Of a stretch of 64,000 bases of DNA, positions 1 through 64,000 are shown in pieces. The stretch is from assembly GCA_964035545.1 (NCBI GenBank), contig OZ037766.1, positions 31,813,773-31,877,772 on the forward strand. The letters are read 5' to 3'. How positions within the stretch are numbered: the stretch's first letter is position 1; each line of letters starts with the position of its first letter. Under the pieces are notes generated by a model that saw only the letters and a program-made list of their open reading frames with translations, was not told where the DNA came from and made no database searches. The position numbers were made by a program, and so were the translations under genes. Source of the stretch: Bugula neritina. Taxonomy: Eukaryota > Bryozoa > Gymnolaemata > Cheilostomatida > Bugulidae.

Positions 1-415
1 ATATCCTGTACTAGTATATCTACCTGTAAGTATATATCCTGTACTAATATATCTACCTGTAAGTATATATCCTGTACAAGTATATCTACCTGTAAGTATA
101 TATCCTGTACTAGTACATCTACCTGTAAGTATATATCCTGTACTAGTATATCTACCTGTAAGTATATATCCTGTACTAGTATATCTACCTGTAAGTATAT
201 ATCCTGTACTAGTATATCTACCTGTAAGTATATACCCTGTACTAGTATATCTACCTGTAAGTATATATCCTGTACTAGTATATCTACCTGTAAGTATATA
301 TCCTGTACTAGTATATCTACCTGTAAGTATATATCCTGTACTAGTATATCTACCTGTAAGTATATATCCTGTACAAGTAAGTCTACCTGTAAGTATATAT
401 CCTGTACTAGTATAT
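1..415 (-). repeat. 31-bp minisatellite, PANK4 intron 5
   Basis: About 13 tandem copies of a 31-bp unit, continuing off the left edge. Read in gene orientation every unit contains ACTTACAG|GTAGAT, an acceptor-like YAG followed directly by a donor-like GT. The next PANK4 exon is out of the window, so I cannot see whether the unit copies a real junction. Confidence 0.9.
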
Positions 416-3106
416 CTACCTTCAAGTCACCAGAGATAAAAACAAAAGTATTTAACAAGCGTTCAGATTGTTGTAAACTTAGACCAGAGTATAGAAAAGG
501 TTCTCTCTCCATCATGAGGACCAGTAAACTCCTTCAGTATTGAGTTATAGCTGTAATTTAGACATTGTTGTCATTCAACTATTTTGAACCAATATGAGCA
601 AATTTTAAAGTATTACATTTTTGTGGTTTCCAGCGGCAGCGAGTTTGATAAGGTCATCAAACTCGCTGACACCTGTCAGCAGCGAGCCGAGACCCCAGAA
701 TGTGCCGCCACCCATACTTGTACCGCTGACCCTGGAGTAGGAAGTCTCGGATTCAACCTGCAAAACAAGCAAACCGTTAGCAAACAGATACATGTGTCTG
801 TACACAATATGTATATAGTGACAGGACTAGCAGGTGTCTGTACACAACATGTATATAGTGACAGGACTAGCAGGTGTCTGTACACAACATGAATAGAGTG
901 ACAGGACTAGCAGGTGTCTGTACACAGCAGGTATAGAGTGTCAGTACTAGCAGGTGTCTGTACACAACATGTATAGAGTGACAGGACTAGCAGGTGTCTG
1001 TACACAATATGTATAGAGTGACAGGACTAGCTAGCCTTGAGTATGCTGACGCCGGAGCCAATGTTGACAAGCATGTAGGGGAAGATATCGGAAGCGCTGG
1101 GTAGAAACTTGTACTCGCTAGTGCCGGGCTGGGGCTTCTGCTGGTAGACAAATGACTCATCGGGAATACATCTGAGCAGGAAGTTACACCCCTTCACCAG
1201 GCAGTCCATCTCATCCTCTTTATCAATTCTGCAACATGTAAAGATATTTCTATTTATCAACAAATTTTCAAAACAGCACCTCTATAATTTGCTTCTACTT
1301 TCAGGTATTGAAAACTTATAAAACAGACAAGAAAATACATTTTGAGATAGTTCAATTCGCTGCAACTCGAAGGTATTCAAAAGTTCTAGCTTTTCACATT
1401 CGCCATCAACTAAACCTGACATGCAAGTTGCTGTAATTGACAGTCATGTATAGGATTTTAGAGGATATGTAGATCTTTCTTTCAGTTCAGCTGTCAATAT
1501 AAAGAGATAGTAATTCTCCTGCCACCAACGATCATGATGCTGCTTGACCATCCAGCAGAACACAACACGGGTCACGGCAGCACCTTCACCCCCTTTGCTC
1601 CCTCCACCCCCTCTACCCCCTATACTCCTTCCACCCCTGACAGCCACAAGTAACTGTAAAACTGCACAGCCCAGAAGTATAGACTTACTGGCACCCCAGT
1701 TTGCTTGTGATCAACTCTTTATACTTGAAAGCCCCTCCGCCCGTGATTTTCACCGTCTTTCCCATCAGTCTATCCGGCTGATGACGCAGAAGGTTCTGCT
1801 GCACGAAGTTGAGACAAGAACTGATATATTTCGTCTCAAACTTCACAAAGTTTAGCATCTCTACTTCTTTGTCAGTTTCTGTTATGTTATATATACTCTG
1901 TAACAAGCCAACAGCTAATATTAGTAAGCACTGAATAAGATAGTACTAACTAACAGTGGAAATTAGTAACAACTGACAATAGTGAGTATGGAGTGACTCA
2001 ATAACTGTTGAAATTAGTAAATACTGTGGTTATTACTTGAAACACAGCCCTCACTAGGAGACTAGGAGATAGCATTTACTTACTAACAGTATAGTTGTAT
2101 TTTAGCTCTAGTTCCTTTTCAATTACACATAGCTCAAGTATAGTCTGAGAGTCTGCTTAATGCAAAGTGAGCTAGGATTGTGAGGCTAGGATAAAGAGGC
2201 TAAGAGAGTTGGAATGAGATAGCTAGGGGTAAGATAACAGGGGGTGAGAAAGTAGGGGGATATGTGAACAGGGGGTGAGAGAGTAGGGGGATATGTGAAC
2301 AGGGGGTGAGAGAGTAGGGGGATATGTGAACAGGGGGTGAGAGAGTAGGAGGTAAGAGAACAGGGTGAGAGAGCAGGGGGATACGTGAACAGGGGGTGAG
2401 AGAGTAGAGGGTAAGAGAACAGGGGGTGAGAGAGTAGGGGGATACGTGAACAGGGGGTGAGAGAGTAGGGGGTGAGAGAACAGGGGGTGAGCGAGTAGGG
2501 GGATACGTGAACAGGGGGCTAAAAATGAGTGCAAGTAGAGATGGTTCACAGTCACTGCTATTTGACAAACTTTACAGCTTATGATGAAAAAATAACTTTC
2601 ACTTCAGAATTTTCTAGACATATATATTAAAAATATAGAGTATGAAGTACGAATTAAATTGCAATCCCAAAACATGTAACACCATGCTATGTACTACAAG
2701 CTTGTACTAACAAGCCCAGGCTAGATTGAAAGTTAAAGGTAAAGGCTACAGTTGGATAAAGGAAGTATTTTACAATATAAAAACTGCTCGTACTTGTGCA
2801 GCTGTACCCTCAGAAACCTTGGTAGACCTTTGCTTGCTCGTGGTACAATAAGCAAGTTTAGCGAGCGAACCACCTACAAGGAATCAAAGAAAAGAGAAAG
2901 TTAATATGACTTTGTTATTAAAATTGAGTGGTTTTATAATTTCAAGCAGTGATATAAATGAAGATGAATGAGTAGTACCGCAACTCACCAATGTCAAGGG
3001 CAAATCTCCGAGCTGTTTTGACATTTTGTAGTAAATCAGGCAGTTCCAGGGCTTTTGCGTATTCCGATGTTACATCACCAGCCGCCAGTGACTCATCAGA
3101 AGCCAT
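1..3106 (-). CDS. PANK4: PANK4-like pantothenate kinase family protein, 5' part (exons 1-5)
   Basis: Exons read on the minus strand: 3106-2989, 2873-2808, 1878-1689, 1228-1036, 757-617; the gene runs off the left edge. Phases join without a stop to give 236 residues. Start is the ATG at 3106 ([10 protein letters not shown]). Recognisable pantothenate kinase blocks in order: [13 protein letters not shown] (nucleotide-binding start), [57 protein letters not shown] and [18 protein letters not shown]. The [10 protein letters not shown] block and TFWGLG are typical of PANK4 rather than PANK1-3. In PANK4 proteins this domain is followed by a DUF89 phosphatase domain that would lie outside the window. 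Family role: CoA metabolism, as 4'-phosphopantetheine phosphatase in mammals. Intron 4 is a GC-AG intron. Exon 2/3 joining (donor at 2807) was chosen by phase and is the least certain junction. Confidence 0.88.
800..1034 (-). repeat. 40-bp minisatellite, PANK4 intron 4
   Basis: About six copies of a 40-bp unit (plus-strand core GTGTCTGTACACAACATG). It starts four to five bases inside the intron, directly behind the GC donor of exon 4 at 1035, so the intron is nearly all repeat up to base 800. Confidence 0.88.
1229..1688 (-). other. PANK4 intron 3 with purine/pyrimidine tract
   Basis: Intron of 460 bases between exons 3 and 4. Around 1585-1640 the plus strand is a long C/T-rich tract (CCCCTCTACCCCCTATACTC), so the transcript strand is G/A-rich there. 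No coding or RNA gene was seen in it. Confidence 0.6.
2217..2520 (-). repeat. 32-bp minisatellite, PANK4 intron 2
   Basis: About nine to ten copies of a roughly 32-bp unit (plus core GGGGGTGAGAGAGTAGGG). On the transcript strand the unit is pyrimidine-rich (CCCTACTCTCTCACCCC). It lies in mid-intron, about 340 bases from the acceptor of exon 3, so it does not copy a splice site. Confidence 0.88.
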
Positions 3107-5029
3107 TGTCTAGCCATACATGATAAATAAGTTGCAAGAAGCTAAGCTACTCAATATAGGTCATCCAGCATTCAAAGAATCACATTATCATTAAACCTTT
3201 TTTCAAGTGAGTGAAGGCAAATCAGCAGAGAGGCACACTGTTAGCAGTTTCTGACAGTTTGAAAAAAAGGACATAATCATGTTTCACTCTTAGTTACTGT
3301 AGATGCAGTTACTATCATAGCTACCACTAACATTAGTAGTTACAGTTACATGCTTACATTATATTTATAGTATATGTAACAGTTGATCATATAGTAATAT
3401 ACTTATAGTTCATATGCTAGAATTTATATTAAGTTCAACTTTAACAATTACAATATAAATATTATTAAAATTAATAATTATATTTATAGTAATTAAAACT
3501 AATGAATGGCGTTATTATTATTAAAGATTAGTTATAGTCATAATCAATAAATCATCATCATAATGATAATCATAATGCTTATATTTATAATATCTATTTC
3601 ATTTTATCAACAAAGTTTACTTCCAGTTCCACTTTTAGTCTTTTACAAACTCATGCTTATAGTAATAGTTACAGACTTACAGTTACTCTTATTCTTAGAG
3701 TGATTACTATTATCATACTGACACTGATAGGGTGAATTTTATTTTTTAGAATGTTCAATTGATACTCATAGTCATAGTCATACTGATACTCATACTCACT
3801 TACTGTTAAAGCGACAAAATTTAATGGCAATTATTAATATCGGCCTTAAATGCATGGCAGATAAGAGGTCATGCAACTTGATTTTCAACTACTTGTCCTG
3901 TGATTTTAAATAGATAATCATAATGATATGCATTGAAGTTTACATTTGGATTTTAATCGTTTGTTTGCAGCCACAGGATATTGGCGTTTGATTTTCACTT
4001 TGAAAGCGAAAGTACCAGGCGTATGACGCTTTGGGTGTATGTATGGGCGATTATCAGAGAGAACAAAACTCCTATTGTTTAAATTACTGCTGACCCGGTA
4101 TCTAAGTTATCTAATGTTTAAAATCTCTCTAACTTTTTGTGCTCAACATTTTCTTTATAATGAATGCTCTTTTGTTTTAGAGTACTTTCTTGCCTATACT
4201 TTTCTCTGCTATATCCTCAGTTATAACTTATAATGCTTTTGCATTATAATTTATAATAGTGTCAACAATCGAGTGTAAGTTTGCGATGCAGTGAATAAAT
4301 TGCTTGTAGACACACAAGAACGCAGCTGGGCCTTCATATGAAGAACAACAGCATTATAATTGAAATACGGTTTGCAATATTTTAGTGTATATAAACATGT
4401 AAATTTAATGTTTTATTTTAGAAATGCTGTTATGGTGTATTGTATTAAAATATAAGTTAAGCAAAATACAAAATAAGGAAGAGAATTAAATCTGCAATCA
4501 AGAGATGAAGTGTGCTAATGATATAGAAATAAGATACTAACAGTATAGAGTCCTTGCCATAATGTCATAACTAAAACCAATGTTCCAAGGTCAACTTGAG
4601 GTGAACTTGTAAAAAGCTAGCTAGCAGCACAACATTGCGAAAATGCAACTAAACAAAGGCTGGGCATGAGAAAGAAAAATCAACTAAATATTTCCCCATG
4701 TAGAAAAAACACATGTGGCTTGATGGGAGAGATATAGCCATGTTCAAATGTTATGATATAATTGTCCAAAGTCCAAATTACAACTTTCTTCTATAAATTA
4801 CAATAGTATCATAATTTTGTAGAGAAATGAAAATTGATTATTCTAATATGTACCTAAGATGGGATGGAGCAAACAGTCCCGATAAGATAGACACTATAAA
4901 TTTCAAATAACATTAAAACACTATAAATATTGGCACTAATTAAAATGTTTAACAAATGTTTGTGAGTTACAATAAGAACACATGTGAAGCCATGACAGTT
5001 CAATTTCAAAATAACGGAGAAATCTTAAT
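3107..5029. other. Intergenic: PANK4 upstream region and USP9X downstream region
   Basis: AT-rich with stretches of near-simple TTA/ATA sequence (3380-3800). It should contain the PANK4 promoter, since PANK4 starts at 3106 and the next gene ends at 5108. Short ORFs such as 4039-4233 have no recognisable domain or splice context. I saw no tRNA, TATA box or transposon I can defend. Confidence 0.6.
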
Positions 5030-5035
5030 TTTATT
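5030..5035 (-). terminator. poly(A) signal of the USP9X-like gene
   Basis: AATAAA on the minus strand (TTTATT on plus), 73 bases after the stop codon ending at 5108. Position is right for a 3' UTR end; use is inferred. Confidence 0.6.
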
Positions 5036-5107
5036 GTCGGCAATGAATAAGAATAGCTGCCGGTCTGCTAGTAGATATCTCCTAGAAGCCGCAGCGCTGC
5101 TGGATCT

Positions 5108-8100
5108 TCACTTCTCTACTTCAGTCTTTTTATCCAATACAGGTGAAGAGCTGGTATTCTCAGGAGAGCTACTGGCTGGTGATTTGTTAGTTGTCGTAGC
5201 AGTCACGCCCTCCCCAGCCACGCCCTCTCTAGCCACGCCCTCTCTAGCCACGCCCTCCCTAGGACTGTTATCTGCTAAGCTGGTAGAAGACTCAATATGG
5301 TGAGTATTGTCATTTTCTACGGAGTCGTCGTCCATATCATTGATAGATAGGTCTGCCCCTTCTCCATTATCCTACAACAGGTAACAGGATATGATGTATT
5401 GCAGTGCTCACGCAGGACACATAGCCCTGTCGATTTAGCAGCAAAGGGGCAGAAACCCTCTAAAGGCAGGATACCGTGACTAATGTCTAAACAACATTCT
5501 CAATTAACAGTAAAAGAGTTGAGCACAAACTCTAGAAAGGTGGTACATAGCAGACTGCAATGATATCTTCAGAGAACTAGCTAACGCCACAGACCTCTTC
5601 AGGGCACAGCTCCAAAGCTTTAGCCAGACACATCTTTGCACTCTGAGAACGCTCCAAAAAGTAGCCATTTGATGCTTCGTTTGACTGTACAGGCGGAGTC
5701 CAGTTGTTGTATGAATATTGGCTGCTGGCCCCACCATAGTTCCCTCTCTACCAATCAGATGACAGCTGACATCACATGTATTTCAGCAGCAACCAATTAC
5801 GTAAAAGATAATAGAGAATATTGTTAAGGAGTAGCCAATCAGATGCAATCAAACAAGGCATTTATAACGTAGCTGACATAGTTGATTAATTAAAATAGCA
5901 GTAGAATAGTAGAATAGTAATAGTATAGCAGTAGTATAGCAGTATATTAGCACTCACTCTCTCCATCTCTTCATTGAGCCACTCCACAGCTGTTATCCAC
6001 CTGTCCATCATATGACGTTCACTGTTGAGTAACTTGTTAGCCAGCTCACACCTATTATACCGTATATTCAACATGATTATACCGTATACTCAACATGATA
6101 ATACCGTATACTCAACATAATTATACCGTATGTACATATATATTACCTGGAGAAAAGATTGGTGAGCATTTTGATGCACTGATATGCTCTCTTCTGGTAA
6201 TTGCTCTTAGACTTAAGGATGATGTCAAACAGAGCCTCTTTGTCGTCGTTGAACCCCATGAGTGTGTTGATGATGCGGTTGGTCTGCCAACTGTCTTCCA
6301 GCAGCAGCAGCAGGAGCAGCAGGTCGAGGTACGGCCTCATCTCGTACGTGTAGATGTACGTCACCTGCCAGAGTAGCTCACTGAGCAGCTCGGCGCTGAA
6401 CTTGGCATTCTCGTAGCTGAGGTAGAGCAGCAGCTGTTTGGTGTCCTCCTGCGCCACGTTCTCCTCCACAATCTTCTTGATGAACGCGCGGTTCTTAAAG
6501 AGCAGAGCGGAGACGTTGGACTGGAGAGGGTAGAGCTGCTGGTTAGCAATTGCGTACGGGTTGGGTGCCATCGGCTGACCCTCCTAACAACAGGAATCAC
6601 TCGCTTATATGTGAATCACATGACATACGCAGAAATACTGCCAATAATAACAATTTTCTTGTATGAGTTTATGTGAGAACACAATGTGAGACTCATGCTA
6701 CAGGATAACATGGTAGGGTGGGGGAAGTGAGGTACGCGTACCTGTGTTTTACACTCAGAGGAGAGATCACAGCACCTGACCAGCACCGACACAACAGAGA
6801 AAAGCTTCACCAACTCCGCATACTGGTACTTGATGGATGGGCCGGGCCCGTCGTCTATAGATACTTGTATGAAGGTTCCCAGCACGTTCAGGGACAGGAG
6901 TTGTCTTCTCTGTAAGTAGTATATATACTCCAGCATAAGGGCAGACAACTTCACTTAGTCATGCTATACTGAAAGATAGACCATATCAACTAGGCTGACA
7001 ACACACATTAGTTGCTGGTATACAAGATGTACTTCTACAGAGTCTGTAAGAAGACATGAAGAGAGTGAGTGAGTCATACCTCCTCCGCGCCCAAGTTGGC
7101 GTACATGAGGAAGAGGTGGAAATACTGAGCAATATGGCGGCCATGTTCCGGCACTTCTTTTCGAAGAAGAGCTAAGACTGCCATGATGAGGTGGTCACTC
7201 AGTCCTTTCCCGTGTTCACTGATGTCAGTGTCCCCTGGGAAAACAATTTACATGAGTTAGTAGAGGAGACAACTACAATACTAGTAATATTGAGTAGAGG
7301 AGACAACTACAACACTAGTTATACTGAGTAGAGGAGACAACTACAATACTAGTAATATTGAGTAGAGGAGACAACTACAACACTAGTTATACTGAGTAGA
7401 GGAGACAACTACAATACTAGTAATATTGAGTAGAGGAGACAACTACAACACTAGTTATACTGAGTAGAGGAGACAACTACAACACTAGTTATACTGAGTA
7501 GAGGAGACAACTACAACACTAGTTATACTGAGTAGAGGAGACAACTACAACACTAGTTATACTGAGTAGAGGAGACAACTGATAGTAAAAACTTGATACT
7601 GATTTTATGGCCATGAAAACATACCATAGAGGTTAAGGTTAGGGGGTGGAGAACAAGCCCCGTCTCCTTTAGATATGTGGGCTAGTAAGGCTATGATCTT
7701 AGCAAATGTGACTCGAACCTGCAATGAGAAAAATAGTACTTTACCACAACTATCACTAGAGTACTGTGTGTGAATTGTCAGCTGGTGTAATGGGGCAAAA
7801 TTTTCCATAAAAAATAAATTTAAACCCAACTTATTTTCATCTGCATTGAAAACAAATTAAATTTCAAGTGAACAAGATAAAATAGTCTGCCACACACAGT
7901 GCACTATGCTATATAATAAAATGTAATACAAGTGTGTACATAGCTTGAAGTTGTAACTTTGTGTGTTTATAGGTCATACCTCGGAACTTGTTGATTCGAG
8001 CAAATATTCTGAAAATCTCTGAGGATGAGAGAAGAGAACGTTCTTGGCAAACCAACTACGAATTTTATCACTAGTCCTGAAGTGATTACTGAGTATTTCG

Positions 8101-11100
8101 TACCACTCAGATGCAGGACCTCTGTAATATCGTAATATATTACATTATATTATAATATTAAAATAGTATATTATATTGCTGTATAATATAATAACATATT
8201 ACAAAGTAACATAGACCAGTGAACATTGGTCTAGACTCTAGTGTAACATGACATGTCAGGTGTTACCTCAACGTTTTCTTAGTATGAAATCCAACAGAGA
8301 AGAGAAACTCAGACGCCAGACGCACACTGATGAAGGCTAAATGTACGAGGTGCTCAGGCTAAAACATTCACAATGTACTATATTTAACAATATAAGGTAT
8401 ATATGGTATATGGTATGAACACACTGCATAAGGTATATATGGTATATAGTATGAACACACTGCATAAGGTATATATAGTATATAGTATGAAGACACTGTA
8501 TAAGGTATATATGGTATATAGTATGAACACACTGCATAGGATACAATATAGTAGGAGCAGAAGACTCACCATATCACTATAACTTTGGTGCTGCTGTATA
8601 TAGTCTATCACAGCCGGTATATTACAGTTTATCAACTTCTTCATGAACTGGAAATGCTCCGGACAAAACCTGTTCTTATTATGCAGGAAGTCCAGGTTCT
8701 GCTTTCGGACAATTCTCTCGATGGCTACGGGAATTGTGGGCGCCTCCTTCTTATTGGCTGTAAACAACGCATGACTCATCACAGCACGACTCAGCACAAA
8801 AGCACACTAAATATTTGTTGATGAATATAAGCATATAGACTTCTATATAAGAAATAGAAGCGTACATGAAACTAATACTGACAATGTTCTAAGAATGCCC
8901 ATTCAGTAACTATAAATTTTATATAAGAAAAAAAAGTGTCAATAAACATACAGGCTTCTCAAGAGAATGAGCAGTATTGTATATATACGAGGTAGGGTTA
9001 CCTTAACATATGCATGATGCATACCTAAGACCTATCAAACTGCACATTATTCAACTCATAAAATGTTTTACAGATAAATTCACACTAAGAGCCTTTTACC
9101 CCTCCCCACCCCGTCACACTGTTGCAAAGTATCTTCTCACAACTCGTTGAAAAGAATAAGGATACTAATGGCCAATTTACAATAAGAAAGAGAAACCACA
9201 GCAAATTAACTATAACATGGGGTTTATGTAATCCCCAAAGGAAATGGTAGAGGTGTGAGAGTTACCCAAGTATAGCTCGTCAATGCCCTTAGAGATGTCA
9301 TCAACGCTTTTCTCCTTCTCTACAGAATCATCTCGCCCGCCTTCCTTATCAGTTTCCGTGCTGGGAATTCTCTCGTAGATGAGGATGTATGCATTCCACC
9401 ACCTCTTCTGGCGTCTGTACGACATTCTAAAAAGAGAGGAATGGACGGCGTATTTACTTCTAGTAGTGAGATAGTACATACCAGTAGATAGCAGAATGAC
9501 ATACTCATATACATGCTCACCTTTTCAACATGTGGTCAAACACTTCTCCCGTGTACTCCCCGCCAAAACACTCCTTCTTCAACTCCTCGTCGTCGTCCAT
9601 TCTGCATTCCGAGACATCCCCGTCATCAAAACGATACCACCTGCTCACACAACAGGAAGTGTGTCACACAACAGGAAGTATGTCACACAACAGGAAGTGT
9701 GTCACACAATAGTAAGTGTGTCACACAATAGTAAGTGTGTCACACAACAGGAAGTGTGTCACACAAGAGTAAGTGTGTCACACAGGAGTAAGTATGTCAC
9801 ACAAGAACCAGAATATTTCCCAAGATAACATTGGTCATATCATTTTCTTGACAAATAACACTCCCAGATTATACTGAAATATAATATATCAATATATAAC
9901 ATACTAGAAGACACTCTTACTTGGTGCAGTCTGGAGAGGAGGGATCTGAATGTTTGATGAAGGAGTAATAGTGACCTCCACTAGCCTGACCACTGTGCAC
10001 TACGATGCCGGTCAGTTGGTACTGGGTCTCTTGGGCAGCGTACGACTTCTCTTCATCGTCCACCCACTTCTCCCCTGTGACACACAACTACCTGTCTACA
10101 CCACTGATACACTACCTGTCTACACCACTGATACACTACCTGTCTACACCACTGATACACTACCTGTCTACACCACTAATACACTACCTGTATATAACAC
10201 TGATACACTACCTGTATATAACACTGATACCTGTATATAACACTGATACACTACCTGTATATAACACTGATACACTACCTGTATATAACACTGATACACT
10301 ACCTGTTTATAACACTGATACACTACCTGTATATAACACTGATACACTACCTGTATATAACACTCATACACTACCTGTATATAACACTCATACACTACCT
10401 GTATATAACACTGATACACTACCTGTATATAACACTCATACACTACCTGTATATAACACTGATACACTACCTGTATATAACACTGATACACTACCTGTAT
10501 ATAACACTGATACACTACCTGTATATAACACTGATACACTACCTGTATATAACACTCATACACTACCTGTATATAACACTGATACACTACCTGTATATAA
10601 CACTGATACACTACCTGTATATAACACTGATACACTACCTGTATATAACACTGATACACTACCTGTATATAACACTGATACACTACCTGTATATAACACT
10701 CATACACTACCTGTATATAACACTCATACACTACCTGTATATAACACTCATACACTACCTGTATATAACACAAGGTAACATGTTTGTGATGTCATCTATT
10801 AACCTACCTTCCATCTTGGCTAGACCGTATACAGTGTACGGCTCCATGTCTATCTGCCTGGGAAACTCAAAGTAATCATTAAACTTTATGGGGCACTCCC
10901 TCTCCCAGTCGTAGTCAAATCTTTTCAGTTGTATAGCTAGGATCTTGGGCAATTTCTTGACACACATACGCTTGACAGTGTCGACCTAATGTGAGAGAAG
11001 CAGTAATATTATATACATAGTAATATTATATACATAGTAATACTACAGACATAGTAATATTATATACATAGTAATAATATTATATACATAGTAATATTAT

Positions 11101-14100
11101 ATACATAGTAATATTATATACACAGTAATATTATATACATAGTAATATCATATACATAGTAATATACACTAATATTATATACATAGTAATATTATATACA
11201 TAGTAATAGACATAATATTATATACATAGTACTAGTCTTACCTTTTTACCACATCTCTCACAGAAGTAGGCGTTGGCACCTTCCAGCAGGTCCCCTTTCA
11301 CAGACTGCTCCAGGGACTCCTTGAGGTGTTGGTGGTTCCGGATCTCCAGGTTGAGGGTGGTGAAGGACTGCTCCTGGGAATACCTGCAATGAAGAGCAGC
11401 TCTAAATACTAGCAGCAGCATGTACCATGAAACATGTACCAGGTACCTGCTAATAGTGTCACCTGCTAAAGGTACGATAGGTAAAGGGAGAGAAAGAAAG
11501 AAGCTGACCTGTGGGGACAGTCTTTGCATATCTTCTGGTCGGCGTAAGACCCGCCCAACACCTGACTGCACAGCTGGTCTTTACCTAGAGCCTTCATTGC
11601 CTCGTCACACGAGTCTACGAGTCTACCGAAGAACTCGAGAGCATCGTGCTGCTCTCTCAGATTCACCTGTTCACCTTGTATCCTGTGAGACAGAGTAGCA
11701 AACAATAGTATACTAGTACCTACAGTATACAAGTACCTACAGTATACAAGTACCTACAGTATACTAGTACCTACAGTATACAAGTACCTACAGTATACAA
11801 GTACCTACAGTATACAAGTACCTACAGTATACTAGTACCTACAGTATACAAGTACCTACAGTATACAAGTACCTACAGTATACTAGTACCTACAGTATAC
11901 AAGTACCTACAGTATACAAGTACCTACAGTATACAAGTACCTACAGTATACTAGTACCTACAGTATACAAGTACCTACAGTATACAAGTACCTACAGTAT
12001 ACAAGTACCTACAGTATACAAGTACCTACAGTATACTAGTACCTACAGTATACAAGTACCTACAGTATACAAGTACCTACAGTATACTAGTACCTATAGT
12101 ATACTAGTACCTACAGTATACAAGTACCTATAGTATACAAGTACCTACAGTATACTAGTACCTACAGTATACAAGTACCTACAGTATACAATAGTATACT
12201 AGTACCTATAGTATACAAGTACCTATAGTATACAAGTACCTACAGTATACAAGTACCTACAGTATACAAGTACCTACAGTATACTAGTACCTACAGTATA
12301 CTAGTACCTACAGTATACAAGTACCTACAGTATACAATAGTATACTAGTACCTACAGTATACAAGTACCTATAGTATACAAGTACCTACAGTATACTAGT
12401 ACCTACAGTATACAAGTACCTACAGTATACAATAGTATACTAGTACCTACAGTATACAAGTACCTATAGTATACAAGTACCTACAGTATACTAGTACCTA
12501 CAGTATACAAGTACCTACAGTATACAAGTACCTACAGTATACAAGTACCTATAGTATACAAGTACCTACAGTATACAAGTACCTACAGTATACAAGTACC
12601 TACAGTATACAAGTACCTACAGTATACTAGTACCTACAGTATACAAGTACCTACAGTATACTAGTACCTACAGTATACAAGTACCTATAGTATACTAGTA
12701 CCTACAGTATACAACTACCTACAGTATACTAGTACCTACAGTATACAAGTACCTACAGTATACTAGTACCTACAGTATACAAGTACCTATAGTATACAAG
12801 TACCTACAGTATACAAGTACCTACAGTATACAAGTACCTACAGTATACTAGTACCTACAGTATACAAGTACCTACAGTATACTAGTACCTACAGTATACA
12901 AGTACCTATAGTATACTAGTACCTACAGTATACAACTACCTACAGTATACAACTACCTACAGTATACAAGTACCTACAGTATACAAGTAGGGCGACAAGT
13001 GAAATAAACTTGTTACCCGCCAACGCCACCAACTAAGTGACGTAGTGGCAGCAATACGTATGCAGGACGAGGCCCGACAGCGGCAACACTTACTTGAACT
13101 GTTTCCAGAAACCCTTGGGAGTATAGAACTGCGGCTTGCTACGAGCTAAATGAGCGAATATAATCTGCACTTGCTGGAGCACACCAAGATTGTACGCCTT
13201 TTCGCTGTCGTCCACAGAAGAGTTGTGGGAGGTGGAGGGTTCGAGAGAGTCATTAGCCTGTTTCTCCACTTCTATCACCTCACTGGTGGCGGGTGCAGGG
13301 TTGGGGTACAGCTTATCGTACTGCAAGAGTGTATTCAAAACTACATACCATTATCTAGTTAGCTGCAGTCAACTTCACTCAACTGATAGTCAACCTAGTT
13401 GTGAGTTGCGTCGCCTTTTCATTTTGCTTCAGCAACAAAAGTATATAATTAAGCTCATACAAGAGACAACAACTTACAATCTAAACTGTATGCAACTGCT
13501 GCTGTGACTACACACTTCTCAACTGAAGAAGTAGTTTAATATTATACATATTGTAGCCAAAAAGCACTAGTCTATAAATAGATCAAATTCTCTTCAACTA
13601 ACATTAGGAGGTTGGGCGTCCTTGACATCACCATCTTCTACGGCATCGTCAGCGATTCCCTCCAGACTGAGAATTCCGTCTCTTATCTCGGGGATCATAA
13701 ACAGCTGCTGCAGCACAGAGTTCATGTAGCAAGTAGCACCGCCGTTCTTTAGTCCCACAAATCCATGGGCAGGTCTCATGCCAACCGGGGGCAGGTACTC
13801 CCATTCAGACAACATGGAGTATTCGCCTGACAACCACATAACTGATGAGTAACTGACACATCACAGCAGGTGTTCTGACACATAACTAGTGAGTAACTGA
13901 CACATCACAGCAAGTGTTCTGACATATGACTAGTGAGTAACTGACACACCACAGCAGGTGTTCTGACATATAACTAGTGAGTAACTGACACACCACAGCA
14001 GGTGTTCTGACAACTAGTGAGTAACTGACACATAACAGCAGGTGTTCTGACACATCACAAAAGTAAATAAACCAGGTGGCTAATGTTACTCTCAATTAGT

Positions 14101-17100
14101 GTTCTGAAGGTAAAATAGAAACAATGAATTAATTGCATACAAACAGCAACTCAAAAGTTTCCAAGGAATTAATTATGAAATAAAGACACAGATGTTAGTT
14201 GGACAACTACTGAGGACAAATACTGGTAAGACAGACATACCGAAGTGGAACATGTTGCTAAGAGCACTGGATACCAGCTCCAGGTTCTGAATGCAGCCGG
14301 TACAGAGTGCCACTAGCAGGTCGTAGGCAGCGTTGATGGTGTTAGTTGATTGACAGATGGCGACTACGTGACCTTGGGTGATGTCAGAGAGACGACCTTC
14401 CCGCTTGTCTAGCAACACTTTACTAACAGGTAGAAGGAAGTCTTCCATTAGTTCCTGAAGAACAATGGCAAGAAGTAGAATAAGAGAGGTAGGAAGAGTG
14501 GTGAATGCAAGGCCAAGCACAATTAGTACAAGTGGGCAAAGTTACAAAGTACAGATAGCAGAAATTAGACACACAAATGAAGATGATAAAGTAACAAGCA
14601 GAATAGTAGTAGTAGAGTTGAGATACATAGTAATAGCAGTAGAGTTGAGATACATAGTAATAGTAGTAGTAGAGTTGAGATACATAGTAATAGTAGTGGT
14701 AGAGTTGAGATACTTAGTAATAGTAGTAGTAGAGTTGAGATACATAGTAATAGTAGTGGAGGTGAGATACATAGTAATAGTAGTGGAGGTGAGATCTGAT
14801 GGTAATGAAACAACTTACCTTAATCAAGTTATTACCAGCTGCATCAGACCCATATTTACACTTCTTTTCTGGATCAAGAGGAAGTATTAACTCACGGGCT
14901 ATACCCAGATGCCCCTCTAGAAGTATCTCATGAACTGTACTAGAACCTGAGTCTACAGTCAACTCCTGAAACCATTGAAAATGCCTTAAATTAATATACC
15001 TGCTGAGAGAATCTAGCGACATAAACCTCTGTGGAGCGTAGCACCTAGACATACCTGTATTTGCTGGTATTACATTACATTATATTTGATGAAGACAATA
15101 AAGATACAAAAATATACAGCAACTATAAGAGTACAACTGGGAGTGGATGCTACACAGCAGTATTATATACACAACTAAACTAGAGAGGTAAGGCATGGAG
15201 TGGCAGAGTTAATGGAGATGGAAAGTTTGCAGTTTGAAGAAGATTGTGGTAAAGCTAAAACAGGTGAGAGTGTCAGGTGAGAGTGACAGGTGAGTGACAG
15301 GCGAGAGTGACAGCTGACAAGTGAAAGTGACAGATGAGTGACAGGTGTGAGTGACAAGTGAGAGTGACAGGCGAGAGTGACAGTGAGTGACAAGTGAGTG
15401 ACAGGTGGCAGTGAGATAGATATGGGAGAGTGACAGGTGAGAGTGACAGCTGACAAGTGAGAGTGACAGATGAGTGACAGGTGTGAGTGACAGTGACAAG
15501 TGAGAGTGACAGCTGACAAGTGAGAGTGACAGGTGTGAGTGACAGGTGTGAGTGAGAGTGACAAGTGAGAGTGACAGGTGAGAGTGACAGTGAGTGTCAA
15601 GTGACTGACAGGTGGCAGTGAGATAGATATGAGAGAACAACATGAAGACTACTATCCCAGCATGGTGTAACAGTATAAACAGTATAGAAAAGGTGAAGCA
15701 ATAAGAAGCCTGTTGTTCACACATACCCTCGTCTTCTTCAGCCATTTTATCTCATTTGTCAGTCTATCCTCCCCTTTAGCCAGAGGTTGTTCCATCTGAG
15801 CCCAGTTGAGGAGGTGGCAGAGTAGACTGAAGTATTCAGCAGACTGGCTGGCATAGATGGGCACTTTGTCCTGTATGACAGTATTACATCATATAGACAA
15901 TGTATAAACCATATACAGCTTGTATAAACAATATACATACGGCCTACATAGTACAGACTGGCCTACAGGCCGCATATATAAACAATATGAACACACACAA
16001 AATTTATGGAGCAGCCATGGTCTAGGGGTTACAGCATTTGCCTAGTAAGCACGAAGTCATGGGTTCGAACCCCGACAGAGGCCATTGGTGAAGTTAGGAA
16101 GAGCATATTTTTAGTTAACAGTGAAGGTCATTCAATGAAGGTCATTCAAAGTAGCTTATAGTCTGAATGCACGACACTGCAGTAGACAAGTTCCTGAGAC
16201 TAAGCACTAAAGTTCAGTCAATACCCCCCTCTACCCAGACAATGTGAACACTGAAGAAGTACATGGACAATAAACTTGGTAGACAAACAGGAGGGCAAGA
16301 CTGTGCTCACCATTTCTATACAGAAGAGAAGAGTTATGAAGAAATTAGGCTTCACTCTCATCGCTATGAGTTGAAACTGTTCTCGGGCTGTGCTCCTCAC
16401 CAGCCTGTAATACAATACAGAAATCTGAGGCTAACAATATCAGAATTAGAGGATACACTGTGAATGTAACCTTGTTACTAATTGAACGACTCAGACTGTA
16501 TGATGCTCACCTATTTTTACATATTAGAATAGTATCTACTATAAACTCCTGCCACGTTTTATCCTTGTGTAGGTTGGAGAGAGTTTCGGGGTGAAGGATG
16601 AGACAAAGAGTGAGCACGTGCAGACCTACACAGGCTAGCTGTACGTCTGCCGAATCTTCATCTTCTTCGCAATCTTTAGACATCTACAGTACGTATAAAC
16701 CAGTACATACATTATATACTAGACATCTACAGTACATATAAACCAGTATATACGATATATACTAGACATCTACAGTACGTATAAACCAGTATATACAACA
16801 TATACTAGACATCTACAGTACATATAAACCAGTATATACAACATATAAACCAGTATATACAATATATACTAGATATATACATAATATATACTAGATACAT
16901 ACAATATATACTAGACATCTACAGTACGTATAAACCAGTATATACAATATATACTAGATACATATAATATATACTAGACATCTACAGTACGTATAAACCA
17001 GTACATACATTATATACTAGACATCTACAGTACGTATAAACCAGTATATACAACATATACTAGACATCTACAGTACGTATAAACCAATATATACAACATA

Positions 17101-20100
17101 TACTAGACATCTACAGTACGTATAAACCAGTATATACAATATATACTAGACATCTACAGTACGTATAAACCAGTATATACAATATATACTAGACATCTAC
17201 AGTACGTATAAACCAGTATATACAATATATATCTAGACATCTACAGTACGTATAAACCAGTATATACAATATATACTAGACATCTACAGTACGTATAAAC
17301 CAGTATATACAATATATATCTAGACATCTACAGTACGTATAAACCAGTATATACAACATATAAACCAGTATATACAATATATACTAGATATATACATAAT
17401 ATATACTAGATACATACAATATATACTAGACATCTACAGTACGTATAAACCAGTATATACAATATATACTAGATACATATAATATATACTAGACATCTAC
17501 AGTACGTATAAACCAGTATATACAATATATACTAGACATCTACAGTACGTATAAACCAGTATATACAATATATACTAGACATCTACAGTACGTATAAACC
17601 AGTATATACAACATATACTAGACATCTACAGTACGTATAAACCAGTATATACAACATATACTAGACATCTACAGTACGTATAAACCAGTATATACAATAT
17701 ATACTAGACATCTACAGTACGTGTAAACCAGTATATACAATATATATCTAGACATCTACAGTACGTATAAACCAGTATATACAATATATACTAGATACAT
17801 ATAATATATACTAGACATCTACAGTACGTATAAACCAGTATATACAATATATACTAGACATCTACAGTACGTATAAACCAGTATATACAATATATACTAG
17901 ACATCTACAGTACGTATAAACCAGTATATACAATATATACTAGACATCTACAGTACGTATAAACCAGTATATACAACATATACTAGACATCTACAGTACG
18001 TATAAACAAGTATATACAATTTATACTAGACATCTACAGTACGTATAAACCAGTATATACAACATATACTAGACATCTACAGTACGTATAAACCAGTATA
18101 TACATTATATACTAGACATCTACAGTACGTATAAACCAATATATACATTATATACTAGACATCTACAGTACGTATAAACCAGTATATACAATATATACTA
18201 GACATCTACAGTACGTATAAACCAGCATATACATTATATACTAGACATCTACAGTACGTATAAACCAGCATATACAACATATACTAGACATCTATAGTAC
18301 GTATAAACCAGTATATACAATATATACTAGACATCTAAAGTACGTATAAACCAGCATATACATTATATACTAGACATCTACAGTACGTATAAACCAGCAT
18401 ATACAACATATACTAGACATCTACAGTACGTATAAACCAGTATATACATAATATATACTAGATATATACAACATATACTAGATATATATAATATATACTG
18501 GATATATATAATATATACTAGATATATACAACATATACTAGACATATACATACATACAACATATACTAGATATATACAATATATACTAGATGTATATATA
18601 CATACAACATATACTAGATACATACAATATATACGAGATATATACATTATATACTAGATATATATATATATATATATATATATAACATACTAGATATATA
18701 CTAGATGTATACTAGTATATATACAATATATAGTAGATATACATAACATATACTAGATATATAAAATATATACTAGATATATATATAATATATACTGGAT
18801 ATTAATAATATATACTAGATATATACAATATATACTAGATATACATAATATATACTAGATAGTAGATATACATAATATATACTAGATATACATAATATAT
18901 ACTAGATATATAGAATCTCACTTTTTCCACAGCTTTGCGTATTTGTTCAACAGATGAGTCAAGTAGATCTACGGATGAGCTGCAAGCTGACCACACTATT
19001 TTCTGCATAGCTTTGATAGAGACATCATTGGGTAAATGCTCCGTGGCCTGGAAAACAAGGGAAGACAATTTCAACACATCTAATACTCAGAAAAGTTGTG
19101 ACAGAAGAAATTAGAAAACAAATTGTGACAATCAATTCATTGCAGCTGCAGAATTTTGAGCCCTGAATATTACGCTCTTATGTCTGCCCTACTAAACAGT
19201 TAAGTAGATTTTCAACTTTGAGATACACGGATACATACCTTAGACTTGAGTTGTTTACAGAGTTGACTAGAGCACATGTGTTTGAGGACAGGGTCTGCCA
19301 TAGACGAAGGTAGTCGGTGAGTCATGTCCTGCAGATTGACAGCTTGCTGGTGTTCCTCGTTGGAGACAAAAAGACGCTGATTAATCTTGTCAGCAACACA
19401 CAGCACTGTAAGTATAGTAGGGTAAGTATAACTTAGAGTAGTGTAAGTATAACACAAAGTAGTGTAAGTATAACACAGAATAGTGTAAGTATAACACAGA
19501 GTAGTGTAAGTATAACACAGAGTAGTGTAAGTATAACACAAAGTAGTGTAAGTATAACACAGAGTAGTGTAAGTATAACACAGAGTAGTGTAAGTATAAC
19601 ACAGAGTAGTGTAAGTATAACACAGAGTAGTGCAAGTATAACATATAGTAGCGTAAGTATAACACAGAGTAGTGTAAGTATAACACAGAGTAGAGTAAGT
19701 ATAACACACAGAGTAGTGTAAGTATCACGTAAAGTAAGAATAACGCACAGTAAAGTGTCACGTACCTTTAGCGTGGGCAGCAGTTAGCAACATGACCTTG
19801 GCAATCTTTAGGGTTAATAGCAATGCGTCCCTGAAACAACAGTTACATTAGCTTCAGTTCCTTAGAGTTATTCATACAAGTAGGTGACTCATGAGATGGC
19901 ATCAATGTGATGAGACAGCACTATGCTCTACTATTTATTTATTTCAAACAGGTACCATTACTATATTACTGTATTAAACGGCAGTATATTACTATATTAG
20001 TAGAAGACACTATATTACTACGTACACGCTATATTACCATATTACTAGAAGACACTATATTACTGTATTAAACGGCAGTATATTACTATGTATACGCTAT

Positions 20101-23100
20101 ATTACCATATTACTAGAAGACACTATATTACTATATTACTGTAATAAACGGCAGTATATTACTATATTACTAGAAGACACTACATATTACTATATTAGAC
20201 ACATTATATTATATTACTGTATATTACTATATATGACTAGAGTAAACAGAACGTTACCTCTTAGACAGCGTGTCAGCACCAAACATGAAGTCATTCTGAG
20301 TCAGAGCTTTGAGGACCAGAGACACTCCTCCCGACTCTATGAAGGTCTTTGCAAAGCTGATCGTCTCCTCCATGTGGTTTTGTTGAGACGGCATCAACAG
20401 GGAATGGATCACCTGATTGGATAACAAATCTCAACCTCTAGTCCGTAAATCATAATAAAAATGTTCAAATCTTTGGTGATCACAACTCTGTAGTTGAATC
20501 TAATTCATAAATCTTCCACAGTGTAAATATATATTAAACTATGTGGGCATTGAATTGAAAGAAAACTCAATTTACTATCAAAAAGTTTCAAGAGTTGTTG
20601 CTACAAGCAGCAACAGGCGTACACAACACAGGTGCGTACTAAGAACAGGTAAAAGCCTACCTCCAGCAGGTAAACAGCTGCCGAAGGTGAAATATCCCCT
20701 CCAGACGCTGAGCTGAACAGTTTAGACTCCAGCTTGTCACCAGTGTACGGGGCATTGCTGTTGGCGCGTAGCGCCCTCTGTTGACATATCTCTTTTACAT
20801 AAGTTATGGTGGGCTGGTGGGGAGGGGATAACTCTAATAAGGCTCTAGTTGATTGCTACAGAGATAAACAGCACAGATGTGGTGTCATAATTTAATAGGC
20901 TTAATGAGTGAGTGAGTGTGTGAGTGAGTGAATGAGAGAGTGAGTGTGTGAGTGAGTGAGTGTGTGAGTGAGTGAGTGTGTGAGTGAGTGAGTGAGTAAG
21001 TAAGTGATTGAGTGAGTTATAGTGAGTGAGTTATAGTGAGTGAGTGAGTTATAGTGAGTGAGTGAGTTATAGTGAGTGAGTGAGTTATAGTGAGTGAGTG
21101 AGTTATAGTGAGTGAGTGAGTAAGTGAGTGAGTTATAGTGAGTGAGTGTGTGAGTGAGTTATAGTGAGTGAGTTATAGTGAGTGAGTGAGTTATAGTGAG
21201 TGAGTGAGTGATAGTGAGTGAGTGTGTGAGTGAGTTATAGTGAGTGAGTGAGTTATAGTGAATGAGTGAGTGAGCAGGAGTCAGTGAGCTAAAAGTAGCT
21301 GTTTGTGTAGTGATCCACCAGTAAGGAAGATGACTGTAGATTCAGTTGTACATACAAAAAAGTCAGCCGTAAGAGTAAACTTCAGAGAGGAATAAAGTTG
21401 TGGTTGAGACAAGGCAAAGCTGACTGATAACCATCTATTATCATCTGTTGTAGTATAGTGTAATGTACTGAGTCGTACTCGTAGTGTACTGAGTCATACT
21501 CGTAGTGTACAGAGTCATACTCGTAGTGTACTGAGTCGTACTCGTAGTGTACAGAGTCGTACTCGTAGTGTACAGAGTCATACCTGGTGATACTTACCAA
21601 TAAATTAGTGAGAGGAGGTGACACTTGATTAGCAAAGTCACAAATTGAATGCAGAATGGGAATATAATTGTCTTTTCTCGCCAAGATCTATAAAATATTG
21701 ATCGAAGTTGAGACACAAACATTACTGATATATCTAGTAACAATATTGCCACTAGCTACCACAGCTGCTACAACTACTACAGCTGCTGCTGCTAATATTA
21801 AAACTCACACTACAGCCAACTGCTGTCACAATGACCTACCACACCGGGAAGGCAACCTTCTGCATCAAGGTTGGGTCCATCATTTTGGTCTATGATAGGG
21901 GAGGCACTGGGGGAGCTCTCGCTGCTGGTCTCTGAAGCTGAGGCTACATTGCTGTTGGAGGCACAGATCTTAGCAGTTAGTATCTGCAACAGCATGTATA
22001 ATACTACACAGTATATATATACTATACAGTACATGTATAAGTGTATACAGTACATGTATAAGTGTATACAGTATATATAACACTATACAGTATGTATAAT
22101 ACTATACAGTATATATATACTATACAGTACATGTATAAGTGTACACAGTACATGTATAAGTGTATACAGTATATGTATAAGTGTATACAGTATATATAAG
22201 TATACATGACACACAAAGGAGCGGATGACGTACCGTTTTATCTCTCAATGGAATCTGTGATACTAACTTCCTGTCTCCGTAATGTTCGAGAGAATCACCG
22301 TTGAGACACAACTCTACTCGGTACGAGTTCATGAACTTGCTTCTGTAAATATTGTAATACCACACTGTATGGTAACATCACACTGTTTGGTAACATCACA
22401 CTGTGTGGTGTACATATAACACAGTTTGTTATACTATCACAATATAGTAAGATGTTACCACAAGACACAAGAAGAAGGTAAACAGACACAAGAACAAGGT
22501 AAGAAGACACAAGAACAAGGTAAACAGACACAAGAAGAAGGTAAACAGACACAAGAAGAAGGTAAGAAGACACAAGAACAAGGTAAACAGACACAAGAAC
22601 AAGGTAAATAGACACAAGAACAAGGTAAACAGACACAAGGACATACTTGATAAGAAACTGCCGCTTGATTCCTCCCAGAGTATCGTTGGTGTGAGACCAG
22701 ATCTCCACGTCTTCTGGTCTGCCACTCTGAGAGTTGGGGATCCGCACAAAGATGCTGAGGTGTTTACCACGGGAAGCCCTGCAATGTGTTACACGTGAGA
22801 CCTCTTGAATCTTTACTAATACTAATACATGAAGATGATATGTTGAGAGAATCAATTTAGTTAACAAACTCAACATTTTATCATTGAAACATTTTCAACC
22901 TTTAAGTCTGATAACTGACATTTATGAAAATAATATTCAACTGACAGTGAATGACTAATGCAGAGCCCAACATCACCAATCTAGTGGAACATTACAAATA
23001 CCAATGCTAAGACAGTTTATACTATGACTGGCCAGCAAAAGTAAGTGACTAATCTCAATTAGCCTGTAAGAAGTGCTGTTGCACAAACCTAGCCAATGAG

Positions 23101-26100
23101 AGAAGAGCTCTCTCATCAGGGTAGGTCTCGTCACACTCATGGATGTACTCATAGAGTACGGTGAGGAATCTAATCATTCTGTTAGCCTCAGTTTCTCTCT
23201 CTTCCACTGACCCCTTCCCCAGACATTTGAGGTTGGAAAACCGAGCATTTAGTCTATCAAAGCATTCCGATATAAACTCAATGTGAATCGTCTCCTACAA
23301 GCAGACAGAGGTGTGATGTCATAGAGGTGTGATGATGTCATAGAGGTTTGATGATGTCACAGAGGTGTGATGATGTCATAGAGGTGTGATGATGTCACAG
23401 AGGTGTGATGATGTCACAGAGGTGTGATGATGTCACAGAGGTGTGATGATGTCACAGAGGTGTGATGATGTCATAGAGGTGTGATGATGTCATAGAGGTG
23501 TGATGATGTCATAGAGGTGTGATGATGTCACAGAGGTGTAATGATGTCCGAGAGGTGTGATGATGTCATAGAGGTGTGATGATGTCATAGAGGTGTGATG
23601 ATGTCATAGAGGTGTGATGATGTCATAGAGGTGTGATGTAAAACTGTCACTGCATAATGGAATTACAGTTGTTGATATAAAACTCTGATAAACTAGCTTA
23701 AATATTTTAATACTGATGGTATACATTTTGATGTAACTTCCACTGACTATGCATATCTACAGATTGCCCATAGCAAACTTGCTTACCAACCACTCCTATT
23801 CAACAACAGTCTCAACCAGTAATAGACACAGTTAGTTACCTGCTGAGACTGCAAGTTAGGGCCGAGGTTGGCGTGGAGCTCCTTCATGATGGCAATGGCC
23901 TTGCTGGACACGGTATCAGAGCTGAGGAGTATTACAGTCCAGAGGTAGTCCATCCCGACCAGATTCAGGTCATTCATGACTAGACCACGCTTCCTCTCCA
24001 GCAGTCTGTTGTCCTCCTTCGTGTTCACGTTCCGGAAGAACCTCTCAAAGCACCTACCAAGTAGAAACCAGCATGTTGTTGTATGTTGCTAGGGGAGACC
24101 AGCACACGTTGTATGTTGCTAGGGGAAACCAGCACATGTTGTTGTATGTTGCTAGGGGAGACCAGCACACGTCGTTGTATGTTGCTAGGGGAGACCAGCA
24201 CACGTCGTTGTATGTTACTAGGGGAGACCAGCACACGTTGTTGTATGTTGCTAGGGGAGACCAGCACACGTTGTTGTACATTGCTAGGGGAAACAGGAAA
24301 CTAGATCTAGAGAGGCTCGCTAGAAGTAAACACTCACCCCATTCCGCTCTCGGTGAGCAAACTCGGGTCTAGCCTCAGAATCTGGTTCTCAAAGAACTCC
24401 TTTGCAATGTCAGGATCCAGGTCGGGCTCCTCCCCCATCAGCTACAAAGTGACAGACACTAGCCGTGTAGGAACTAAGGTTAAACAATGCAAGTAATAAC
24501 AGTATGGTGGGAGATAGGTTCCGTGAAGTGACGCACATATTGGAGGTTTCTCAGCTTTAAATAGAATGAGTAGAATAGGACATACAGACAGACAAATACT
24601 GATACTAATAAATAAGGAGAAAACACACAAACAAGCACAGAGCATGACTAGTAAATGCTGACCTTGGTAAACCATTTGAAACAAGATTCTCTGTCAGCAG
24701 GAAAAACAGCGTCTAGTGCCAAACAGTTCCAAACTTGCACAGCTTGAGGGGAGCAGAGCCAGAGGTGCCCCTCTTTCAATATAAATCGCAAGAACCTGAG
24801 TCTATCAGAAACTTGCTGGATGTGGTTGTATCTGCCATCAGGCAGGTAGTCCTCGGGGAGTACACTCGGGTTTTCTAATAACACGTGATACTTCTATTAT
24901 AACAGGCAACTTCTAATACTATTAATAACCTTACTATTACTACTAATAATACTACTACTAGTACTACTAGATTTATTAATGATAATACTAGTAATAATAC
25001 TACTAGTACTACTAATAATAATACTACTAGTACTACTATTACTACTAACAAACCTTTATGGAACTCTGCAGCTTTAAGCATGTACTGGAAGAGATTCTGC
25101 GAGACGGTTACCACAATCTTATGATTGTCCTGCAAGTCGCCAATCACTTTGTTTCTGAACCAAAGATGGCTGGACCGATTTGTGGGCTGACCGTATGATG
25201 CAGGGGCTTCAGTGAACAGTCGGCAAATCTCCATGATTTGTTTCAGAGCTGGTAGTACCCACATTTCATTATTCTACAGAAATATGTATACTCTCTATAC
25301 ACTCTCTATAAACTCTCTATATACTCACTGCATACTCACTATATACTCTCTATATACTCTCTGTATACTCCCTATATACTCTCTATAAACTGTCTGTATA
25401 CTCACTATATACTCACTGTATACTCACTGTATACTCACTATATACTCTCTATAAACTGTCTGTATACTCACTATATACTCTATATATACTCTCTATATAC
25501 TCTCTATATACTCACTGTATACTCACTATATAGTTACTGTATACTCACTATATAGTCACTGTCAATTGCACACAAAACGAGTCCAAGTGAAAGTGAAAGT
25601 ATACAGTGAATGTGAAAGTATACAGTCAAAGTGAAAGTATACAGTGAAAGTGAAAGTATACAGTGAAAGTGAAAGTACACAGTGAAAGTATACAGTGAAA
25701 GTATACAGTGAATGTGAAAGTATACAGTGAAAGTGAGAGTATACAGTGAAAGTGAAAGTACACAGTGAAAGTGAAAGTACACAGTGAAAGTGAAAGTACA
25801 CAGTGAAAGTGAAAGTACACAGTGAAAGTGAAAGTACACAGTGAAAGTGAAAGTACACAGTGAAAGTGAAAGTACACAGTGAAAGTGAAACTGCTGACAT
25901 ACCTTCAACTCCTCCACAAACTTATAAGTCCACTCTAGTTTGAGTTTATCCCTGTCCTGAGAACAGCTGTAGTCGAGTATCTTAATCAGAGCCGATAGTG
26001 CTTGATCCATGGTGTCGGTGGGGCAGTCATCGTCCCGCGCCAACGTCCACAGGAGAGAGAGAACTTTCTGAGCCATAACTCCTTCCTTGTCGTCCTCTGC

Positions 26101-29100
26101 CAGCCTCCTTATCAACTCTAACAGCTTCTCTCGCTGCTTCTTATTGGCTTGATGCCAACTCTTTTGGAAACATTTGAACAGGTGGTCCAGCTGCTCAGGT
26201 GAGAAGTCCCAGGCGAGTTTGGCCAGCAGCTCGTGAATATTCTACAAGCATCATCACCACGGAATACGTGATATTGGATAGTTCTACCCAACAAAGTGAG
26301 TTGCATATTCCTAGACATAGGATAGAAATTCCCAATAAATCCACACTGTATGTAAAGATACAGTCGTCAAGTAATTCATACCTTCACAATAGCGTCATGC
26401 TTGCCGTGCTGCGCCTGCCAGATGGTGTTGAGGTCATCCAGGGTCAACGCTTTCTCCTTGATCATAAACCTGATTATCTTCTCCAGTTTCTCGACGTACT
26501 GGGGCTGGTGGAGGGAGTCCCTCAACACAATGTCCAGTACATTGTTATCAGCTATCCATGACTGTAAAACCACCTCACAAGGCTTAAAAACTACGCAAGC
26601 ATTTCTATCAGCAATCAGTAGCTCAACAACAACTGTGCATGTTACTACTCCTGATGACGGTGTCACCCAGCATTAGAATGTGTGATACTTCCATATGCAT
26701 ATACCATCTACTACCAATGTGAAACACACAGGTGAAATACACAGGTGTAACATCAAGTATTGTTTGAGTCTTCTAGCAGCAGCAATGAATTATAACCCGT
26801 AAGAGTACAGCCCATAACACAACAGAGTCCTCGTTACTCTGGTTATACACAAACTAAGCACCATTGTAAGGGAATTCATACTGACCGCCATTTTGTCTGC
26901 TGTCAGCCACTCCTCTTCGTCAAGCGCTGCCTGACTGTGTCTATAGTAGTAGGAAACATTCATGATGACCTGCAACACAGGAAGCCAGGCTAAGGTCAAG
27001 GTGACACATCAGCTAACAGAGATATTACTGATAGATTAAATTTGTGACAGCTTCAATGTTCCCAGTGACACATTCAGCTATTGGAGCCCACAGCTCGTAG
27101 TCTAGTGGTTGGAGTGCTGACCTAGTAAACACTGGGTCAGCATAGCCACTGTGCAGTCAGCATGGCGAAACAGGAAGTAGAAAACTGAGGGGCTCTCTGA
27201 ACAAATACAGGTTCACTGGAGACTACTTTTCAGTTAGCATTTCATCCACAAAAACAACAATGCAACTCAATTAGATGAGATAGTTTAGTAAAATACTAAA
27301 ATCTAAGGAAGTCAGATCTGAAGAAAATAGAAGTTGCCTCCTTCTTAAGGACTACAAGTGGTTACTGTAACCATATTGAGTAGTGATGCTGCAAATTAGT
27401 ACCAATATCAAACACAAGTGATCTTAATAACCAATTATGACGCTATGGAGAAATTATTTATAAAATTATAGTTTTAATCATTATTTTAATTTTCGCTGAT
27501 AAATAATTTCTAGCTATTGATAAAATATGTTTGCAGGATACAGATATTATGTAAGTGAGAGAGTTCCGCTCTGGGGAGCAACTCGAGGCAAGGTGTGAGG
27601 GATGTGAGATGTGTGAGACAGGTGAGGTGCATGACAAGTGAGGTGTGTAGCAGGTGACCTACCTTGTTCACTTCGTTCAAAGCATTCATTTTTCCATTAA
27701 AAGAGGAGACTTTTAGCAGACGCAGAATCATGGCAAGTCTGAAGATTTCCAGATCTCGTGTTTTCTCCTCATGATCGGGAACTTGTGCAACGAGAAATTT
27801 AAGGCTCTTCATAATGGCCGACAGAGCGTCGTTCTTTGCTTCAGTTTTACTCTCCTTCTTCATTTCCTCGTCTGTCATTTTCTTCAGGCAGTCGGTGACA
27901 ATATCCTGTGGGAAGAGTAGCACAGACACTGAGGTTATGTCATTGTGCTGCCTACGAGATAATACGCTGCAGTGCAGCTTTGTGTAGCCAATCATTCAAA
28001 CAACAGTAGAACAGGTAAACTGGCTATCATTGAAACTCAGCCTGGTGCTAAACCCAGTCATCCCAACTTTCAAAGTTTAATGAGCACAGCTATCACAGAG
28101 AATATACATATCTGATTCATAGACCTCTTCGATCTCTTCAGAATACTACAGCATGTTCACTATCTCTAGAGAAGTATACTCTCAGCAAGATTTAGGATTG
28201 ACAAGGGTGTTTGAGGAATCCAACTTACAACAACTGGTAGGAAGTACGTCGTGATGGTGGCCACGGTTAGCACTTCATGGCACTGACCAAATGGTCTGAT
28301 CAAAGCTGATATCAGAGGGAATGTTAGAGGACGCCCCTCACCAGGTGCCACAGTGAACCTGTCCCTCAGTATACGAAAACCTCCATTCTTTCCAAACCTG
28401 TTGAGCAAATCTACCAGCCATCCCTGCAGTAGTATCAAAGTAAATAGAGTAGTGTCGCAGTGAATACAGTAGTGTCGCAGTGAATACAGTAGTGTCGCAG
28501 TGAATACAGTAGTGTCGCAGTGAATATAGTAGTGTCGCAGTGAATATAGTAGTGTCGCAGTGAATAGAGAAGGGTAGTAGATATGCTCACCCTGGATGGT
28601 ATCCGGGAGTCCATGGGTTTGGCGTAAATGTCGCTCTCCTCCAGGTTGAGAAGTTCCTGAGGTGACCTGTTTGAGTTGTACAGCTGAAACCTGGAGAACC
28701 GGACAGAGAGATGAGTCAGTGAAACCCGAAATAACCCGGAACATATTTGCTCGCATATGTTACCAGCGCAGAACAAATAACTTTAAAATTATAGTAAATT
28801 GGCAGAAAACAAAATAGGCCAGGCTACAATGAGCTCTTAACCAGGGCTGCCTCACTACACCAATATTTAAACATGCAGAAATCTCCTGGCTACAAAATAA
28901 ACCCAACAATAGAGTTGTCTGCCCAAACATCTTGGTTTTGCGCTTGGACAGACAACTCTGAAATTAGATTTAGTTTGCAGTGAAATGTAACTAGGCAGCC
29001 ATTTATTTCAACAAGACCAATGATCTCTAAGGTGACTAACTTTGACATGGGGTTCATAAGCATGGTCAGTAAATCGAGCAGCACGAGGTTATCTTGGTCT

Positions 29101-31375
29101 AGTTTGTTCACTATGAGGTCTACCAACAGTCCACAGTTCTTCTTGATACATATCTGAGATGACAACACAACAATCACAATTAAATATTTCAGAAACTCTT
29201 AATAAACGAGAAACATTTCATTACATGTAATATTCAGCAGTGTGCACTGCAGTATGAATTGATTAAATTGATAATAAAGAGACTACTATTTGAACCTGCG
29301 TGTATGGTAAAGCCTTTCTTGACTATGGAAGCATCAGTGTGGTTTTAGATGACTGCATAATTTACTAATTCTATAGATTTCATAACACAGGTAATGGCAG
29401 GTATTACTATGGTACTTTTCCTACAGTTGGGCTGTGGCAGGTATAGCAACTTATTATCATGTATGTACTATTACCACACTATACAAACTAGGTCATCCAT
29501 TGACCTAATAAAAATGTACCTGCATGTTGCACTTACCTTATACTACACTTACCTTATACTACACTTACCTTATACTACACTTACCTTATACTACACTTAC
29601 CTTATACTACATTTACCTTATACTACACTCACCTTATACTACACTCACCTTATACTACACTTACCTTATACTACACTTACCTTATACTACACTTACCTTA
29701 TACTACACTTACCTTATACTACACTTACCTTATACTACACTTACCTTATACTACACTTACCTTATACTACACTTACCTTATACTACACTTACATATATGT
29801 TACACCTACCTGTATGTCATACTTCCAGCCGTTGACCGCATCATCGGTGAGAATTTTAGTGAATGATAGAGTTAGCCCATCTCTGTAGAAATTCTGACAA
29901 GGCTCACACTGATTGTCAATACCTGCAGTATACGTAACTCAGACTACATCAATCTGCTAGCGAGATGATAACTCCCAATTTACTTGCCATTGTAGACACA
30001 CAGCTTATAGCTGTACTTTGAAGCATGCAATGTCTATGTTCATTGTACAGTACAGGGAGTATTGATTGTTTAATGTGTGTGTGCAGTGCAGCTTTTGCCA
30101 ATGTGTTAATATGTGCAGCCCTGAACAGAAATGTACATTTAATGACTGAATGGGAATCCTACTAGTTTCTTTACGTATTGTGTTGTCACATTCCATTCTA
30201 CTAGCTAACTAATGCTATAGGAGTGAGAGTGGGGGCAAGTGAGTCATGGTAGCTGTACAACCAACACAAACCTCTGCCCAGTCAGAATTTAGAATACAAA
30301 CCTTTGTTGCTCATTCTAATGGCTGCCATAAGCAGCACCTCCAGTTCCCCTTCTGGCAGCACAGGCACCACCCAACGAGGTTTGTTGATCATCTCATCTA
30401 ACTTAGCCAGTTTATCAACTGGGAAGACGAGGCCCCCTCCCTCCTCATCTTGAGCCTCCAGTTCATCATGCTAAGTAAAGAGCAGATGACAATCAGAAAT
30501 AGACACAGCAAGGGTTGGTATGAAATACTGTAGTCAGAGTTCTATAATTTGGGCACAATAATGAGGCAATTTCTGTTCCCTGCATTCAAAGCATTAAAAG
30601 TGGGTTCAAAGTTCAAAGATGGAGACTTTGCTGTTGAAAATACTTCTAAACTTAAAAAGCATTTATATACTGTGAAAGAGTAAAGACCAAGCTAATCCAC
30701 AGCCATACTTGTTGTATGCAACCTAATAACATAGTCTCATAAAGTGAACACCCTGCGTGTAGTCCAGTGATTATGTCTAGATAATAAATGGTGAAAGTGG
30801 AAGAGCTGTGCAGAGCAGTTTATTGACTAAGTTCCAAACTATATAACTGCAGAAGACACAACACCCGTAGAAGGTGTAAACTACAGGGAGTCTTGTTATT
30901 AGACTACGGACTCGCAAGTCCAAAGCGCAGACTGAGAGTCAGCAGTAAAATTTGTCTGCACTTTGTATTCTATTAGCTGAGTCGATTTGAATATAAATTT
31001 GTAGGTCAAAAAATAGTTCCATGATAAAGTTGAACAATACTTTAATGATTCCACTTCAGCATTTTCATTTCGCTAGATTACATAATGAACAGGACAGTTG
31101 CTAGAATTTGCATCAAATGTGGTGGTTTTGGAAAACTAAGAAAAAGGCCTTTAGCTGTTTAACATATGTGCAGAAGCCCTAAACACACAGAATGTGTGAC
31201 TCACTTGTACAGGGCTGTTGCCACGGCGACCAGAGTCAGCTGCCAGCTGTGAACTGTCGACATTGAGGTTGTCAGTCGGCAGCACGTCTGGAGGAGCAGA
31301 GCTGCCGGGCTGTGACGAGTCACTGGGGACTGTGGACGGTTTAGTGGATGGTGAAGGTACTACGTTAAGAGGCAT
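5108..31375 (-). CDS. USP9X: Ubiquitin carboxyl-terminal hydrolase USP9X / fat facets orthologue, complete
   Basis: I resolved 47 exons on the minus strand, all with GT-AG introns and matching phases. They total 7785 coding bases, 2594 residues, against about 2550-2570 in vertebrate USP9X. Start is ATG 31375 ([10 protein letters not shown]); stop is TGA at 5110-5108. The protein is collinear with USP9X end to end: long helical N-terminal scaffold, ubiquitin-like domain near 888-968, USP catalytic core about 1540-2000, and C-terminal scaffold. Catalytic residues seen: Cys about 1572 in GATCYMNSV, His about 1889 in ASGGHYYSF, Asp in [10 protein letters not shown]. Two CxxC pairs ([18 protein letters not shown]) are the zinc site. 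Role known for the family: removes ubiquitin from substrates in endocytic, TGF-beta and cell-survival pathways. Introns are short unless they hold tandem arrays. Exon coordinates are given in the four segment entries. Confidence 0.96.
6055..6135 (-). repeat. 23-bp array, USP9X intron 44
   Basis: Three and a half copies, contacting the exon 45 acceptor. Unit core on the transcript strand is CGGTATAAT; the real acceptor reads CGGTATAATAG|GTGTG while the copies read CGGTATAATCATG, so the copies share the upstream side but lack AG. Confidence 0.75.
7255..7580 (-). repeat. 29-bp array, USP9X intron 41
   Basis: About 11 copies, alternating in two subtypes (AATATTGAG and TTATACTGAG) to give a 58-bp higher order. 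On the transcript strand each unit contains TTGTCTCCTCTACTCAG, a good pyrimidine tract plus CAG, 20-350 bases upstream of the real acceptor of exon 42 at 7234. Confidence 0.9.
8390..8545 (-). repeat. 36-37-bp array, USP9X intron 38
   Basis: About four copies of a unit with core GGTATATATGGTATATAGTA. It lies 25 bases behind the donor of exon 38. No splice-site copy seen. Confidence 0.85.
9652..9800 (-). repeat. 20-bp array, USP9X intron 35
   Basis: About eight copies, plus-strand unit CACACAACAGGAAGTGTGT. It merges into the pyrimidine tract of the exon 36 acceptor: real site CTTCCTGTTGTGTGAGCAG|GT, copies CTTCCTGTTGTGTGACAC. Confidence 0.85.
10082..10775 (-). repeat. 24-bp array, USP9X intron 34
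   Basis: About 29 copies of a 24-bp unit fill most of the intron. On the transcript strand each unit has ATACAG|GTAGTG, an AG|GT composite. The real donor at the right end is GGAAG|GTAGGT. The long open frames across it on both strands are products of a period divisible by three, not genes. Confidence 0.95.
10998..11230 (-). repeat. About 19-bp AT-rich array, USP9X intron 33
   Basis: Units of AGTAATATTATATACAT with deletions; ends a few bases from the exon 33 donor at 11241. No splice motif in the unit. Confidence 0.85.
11705..12990 (-). repeat. 17-bp array, USP9X intron 31
   Basis: Roughly 75 copies of a 17-bp unit (plus CTACAGTATACAAGTAC, with CAAG/CTAG subtypes), nearly 1.3 kb. On the transcript strand every unit carries ACTGTAG|GTACTTG, an AG|GT composite. 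The intron splits the catalytic domain between exons 31 and 32. Confidence 0.95.
13822..14055 (-). repeat. 44-bp array spanning the acceptor of USP9X exon 30
   Basis: Four to five copies. The first unit contains the real acceptor (transcript AGTTATGTGGTTGTCAG|GCG); the following units repeat the same flank with AGTTATATGTCAG. The array therefore includes copies of the 3' splice site. Confidence 0.85.
14607..14800 (-). repeat. 27-bp array, USP9X intron 28
   Basis: About seven copies with plus-strand core AGAGTTGAGATACATAGTAA and variable AGT runs; starts about 20 bases behind the exon 28 donor at 14818. Confidence 0.88.
15260..15610 (-). repeat. Compound GTGACAG array, USP9X intron 27
   Basis: Irregular repeats of GAGTGACAGGTGAGAGTGAC and relatives, with a longer higher-order block ending GGTGGCAGTGAGATAGATAT seen twice (15404-15424, 15612-15632). 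Mid-intron; no splice copy. Confidence 0.85.
16009..16110 (+). mobile_element. tRNA-derived SINE, copy 1 (USP9X intron 26)
   Basis: Contains a pol III A box (TGGTCTAGGGG) and B box (GGTTCGAACCC) about 37 bases apart, followed by a non-tRNA tail GGCCATTGGTGAAGTTAGGA. A second copy with the same head and same tail sits at 42486-42603 on the other strand, so this is a dispersed family and not a tRNA gene. Lies antisense in the intron. Confidence 0.85.
16680..18910 (-). repeat. 43-bp array copying the acceptor of USP9X exon 25 (intron 24)
   Basis: Roughly 36 units between 16681 and 18440, then a decayed AT-rich tail of TATATACTAGATATA-type sequence to about 18910. In transcript orientation the real junction is TACGTACTGTAG|ATGTCTAAAG. 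The units carry TACGTACTGTAG|ATGTCTAGT: the whole 3' splice site plus the first seven exon bases. Nearly the entire 2238-base intron is this array. Confidence 0.95.
19401..19745 (-). repeat. 21-bp array derived from the acceptor of USP9X exon 23 (intron 22)
   Basis: About 16 copies. Real junction on the transcript strand: CTATACTTACAG|TGCTGTGTG. Unit: TTATACTTACACTACTCTGTG. The unit matches on both sides of the junction but the invariant AG has become AC in the copies. Period 21 keeps the copies in the reading frame of exon 23. Confidence 0.9.
19960..20230 (-). repeat. Irregular TATTACTATATTAC array, USP9X intron 21
   Basis: Four imperfect copies of a block containing AGAAGACACTATATTACT and AAACGGCAGTATATTACTA, ending next to the exon 21 donor at 20257. 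Confidence 0.8.
20890..21290 (-). repeat. GAGT/GTGAGTGAGTTATA array, USP9X intron 19
   Basis: Tetranucleotide GAGT runs punctuated by TTATA blocks. Lies just upstream of the exon 20 acceptor side of the intron. Simple-sequence origin. Confidence 0.85.
21455..21590 (-). repeat. 21-bp array, USP9X intron 19
   Basis: Six copies, plus-strand unit GTACTGAGTCGTACTCGTA with CTG/CAG and CGT/CAT variants. It begins about 15 bases behind the exon 19 donor (TTATTG|GTAAGT). Confidence 0.88.
22005..22200 (-). repeat. About 21-bp array, USP9X intron 17
   Basis: Copies of TATACAGTACATGTATAAGTG and TATACAGTATATATA variants, abutting the exon 17 donor side of the intron. Confidence 0.85.
22455..22642 (-). 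repeat. 21-bp array, USP9X intron 16
   Basis: Nine copies of a 21-bp unit (plus core GGTAAACAGACACAAGAA). It begins within eight bases of the exon 16 donor (CAA|GTATGTCC). Confidence 0.88.
23303..23640 (-). repeat. 19-bp array, USP9X intron 14
   Basis: About 18 copies of GTGTGATGATGTCATAGAG (CATAGAG/CACAGAG subtypes) adjoining the exon 15 acceptor. Each copy holds TGATGTCA, close to ATF/CREB-type half sites. Confidence 0.9.
24060..24295 (-). repeat. 33-bp array, USP9X intron 13
   Basis: Seven copies with plus-strand core TTGCTAGGGGAGACCAGCAC. In transcript orientation each has GCTGGTCTCCCCTAG, an acceptor-like pyrimidine tract plus TAG. The real acceptor of exon 14 is GCTGGTTTCTACTTGGTAG|GTG, so the array and the real site are probably related. 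Confidence 0.88.
24895..25050 (-). repeat. ACT/AAT trinucleotide array, USP9X intron 11
   Basis: Imperfect TACTACTAATAATACTACTAG repeats filling the intron right up to the exon 11 donor (AAAG|GTTTGT). Confidence 0.85.
25280..25560 (-). repeat. TATACTCTCTA array, USP9X intron 10
   Basis: About 25 copies of an 11-bp family (TATACTCTCTA, TATACTCACTG). Next to the exon 11 acceptor. A different array (25575-25890) fills the other end of the same intron. Confidence 0.88.
25575..25890 (-). repeat. 18-bp array, USP9X intron 10
   Basis: Copies of GTGAAAGTGAAAGTACACA (18-bp register, TAC/TAT subtypes), ending 12 bases from the exon 10 donor. Confidence 0.88.
28440..28568 (-). repeat. 20-bp array, USP9X intron 5
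   Basis: Six copies of GTGTCGCAGTGAATACAGTA next to the exon 6 acceptor. Transcript-strand GACACTACTG in the units resembles GATACTACTGCAG|GG at the real acceptor, without the AG. Confidence 0.85.
29521..29795 (-). repeat. 16-bp array of 5' splice site motifs, USP9X intron 3
   Basis: Sixteen copies. In transcript orientation the unit is TATAAG|GTAAGTGTAG; 13 copies have GTAAGT, two GTGAGT, one GTAAAT. The real exon 3 donor, ATACAG|GTAGGT at 29810/29809, lies 30 bases upstream and is a weaker match to U1 than most copies. Confidence 0.95.
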
Positions 31376-34300
31376 CTTTCACATCCACATTATTCAAGCT
31401 AGTAAACAAACCTGTAAACAAGTCAAAAGGGTTTTATAATTGTGAAAGTCCAAGATATTATGTAACTCCATAAAAGGCCTAGTAATGTTGCTAGTTGACC
31501 TGGTTAGAGATAGGACTGGTTGTAGCCTGGGAGTATAGGATGCTGGTGCCTTGACCAAGCTTACAGCAATGTCAACTATCACATAACGCAGTCAATATGT
31601 AACAGAGGCATATATATAGGAAAATAGCCGCTATGTACATCTTTTTCTGCTGGTGAACTATTAGGTTGAAAAACATTTTGTGCAGTTATAATACTTATGC
31701 ATTGCATAAGTATTATAACTCGTATCAGAGCACCATACCAGAAATACTAAACATTTAATTATTTTTTAGCAAAAAACACTACTTTGAAGCCTATGCTACA
31801 AAAAAAGACAGTAAAAATCAGACAAAAATCTGGTACCAGATAAATTATGTTATTTTTACTGTGCAGTAATGCAGTGACTATGAGATACTGAGTCACAGTA
31901 GAGTGACTATGAGATACTGAGTCACAGTAGAGTGACTATAATATACTGAGTCACAGTAGAGTGACTATAATATACTGAGTCACAGCAGAGTGACTATGAG
32001 ATACTGAGTCACAGTAGAGTAACTATGAGATACTGAGTCACAGCAGAGTGACTATGAGATACTGAGTCACAGTAGAGTGACTATGAGATACTAAGTCACA
32101 GTAGAGTGACTATGAGATACTGAGTCACAGCAGAGTGACTATGAGATACTGAGTCACAGTAGAGTCACTATAATATACTGAGTCACAGTAGAGTGACTAT
32201 CACATACTGAGAGATGATCAACACTGTTTGTATTATAAGAAAGATTAAGATGTACTTACTATAAAGAATCCCTGATACACTTCATTTATATAGTACTAAA
32301 ATATACCTATATCTTAGCTTTCTTCTACATGTTAGCAGGTTGTATGCTTAAACAAGTTTGCTCTATAATAAATTCTGTGAACACATATCTTCAATTGATC
32401 ACTTACTGATGTCTTTTCCAGTTGGTTCTGAATTCAGTGGTACTATAAAACTAACAGTAATTATGGCTAATTTTCATTCCATGCTATTCCTAGCTGCTGC
32501 AACACACAGCCTAATCACTGAATTGGCTTGAAAATTAAAGCTTTGCACTTTCAAACCAGCTCAGTGTTCAAGTCCGTAGATGATAGCCAAGATACATGTG
32601 ATTATTTTATTATTGTATAAATGAAGTGTGTCAGAGATTCCCTAATTAACATAACACTTTCCGCATTGTAAAGTATTTCTTACATTGCCAAAAGGCAAAG
32701 AATGTGTTGATAAGGTATAAAGATGAAGGCATAACATACTTCTACCCTCTTATACGATGCAATATATTTTTTGATTACAATAATGTAGATTCACAACTTT
32801 CTATTGATAGAAAAGGTGCAGAAGGATTTTATACAGTCAGTGACTGCACTACACGTGATACAAAGATAAACTAAAGCTCAATTTTTCACTTGTGCAGTTT
32901 ATAACTTTAATTCATCACCATTTTCATTGAGCAGCAGCAGCACAAACCAATCAACTCTGACTGGCTGATCAGTTTAGAAACTATGTGCTTGTGCTCACTT
33001 GAAGAATATTATCACCAAAATAGACTTGTGATGAAGTAGTGCAACAACTTTATGCTATTTGACATACCAATTGTGCAAGAACCTCACACCATTTGAATGT
33101 TCTCTCAGGCACAATTGTAACCTTATTGACATCTATAGAGGTTTAAAATAAAAAACGGACATAAGGGAAAACTTTTTGTATCATCAATAAACTAATATTA
33201 CATCAATCATGATCATCAATCATTCAAAATCCATGAAATGAACATTTAAATTGTTATTGTAACAATTACCTTTATAGATTCAATCATAGCAAATACAATG
33301 AGTGACACAAATAATAGAATATACAGACTTATTTTACTCACTTAAACTAAAATTATTTAAATGCGCTACAATTTTTCTTTAGTCAACTTGCAGTTATTAT
33401 TATAAGTTATAGTAATACTAATAGTTGCAGTAAATTAAAAGTTAAATTAGTTAATATTATACTAATAGTAATACTTACTTTTGCTTTAGTTTTAAACTTA
33501 TGTCTTATAGTTAGAGTAAATAATAGTTACTCACTTAGGATAATAATGATATGTTTATTAGTATTACTTAGAGTTATTGTAAACTGTTATGTACTTATTG
33601 CTATTACTGTTGGTTTGTATATTAGTGTTCCTATTATTGCTTTATTAGTAACTAAAAACTATAAGTATTACAGCTACTACTCTATCACCATCAGTATCAC
33701 TGTGACTGTATCAGTGTGAGTGTGGGTATTGCATTTTAATCTCAGAGTCTAAATTAGTATCACTGTCGCTTATCACTATCATCTATCACTATCAGTATCA
33801 ATCACAATGTGAATGCCATATTCATATTGATATTCACTGACACTATGAGTATGAGTATAAGATTAGGTATGGTCTAATAGTAATAGATTACTAATACTAA
33901 TAGTAATAGCAACATCACTTCAAGCTCATATATCGGCATCACTAGCAGTAAGACTATCACTATCAGTATGAGTATCTAACTGTCAGTATCTGCATTTTCA
34001 TTGGCATTGGGATTTTCAATTTGATTTGGACTTTCAGTTTCATTTTCCCCCAAACTTAAACTTTCAATAGAGAGAAATCGGTGAGTTGAATTAAAACTTA
34101 AAGTTAAAATTGGTCAATACTAATATTAATAACACTATTTTGTTAAACTATAATCACAACAATAATCGTCATCATAATGATAAAATAACAATTGAAATAA
34201 AATTGAATGAACTGCTGCTAGTATAAGTATTACTCAAAGTGAGTCAATTATTATTGAATTTAATAGTGACTTTGATAAAACTAAACGAAAATAAAAAATG

Positions 34301-34853
34301 TTATTCGCTGCATTTAATAATATGAAATTTTTGAAAAAAAAACATAAAATCATCAGCTCATTAGTTATCAATATATATTTGACGAATATCCTTAGGCTTA
34401 TGGCTATCATTCTGGCTATTAATTATTGCTAAAACTTCACTGCAAGTTGAATGCATCAAACTCTGTAATCATTATGTCCCTGTTAACTGTTTAGCGGCGT
34501 AATTTCTATATTGGCAAGTTTGATAATAGAGAAGACAACTCTTTAAACGCGAATGCTTTCACAAATTGTGGTGATGTGGCTTCCGCTTCTTTTACGGTCC
34601 CGGTCCTGAGTGCTCAAACTTGCACGTCGAACTTTGTCAAGGACATCAATCGTGCAGGGAAGCCGTTTAGCACTAGCAGCTCATTCAGTCATTGAATTGC
34701 TAGTGTATTTACTTTTTCTTAGCGGCAGCCCAGTAATTATTAACAATAACATTATACATATAGGTTGTTCATTTGAAAATTCTCAAAATTGTGGAGTGCA
34801 GGTATTTTAATTGAATATTTTTGAAAACATTGTAAATAAATATAACTTTACAA
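31376..34853. other. Divergent intergenic region between USP9X and PCCA
   Basis: 3.5 kb that must hold both promoters. Mostly AT-rich. It contains one tandem array (31868-32210) and, near 34560-34680, the only moderately GC-richer stretch (TTTTACGGTCCCGGTCCTG), a candidate PCCA start region. An unspliced 5' UTR exon there is possible but not shown. No transposon seen. Confidence 0.6.
31868..32210. repeat. 29-bp array with TGAGTCA sites in the USP9X/PCCA intergenic region
   Basis: About 12 copies; ten carry ACTGAGTCACAG, a palindromic TGAGTCA (AP-1/bZIP) core, and one has TAAGTCA. It sits about 0.5 kb upstream of the USP9X start codon and 2.7 kb upstream of PCCA. Regulatory use is inferred. 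Confidence 0.85.
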
Positions 34854-37800
34854 ATGGCAGCTAAAATACTGTCTTTTAAATCACTTCAAGTTCAACACTA
34901 CAGTAAAATGAAGTTCAACATCAACATGAATTTGAGACTAAAAAGACTCACAGTTGAAAGATCGACGCTATGTCTGCAATATCAACAGCCACAGATGTCA
35001 CCTGGTCTAGGTGTAAGTGTTAGCTTTTCCCATTGTTACCAACAGTAACTAAGTCTAATAACTTACAGTTATGAGTTACTTGAAGTGCACTGATGGTAAG
35101 CAATTTCAAATTTATCGTAATGATTATTATGTTATTATAAATTAATTTGACTCAGACTGTTACTGATCGTGATAGTCAATGTCATACTATCATCGGAGTT
35201 GTTGTTAGGATCAAGAGAAGATGAGCAAGTAAGACTAGTAAACAAAGTCAATAATTATAAATATAATCAATGATAATTGGATAAAAAGTTTAGATTGTCT
35301 GTTTTACTAAAGCTTAGCTTAGTTAGTGAAACTGCTCTTGCATTCAGAACATTTTGAGCATAAAGGGGCACAGAGTGAAATACTTTAAAGCTTAAACCTC
35401 TACTGCAATGTTATGATCAGGAGTAAGCAAAAGCAAAGCTGTATCACTGTACTGACTGCAAATAAATTAAAATGCTATTGAATTGAAGCATTATTATTAT
35501 TTGAAAATGAAATACAATACATTTTAATGCAAATTGTTAATTGTAGCCGTAAGTGACTCAAGACTATTGTTGAAAAAAATTGTCACCTATTCTGTTTGAT
35601 TATTGAACTCAGGTATAATTATTTGTAATTGTGTTTTAATTTATATAATTTTAAATATATATGTAGGTTAGATTACTATCTACATCAAAGTCTCTCGGTT
35701 TTATGGAGAAGCGATATTGGAACACCGTATTTAGTCAGTCTGAACCCGTAAGTATGTCTTAACTTTAGCAGATTTGCAATTTTTGTTACTTTTGATTGAG
35801 TTTCGATTTCTCATTAGTTGATTTGTAAAATTTCACATATGTAGTTTGACAATAACCAACTTTAACATTCACGTTGTTTGAGCTGATGAGTATAATATAT
35901 TTTTGTTCTAAAAATGTTTGACAGTACAAATGTTTCACTTAAAAATATCTTTCGTTTGAAAAATGCTAGTTACTTGTGGCTCTGTTTGACAGAAATTCAA
36001 CAAAGTTCTCATAGCCAACAGAGGTGAGATAGCATGTCGAGTCATTGAGACGTGCAGACATCTCGGTATCAAGTCGGTAGCCGTCTACAGTGAAGTAGAT
36101 TGTTTTGCTGTAAGTACAATTGGAGTTATCATTCTTATTGCATGTATATATTTACAGTTGCAGTTGTGGTTTCTATTGCCAGGCTTTGGTAATTTTCTTA
36201 AATCTAATAATTTTCCAAGTGTATACATGGCTTTGCTTGTTTTATTCTTTATTGTTTGTAGACTAGTAATTATTTGCCTTAAAATTAGAACTAATTGCAT
36301 GGTAATATCCTTTCGTTTTACAAATATGTAAATTATTGAATCTTATATATTAGTTTATAATTTGATTCGACTTTAGTATAATAAAGCATATTAAATGCTG
36401 TGTGGCTTAATAATAAGTAAGATGTGTCTTCTACTCACTTATATTTCTATATCATCTTTTCAAACAAAATTTATTATCTTCTACATTTTGCAAATCTTTT
36501 GACAAGATTTTCATCTAGACCAACATTATTGCAGCCTCACGTGCGATTGGCTGATGAAGCCGTGTGTATTGGGCCTGCTCCTTCTAGTCAGAGTTATCTC
36601 GTCATGGAGAATATTGTTGAAGCTGCCAAAAATACTGGCGCTGACGCAGTGAGTACGCTTATATGTTTCTAAATTGCATGTTTGTTCCCATGATTGTAGA
36701 AATTTGAGATCTACAAAACCAACGGAGGGAATATTGCTAATATACAGTAAATCAGTGCAAGTTTGTTCGATCTAGTATTTGAATAATCAAATTCTAGTCT
36801 GTAGTTTTAGCTTTCACTGCAAATATGAATTCAACATAGAGCTTCTACCGCCCCTTGTAAGATACTCTATTCTATGAATATGTTCTGTCTGTGTGTCTCC
36901 AGGTTCATCCGGGGTACGGGTTTCTCTCCGAGAACATGGACTTTGCAGCCAAGTTGGTGAGTTGCGTTATTTGCAGTTGTCTTCTCCTTAGTATTACACT
37001 ATAATTATTGTGATTATCTCTTCCTGAAATTAAACTATTTTGTTGTTATCTCCTCTTGAGATGACATATTGCTGTTGCTTTGTGTTGGCTCCTTATTCTT
37101 TACACTCAACTTTCATGTAATAAATTTCACTTCTCTGTGATGGATGATCTAAATGTTAGCCTGTTTCTCTTACTCGTAGACTGAGAACAACATTGTGTTT
37201 GTGGGGCCCAACAGTCGGGCTATCCACATGTTGGGGGATAAGATAGAGAGCAAGCGGATAGCTAAAGAGGCTAATGTCAGCATTGTGCCCGGCTTCGACG
37301 GGGAAGTGCAGACAGGTGATGATGCAGTCCGGATAGCCAATGAAATCGGTTAGTCACACACTTTATAATATATTATACTATATTACATGTTATACTGTCT
37401 TGTGTATTATATTATCTTATATATTATACTATATTATATGTTATACTGTCTTGTGTATTATATTATCTTATATATTATACTATATTACATGTTATACTGT
37501 CTTGTGTATTATATTATCTTATATATTATACTATATTATATGTTATACTGTCTTGTGTATTATATTATCTTATATATTATACTATATTATATGTTATACT
37601 GTCTTATGTATTATATTATCTTATATATTGTACTATATTATATTATAAAATTACTATGTCTGGTGAGAAATCTAACATATTGTTGCACGAGAAGTTTTCT
37701 GCGAATGTTGAGAGTTGTGTCCTATGTTTATTCCTGCATGGACATTACTCGGCATTGCCAAGTTGATCTCATCTCCCTAAGTCAACCTGTTGGTGTCTTC

Positions 37801-40800
37801 ACTGTGTATCACGTCTCCTGTGTGCCACCTACACAGGTTACCCGGTGATGATAAAGGCGTCGGCTGGAGGCGGAGGCAAGGGAATGAGAATTGCCTGGAA
37901 CGACGATGAGACAAGGCAAGGTTTCCGGCTCAGCAAGAACGAAGCCAAGTCAAGTTTTGGAGATGATCGTATGCTGATAGAGAAGTATATAGACAAGCCA
38001 AGGCATATCGAGTTTCAGGTATATTAATGTCCTGTGAATTAGATGTGTAAGAGGTAGATCTCCTACAGTTCAACATCTGCACTTTGTTTAACATGCAAAT
38101 GTTAGCAACGCTTACAGTTTACATTAAAAATAAGTATTTATCTGTTTACTACTTTTTTCTATCAAAGTTGATTAATATTTCTAATATCACTGTATTCATC
38201 TTAAGATGAATGCACTGGTGTCTGAAATATTAGTTTACTTTAATAAATAAAGTAGTCAACAAATAGAATGTTTTCCCTTTCACTTAATGTAATTAAATTG
38301 ATAGCCCCTACAGATACAGTTGCAATGTGTACTTATGATTTGTGAAGGTAATGTGTGACCAGCACGGCAATGCCATCTACCTGAATGAGAGAGAGTGCTC
38401 AATACAAAGACGCAATCAGAAAGTCATTGAGGAGGCCCCTAGCACCTTCCTCGACCCAGAAACTAGAGCTGCAATGGGAACACAGGCTACAGACCTTGCA
38501 AGAGCTGTAGGCTACGACTCCGCAGGTTGGTCAGCTCATTGTAAAGTGTAACTTCATGTAACTCTTTGCTACTCTGTCTGTTAGGTATTATATACTCTTT
38601 GTTACTCTGTCTGGTAGGTAGTATATACTCTTTGCTACTCTGTCTGCTAGTTATATACTCTTTGTTACTCTGTCTGGTAGGTATTATATACTCTTTGTTA
38701 CTCTGTCTGGTAGGTAGTATATACTCTTTGTTACTCTGTCTGGTAGGTAGTGTATACTCTTTGTTACTCTGTCTGGTAGGTAGTATATACTCTTTGTTAC
38801 TCTGTCTGGTAGGTATTATATACTCTTTGTTACTCTGTCTGGTAGATATTATATACTCTTTGTTACTCTGTCTGGTAGGTAGTGTATACTCTTTGTTACT
38901 CTGTCTGGTAGGTATTATATACTCTTTGTTACTCTGTCCGGTAGGTAGTATATACTCTTTGTTACTCTGTCTGGTTGGTATTATATACTCTTTGTTACTC
39001 TGTCTGGTTGGTATTATATACTCTTTGTTACTCTGTATGGTAGGTATTATATACTCTTTGTTACTCTGTCTGGTAGGTATTATATACTCTTTGCTACTCT
39101 GTCTGGTAGGTATTATATACTCTTTGCTACTCTGTCTGGTAGGTATTATATACTCTTTGTTACTCTGTCTGGTAGGTATTATATACTCTTTGCTACTCTG
39201 TCTGGTAGGTACCGTAGAGTTTCTCATCGACTCTGAGCGGAACTTCTACTTCCTGGAGATGAACACCAGACTTCAAGTGGAACATCCAATCACAGAGATG
39301 ATAACAGGGGTAGACTTAGTCCACCAAATGTTGCGGGTAGCCAAGGGTCACCCTCTCACACACACTCAGCAGGATATTGGTAGGTTCTAGACTTCTGGCT
39401 AGTGCTCTGTTTACACGCTGCCGCTACAGTTGCTGCCAACAGCTACTCTCAAATTACCTGCTGACTTGTAGGTATAACTGGCTGGGCCGTGGAGTGCAGA
39501 GTCTACGCTGAAGATCCATTCAAGGGGTTTGGTTTACCCAGCGTCGGTCGTCTGAACAAGTACAAGGAACCCACACATGTATCTGACAAGGTATACCTCA
39601 GCTCTATCCTACACTATCCTATACTATCCTACACTACGACATTACTCACCACATTATATCTCTTTTTTTACCCTGGTGCATTCAGCAGTTCCTAAATTGT
39701 GTAAACTTTAATGCAAGAGTTTTAACATTAGCATAAGACATTGACTTTCTTTCCTTCCTATTTTCAATATCTGTGCCTTTCAAGTAAACTGTAGCAGCCT
39801 GTATTATAATGGCACTTGTTTGCTGACGCTGTGGTCATGTTTCAGATACGTTGTGACAGCGGAGTGGAGGAAGGAAGTGAGATCAGTGTGTATTATGACT
39901 CCATGATCTGCAAGGTAATGTCCTCCAACTGTAAAGTCTCTTTCACTGAGCTCTTTGTTAAGTGTTGATTATTTCTAGTTTTCTTTTCAATTAGAGGTTT
40001 TATTGACAGTGTTTTTTTTTCTAAATAATCAAACCACTTTTTATGATTTTCAACTTTATGTGTAACGTATTGAAGTCATTATGAAGCAGAGTGTGAAAAT
40101 AGCAGAGTGTAACTCCGTAGTCTTAGCTGCACCTTGCAGTACTTATGTTCCTCCAACATTCACCTCTAACCACCTGTTTCCAGCTGATCACCCACGGCCA
40201 GGACAGGCAGGATGCTCTCGATACGATGTCAGACGCTCTAGACCAGTACGAGATTCGAGGCGTGACTCATAACATTCCGTTGCTGCGGGACATTGTTCAA
40301 GAGGAACGGTTCAAAGCTGGGGACACAACTACCAACTACCTCGCAGAAGTCTACCCTGAGGGCTTTAAGGGTAGGACATCATCTTATGTTGAGTTATCTA
40401 TGGCCACGTCATGCTTCACAGCTCTTTGCATGGAGTTGTCTGTTCATTTTAGAATCCTTTTGAGTTTTGGTATATTGCCTTTGCCCATACTCTGATAGAA
40501 ATAACTTTTTATTTGTGAAATTTCACCGCATGAGGATGTCCTATGCTAATAATGGTGGTGTTGAATAGCAGTAAAACCAAAGTTGACACGCCTATACTTA
40601 CACCTGGACAGAGTAAATGTTTGTATTCTTTCCTAGGTAAACAGTTAAACAGCTCCGAAGCTATGCAATTAGCTGCCATGGCTGCTTGTGTTAGATATAA
40701 ACAGGATGTGAGGTCATCATCTTTCCTCAACAACACCAGGTATTTCAACACGTGTAAACTTAATCTAACAGTTGAGAGTGAGGCTCCCTAAATTGTCACA

Positions 40801-43747
40801 CAAAAACTAGGTTTCCAAATCAATGAGCATGTTTACCAAGGATGCTTATCAACTGTGCTGTGGACTTTGTACATAGATATTGTAATTGTAAAGTAACCTT
40901 GTCTAAATGTTTAGTCTTTCTTTCCCTTAGAATCAAATCATCGGCGAGTTTGCCATCCAAACAGACATTCAGAGTTGACATTGAAGGTAGCGACAGTTTT
41001 GATGTGAGCTTATCGTCGGAGAATGAGAACTTCCAAGTAAGCTGATGGTCATAGCAATAATAGTGTACACTCGTGGAGACAACAGTCATTGGTTGGTTTA
41101 AAAGCAGGTCAAAATAAAGCTGGATGTTTCTCCAGTTTTTTTTTTAGGTTTTATATAAAACTTACTTTGACTGAAGTGAGGTATAATAATATGTAAAAGT
41201 TGCTGGCTTTCAAAAGTCTGCTTGTTTTGCTATTTGTTCACTTATTAGAAACACAGTTTTCATGCATCACATCCACTTATTGTGTTTGTATCCTACTATG
41301 ACACAGGTCAAAGCAATTCTTTATTGTATCACTGTGTAAAACTTACCTCATGTGAATATGAAATTTATTCTTTGTGAATTGTACATGTTAATCAAAGTTT
41401 GTATATGCACACACCATTTTCAACAATAGAAGTCTTTGTGAATGCGTAAAAATAAAGGAAATATAGATGCCTTTAGTTGAACAGTCTCTTACATATTTCA
41501 GGTTATGATTGGAGAGGAACATTTGAAGGTCACGGACAACTTCAACCTTTCTCAGTCGGTTTTATCTCCGCAAATCTCTGGAGACACGACTCACTTCCAG
41601 GTACCCTTCTATCCTCTTTAATACTCACTTCCAGGTACCCTTCTATCCTCTCTAATACTCAATTCCAGGTACCCTTCTATCCTCTCTAATACTCAATTCC
41701 AGGTACCCTTCTATCCTCTTTAATACTCACTTCCAGGTACCTTTCTATCCCCTCTAATACTCACTTCCAGGTACCCTTCTATCCTCTCTAATACTCACTT
41801 CCAGGTACCCTTCTATCCTCTTTAATACTCACTTCCAGGTACCCTTCTATCCTCTCTAATACTCAATTCCAGGTACCCTTCTATCCTCTCTAATACTCAA
41901 TTCCAGGTACCCTTCTATCCTCTCTAATATTAACTTCCAGGTACCCTTCTATCCTCTTTATTACTCACTTCCAGGTACCCTTCTATCCTCTTTATTACTC
42001 ACTTCCAGGTACCCTTCTATCCTCTTTAGTATCAATATCCTCTTTATATGCATCTATCCTCTCAATGCTCTCTTGTATCTAGTTTATAAGTACATCTATG
42101 TTATGTATATCTATTCTACAGTTACTTGTATATATCTATGTTATGTATATCTATTCTACAGCTACTTGTATATATCTATGTTATGTGTATATATTCTACA
42201 GTTACTTGTATATATCTATGTTATGTATATCTATTCTACAGCTACTTGACAGTTCACCTACAGGACACATCAAGTTCAGATATTTTGGCACCGTGGTGAG
42301 TAATTCTCTTTCTACTGTCCATATTTATACCCATTTGTACCCACTTCTACACGCACTAGTCAGTATTTCACAATATGTAGTGGTGTATTTATATAAAAAC
42401 CCACGCAAGTCTACAGTCACCACCCTTGTGAGAAACCCCTAATGGATAGAGTGTTTTGTTCTTTCAAACTAATAATATATTCAGATGGGGCACTTATGAC
42501 TGGATGCTCTTCCTAACGTCACCAATGGCCTTTGTCAGGGTTTGAACCCATGACTTCGTGTTTACTAAGCAAATGCTCTAACCTCTAGACCATGGCTGCT
42601 CCCTTATTTATATATACCAGCTAATATTACACAGTGTGTATATCCGCTAAGCTAGCTGGCTTGCCTTAGGTGATGTTATCTTATGTAATCTGTCTTGCAG
42701 TTTGATGTGTCAGTGCTGACCCAAGATTTTGCTGCCATGAGTCAGTACATGAAGGAAAAGGTTGTTCCTGATTTTAGTGGAGTCGTTGTTGCTCCTATGC
42801 CTGGGATTGTGAAGTCGGTTGCCGTTAGTGTTGGAGACATGGTGAGAACTCCTCCTTCCTGGATGTAGAAATTAGGCTAAGATAGCATAAACTTATTTCA
42901 GGAATTCATTTGAAAAACAAGTTTTGTAAAAGCTAAAACAGATTCATTTTGTTTGTTGCTGTATTCAAGGAAAGTGAAATTTATGACATGTTGAGTTATT
43001 GTTTTGAGTGCTTGATCATTTTTATTGAAAATAAAAGATTTTGTGTGATTTAAAATATACAAAAACTGCATTAAATAACTCACACAGTGATAGTCATTTA
43101 ATCACATATCATCACACCTTTTATTGACTGTATCATGTTCTGTGACATGTAACTGCAGGTGTCTGAAGTGACAGTCATGTGATGACGTATCATTTTATTG
43201 ACTGTACCATGTTCTGTGGCATGTCACTGCGGGTGTCTGAAGTGACAGTCATGTGATGACGTATCATTTTATTTACTGTACCATATTCTGTGACATGTCA
43301 CTGCAGGTGTCTGAAGGTTCTGAAGTCTGTGTATTAGAAGCAATGAAAATGCAGAACAGTCTCACAGCCAGTAAAACAGCAAAGGTAAGATTTACTTGAT
43401 GTTTCGTAAAAATTATGTGTATGGGCAGGCATCTAAAGCATCTGCCTATGCAATTAGTGGCCATTTTTCCTGACGAGTTGTAGTTTTCAAGAAGGGAGTG
43501 TGTTGTACTGTTGAGCTAAATTAGGAGTTATCTCACTAGTTACTGTTCTATGTTCTTTTAGCCTAGCGTCTGCTGAGCTAGTTATTTTGGTACCAGTTGT
43601 GTGCTTATGAACTCAAAACTCCATCTCAAGGTGCATGCAACTCATATCTTGCAAATTGTTGGTCTCTAGGTTAAGAAAGTCAACTTCAAGGCTGGCGACA
43701 CTGTTGGGGAAAGTGATGTGATTGTAGAGCTCGAAGATCTTAGCTAA
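34854..43747 (+). CDS. PCCA: Propionyl-CoA carboxylase alpha subunit, mitochondrial
   Basis: Nineteen exons: 34854-35012, 35667-35747, 35993-36109, 36535-36648, 36903-36956, 37180-37348, 37837-38018, 38348-38525, 39209-39379, 39472-39590, 39846-39914, 40184-40370, 40637-40739, 40931-41036, 41502-41600, 42242-42295, 42701-42841, 43307-43384, 43670-43747. Phases join into 752 residues (human 728). Blocks: [59 protein letters not shown] (ATP-grasp loop), [40 protein letters not shown], and the biotinyl motif EAMKMQN with its lysine in exon 18. It carboxylates propionyl-CoA with the beta subunit in the matrix. The basic leader fits mitochondrial import, but exon 1 (ATG 34854) is the least certain. 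Exon 8 uses an unusual AAG acceptor. Confidence 0.93.
37355..37645 (+). repeat. About 54-bp AT-rich array, PCCA intron 6
   Basis: Five copies containing TATACTGTCTTGTGTATTAT, starting about 15 bases behind the exon 6 donor (ATCG|GTTAGT). Confidence 0.88.
38566..39210 (+). repeat. 33-bp array copying the acceptor of PCCA exon 9 (intron 8)
   Basis: Nineteen upstream copies plus the real site. Unit core TACTCTGTCTGGTAG|GTATT; real junction TACTCTGTCTGGTAG|GTACC. Seventeen copies keep AG; two read GGTTGG. Period is 33 (one copy 30), so all are in phase with exon 9 and the array is open in that frame. Confidence 0.95.
41592..42030 (+). repeat. 34-bp array copying the donor of PCCA exon 15 (5' end of intron 15)
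   Basis: Real exon end plus 12 copies of CACTTCCAG|GTACCCTTC (CAATTCCAG in some). Each unit repeats the last nine exon bases and the 5' splice site. TTCTATCCTCTCTAATACTC precedes the AG in each unit, so each could also look like an acceptor. Confidence 0.95.
42085..42249 (+). repeat. 38-bp array copying the acceptor of PCCA exon 16 (3' end of intron 15)
   Basis: Three copies plus the real site: TCTATTCTACAG|CTACTTG, with CTACTTG being the first seven bases of exon 16 (TTACTTG in two copies). Confidence 0.93.
42486..42603 (-). mobile_element. tRNA-derived SINE, copy 2 (PCCA intron 16)
   Basis: Reverse-strand copy of the element at 16009: A box TGGTCTAGAGG, B box GGTTCAAACCC, tail GGCCATTGGTGACGTTAGGA. 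Antisense within the host intron, as is copy 1. Confidence 0.85.
43095..43316 (+). repeat. 74-bp triplication spanning the acceptor of PCCA exon 18
   Basis: GTGTCTGAAG, the start of exon 18, occurs at 43159, 43233 and 43307, exactly 74 bases apart. Copy 1 keeps ACTGCAG|GTGTCTGAAG; copy 2 has lost the AG (ACTGCGG|G); copy 3 is the real exon. The ten shared exon bases show the duplicated block crossed the splice junction. Confidence 0.93.
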
Positions 43748-44049
43748 TCAGACGCACAGACAGATATTTATCTCTTTTCTCACAGCATAAATATTGTATT
43801 TATTAAACTTTGTGCTATTTTCAAATCACTACTGAGTGATGATTTGCAGGACTTCCTAGCTGAGAGTGTACATGTGGAGATAATTTCTTCAGTCTTTGGT
43901 TTACCATAATATTTATATATTGAGTGCTGGTACAGTAGTTTCAGTGTGTATTGTTGATAATTTTCTGTCATTTAAGCTGTAGATTTTATATTTTACTTCA
44001 CAAACAGCCGAGTCAAAAGGCTGTATTTGCAATGCTCATTCAACAGGTG

Positions 44050-44055
44050 AATAAA
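44050..44055 (+). terminator. poly(A) signal candidate for PCCA
   Basis: AATAAA about 300 bases after the PCCA stop. It lies inside the duplicated segment, so it recurs in unit 3 (near 58758) and was deleted from unit 2. Confidence 0.55.
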
Positions 44056-45590
44056 GCTATTACATGCAACATTATGTTATATCTAAGCGAATCAACCAAA
44101 ATGGTCGATTCAGTTTACAATAAGCAGCTTCTGATTATTTATTAAAGTTCATATCTGTTTCCCTAAAAGTTGTATTACATTTTTGTTGTGTTGGTTGTAC
44201 AATTACTATGATTTCTGGGATATATGGTTTTGTTTACATTTATTGGTTGTTGACTTGTGGTGGAAATGTGCTAAAAATATATGCAGGTGTCAATAAGAAA
44301 TTAATTCATAGTTTATTTTCAACTTAAAAAAAATTATATTCAACAAATACTGTAGTCGATGATGAATTAAACTGCTAGTTCACCAAATAGTTGTGTTACC
44401 ACATCAGAGACCCAACTTGTAGTACAAGTGGTATAGTATACTTTATAGTGTAAATTTAAGTACAACATTATTATTTACTTGTGTTTATATTTCAGTTACT
44501 GCTGTTATTATTGTATAGTGTTGCTGATCATTTATAATATTGAAATTGAATAATAATAATATTGAACTTTATAATAATTGAAGATTTGAACCTAGCAGAA
44601 TTGTGCAAATTATTTTGATAGGAAGCTTTTTTATATTTACAAGAAAGCCATAGCTACAAACCCCTGGAACATAAATAAAGTTATTTGTCACTTTATAAAT
44701 ATATTAAACATTGGAGAGAACTAATGGTGTAGCACTTCATAGTAATATTGCTCATTTGCAACAGTGAAAGGAATTTATCTTGAAAATTGGACAACTTGAC
44801 TAAATCGCTAAACACATATAAAATGTAAAAACAGCATAAATTGTCCAAAACTCAAACTTCCAGCCTAGATCTGAGACAGCACAATTCACTTTACTCTATG
44901 TTTGAAAGAGTTGTCTTTCTTATGCTGCTCTATATTTGAAGGAGTTGTTTCCCTCGTGTTACACTATATTTGAAGAAGTGAAGAACCTTTGACCAAATAT
45001 TCATTTTAATTGTCTTCTATAAACAATAATCCATATAAAACTTATATGCTTCTTTTTCATTTAAAATAATGTGCTTTTCATGCACATATTCTTTTATTTT
45101 GTACAACACAAAACTCAACACAACAAACTGTCTAAAAAGTGTAAAATATTTGAAAGTCAAATCCTAATTTGTTTTTATGTGTTTATTTTTTGCATAGCTA
45201 TAGAGAGCTTGAAAATCAATCAAAGGAATATAGCGTGCACACGTGCTTTGCAGATTATAACTTACAGTATCAAAATAATATGATGAAATTAATAAATAGT
45301 TAAGTTTTGCAAAAGTATCTGTATATTTTACAACAGTTGAAAGAGTTACTTTTTTTGCAATATGGGTTTATTTAATTATAACAAAATACATCATGCACGA
45401 TATACATTTTCTATTAAATTTTCCAACCTCCTCCTACATGTATGTTTGATGTATAGTCTAGTTGAGAGATGATGAAAGGTCTAAATGTTTACTATTGGTG
45501 TAAGTTAGTTATACTTCATTTGTAAAGAGTATATATCTAAGCCTATCACAAGATGAGTATACATTACAGCAATATATTAGAATAGTTGGG

Positions 45591-45597
45591 TATAAAA
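45591..45597 (+). promoter_or_regulatory. TATA box, lectin copy 1
   Basis: GGGTATAAAAAGAAAG, 118 bases before the ATG, in a block conserved in all three units. Promoter role inferred from position and motif. Confidence 0.65.
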
Positions 45598-45708
45598 AGA
45601 AAGTGCTATGACAATTCATCACATTGAAATCAAAAAGACTCAATCAGTAACACTATAAAATAATAGTCATTGAAAGCAGATAGATAGTCTATCCTGTATG
45701 ATATCAAC

Positions 45709-46732
45709 ATGCATAGAGAGATATTTGCTCTGATTTGTGTAGTTTCGGCAGCATATTTTGCTGGAGCAAGCTCAGCAGCATGTAATGGTGAGTAATATTT
45801 CATTGCAATGCTAAAGTAACTAAGAAAAAAACAAATTTTGTATTTTCACAACTCGTTTGAGTAGTTCAAGGAAGAGGATTGGTAACACAAATTATCTATA
45901 TAAAATTGTTGTTATACATGTGTACAAATTAATCTGTGTTTCATTTTATGCAATATACTGTGTATTCCCCAAAGATAATATTTTAGCTCTATTTCCAGAT
46001 GCCTTGTCATGTCCGAGAGGTTATCTATACAACCCTCACTCTTTGTCATGCTTCAAAATCAGCACTCAGAAGAAAAACTGGGACGATGCGAAAGCTGCCT
46101 GTCAGAGTGTTGGAGACAGACTGGCTGTGTTTGATAGTCTGGAATCTATTTCTTGGGCCAAACACATGAGGAAAACTCATCAAGGTGATGTGAAACATGC
46201 AAAACATGAACGTTTAGTTTTTATTTTGTTTTGTTGGATTATAAGAGTATAATTGAATTTGAGCAACTTGCGAGTGCAATTTTCGTTGTTCATAAGTTAT
46301 TAAAAATATAATGTAGTATTGTTAAAAATTATTTTAGGGGAGTAGGAGATTTTGTCTAACTCATTTTAAATAAACCAAATTTTTCCCAAAATACATGTGT
46401 GCAGTATATAGGCATATTATTTAAATTATATCACAACAGCCTATTATGTGGTTTGTAAGTCTTAATCATTTAACACTACTTCTACAGACTGGATTCCATA
46501 CCTTGATAATTACTTGTGGATTGGTGGTAGAGACTTTCACGGCCGATGGCAATGGGATGGTAACGTTAGGAAAGATATAGTGGTTGCTGATTGGTATGGA
46601 GATGAACCTAACAACTATAAAGGAGCTATTCAAGATTGTCTTGGCTTGTTTAGCAAGAATGGAGAACTGCAATGGGATGATGTAACATGCTCAAATGCTG
46701 CGTATTTTATATGTGAGAAATCTTTGAGATAA
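45709..46732 (+). CDS. Secreted C-type lectin, copy 1 (EPN type)
   Basis: Exons 45709-45787, 45999-46184, 46488-46732; introns phase 1; 169 residues. Signal peptide from MHREIFALICVVSAAYFAGA, cut near ASSA. The rest is one C-type lectin domain: LSCPRGYLYNPHSLSCFKIS start, NWDDAKAACQSVGDRLAVFD, LWIGG at 98-102, EPN at 128-130, LQWDDVTCS, YFICEKS end. EPN predicts calcium-dependent mannose-type binding in this fold; WDD stands where WND is usual. No membrane segment. The poly(A) signal position reads AATGAA rather than AATAAA. Binding is inferred from motif only; innate recognition is the usual role for such proteins in invertebrates. Confidence 0.92.
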
Positions 46733-47507
46733 ACTGTTAGTAAACCACCATGTTATAAATAAGCAATTTCTACAAGCTTTGTGTTAAAGACAATAGTTAT
46801 TGCTAATATAAGAATACTCTGTATACAAATGAAGTTCTTTCATTTTCATTCAACCTGATCTTTTGATGTCTCGAGATATTAAAATATGACTATAGTTGTG
46901 TTTCCGGTGTTTCTAAAAACTTTTACAGAAGAAACACAAAAGAGCATGACAAAAATGTATTATTAACTCACGTGGCCTAAATGGTATAAAGTCGTTATCA
47001 GTGACGATTTTTGCTAATTTGAGAATATTTTGGATATATAATATACGGGTATTAAGCTTAGTAGAAATCAATGTCTTAGATTTGCCAACCAATTATTGTG
47101 TGATCCTAATTAAAGTTTACTAGAGCTGGGCATGTTAAGAGTGGTAATAATTTTAATACATCAGGCTGTAGGAATAGCAGAAACTGTGTACACCTTGAAA
47201 TGGATGAGTTTTACTAATAAACTGTAAAGAAGTTATTGTAGGCTTATAGACATTATATCTGGACCATTATAATGCAATTTTTCAAAGTAATTATCTTAGC
47301 CGTTGCCCTTAATATGTCATCATAATAATTCTAATTTATAAATATTATAGCAGCTAATGAGAATTATTCCACATTTGTACAATAACTATATACAGCTGGC
47401 TGAAGTATATAGCCTACAGCGGAAAAACTGACATTTAAAACTAAATTATTTGCACTAGTTAAAAGTTTTTTTGCAAAAAGCGCCGAAATCATTAGAACAT
47501 GTTAATT

Positions 47508-47602
47508 AATATGAAGAATAACAGACAGACAAAAGACTATATATTGCTACAAGCATTAGTATTCTTCTTGTTTGGTGCCTTTTGTCTTTTATTCTTCATA
47601 TT
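47508..47602. mobile_element. Small inverted-repeat (MITE-like) element, unit 1
   Basis: Arms TATGAAGAATAACAGACAGA...AAAAG and CTTTTGTCTTTTATTCTTCA about 45 bases apart. A matching copy is in unit 3 at 62264-62358, so it predates the duplication. Lost from unit 2 where a Penelope-like element replaced the region. Confidence 0.6.
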
Positions 47603-47765
47603 ACAGTACATTCATCAATAATGTCAAAACACAAGATTTTATCACTATACAATAAATATTTAGATTAATGAGTGTTTAGAATAATTGTACTGGACAACAT
47701 ATTATGGAAACACTTATTACTGTTATATATCTATATATCACTTATTACTGTATCTATAAATGTAG

Positions 47766-47850
47766 TACTAGGCCTGTATCAGACTATGAATACGACACAC
47801 TCTGTGTGCAGGTGTATGCCTGGGCAGTGACATATGGAGGACAGGCTGTT
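47766..47850 (+). repeat. Single unit of the downstream VNTR, unit 1
   Basis: One copy of the block (CTGTGTGCAGGTGTATGCCT) that is tandemly expanded in unit 2 (six) and unit 3 (nine). Confidence 0.85.
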
Positions 47851-48832
47851 GCCGATGTAATTTGTCTCCCTTCTTCACGCTGCTGCCACGCTAACGAATC
47901 ATAAGGAACAATGAGGCTGTTACAGTTTAATGCCAACATCTTTGCAGAAACTACCAGTGCATAGTGATAAACATGGACGAACTGCTTTATGGGCTCTAAC
48001 GCAAGATTTTTCCTCAGGTTCGCCCGTCAAGCCTTTTCCATGGTCGGGTGTTTTAGCAAAGCAGAGGGGGTTTAGAATCACAATTTTTTCTCCTAAATGA
48101 GCTGTCTTCCCAGACTAATAATTCCCACCAGCCCAAAATACTGGTTATAAGGTGCCTGTGACTCCCCTTTATCTTTTCACCGATATCTATGCAGGCTACG
48201 AGTTGGACTTGGTTGAAATTGACCATCTAAACACCTACAAAAGCTCCATCAGATGAGACTTACTATTTCTTACTTACTTATTCTGTATCTTACAGTTAGA
48301 CTGTATTTACAATATTTTTACTAAAATATCAAAATGCTCGTGATTTGAAACTTAAAAATTATATACTAATCGTAATTGTGCTGTTACCAGCAATAAGCAT
48401 ACTCAATCTTGCATATAGATATATAACTATTTGCTCAAATGTTTCTATAAGGCTAAAACCAATAAAACTACTAAACAAATTTCTCAGTAGCTACTACTTC
48501 TTAGAAATTTTCTAAATTCCCAAAAAACAAAAGTGACTTGAGTACAATAATGCAAACTGAGTGAGAACATGAACTGATGTTATCTTCATCCTTGTCTTTT
48601 TAAGAAATCACGTTTGACAAAGCAAAAAAACCAGGTTACAAGGAACTGAAAGCTAAAATATCTCGTGCTTAACTTTTTGCAGAAACTGAGCTATATATAA
48701 GCTGGTCTGTATTTATAAGACAATACTCAATCAGTGCTGTTAATAGAGTTAAATGCCAACTAATTCATATAATGATTCCTTTGTTACAAAAGAATTTATC
48801 TTTATTAGTTGCTTATTCAAAAGAATAAAAGA

Positions 48833-48879
48833 ATAAGCAAAGTAAATTCTTTTATTGCAAAAGAATTTACTTTGCTTAT
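48833..48879. repeat. 20-bp perfect inverted repeat
   Basis: ATAAGCAAAGTAAATTCTTT and its complement separated by seven bases. The same hairpin is present in unit 2 near 57727. No associated gene. Confidence 0.8.
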
Positions 48880-51009
48880 CATCAGTCAATAACATTCTCA
48901 TGAACTATCTCTAAATTGAGCAACTAAATTTTTCACACTGAATAAACAGCAGACGTCAAAGTCTGGTAAGAAGAAATCCTGCTGATGTTATCTATTTAAT
49001 TGTATGTTACATTACTTTTCAAATCCTATAAACTATCGATTATAAAATACAACAAAAAGACGTTCTAACACGTGTACCTATCATAAAAGCTATACTATAG
49101 TGCATGTTCTTGCAAACATACTTACTCTTGTGCTACTCAGAACACTATTTCACACCTACGTATGAACTCGTAGCTGAAGTGGGATGCAATAAGACTGTAG
49201 CTTGGAGCTAACTGTCTCGGCCAGCAACTCAACTTTACTCACATTTACTTGTACATATGCATATATGCATGCAATTCTTATGTAATATAGTGTCATGGCC
49301 CTTGAACCTATTCTGCAGTTCTTTTCTCAAAACAAATAGAGTGAAAGGTATTTCTTTAGAATGAAACTATTTATTAGAAGAGTAGAACAAAGCTGCATGA
49401 GTTTAACAACAATATACAACATGACAGCTACAAACAGCTACAAGCTTTAATAATATGAAAGCTATAGTTGACAGAAGGCTGATTGCATCAACAAAAGCAT
49501 TATAGAACCTAATTGGGATCTATATTTATTCTAATAGAAATTACTTTTGTACACTCTTTTATTCTTTTAAATAGGGAACAAGGCCTATCTCTTTTCTCAC
49601 AGCATTACATTTTTGTTGTGTTGGTTGTACAATTACTATGATTTCTGGGATATATGGTTTTGTTTATATTTGTTGGTTGACTTGTGGTGAAAATGTGCTA
49701 AAAATATATGCAGGTGTCAATAAGAAATTAATTCATAGTTTATTTTCAACTTAAAAAAATTGTATTCAACAAATACTGTTGCAGATGATGAATTAAACTG
49801 CAAATTCACCAAATAGAAGTTACCACATTGAAGACCCAGTTTGTAGTACAAGTGGTATAGAATACTTTATAGTGTAAATTTGAGTACAACATTATTATTT
49901 ACTTGTGTTTATATTTCAGTTACTGCTGTTATTATTGTATAGTGTTGCTGTTCATTTATAATATTGAAATTGAATAATAATAATATTGAACTTTATAATA
50001 ATTGAAGATTTGAACCTAGCAGAATTGTGCAAATTATTTTGATGGGAAACTTTTTTATATTTACAAGAAGGCCACAGCTACAAGACACTGGAACATAAAT
50101 AGAGTTATTTGTCACTTTGTAAATATATATTAAACATTGAAGAGAACTAATGGTGTAGCACTTCAAACTAATATTGCTCATTTGCAACAGTGGAAGGGAT
50201 TTATCTTGACTAAATCGCTAAACACATATAAAATGTAAAAACAACATAAATTGTCCAAAACTCAAACTTTCAGCCTAGATCTGAGACAGCACAATTCGCT
50301 TTACTCTATGTTTGAAAGAGTTGTCTTTCTTATGCTACTTTATATTTGAAAGAGTTGTTTCCCTCGTGTTACACTATATTATTTGAAGAAGTAAAGCACC
50401 TTTGACCAAATGTTCATTTTAATTGTCTTCTATAAACAATAATCCATATACAATCGTATATGCTTCTTTTTCGTTTAAAATAATGTGCTTTTTATGCACA
50501 TAATATTCTTTTCTTTTGTGAAACACAAAACTCAACGCAACAAACTGTCTAAAAAGTGTAAAATATTTAAAAGTTAAATCATAATTTGTTTTTATGTGTT
50601 TATTTTTTGCATAGCTATAGAGAGCTTGAAAATCAATCAAAGGAATATGGCATGCACACCTGCTTTGCAGATTATGACTTACAGTATCAAAATTAATATG
50701 ATGAAATAAATAAATGGTTAAGCTTTGCAGAAGTATAATCTGTATATTTTACAACAGTTGAAAAAATTACTTTTTGCAATATGGGTATATTTAATTATAA
50801 CAAAATACATCATGCAAGATATACATTTTCTATTAAATTTTCCAACCTCCTCCTACATGTATGTTTGATGTATAGTCTAGTTGAGAGATGATGAGAGGTC
50901 TAAATGTTTACTATTGGTGTAAGTTAGTTATACTTCATTTGTAAAGAGTATATATCTAAGCCTATCACAAGATGAGTATACATTACAACAATATATTAAA
51001 ATAGTTGGG

Positions 51010-51016
51010 TATAAAA
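51010..51016 (+). promoter_or_regulatory. TATA box, lectin copy 2
   Basis: TATAAAA in the conserved block, 120 bases before the ATG at 51130. Confidence 0.65.
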
Positions 51017-51129
51017 AGAAAGTGCTATGACAATTCATCGCATTGAAATCAAAAAGACTCAATCAGTAACACTATAAAATAATAGTCATTGAAAGCAGAT
51101 ATAAATAGTCTATCCTGTATGATATCAAC

Positions 51130-52154
51130 ATGAATAGAGAGACATTTGCTCTGATTTGTGTAGTTTCGGCAGCATATTTTGCTGGAGCAAGCTCAACAGC
51201 ATGTAATGGTATGAGTAATAGTCTATTGCCATGTTAAAGTAACTGAAATAAAGTCAATTTTGTATTTTCACAACTCGTTGGAGTAGTTTAAGGAAAAGGA
51301 TTGGTAACACAAAATTACTATATAAAATTTTTGTTATGCATGTGTACAAATTTATCTGTGTTTTATTTTATGCAATACTGTGTTTTCCCCAAAGATAATA
51401 TTTTAGCTCTATTTCCAGATGCCTTGTCATGTCCGAGGGGTTATCTATACAACCCTCACTCTATGTCATGTTTCAAAATCAGCACTCAGAAGAAAAATTG
51501 GGATGATGCAAAAGCTGCCTGTCAGAGTGTTGGAGACAGACTGGCTGTGTTTGATAGTCTGGAATCTATTTCTTGGGTTAAACACATGAGGAAAACTCAT
51601 CAAGGTGATGTAAAATATGCAAAACAGGAAGGTTTAGTTTTTATTTTATTTTGTTGGATATAAGAGTATAATTGAATTTGGACAACTTGCAAATGCAATT
51701 TTCATTGTTAATAAGTTATTAAAAGTTATAATGTAGTATTGTCTAAACTTACTTTAGGAAAGTAGGAGACTTTGACAAATTCTTTTTAAATAAACCAGAT
51801 CTTTCCCAAGATACATGTGTGCAGTATATTATATATGCATATTATTTAAGTTATATCACAGCAACCTATTATGTGAATTATAAATCTTAATCATTTAAAA
51901 TTAATTCTACAGACTGGATTCCACACATTGATAATTACTTATGGATTGGTGGCCAAGAGTTTGATGGCCGATGGCAATGGGATGGTAACGTTAGAAAGGA
52001 CATAGTGGTGGCTGATTGGCATAAATATCAACCTGACAACAATGGTGGCCCTCAAGATTGTCTTGGCTTGTTTTACAGGCGTTACAAACTGCAATGGGAT
52101 GATGGAGGATGCTCACATGCTAGGTATTTTATATGTGAGAAATCTTTGAGATAA
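51130..52154 (+). CDS. Secreted C-type lectin, copy 2 (QPD type)
   Basis: Exons 51130-51208, 51419-51604, 51913-52154; 168 residues; same phases as its neighbours. Signal peptide MNRETFALICVVSAAYFAGA, one lectin domain. At residues 128-130 it has QPD where copies 1 and 3 have EPN, and the loop is one residue shorter than in copy 1 (QPDNNGGPQDC). QPD in this fold normally means galactose-type binding. Other changes cluster in the same exon (YRRYKLQWDDGGCSHARYF), while exon 2 is almost identical between copies. Exon 1 donor is GTATGA instead of GTGAGT. The 3' UTR is interrupted by a LINE. Confidence 0.92.
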
Positions 52155-52245
52155 ACTGTTAGTAAACCACCATGTTATAAATAAGTAATTTATACAAACT
52201 TTGTGTTGAAGACAATAATTATTGCTAATATAAGAATATTCTGTA

Positions 52246-53671
52246 CACAAAATACACAAAATTTTGTCGGTTTCTCAATTTGGCTTCCAACAGAAGAAGG
52301 GTGCACAAGACGCACTGTTTAAGTTTTCAGACCAATCTTTCAAAGCACTTAATGACTCATTAGTAATATTGGGTATTTTCATTGATTTCTCAAAAGCATT
52401 CGATACAATCAACCACAATATTTTGCTAAAGAAACTACGAGATTACAATTTTGATTCTCACTCCATAAGTTTATTCCAAAACTACTTGACTAATCGAACA
52501 CAGCATGTTATAATAGAGAACAGTATATCCAATTCCTTGCATATCACCTGTGGAGTTCCCCAGGGCTCTATCCTGGGCCCTGTGCTCTTTCTGCTGTACA
52601 TAAATGATTTAGCTACCCATTGTCCTTTATTTGATACTATCCTGTTTGCCGACGACACAAATCTTTTTTGGAAGAGCAAAGATTTAAATGCTGATATTGG
52701 AAATATAAACTCCTCACTAAATAAAGTTAATAACTGGTGCATTGCAAACAAACTAACTCTAAACTTAACGAAAACAAACTATATCATTGTTAAAAACTAC
52801 CAAAAGAATTTTGTACTTAACAGTACCATCCATATTGACAATATACCTCTCTCACCTAGCTCAGAAATAAAATTTTTAGGTGTAGTCATTGACATTAACT
52901 TAAACTGATGTGCTCATATAAATTCTTCAAGGACTCAGCTCAACAAAGTAACTGGTATGATATACTTAGCTTCAAAGTTTTTACCATACAAAGCTTTGAT
53001 TTTATTATATAACAGTCTGATAAACAGCAAACTTACATATTGCTTAGAAGCCTGGGGAAATGCCCCTAAAACCCATCTGAACAAGTTGCTTTTAATTTAA
53101 AAACGCATTATTCGCATTATTTTCCACAAATCACCTACTGAACACACATCACCTCTATTTATCAAAGCAGAAATTCTTCCTATTGATCTCTTGTATATCT
53201 ACCGCCTATGTCTTCTTGGTCATTCAGCTTATTATACTCCATCTCACACCAAACAACCACCAACTTACCTCACCAGACATTCTGAACTTTCCTTACCCTT
53301 ACCTCTCTCTACCTCCGCAGCAGGTCATTGTCAAGTGTCCTACCAGATGTCTAGCAATTGGAATAAGCTACCTCTGACTTTAAGACATCATCAAAGCTTT
53401 GCCACATTTAAAATATTGTTGAAAAAGCACCTACTAAAATCTTTAACTTAATCTGAATAAATAGTTCTCACTATTTTTTCAACTGCCACTTGGGCCCCGT
53501 TCCTTGAATAGCTATGCTACTGAGCACATGGGCCCCCATCTTGACTTCGATTGATATTATATATAAATTGAATTTAGCTCTTTTTGTGTTACTGATGTAT
53601 ATTTGTATTTTTTTGTCCTTTTGTTTTTTTTTTGATGGAAATAAAGAAAACAAACAAACAAACAAACAAAC
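52246..53671 (+). mobile_element. 5'-truncated non-LTR retrotransposon (LINE)
   Basis: Limits come from alignment of units 1 and 3, which lack it: it lies between TCTGTACACAAAA and CAAATAAAGTTC. It ends in an ACAA simple-repeat tail (about seven repeats) as many LINE 3' ends do. Only the reverse transcriptase C-terminal part remains; no endonuclease. It sits between the stop codon and the poly(A) signal of lectin copy 2. Confidence 0.9.
52264..53451 (+). pseudogene. LINE reverse transcriptase remnant
   Basis: Open from 52264 to a TGA at 52906-52908. Motifs: FIDFSKAFDTINH, GVPQGSILGPVLFLLYINDL, and the catalytic ILFADDTNLF (FADD box). After the TGA the similarity continues in the same frame to a second stop (TAA near 53096), and the typical LINE C-terminus (SSNWNKLPLTLRHHQSFATF) is found up to 53451. 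With two in-frame stops and no N-terminal half it is inactive. Clade (CR1, L2 or Jockey-like) not resolved. Confidence 0.9.
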
Positions 53672-53677
53672 AAATAA
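53672..53677 (+). terminator. poly(A) signal of lectin copy 2, displaced by the LINE
   Basis: AATAAA in CAAATAAAGTTCTTTCATT, the same site that lies about 95 bases after the stop in unit 3 but about 1.5 kb after the stop here. Confidence 0.7.
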
Positions 53678-54263
53678 AGTTCTTTCATTCTCATTCAATC
53701 TGATCTTTTGATGACTAGAGAAATTAAAATATGACTATTATAATTGTGTTTCCATTGTTTTTAAAAACTTTTACAGAAGAGACACAAAAGAGCATGACAA
53801 AAAATGTATTATTAACTCACGTGGCCTAAGTGGTATATATTCGTTACCAGTGAAGATTTTTGCAAATTTGAGAATATTTTAGATATATAATATGAGTATG
53901 AAGCTTAGTAGAAATCAATGTCTTAGATTTGCCAGCCAATTATTGTGTGATCCTAATTAAAGTTTACTAGAGCTGGGCATGTTGAGAGTGGTCATAATTT
54001 TAATACATCAGGCTGTAGGAATAGCAGAAATTGTATACGCCTGGAAATGGATGACTCTTATTAATAAACCGTAAAGAAGTTATTGTAGGCGTATAGACAT
54101 TATATTTTGACTGTTATCTTGCAACTTTTCAAAGTATTTATCTTTTAAAAACATTAGCTACAGTCGTTGCCCTTAGTTTGACAGCATAATAATTCTAATT
54201 TATAAATATTATAGCAGCTAATGAAACTTTTTCTACATTTGTGCATTGAATTGTGGTTTTATT

Positions 54264-54897
54264 TAATAAACAAAATTATTCCATACCACTAAAACTATAC
54301 CAATAAGCTCTGCACTACTCAACTTTCACACACTTTTCACTAATCTATGTTGTTTTTATATCCAGATATCTATATTTTGTCAACTTTAATTTATTTTTTA
54401 TGCAAAGAAATCAGTATAACTTTTGACTCATGTAATATATAAAATAAGATTATCTCCCTCATATTAAATAATTTGAAATAACTGCCACTATCTATTATAC
54501 TTTGTGTCATGCATAGTGTTTAACGTAACGTAATAACTTTTGAATTTCTATCATTCATTGTTACTCTGAAGATGGGCACCACTGTGCCCATCTTCAGAGT
54601 AGCAATGAATGGTCGAAATTCAAAAATTATCACGCTACGTTAACCACTATGCATGACACAAAGAATAGAGAGTGGCAGTTATTGTAAATTATTGAAACTA
54701 AGGGAGATAATCTTATTTATGTTACGAAAGTCAAAAATTTACTGATTTGTTTTTTTGCATAAAAATAAATTAGAGTTGACAAAAAAAAAATAGATATCCA
54801 AATATAAAAACAGCATGGACTAGTGAAACTATGTGAGAGTTGAGTAGTGTGGAGCTACTGATATAGTTTTAGTGGTATGGAGTAATTTTGTTTATTA
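54264..54897. repeat. Near-perfect 315-bp-arm palindrome at the 3' end of the Penelope-like element
   Basis: Left arm 54264-54580, right arm 54583-54897, centre GATGGGCACCACTGTGCCCA. The arms include the last codons and stop of the endonuclease frame, so the left arm is an inverted copy of the element's own 3' end. Arms differ by scattered changes, so the structure is not new. Confidence 0.9.
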
Positions 54898-55205
54898 AGT
54901 TGCCGTTTTATTTGTTTAATGTAGAGAGCTTCGGCTACTTTTCGATAGGGGATTCCTTTAAATGAATGATTTCGAACTATTACATTGTCTATTGATATGT
55001 TTCCATGGTTAGAGATGGAGATGTGTTGATAGATTTTGGAATTGATGTCATGGCAGTGTTCATGTATCCTGTGTGATAGGCGACGTCCGGTTTTGCCTAC
55101 ATATGTTTGTTGACATGAAGTTTCAGGGCAGGTTATTTTGTACACTAGGTTGTGAATGTGTTCTTTATTGGTTTTATCTTTGAGATTAAAATGCAAACTT
55201 AAGGG
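54855..55205 (-). pseudogene. GIY-YIG endonuclease domain of a Penelope-like element
   Basis: About 113 residues ending at a stop at 54857-54855. Core LVYKITC...QQTYVGKTGRRLSHRIHEH is the GIY-YIG fold start as found C-terminal to the reverse transcriptase in Penelope-like elements; FKGIPYRKVAEALYIKQIK follows. The frame runs open into the TA repeat at 55210, so there is no true start and the protein is N-terminally missing. Confidence 0.8.
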
Positions 55206-55207
55206 GG

Positions 55208-55209
<2 letters not shown>

Positions 55210-55278
<69 letters not shown>
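55210..55278. repeat. TA dinucleotide microsatellite
   Basis: About 34 TA repeats followed by ATATAATCTTATA variants; marks the broken 5' edge of the Penelope-like fragment. Confidence 0.95.
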
Positions 55279-55280
<2 letters not shown>

Positions 55281-55547
55281 CTTATATTATATATAATCTT
55301 ATATATAATCTTATATATAATTGATTCAGTATCACTGGAACAATGTATGTTAATTTTGCTGAGACTAATGGTTGGTGTACCATCAACACTGCATCCTATG
55401 TACAGTACACTCACCAATAATGTCAAAACACAAGATTTTGTCACTACAATAAATATTTAGATTAGTGAGTGTTTAGAATATACTAGACACTGTATTGTGG
55501 AAACATGTCTTATTACTGTTATATAATAGTTTTTATTTATAAATACA

Positions 55548-55915
55548 GTAGGCCTGTATCAGACTATGAATATGACACACCCTGTGTGCAGGTGTATGCC
55601 TGGGGTGTAGTAGGCCTGTGTCAGACTATGAACATGACACACCCTGTGTGCAGGTGTATGCCTGGGGTGTAGTAGGCCTGTGTCAGACTATGAATATGAC
55701 ACACTCTGTGTGCAGGTGTATGCCTGGGGTGTAGTGGGCCTGTGTCAGATTAAGAACATGACACACCCTGTGTGCAGGTGTATGCCTGGGGTGTAGTAGG
55801 CCTGTGTCATACTATGAATGATACACTCTGTGTGCAGGTGTATGTCTGGGGTGTAGTAGGCCTGTGTCAGACTGTGAACATGACACACCCTGTGTGCAGG
55901 TGTATGCCTGGGTAG
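55548..55915 (+). repeat. About 60-bp VNTR, unit 2 (six copies)
   Basis: Copies of a block with CTGTGTGCAGGTGTATGCCT and GTAGTAGGCCTGTGTCAGAC. Same block is single in unit 1. Confidence 0.9.
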
Positions 55916-56465
55916 TGATATATGGAGGACAGGCTGTTGCCGATGTAATTTCTCTCCCTTCTCCACGCTGCTGCCGCTGACGAATCCTAAGGAACAATGA
56001 GGCTGCTACAGTTTAATGCCAACATCTTTGCAGAAGCTAACAGAGCAAAGTGGTAAACAATGACGAACTGCTTTATGGGCTCCAACTCCAGATTTGTCCT
56101 GGAGGGAGGGAGGTTCATTTTTCAAGCTTTTCCTTTAGTTGGATATTGCAGCAAGACAGCGGAGGTTTAGGATCAAAGTTTTTTTTCTCCTAAATGAGCT
56201 GTCTTCCAAAACTAATGAGCCCCATCTGCCTAAACCACTGGTTATAAGGTGACAGTAACTCGCCTTTGTCCCTTCTCCTATATTTATGCCACATGAGCAG
56301 GCTAGGAGTTGGACTTGGTTGAAATTGACTATCTCAAGTCCTACAAAAGTCCCATCAGATAAGACTTACTAATCGTGTATCCTACAGTTAGACTGTCTTT
56401 ACAATTTCTCTACTGAAACAACTACATTGATGGTGTGTTAGTTTATCAAAATGCTTGTGATTTAA

Positions 56466-57234
56466 AGGATTGCTCTATCTTGTCTAATAAATGGCCATTT
56501 AAGTCAAACACACATAATATTGTGTTTTTCTAAGCATGCATTGACAAAAAGTATTTGACCAAAAGTAGAAAAAGTTAGTTGAAGTTGAGGGTGTAGATTG
56601 GTAACAGCCAAAACGCCGATTTTGAAATGAGCTGGGAAATGTGACGTAACAGCGCCAGCATTCCTGCTGGTCACGTGACTATACAAATGAATAACTATAG
56701 AAATATGACTGTGAGATGTGATCTTTCAGGTCGTAAATTGTATATTTATAGAAGAGCAAATGTGAATTATCTCAATCTATAGTTTTTTGACATTTTAAAT
56801 AACATGTATGTAATAACATTAGGCCATATTTTGCTTGTAACCATTAGAAAAAAGCATTGCAAAAACATGCGTTCTTTAGGATGAATGCCTGCGATCGATC
56901 TAAACTAGGTCAGATTGTGCAATATTACGGGCACACCAAAGCTGACCTATATAGCGCACTGTAACTGCTTGAACGTTATTGGTTGATATTGTGCTCAGCA
57001 ACCTTGAATACTAGCGTTATAGTTAGCACGTGCAGCATAGTTACTGGCGTTCACACGTCACGTTTTAGGCTATTCTTTTTCATGGCTGAAAATTTTACCG
57101 CCCTCAAAATTGGAATTTTGAAAAGCTGTTTTCTAGGCACATATCCCTTTGCAAAGTCACAATTGTTTGCATACACATTAAATTATAGTTCATAATTATA
57201 ATGTGATTGTAATAAACTAAGATTGAGCAATCCT
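56466..57234. mobile_element. TTAA-flanked MITE
   Basis: Present only in unit 2. Terminal inverted repeats AGGATTGCTC(T/A)ATCTT; flanked by TTAA on both sides (56462-56465 and 57235-57238), as in piggyBac- or Kolobok-type transposition. 769 bases, no transposase frame, so non-autonomous. Confidence 0.85.
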
Positions 57235-60200
57235 TTAAAACTTAAAAATTAGATATACTGGTCGTAGTTGTGATGTTACTAGCAATAAACAAACTCAATC
57301 TTGCATATAGATATATATAACTATTTGCTCAAATGTTTCTATAAAACTAAAACATATAAAACTATGCTGAAAAATCTCTCAGTACTTCTTCTTAGAAGTT
57401 TCTAATTTGCTAAATTCTTAAAAAAACAAAAGTGACTTGAGTACATTAATGCAAGCTGAGGAAGAACATGAACTGATGTTATCTGCATTCTTGTCTTTTT
57501 AAGAAATCACGTTTGACAAAGCAAAAAATCCAGGTTACAAGGGACTGAAAGCTAAAATATCTCGTGCTTAACTTTTTGCAGCAAAGGAGCTTTAAGCTGG
57601 TCTGTATTTATAAGACAGTACTCAATCAGTGCTTTTAATAGAGTTAAATGCCAACTAATTCATATAATGATTCTTTTGTTACAAAAGAATTTATCTTTAT
57701 TAGTTGCTTATCCAAAAGGATAAAAGAATAAGCAAAGTAAATTCTTTTATTGCATAAGAATTTACTTTGCTTATCATTAGTCAATAACATTCTCATGAAC
57801 TATCTCTAAATTGAGCAACTAAATTTTTCACACTGAATAAACAGCAGATGTCAAAGTCTGGTAAGAAGAAATTCTGCTGATGTTATCTATTTAATTAAAG
57901 TTACATTTCTTTTCAAATATTAAACTAACAATTATATAATACAACAAAAAGACATTCTAACATGTGTACCTGTCATAAAAGCTATACTAGTGCATGTTCT
58001 TACAACCTACTTACTCTTGTGTAACTCAAATTAACAGTATTTCACACCTACGTAGGAACTCGTAGCTGAAGTAGGATGCAATAAGACTGTAGCTTGGAGC
58101 TAACTGTCTCAGTCAGCAACTCAACTGTACTCACATTTACTTGTGCATATGCATATATGTATGCAATTCTTATGTAATATAGTGTCATGGCTCTTGAACC
58201 TATCCTGCAGCTCTTTTCTCAAAACAAATAGAGTGAAAGGTATTTCTTTAGCATGAAACTATTTATTAGAAAAGCAGAACAAGGCTACATGAGTTTAACA
58301 ACAATATACAACATGACAGCTACAAACAGCTACAAGCTGTTATAATATGAAAGCTGTAGCTGAGAGAAGGCCGATTGCATAAACAAAAGCATTATAGAAC
58401 CTAATTTGGATCTATATTTATTCTAATAAAAATTACTTTTGTACACTCTTTTATTCTTTTAAATAGGAAGCAACGTCTATCTCTTTTCTCACTGCATAAC
58501 TATTATATTTATTAAACTTTGTGCTATTTTCAAATCACTACTAAGTGATGGTTTGCAGGGCTTCCTAGCTGAGAGTGTACATGGGGAGATAATTTCTTCA
58601 CTCTTTGGTTTACCATAATATTTGTATATTGAGTGCCGGTACAGTAGTTTCAGTTTGTATTGTTGATAATTTTCTGTCATTTAGACTGTAGATTTTATAT
58701 TTTACCTCACAAACAGTTGAGTCAAAAAGCTGTATTTGCAATGCTTACTGGACAGGTGAATAAAGTTATTACATGTCTTCCCAAATCAAATTATGTTATG
58801 TAATTTTTATGTCACCACAATGGTCGATTTAGTTTACAATAAGCAGCTGTTAATTATTTATTAAAATTCATATCTGTTTCCCTAAAAGTTGTATTACATT
58901 TTTGTTGTGTTGGTTGTACAATTACTATGATTTCTGGGATATATGGTTTTGTTTACATTTATTGGTTGACTTGTGGTGGAAATGTGCTAAAAATATATGC
59001 AGGTGTCAATAAGAAATTAATTCATAGTTTATTTTCAATTTAAAAAAATTATATTCAACAAATACTGTAGTTGATGATGAATTAAACTGCTAATTCACCA
59101 AATGGTTGTGTTACCACATCAGAGACCCAACTTGTAGTACAAGTGGTATAGTATACTTTATAATGTAAATTTAAGTACAACATTATTATTTACTTTTGTT
59201 TATATTTCAGTTACTGCTGTTATTATTGTATAGTGTTGCTGATCATTTATAATATTGAAATTGAATAATAATAATATTGAACTTTATAATAATTGAAGAT
59301 TTGAACCTAGCAGAATTGTGCAGATTATTTTGATGGGAAACTTTTTTTATATTTACAAGAAAGCCACAGCGACAAAACACTGGAACATAAATAAAGTTAT
59401 TTGTCACTTTATAAATATATTAAACATTGAAGAGAACTAATGGTGTAGCACTTCATAGTAGCATTGCTCATTTGCAACAGTGGAAGGGATTTATCTTGAA
59501 AATTGGAAAACTTGACTAAATCGCTAAACACATATAAAATGTAAAAACAACATAAATTGTCCAAAACTCAAACTTTCAGCCTAGATCTGAGACAGCACAA
59601 TTCACGTTACTCTACGTTTGAAAGAGTTGTCTTTCTTATGCTACTCTACATTTGAAGGAGCTGTCTCTCTTATGCTGCTTTTTATTTGAAGGAGTTGTTT
59701 CCCTCGTGTTACACTATATTTGAAGAATTAAAAAGCTCTGACAAAATATTCATTTTAATTGTCATATATAAACAATAATTCATATAAATATTATATGCTT
59801 CATTTCCATTTAAAATAATGTGCTTTTCATGCACATATTCTTTTCTTTTGTGCAACACAAAACTCAACACAACAAACTGTCTAAAAAGTGTATAATATTT
59901 GAAAGTCGAATCCCAATTTGTTTTTATGGGCTTATTTTTTTCATAGCTATAGAGAGCTTTAAAATCAATCAAAGGAATATAGCGTGCACACCTGCTTTGC
60001 AGGTTATGACTTACAGTATCAAAATTATATGATAAAATTAATAAATAGTTAAGCTTTGCAAAAGTATCTGTATATTTTACAACAGTTGAAAGAGTTACTT
60101 TTTTGCAATATGGGTATATTTAATTATAACAAAATACATCATGCAAGATATACATTTTCTATTAAATTTTCCAACCTCCTCCTACATGTATGTTTGATGT

Positions 60201-60338
60201 ATAGTCTAGTTGAGAGATGATGAGAGGTCTAAATGTTTACTATTGGTGTAAGTTAGTTATACTTCATTTGTGAAGAGTATATATCTAAGCCTATCACAAG
60301 ATGAGTATACATTACAACAATATATTAAAATAGTTGGG

Positions 60339-60345
60339 TATGAAA
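60339..60345 (+). promoter_or_regulatory. Altered TATA box, lectin copy 3
   Basis: TATGAAA where copies 1 and 2 have TATAAAA, 118 bases before the ATG. Confidence 0.6.
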
Positions 60346-60456
60346 AGAAAGTGCTATGTCAATTTATCACATTGAAATCAAAAAGACTCTATCAGCAAAG
60401 TTATAAAATAATAGTCATTGAAAGCACATAGATAGTCTATCCTGTATGATATCAAC

Positions 60457-61478
60457 ATGAATAGAAAGACATTTGCTCTGATTTGTGTAGTTTCGGCAGC
60501 ATATCTTGCTGGAGCAAGCTCAGCAGCATGTGATGGTGAGTAATATTCTATTGCCATGCTAAAGTAACTAAGAAAGAGACAAATTTTGTATTTTCACAAC
60601 TATAGTTTGAGTACCTAGTTAAAAAAAGGATTGGTAACACAAAAAAGCTATATAAAGTTGTTGTTATACATGTGTACGAACTTATCTGTGTTTCATTTTA
60701 TGCAATACTGTGTATTCCCCAAAGATAATATTTTAGCTCTATTTCCAGATGCCTTGTCATGTCCGAGGGGTTATCTATACAACCCTCACTCTATGTCATG
60801 TTTCAAAATCAGCACTCAGAAGAAAAACTGGGTCGATGCGAAAGCTGCCTGTCAGAGTGTTGGAGACAGACTGGCTGTGTTTGATAGTCTGGAAACCATA
60901 TCTTGGGCCAAACACATGAGGAAAACTCATCAAGGTGATGTGAAACATGCAAAATAGGAAGGTTTAGTTTTTATTGTGTTTTATTGGATTAAGAGTTGTC
61001 TATAAGCTATTAAAAATATAATGTTGGATTAAGAGTATAAGTTATTAAAAGTTATAATGTAGGATTGTCTAAACTTACTTTAGGAAAGTAGGAGACTTTG
61101 ACAAACTCATTTCGAATAAACCAGATCTTTCCCAAGATACATGTATGCAGTATATTATATGCAAATTATTTAAATTATATCACAACAGCCTATTATGTGG
61201 TTAATAAGTCTTAATAATTTAAAACTACTTCTACAGACTGGATTCCATACATTGATAATAAATTATGGATTGGTGGTAGAGACTTTCACGACCGATGGCA
61301 ATGGGATGGTAACGTTAGAAAGGACATAGTGGTGGCTGATTGGCATGAGGATGAACCTAACAACCATAATGGCCCCCAAGATTGTCTTGGCTTCTTTAGC
61401 AAGAGTAAAGAACTGCAATGGGATGATGTAACATGCTCATATGCTACGTATTTTATATGTGAGAAATCTTTGAGATAA
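60457..61478 (+). CDS. Secreted C-type lectin, copy 3 (EPN type)
   Basis: Exons 60457-60535, 60749-60934, 61237-61478; 168 residues. Signal peptide MNRKTFALICVVSAAYLAGA, one lectin domain with LWIGG, EPN at 128-130 and LQWDDVTCS. The loop (EPNNHNGPQDC) has the length of copy 2 but the motif of copy 1, and the vicinity differs from both (WHEDEPN). Exon 2 has NWVDAKAAC in place of NWDDAKAAC. A canonical AATAAA follows about 95 bases after the stop. Secreted, calcium-dependent mannose-type binding is predicted from the motif. Confidence 0.92.
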
Positions 61479-61572
61479 ACTTTTAGTAAACCGCCATGTT
61501 AAAAATAAGCCATTTCTACAAAATTTGTGTTGAAGACAATAGTTATTGCTAATATAAGAATACTCTGAATAC

Positions 61573-61578
61573 AAATAA
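61573..61578 (+). terminator. poly(A) signal of lectin copy 3
   Basis: AATAAA in ACAAATAAAGTTC, about 95 bases after the stop codon. Copy 1 has AATGAA at the equivalent site. Confidence 0.7.
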
Positions 61579-62263
61579 AGTTCTTTCATTCTCATTCAAG
61601 CTGATCTTTTCATAAAAGAAGAAAGACTATAATTGTGTTTCCGTTGTTTCTAAAAACTTTTAAAGAAGAGACACAAAAGAGCATGACAAAAATGTATTAT
61701 TAACTTACGTGGCCTAAATGGTATAAAGCCGTTATCAGTGAAGATTCTTGCTAATTTGAGAATATTTTGGATATATAATATACAAGTATTAAGCTCAGCA
61801 GAAATCAATGTCTTAGATTTGCCAACCAATTATTATTGTTTGATTCTAATTAAAGTTTATTAGAGCTGGGCATGTTGAGAGTGGTCATAATTTCAATACA
61901 TCAGGCTGTAGGAATAGCAGAAATTGTGTACACCTTGAAATGGATGAGTTTTACTAATAAACTGTAAAGAAGTTATTGTAGGCCTATAGACATTATATAT
62001 TTGGACCATTACAATGCAATTTTTCAAATTATTTATCTTATATAATTTAGCTACAGCCGTTGCCCTTAATATGACATCATAATAATTCTAATTTATAAGT
62101 ATTATAGCAGCTAATGAGAATTCTTCTACATTTGTACAATAACTACAGCCAATTACTGAAGTATATAGCCTACAGCGAAAAGCTGAAATTTAAAACTAAA
62201 TTATTTGCACTAGTTAAAAGTTTTTTTGCAAAAAGCGCCGAAATCATTAGAACATGTTAATTA

Positions 62264-62358
62264 ATATGAAGGATAACAGACAGACAAAAGACTATATATT
62301 GCTACAAGCATTAGTATTCTTCTTGTTTGGTGCCTTTTGTCTGTTATTCTTCATATTA
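62264..62358. mobile_element. Small inverted-repeat (MITE-like) element, unit 3
   Basis: Copy of the hairpin element at 47508-47602, with arms ATAACAGACAGACAAAAG and CTTTTGTCTGTTATTCTTCA. Confidence 0.6.
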
Positions 62359-62519
62359 CAGTACATTCATTAATAAAATCAAAACACAAGATTTTATCAC
62401 TACAATAAATATTTAGATTAATGAGTGTTTAGAATAATTAAACTGGACAACATATTATGGAAACACTTATTACTGTTATATATCTATATATCACTTATTA
62501 CTGTTTTCATCTATAAATG

Positions 62520-63080
62520 TAGCAGGCCTGTGTCAAACTATGAAAATGACACACCCTGTGTGCAGGTGTATGCCTGGGGTGTAGTATAGGCCTGTGTTTG
62601 ACTATGAAAATGACACACCCTGTGTGCAGGTGTATGCCTGGGGTGTAGTAGGCCTGTGTCAGACTATGGGTGACACACCCTGTGTGCAGGTGTAAGCCTG
62701 GGGTGTAGTAGGCCTGTGTCAGTCTATGAACATGACACACTCTGTGTGCAGGTGTATGCCTGGGGTGTAGTAGGCCTGTGTCAGACTATGAACATGACAC
62801 ACTCTGTGTGCAGGTGTATGCCTGGGGTGTAGTAGGCCTGTGTCAGACTATGAATATGACACACTCTGTGTGCAGGTGTATGCCTGGGGTGTAGTATAGG
62901 TCTGTGTCTGACTATGAATATGACACACTCTGTGTGCAGGTGTATGCCTGGGGTGTAGTAGGCCTGTGTCAGACTATGAACATGACACACCCTGTGTGCA
63001 GGTGTATGCCTGGGGTGTAGTAGGCCTGTGTCAGACTATGAATATGACACACCCTGTGTGCAGGTGTATGCCTGGGCAGT
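62520..63080 (+). repeat. About 60-bp VNTR, unit 3 (nine copies)
   Basis: Nine copies of the same block as at 55548, two of them with a TATAGG insertion (GTAGTATAGGCCTGTG / GTAGTATAGGTCTGTG). Confidence 0.9.
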
Positions 63081-64000
63081 GATATATGGAGGACAGGCTG
63101 TTGCCGATGTAATTTGTCTCCCTTCTTCAAGCTGCTGCCGCTAACGAATCCTAAAGAACAATGAGGCTGTTACAGTTTAATGCCAACATCTTTGCAGAAA
63201 CTACCAGTGCATAGTGATAAACAATGACGGAACTGCTTTATGGGCTCTAATGCAAGATTTTTCCTCGGGTTTACCCGTCAAGCCTTTTCCATGGTTAGGT
63301 GTTTCAACAAAGCAGAGGACGTTTAGAATCACAATTTTTTTCTCCTAAATGAGCTGTCTTCCCAGGCTAATAATTCCCACCAGCCCAAAGTACTGGTTAT
63401 AAGGTGCCTGTAACTGGCCTTTATCCGTTCACCTATATCTATGCAGGCTACGAGTTGGACATGGTTGAAATTGACCATCTAAAAACCTACAAAAGCCTCA
63501 TCAGATGAGACTTACTAATTCTTACTTACTTATTCTGTATCTTACAGTTAGACTGTCTTTACAATATCTTTACTAAAATATCAAAATGCTTGTGATTTGA
63601 AACTTAAAAATTATATACTAATCGTAATTGTGCTGTTACTAGCAATAAACATACTCAATCTTGCATATAGATATATAACTATTTGCTCAAATGTTTCTAT
63701 AAAACTAAAACCAATAAAACTACTAAACAAATCTCTCAGTAGCTATACTACTTCTTAGAAATTTCTAAATTCTCAAAAAACAAAAGTGACTTGAGTACAT
63801 TAATGCAAGCTGAGTGAGAACATGAACTGATGTTATCTTCATTCTTGTCTTTTTGAGAAATCACGTTTGACAAAGCAAAAAAACCAGGTTACAAGGAACT
63901 GAAAGCTAAAATATCTCGTGCTTAACTTTTTGCAGGAACCGAGCTATAAGCTGTTCTGTATTTGTAAGACGGTACTCAATCAGTGCTTTCAATAGAGTTA

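Follow-up and report, generated by a model that had tools for sequence, protein, structure and literature searches.

The 64,000-nucleotide window of Bugula neritina (Bryozoa) analysed here lies on chromosome 2, 1.7 Mb from the chromosome end, and contains the genes PANK, USP9X and PCCA. Exon–intron structures were obtained by spliced protein–DNA alignment. PANK (1..3004, minus strand) is partial and extends left beyond the window; its query was human PANK, and four of its nine aligned introns were used in the counts. The USP9X coding span (5594..30416, minus strand) is without its N-terminal end. We edited this alignment by removing a 36-nt alignment intron, joining a 38-nt one to its neighbour and shifting two donors, so that 45 of 47 aligned introns were retained, and the resulting model gives a 2392-aa in-frame translation with zero stops. 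Arrays account for 50% of USP9X intron DNA versus 0.1% of its exon DNA. When annotated B. neritina proteins were searched for USP9X (residues 1150–1290), none of 77 candidates was found at 1e-50. The aligned part of PCCA (35996..43735, plus strand) has 16 introns, 31% array, and shows 98% identity to the GenBank B. neritina PCCA, which derives from an independent assembly with AUGUSTUS annotation and transcriptome hints. Compared at the protein level, the exon joins of that entry match our model at all three PCCA introns with crossing arrays. One caveat here is that some junctions are uncertain, such as those of the final USP9X introns.

The survey comprised 14 genes of a single haplotype, a non-random choice of genes that are conserved and well known; UBA1, ATP1A1, POLR2A, COPA, SF3B3 and KPNB1 lie outside this set. 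Introns shorter than 45 nt and TRF rows with a period below 7 were excluded from the counts. We mapped 284 introns and found 82 minisatellite arrays in 72 of them. By TRF edges, 12 of the 82 arrays cross a splice junction (6 donors and 6 acceptors, in 11 of the 284 introns) and the other 70 contain no exon bases. The crossing arrays reach 2–42 bases into the exon and have units of 16–129 bp; the two that take in just 2 and 3 exon bases count as weak. In an EEF2 paralogue pair that we compared, the introns of both copies are free of arrays.

Three of the four solid cases lie in PCCA. (We infer that the intron numbers of the original prediction, used below, equal ours with an offset of +1 for USP9X and +2 for PCCA.) Likeness of a unit to a junction was scored over a 14-base window spanning the junction or a 10-base window of exon alone. 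At PCCA intron 15 (41601–42241), a 34-bp unit is repeated 12.9 times over the donor (41589..42025, plus strand), taking in 12 exon bases, with 14/14 matches in the junction window (p = 0.004) and 10/10 in the exon (p = 0.004). All 12 genome matches of this unit at ≤3 mismatches fall inside its own intron, which argues for local birth, for that unit only. The acceptor of the same intron is covered by 3.9 copies of a 40-bp unit (42094..42248, plus strand; 7 exon bases; junction 14/14, p = 0.004; exon alone 7/10, p = 0.14). Over the acceptor of PCCA intron 17 (42842–43306), 2.7 copies of a 74-bp unit (43119..43316, plus strand) carry 10 exon bases (14/14, p = 0.004; exon alone 10/10, p = 0.004). 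The acceptor array of PCCA intron 8 (38526–39208), with 19.8 copies of a 33-bp unit (38561..39211, plus strand) and 3 exon bases, is graded weak (11/14 in the junction window, p = 0.007; p = 0.47 for exon alone).

On the minus strand, a 43/129-bp array (16677..18590) runs over the acceptor of USP9X intron 24 (18921–16684) and into 7 exon bases (junction 14/14, p = 0.004; exon alone 7/10, p = 0.18). The exon-alone tests of this array and of the PCCA intron 15 acceptor are non-significant because the units hold just 7 exon bases. A further array (29530..29811, minus strand; 16 bp, 17.6 copies) starts on the donor of the USP9X intron 29809–29154 and takes in 2 exon bases. The consensus unit makes a strong donor, GT is kept in 17/17 extra copies, and the likeness of the array to its own junction is non-significant (p = 0.55). 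The 21-bp array at USP9X intron 22 (19416..19725, minus strand) ends 10 nt short of the acceptor at 19406 and shows degenerate junction likeness (11/14, p = 0.007; exon 8/10, p = 0.011), graded weak. Elsewhere in the survey, a 33-bp array that extends left of the window (1..421, minus strand) crosses a PANK intron acceptor, at window position -141, by 27 bases, and in CAND1 a 1.9-copy duplication takes in 42 exon bases. Two other USP9X arrays were rejected as crossing. By TRF edges, the 44-bp array at intron 29 (13835..14055, minus strand) stops 8 nt inside the intron, short of the acceptor at 13827 (junction 7/14, p = 0.90), and a 24-bp array (10087..10771, minus strand) lies 36 nt inside its intron, given the in-frame GTAGGT at 10807 that is probably the donor.

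By the 14-base junction window, the seven arrays originally said to bear a copy of the adjacent splice junction thus divide into four that are solid, two that are weak and one that failed. A swap test of likeness to own junctions was applied to 81 of the 82 arrays, restricted to GT-AG introns. In the sense orientation, 5/81 arrays resembled their own donor and 8/81 their own acceptor at p ≤ 0.01, compared to 0/81 and 2/81 in antisense; for exon-alone likeness the counts were 5/81 and 2/81 in sense and 0/81 for both in antisense. The likeness is nearly sense-only, in line with the transcript orientation originally noted for the junction copies. The typical array is without likeness to its own junctions (median p 0.58–0.66, sense), indicating that junction likeness is a minority feature.

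We then considered whether splice junctions are hotspots of tandem duplication, as originally proposed. Observed positions were compared to uniform array placement, with tolerances of 0–30 nt into the exon. Counting crossings, 71 array edges are no farther than 25 nt from a junction, against 57.3–58.7 expected (P 0.0002–0.0012), pointing to a mild bias of arrays toward intron ends. In introns with at least 150 nt array-free, 14 of 33 arrays are near a junction, compared to 5.9–8.4 expected (P 0.0005–0.02; tolerances 0–15), and a pilot of 53 arrays gave 41 near-junction edges against 28.3–30.8. Most of the excess stems from arrays of more than 3.2 copies (53 versus 43–45 expected); smaller arrays give a hint of the same (18 versus 12.5–14.6, P 0.01–0.10). 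As the excess holds at all tolerances tried, arrays are not seeded, or do not grow, entirely evenly. Growth up to an exon barrier would yield such an excess too, and seeding and growth are inseparable here.

Crossings themselves are not in excess over uniform placement: 12 were seen versus 10.7, 17.2, 22.1 and 32.0 expected at tolerances of 5, 10, 15 and 30 nt. The ratio to uniform seeding is 0.46–0.65, and crossings stay under expectation whichever of the 11 genes with arrays is dropped (tolerance ≤15 nt). Among the 31 arrays of ≤3.2 copies there are 4 crossings versus 5.0 expected, and in introns with at least 150 nt array-free there are 4 versus 2.2–3.1. The non-crossing edges fit an intron-confined null (0–9 nt, 28 versus 27.7; 10–24 nt, 31 versus 29.6). 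The hotspot claim is only partly borne out, as a mild end bias, and is not supported for the crossings. The proposed check of edge distance against random finds an excess within 25 nt that the non-crossing edges do not share under the intron-confined null. Neither of the two outcomes named as refuting, random edge distances and junction similarity no higher than shuffled, was cleanly found. At most, splice sites are mildly favoured by arrays.

Array load falls with distance from the chromosome end across 11 regions (Spearman -0.87, p = 0.0005), and with a cut set post hoc, arrays occur in 57/117 introns at <3 Mb versus 15/167 at >4 Mb. XPO1, which lies 10.4 Mb from an end and has a 2.25-kb array, counts against a subtelomeric reading. 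Counting one unit per array together with the sequence outside arrays, 15 of the 72 array-bearing introns come to less than 69 nt, a length that only 1 of the 284 introns falls below; this indicates that the arrays have replaced unique intron. Subtelomeric minisatellites are familiar from human genetics. Like these, the B. neritina arrays increase in load toward chromosome ends; unlike them, they occupy and fill introns of conserved genes.

Some units are shared between introns. Comparison of the 82 units gave 19 pairs from different introns at E ≤ 0.01, with matches of 12–46 bases among the 15 of 19 pairs listed; genome-wide searches covered four units. A 23-bp XPO1 unit has 82 genome copies at ≤1 mismatch, all within two non-adjacent introns of that gene and in the same orientation in both. 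XPO1 is not subtelomeric. In CAND1, two introns are filled by one 14-bp unit, which runs in opposite directions in the two and is dispersed in the genome, an exception among the units; all eight loci of the 14-bp family on C1 and C2 lie ≤2 Mb from ends. The 17-bp unit repeated 76.7 times in USP9X intron 13093–11683 (11707..12989, minus strand) is nearly private, with 67 of 71 dimer matches in its own intron. Introner-like sharing among many genes was not seen in the 82 units compared or the four searched genome-wide. We regard it as rather unlikely that subtelomeric minisatellites take over whole introns including the splice signals and can copy themselves between introns of one gene. If true, this would mean intron-to-intron homogenisation or transfer, a route for rewriting introns and adding redundant junction sites.

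The ladders originally proposed are borne out as ladders of extra splice sites: 104 of 110 extra splice dinucleotides in the crossing arrays (95%) are intact. The rest of the unit predicts the same value (0.976 squared, 0.95), indicating homogenisation without special retention. In the 70 non-crossing arrays, splice-motif scores are lower in sense than in antisense (donor p = 0.03, acceptor p = 0.006), and the sense scores are also below those of tandemised unique intron, suggesting that extra sites are not harmless. One caveat is that the two strands do not differ significantly when all 82 arrays are taken together (p 0.17 and 0.12), that strong acceptors number 6 in sense versus 4 in antisense, and that the antisense donor score is above its own control (1.36 versus -0.44).

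These data are probably best explained by 'mirage'-type minisatellites in a subtelomeric region that grow in introns with a mild end bias, those overlapping a junction surviving. Short tandem duplications would originate in introns, spread across the intron with a mild preference for its ends, and would lengthen through slippage or unequal exchange, more strongly toward the ends of chromosomes, often filling the intron up to the exons, which would halt further spread. A founding segment that happened to overlap a splice junction would leave a few exon bases in each unit. Such arrays could survive because the exon-touching copy still supplies the junction as it was, while the remaining copies are removed with the intron. 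The arrays would then be nearly neutral, and the exon-proximal site is presumably the one used in the animal.

A competing view places mutational hotspots for tandem duplication at splice junctions or at the ends of introns, arising for instance from R-loops or from breaks coupled to splicing, with introns growing outward from their ends. The near-junction excess, which recurs in the pilot and in introns with ample array-free sequence, is in its favour, as is the greater length of crossing arrays (302 versus 137 bp, p = 0.01; units 33 versus 21, p = 0.01). However, crossings are not above uniform placement, and the excess, ∼1.2-fold overall, may reflect arrays growing until they meet an exon; we consider this view possible but doubtful. 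Nor do we think it at all probable that the array introns are recent, born of a duplicated exon by tandem duplication of AGGT exon segments. Introns that are nearly all array (15/72) and the CAND1 duplication with its 42 exon bases would suit such an origin, but exon makes up less than half of the unit in 10 of the 12 crossing arrays and most arrays, by their TRF edges, have no exon bases.

Retention of the splice-site copies for function, as redundant sites that buffer or regulate splicing, would account for their intactness. Homogenisation alone predicts as much, multiples of three are not clearly favoured among unit lengths (the 82 units split 32, 22 and 28 by remainder), and strong sense donors and acceptors occur in only 2/70 and 6/70 non-crossing units; hence we hold this to be very improbable. 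Equally remote is an artefact of assembly or of misplaced exon ends. Repeats are difficult to assemble, exon ends were based on remote homology, and the apparent crossing at 10087..10771 vanished with a better donor. Against this, the published assembly is long-read with a QV of 53.7, copies diverge from the consensus in 11 of the 12 crossing arrays (identity 0.92–0.99), and the independent PCCA protein concurs at the PCCA junctions.

The pattern, originally thought not to be known, is that of the amphioxus 'mirage' minisatellites, here in another phylum. Two reports (PMC3087553, PMC3902484) describe mirages in Adh3, the globins BflGb6 and BflGb9, TnC and PGBD5, with units lying over the exon–intron boundary at donors and acceptors, AG/GT in many copies though not in every one, and splicing that is reported as regular. 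Boundary-spanning units at both 5′ and 3′ boundaries and many intact AG/GT are thus common to both animals, at least for the mirages so described; unit lengths given there are 10–72 and 150–160 bp (PMC3087553), compared to 16–129 bp in B. neritina. The B. neritina case differs in its phylum, in its extent (11/284 introns, alongside 70 non-crossing arrays) and in a load that rises toward chromosome ends. The AGGT model of intron gain, as outlined in PMC3087553, likewise invokes tandem duplication taking in a splice motif, but here the duplicated segment is mainly intron.

Our results extend mirage minisatellites from amphioxus to a lophotrochozoan phylum and put numbers on the exon reach of the arrays and the intactness of the extra splice sites. 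Junction crossing requires no special mutability of junctions, though intron ends are mildly favoured, and the data point to chromosome-end distance as a main factor in intron filling. Ladders of near-identical splice sites next to a genuine one lend themselves, as natural constructs, to testing which of several equal sites the spliceosome picks.

The window corresponds to C2:31813773-31877772 on chromosome 2 of Bugula neritina, ~1.7 Mb from the chromosome end in a genome of 215.8 Mb (chromosomes 1–5 of tzBugNeri2.1 are given as 35.64, 33.58, 32.42, 24.80 and 17.72 Mb in Table 3 of PMC11480708). Gene models were built from spliced alignments of human proteins to the genome, made with a custom-written aligner that allows GT donors, GC donors with a penalty, and AG acceptors. 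In 14 genes on chromosomes 1–5, this mapped 284 introns with a length of ≥45 nt. Translations of PCCA, CAND1 and USP9X were open over their whole length, and PCCA spliced from the window showed 98% identity to 'PCCA [Bugula neritina]'. At the protein level, 15 of 16 PCCA exon joins were the same in the annotated GenBank protein (AUGUSTUS with transcriptome hints). The remaining intron, 40371-40636, is array-free; here the annotated protein carries seven residues, VGHYLML, that the homologous join does not produce, which may stem from use of another donor or from faulty annotation.

Elsewhere in the window, the stretch 44000-64000 contains three C-type lectin exons, in ORFs at 46466, 51891 and 61218 that match Pfam Lectin_C; they look like parts of a gene present in several copies. 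The same stretch has a reverse transcriptase ORF at 52234-52905, and a 62-bp minisatellite occurs in it twice, at 55547-55912 and 62518-63076. In the same assembly, small contigs (e.g. C29, C52, C81, C85, C104, C126, C177, C186, C210 and C243) carry conserved-protein matches with many in-frame TAA/TAG codons, probably from a contaminant with a non-standard code; a ciliate is one guess.

By TRF (period ≥7, score ≥50), 72 of the 284 introns hold arrays, 82 in all. Twelve of these arrays, spread over 11 introns, run past the exon–intron boundary into the exon: four in PCCA (acceptor, 3 exon bases; donor, 12; acceptor, 7; acceptor, 10), two each in USP9X (donor, 2; acceptor, 7), PANK (acceptor, 27; donor, 8) and CAND1 (donor, 9; donor, 42), and one each in CLTC (donor, 15) and XPO1 (acceptor, 7). 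For 81 arrays, we compared the likeness of the unit to its own junction with its likeness to junctions of other introns. On the sense strand, p≤0.01 was reached by 5/81 arrays for donors and 8/81 for acceptors, compared to 0/81 and 2/81 on the antisense strand. Restricting the comparison to exon bases gave 5/81 and 2/81 for sense, and 0 and 0 for antisense. Among the seven arrays originally predicted to carry a splice junction in the unit, four were clear, two weak and one unsupported.

The original prediction also held that junctions are hotspots for tandem duplication. When arrays were placed uniformly within the array-free part of each intron, a null that permits zero crossings, non-crossing edges matched chance (28 observed versus 27.7 expected at 0–9 nt from the junction; 31 versus 29.6 at 10–24 nt). 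When arrays were allowed to enter the exon by up to 5, 10, 15 or 30 nt, the 12 crossings were no excess (10.7, 17.2, 22.1 and 32.0 expected), and edges within 10 nt (40 observed) gave expectations of 31.7 (P = 0.015), 34.4 (0.09), 36.8 (0.24) and 42.6 (0.79). Edges within 25 nt, crossings included, numbered 71 versus 57.3–58.7 expected at every tolerance (P = 0.0002–0.0012). Most of this excess lies in arrays of >3.2 copies (53 versus 43–45 expected), with 18 versus 12.5–14.6 for those of ≤3.2 copies (P = 0.01–0.10); of the 33 arrays in introns with ≥150 nt clear of arrays, 14 fell within 25 nt (5.9–8.4 expected). With an edge excess at 25 nt and no excess of crossings, these data support a mild bias of arrays to intron ends but not a strong hotspot or a crossing peak at the junction itself.

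Such a bias agrees with a process in which arrays would grow until an exon halts them. Growth of this kind fits because some introns are nearly filled (in 15 of 72 array introns, the remaining sequence plus one unit per array is <69 nt) and exons are almost array-free: for 13 of the 14 genes, arrays make up a fraction of 0.000–0.018 of the exon sequence (0.186 in PANK, where exon models are incomplete). Alternatively, seeding may be preferred near intron ends.

The 12 crossing arrays generate ladders of extra splice sites, with 104 of 110 extra GT/AG dinucleotides intact. The identity of other sites predicts 95% (0.976 squared), so the extra dinucleotides are neither protected nor worn away. 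In the 70 non-crossing arrays, splice motif scores were lower for sense than antisense (donor p = 0.03, acceptor p = 0.006), with strong donors in 2 sense versus 9 antisense units and strong acceptors in 6 versus 4. The difference was significant for the acceptor only (p = 0.04) in 44 interior arrays, and not significant across all 82 (p = 0.17 and 0.12). Against a control built by tandemising randomly chosen unique-intron segments, sense scores are still lower (donor P = 0.02, acceptor P < 1/300), but antisense scores are raised.

Array load varies strongly among genes (chi-square 74.8, 13 d.f., p = 1e-10). Across 11 regions, the share of array-bearing introns drops the farther a region lies from the chromosome end (Spearman −0.87, p = 0.0005), with 57/117 within 3 Mb versus 15/167 beyond 4 Mb, a cut set after the data were seen. 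In array-rich genes the flanks hold less array than the introns (e.g. CAND1, 0.11 versus 0.62; XPO1, 0.07 versus 0.51), while in array-poor ones, EEF2 and SMC3 among them, the flanks hold more (0.04–0.10 versus 0). EEF2 is present as an adjacent pair (C1:24537585-24543471 and 24560794-24567496) with matching intron positions, and by TRF the introns of both copies are free of minisatellite arrays.

Four units were searched genome-wide, with PCCA and USP9X behaving locally and XPO1 and CAND1 differently. All 12 matches to the PCCA donor-crossing unit (≤3 mismatches) lie inside its own intron, as do 67 of 71 dimer matches to the 17-bp USP9X unit, the other four being on chromosome 3. The 23-bp XPO1 unit has 82 matches (≤1 mismatch), confined to two non-adjacent XPO1 introns, both filled and in the same orientation (C3:10411336-10411622 and 10413760-10415975). 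The 14-bp CAND1 unit belongs to a dispersed family: it occupies two introns at ~1.04 Mb on chromosome 5 in opposite orientations and places on chromosomes 1–3, with 744 dimer matches (≤1 mismatch); among the matches listed, eight exact-match loci on chromosomes 1 and 2 all lie <2 Mb from an end.

The crossing arrays have the same form as the amphioxus 'mirages', as these are described in PMC3087553 and PMC3902484; the former terms the mechanism unclear and puts forward a model of intron gain. Junction-spanning arrays outside amphioxus were not found in a search of mainly open-access literature, and the word 'intron' is absent from the accessible text of the two Bugula genome papers and of one on Flustra. 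This is likely the first report of such arrays for Bryozoa. Though modest, the finding is real, and it extends an already described type of minisatellite to another phylum, with counts and tests. The aspect of most further interest is the existence of gene-private repeat units common to separate introns.
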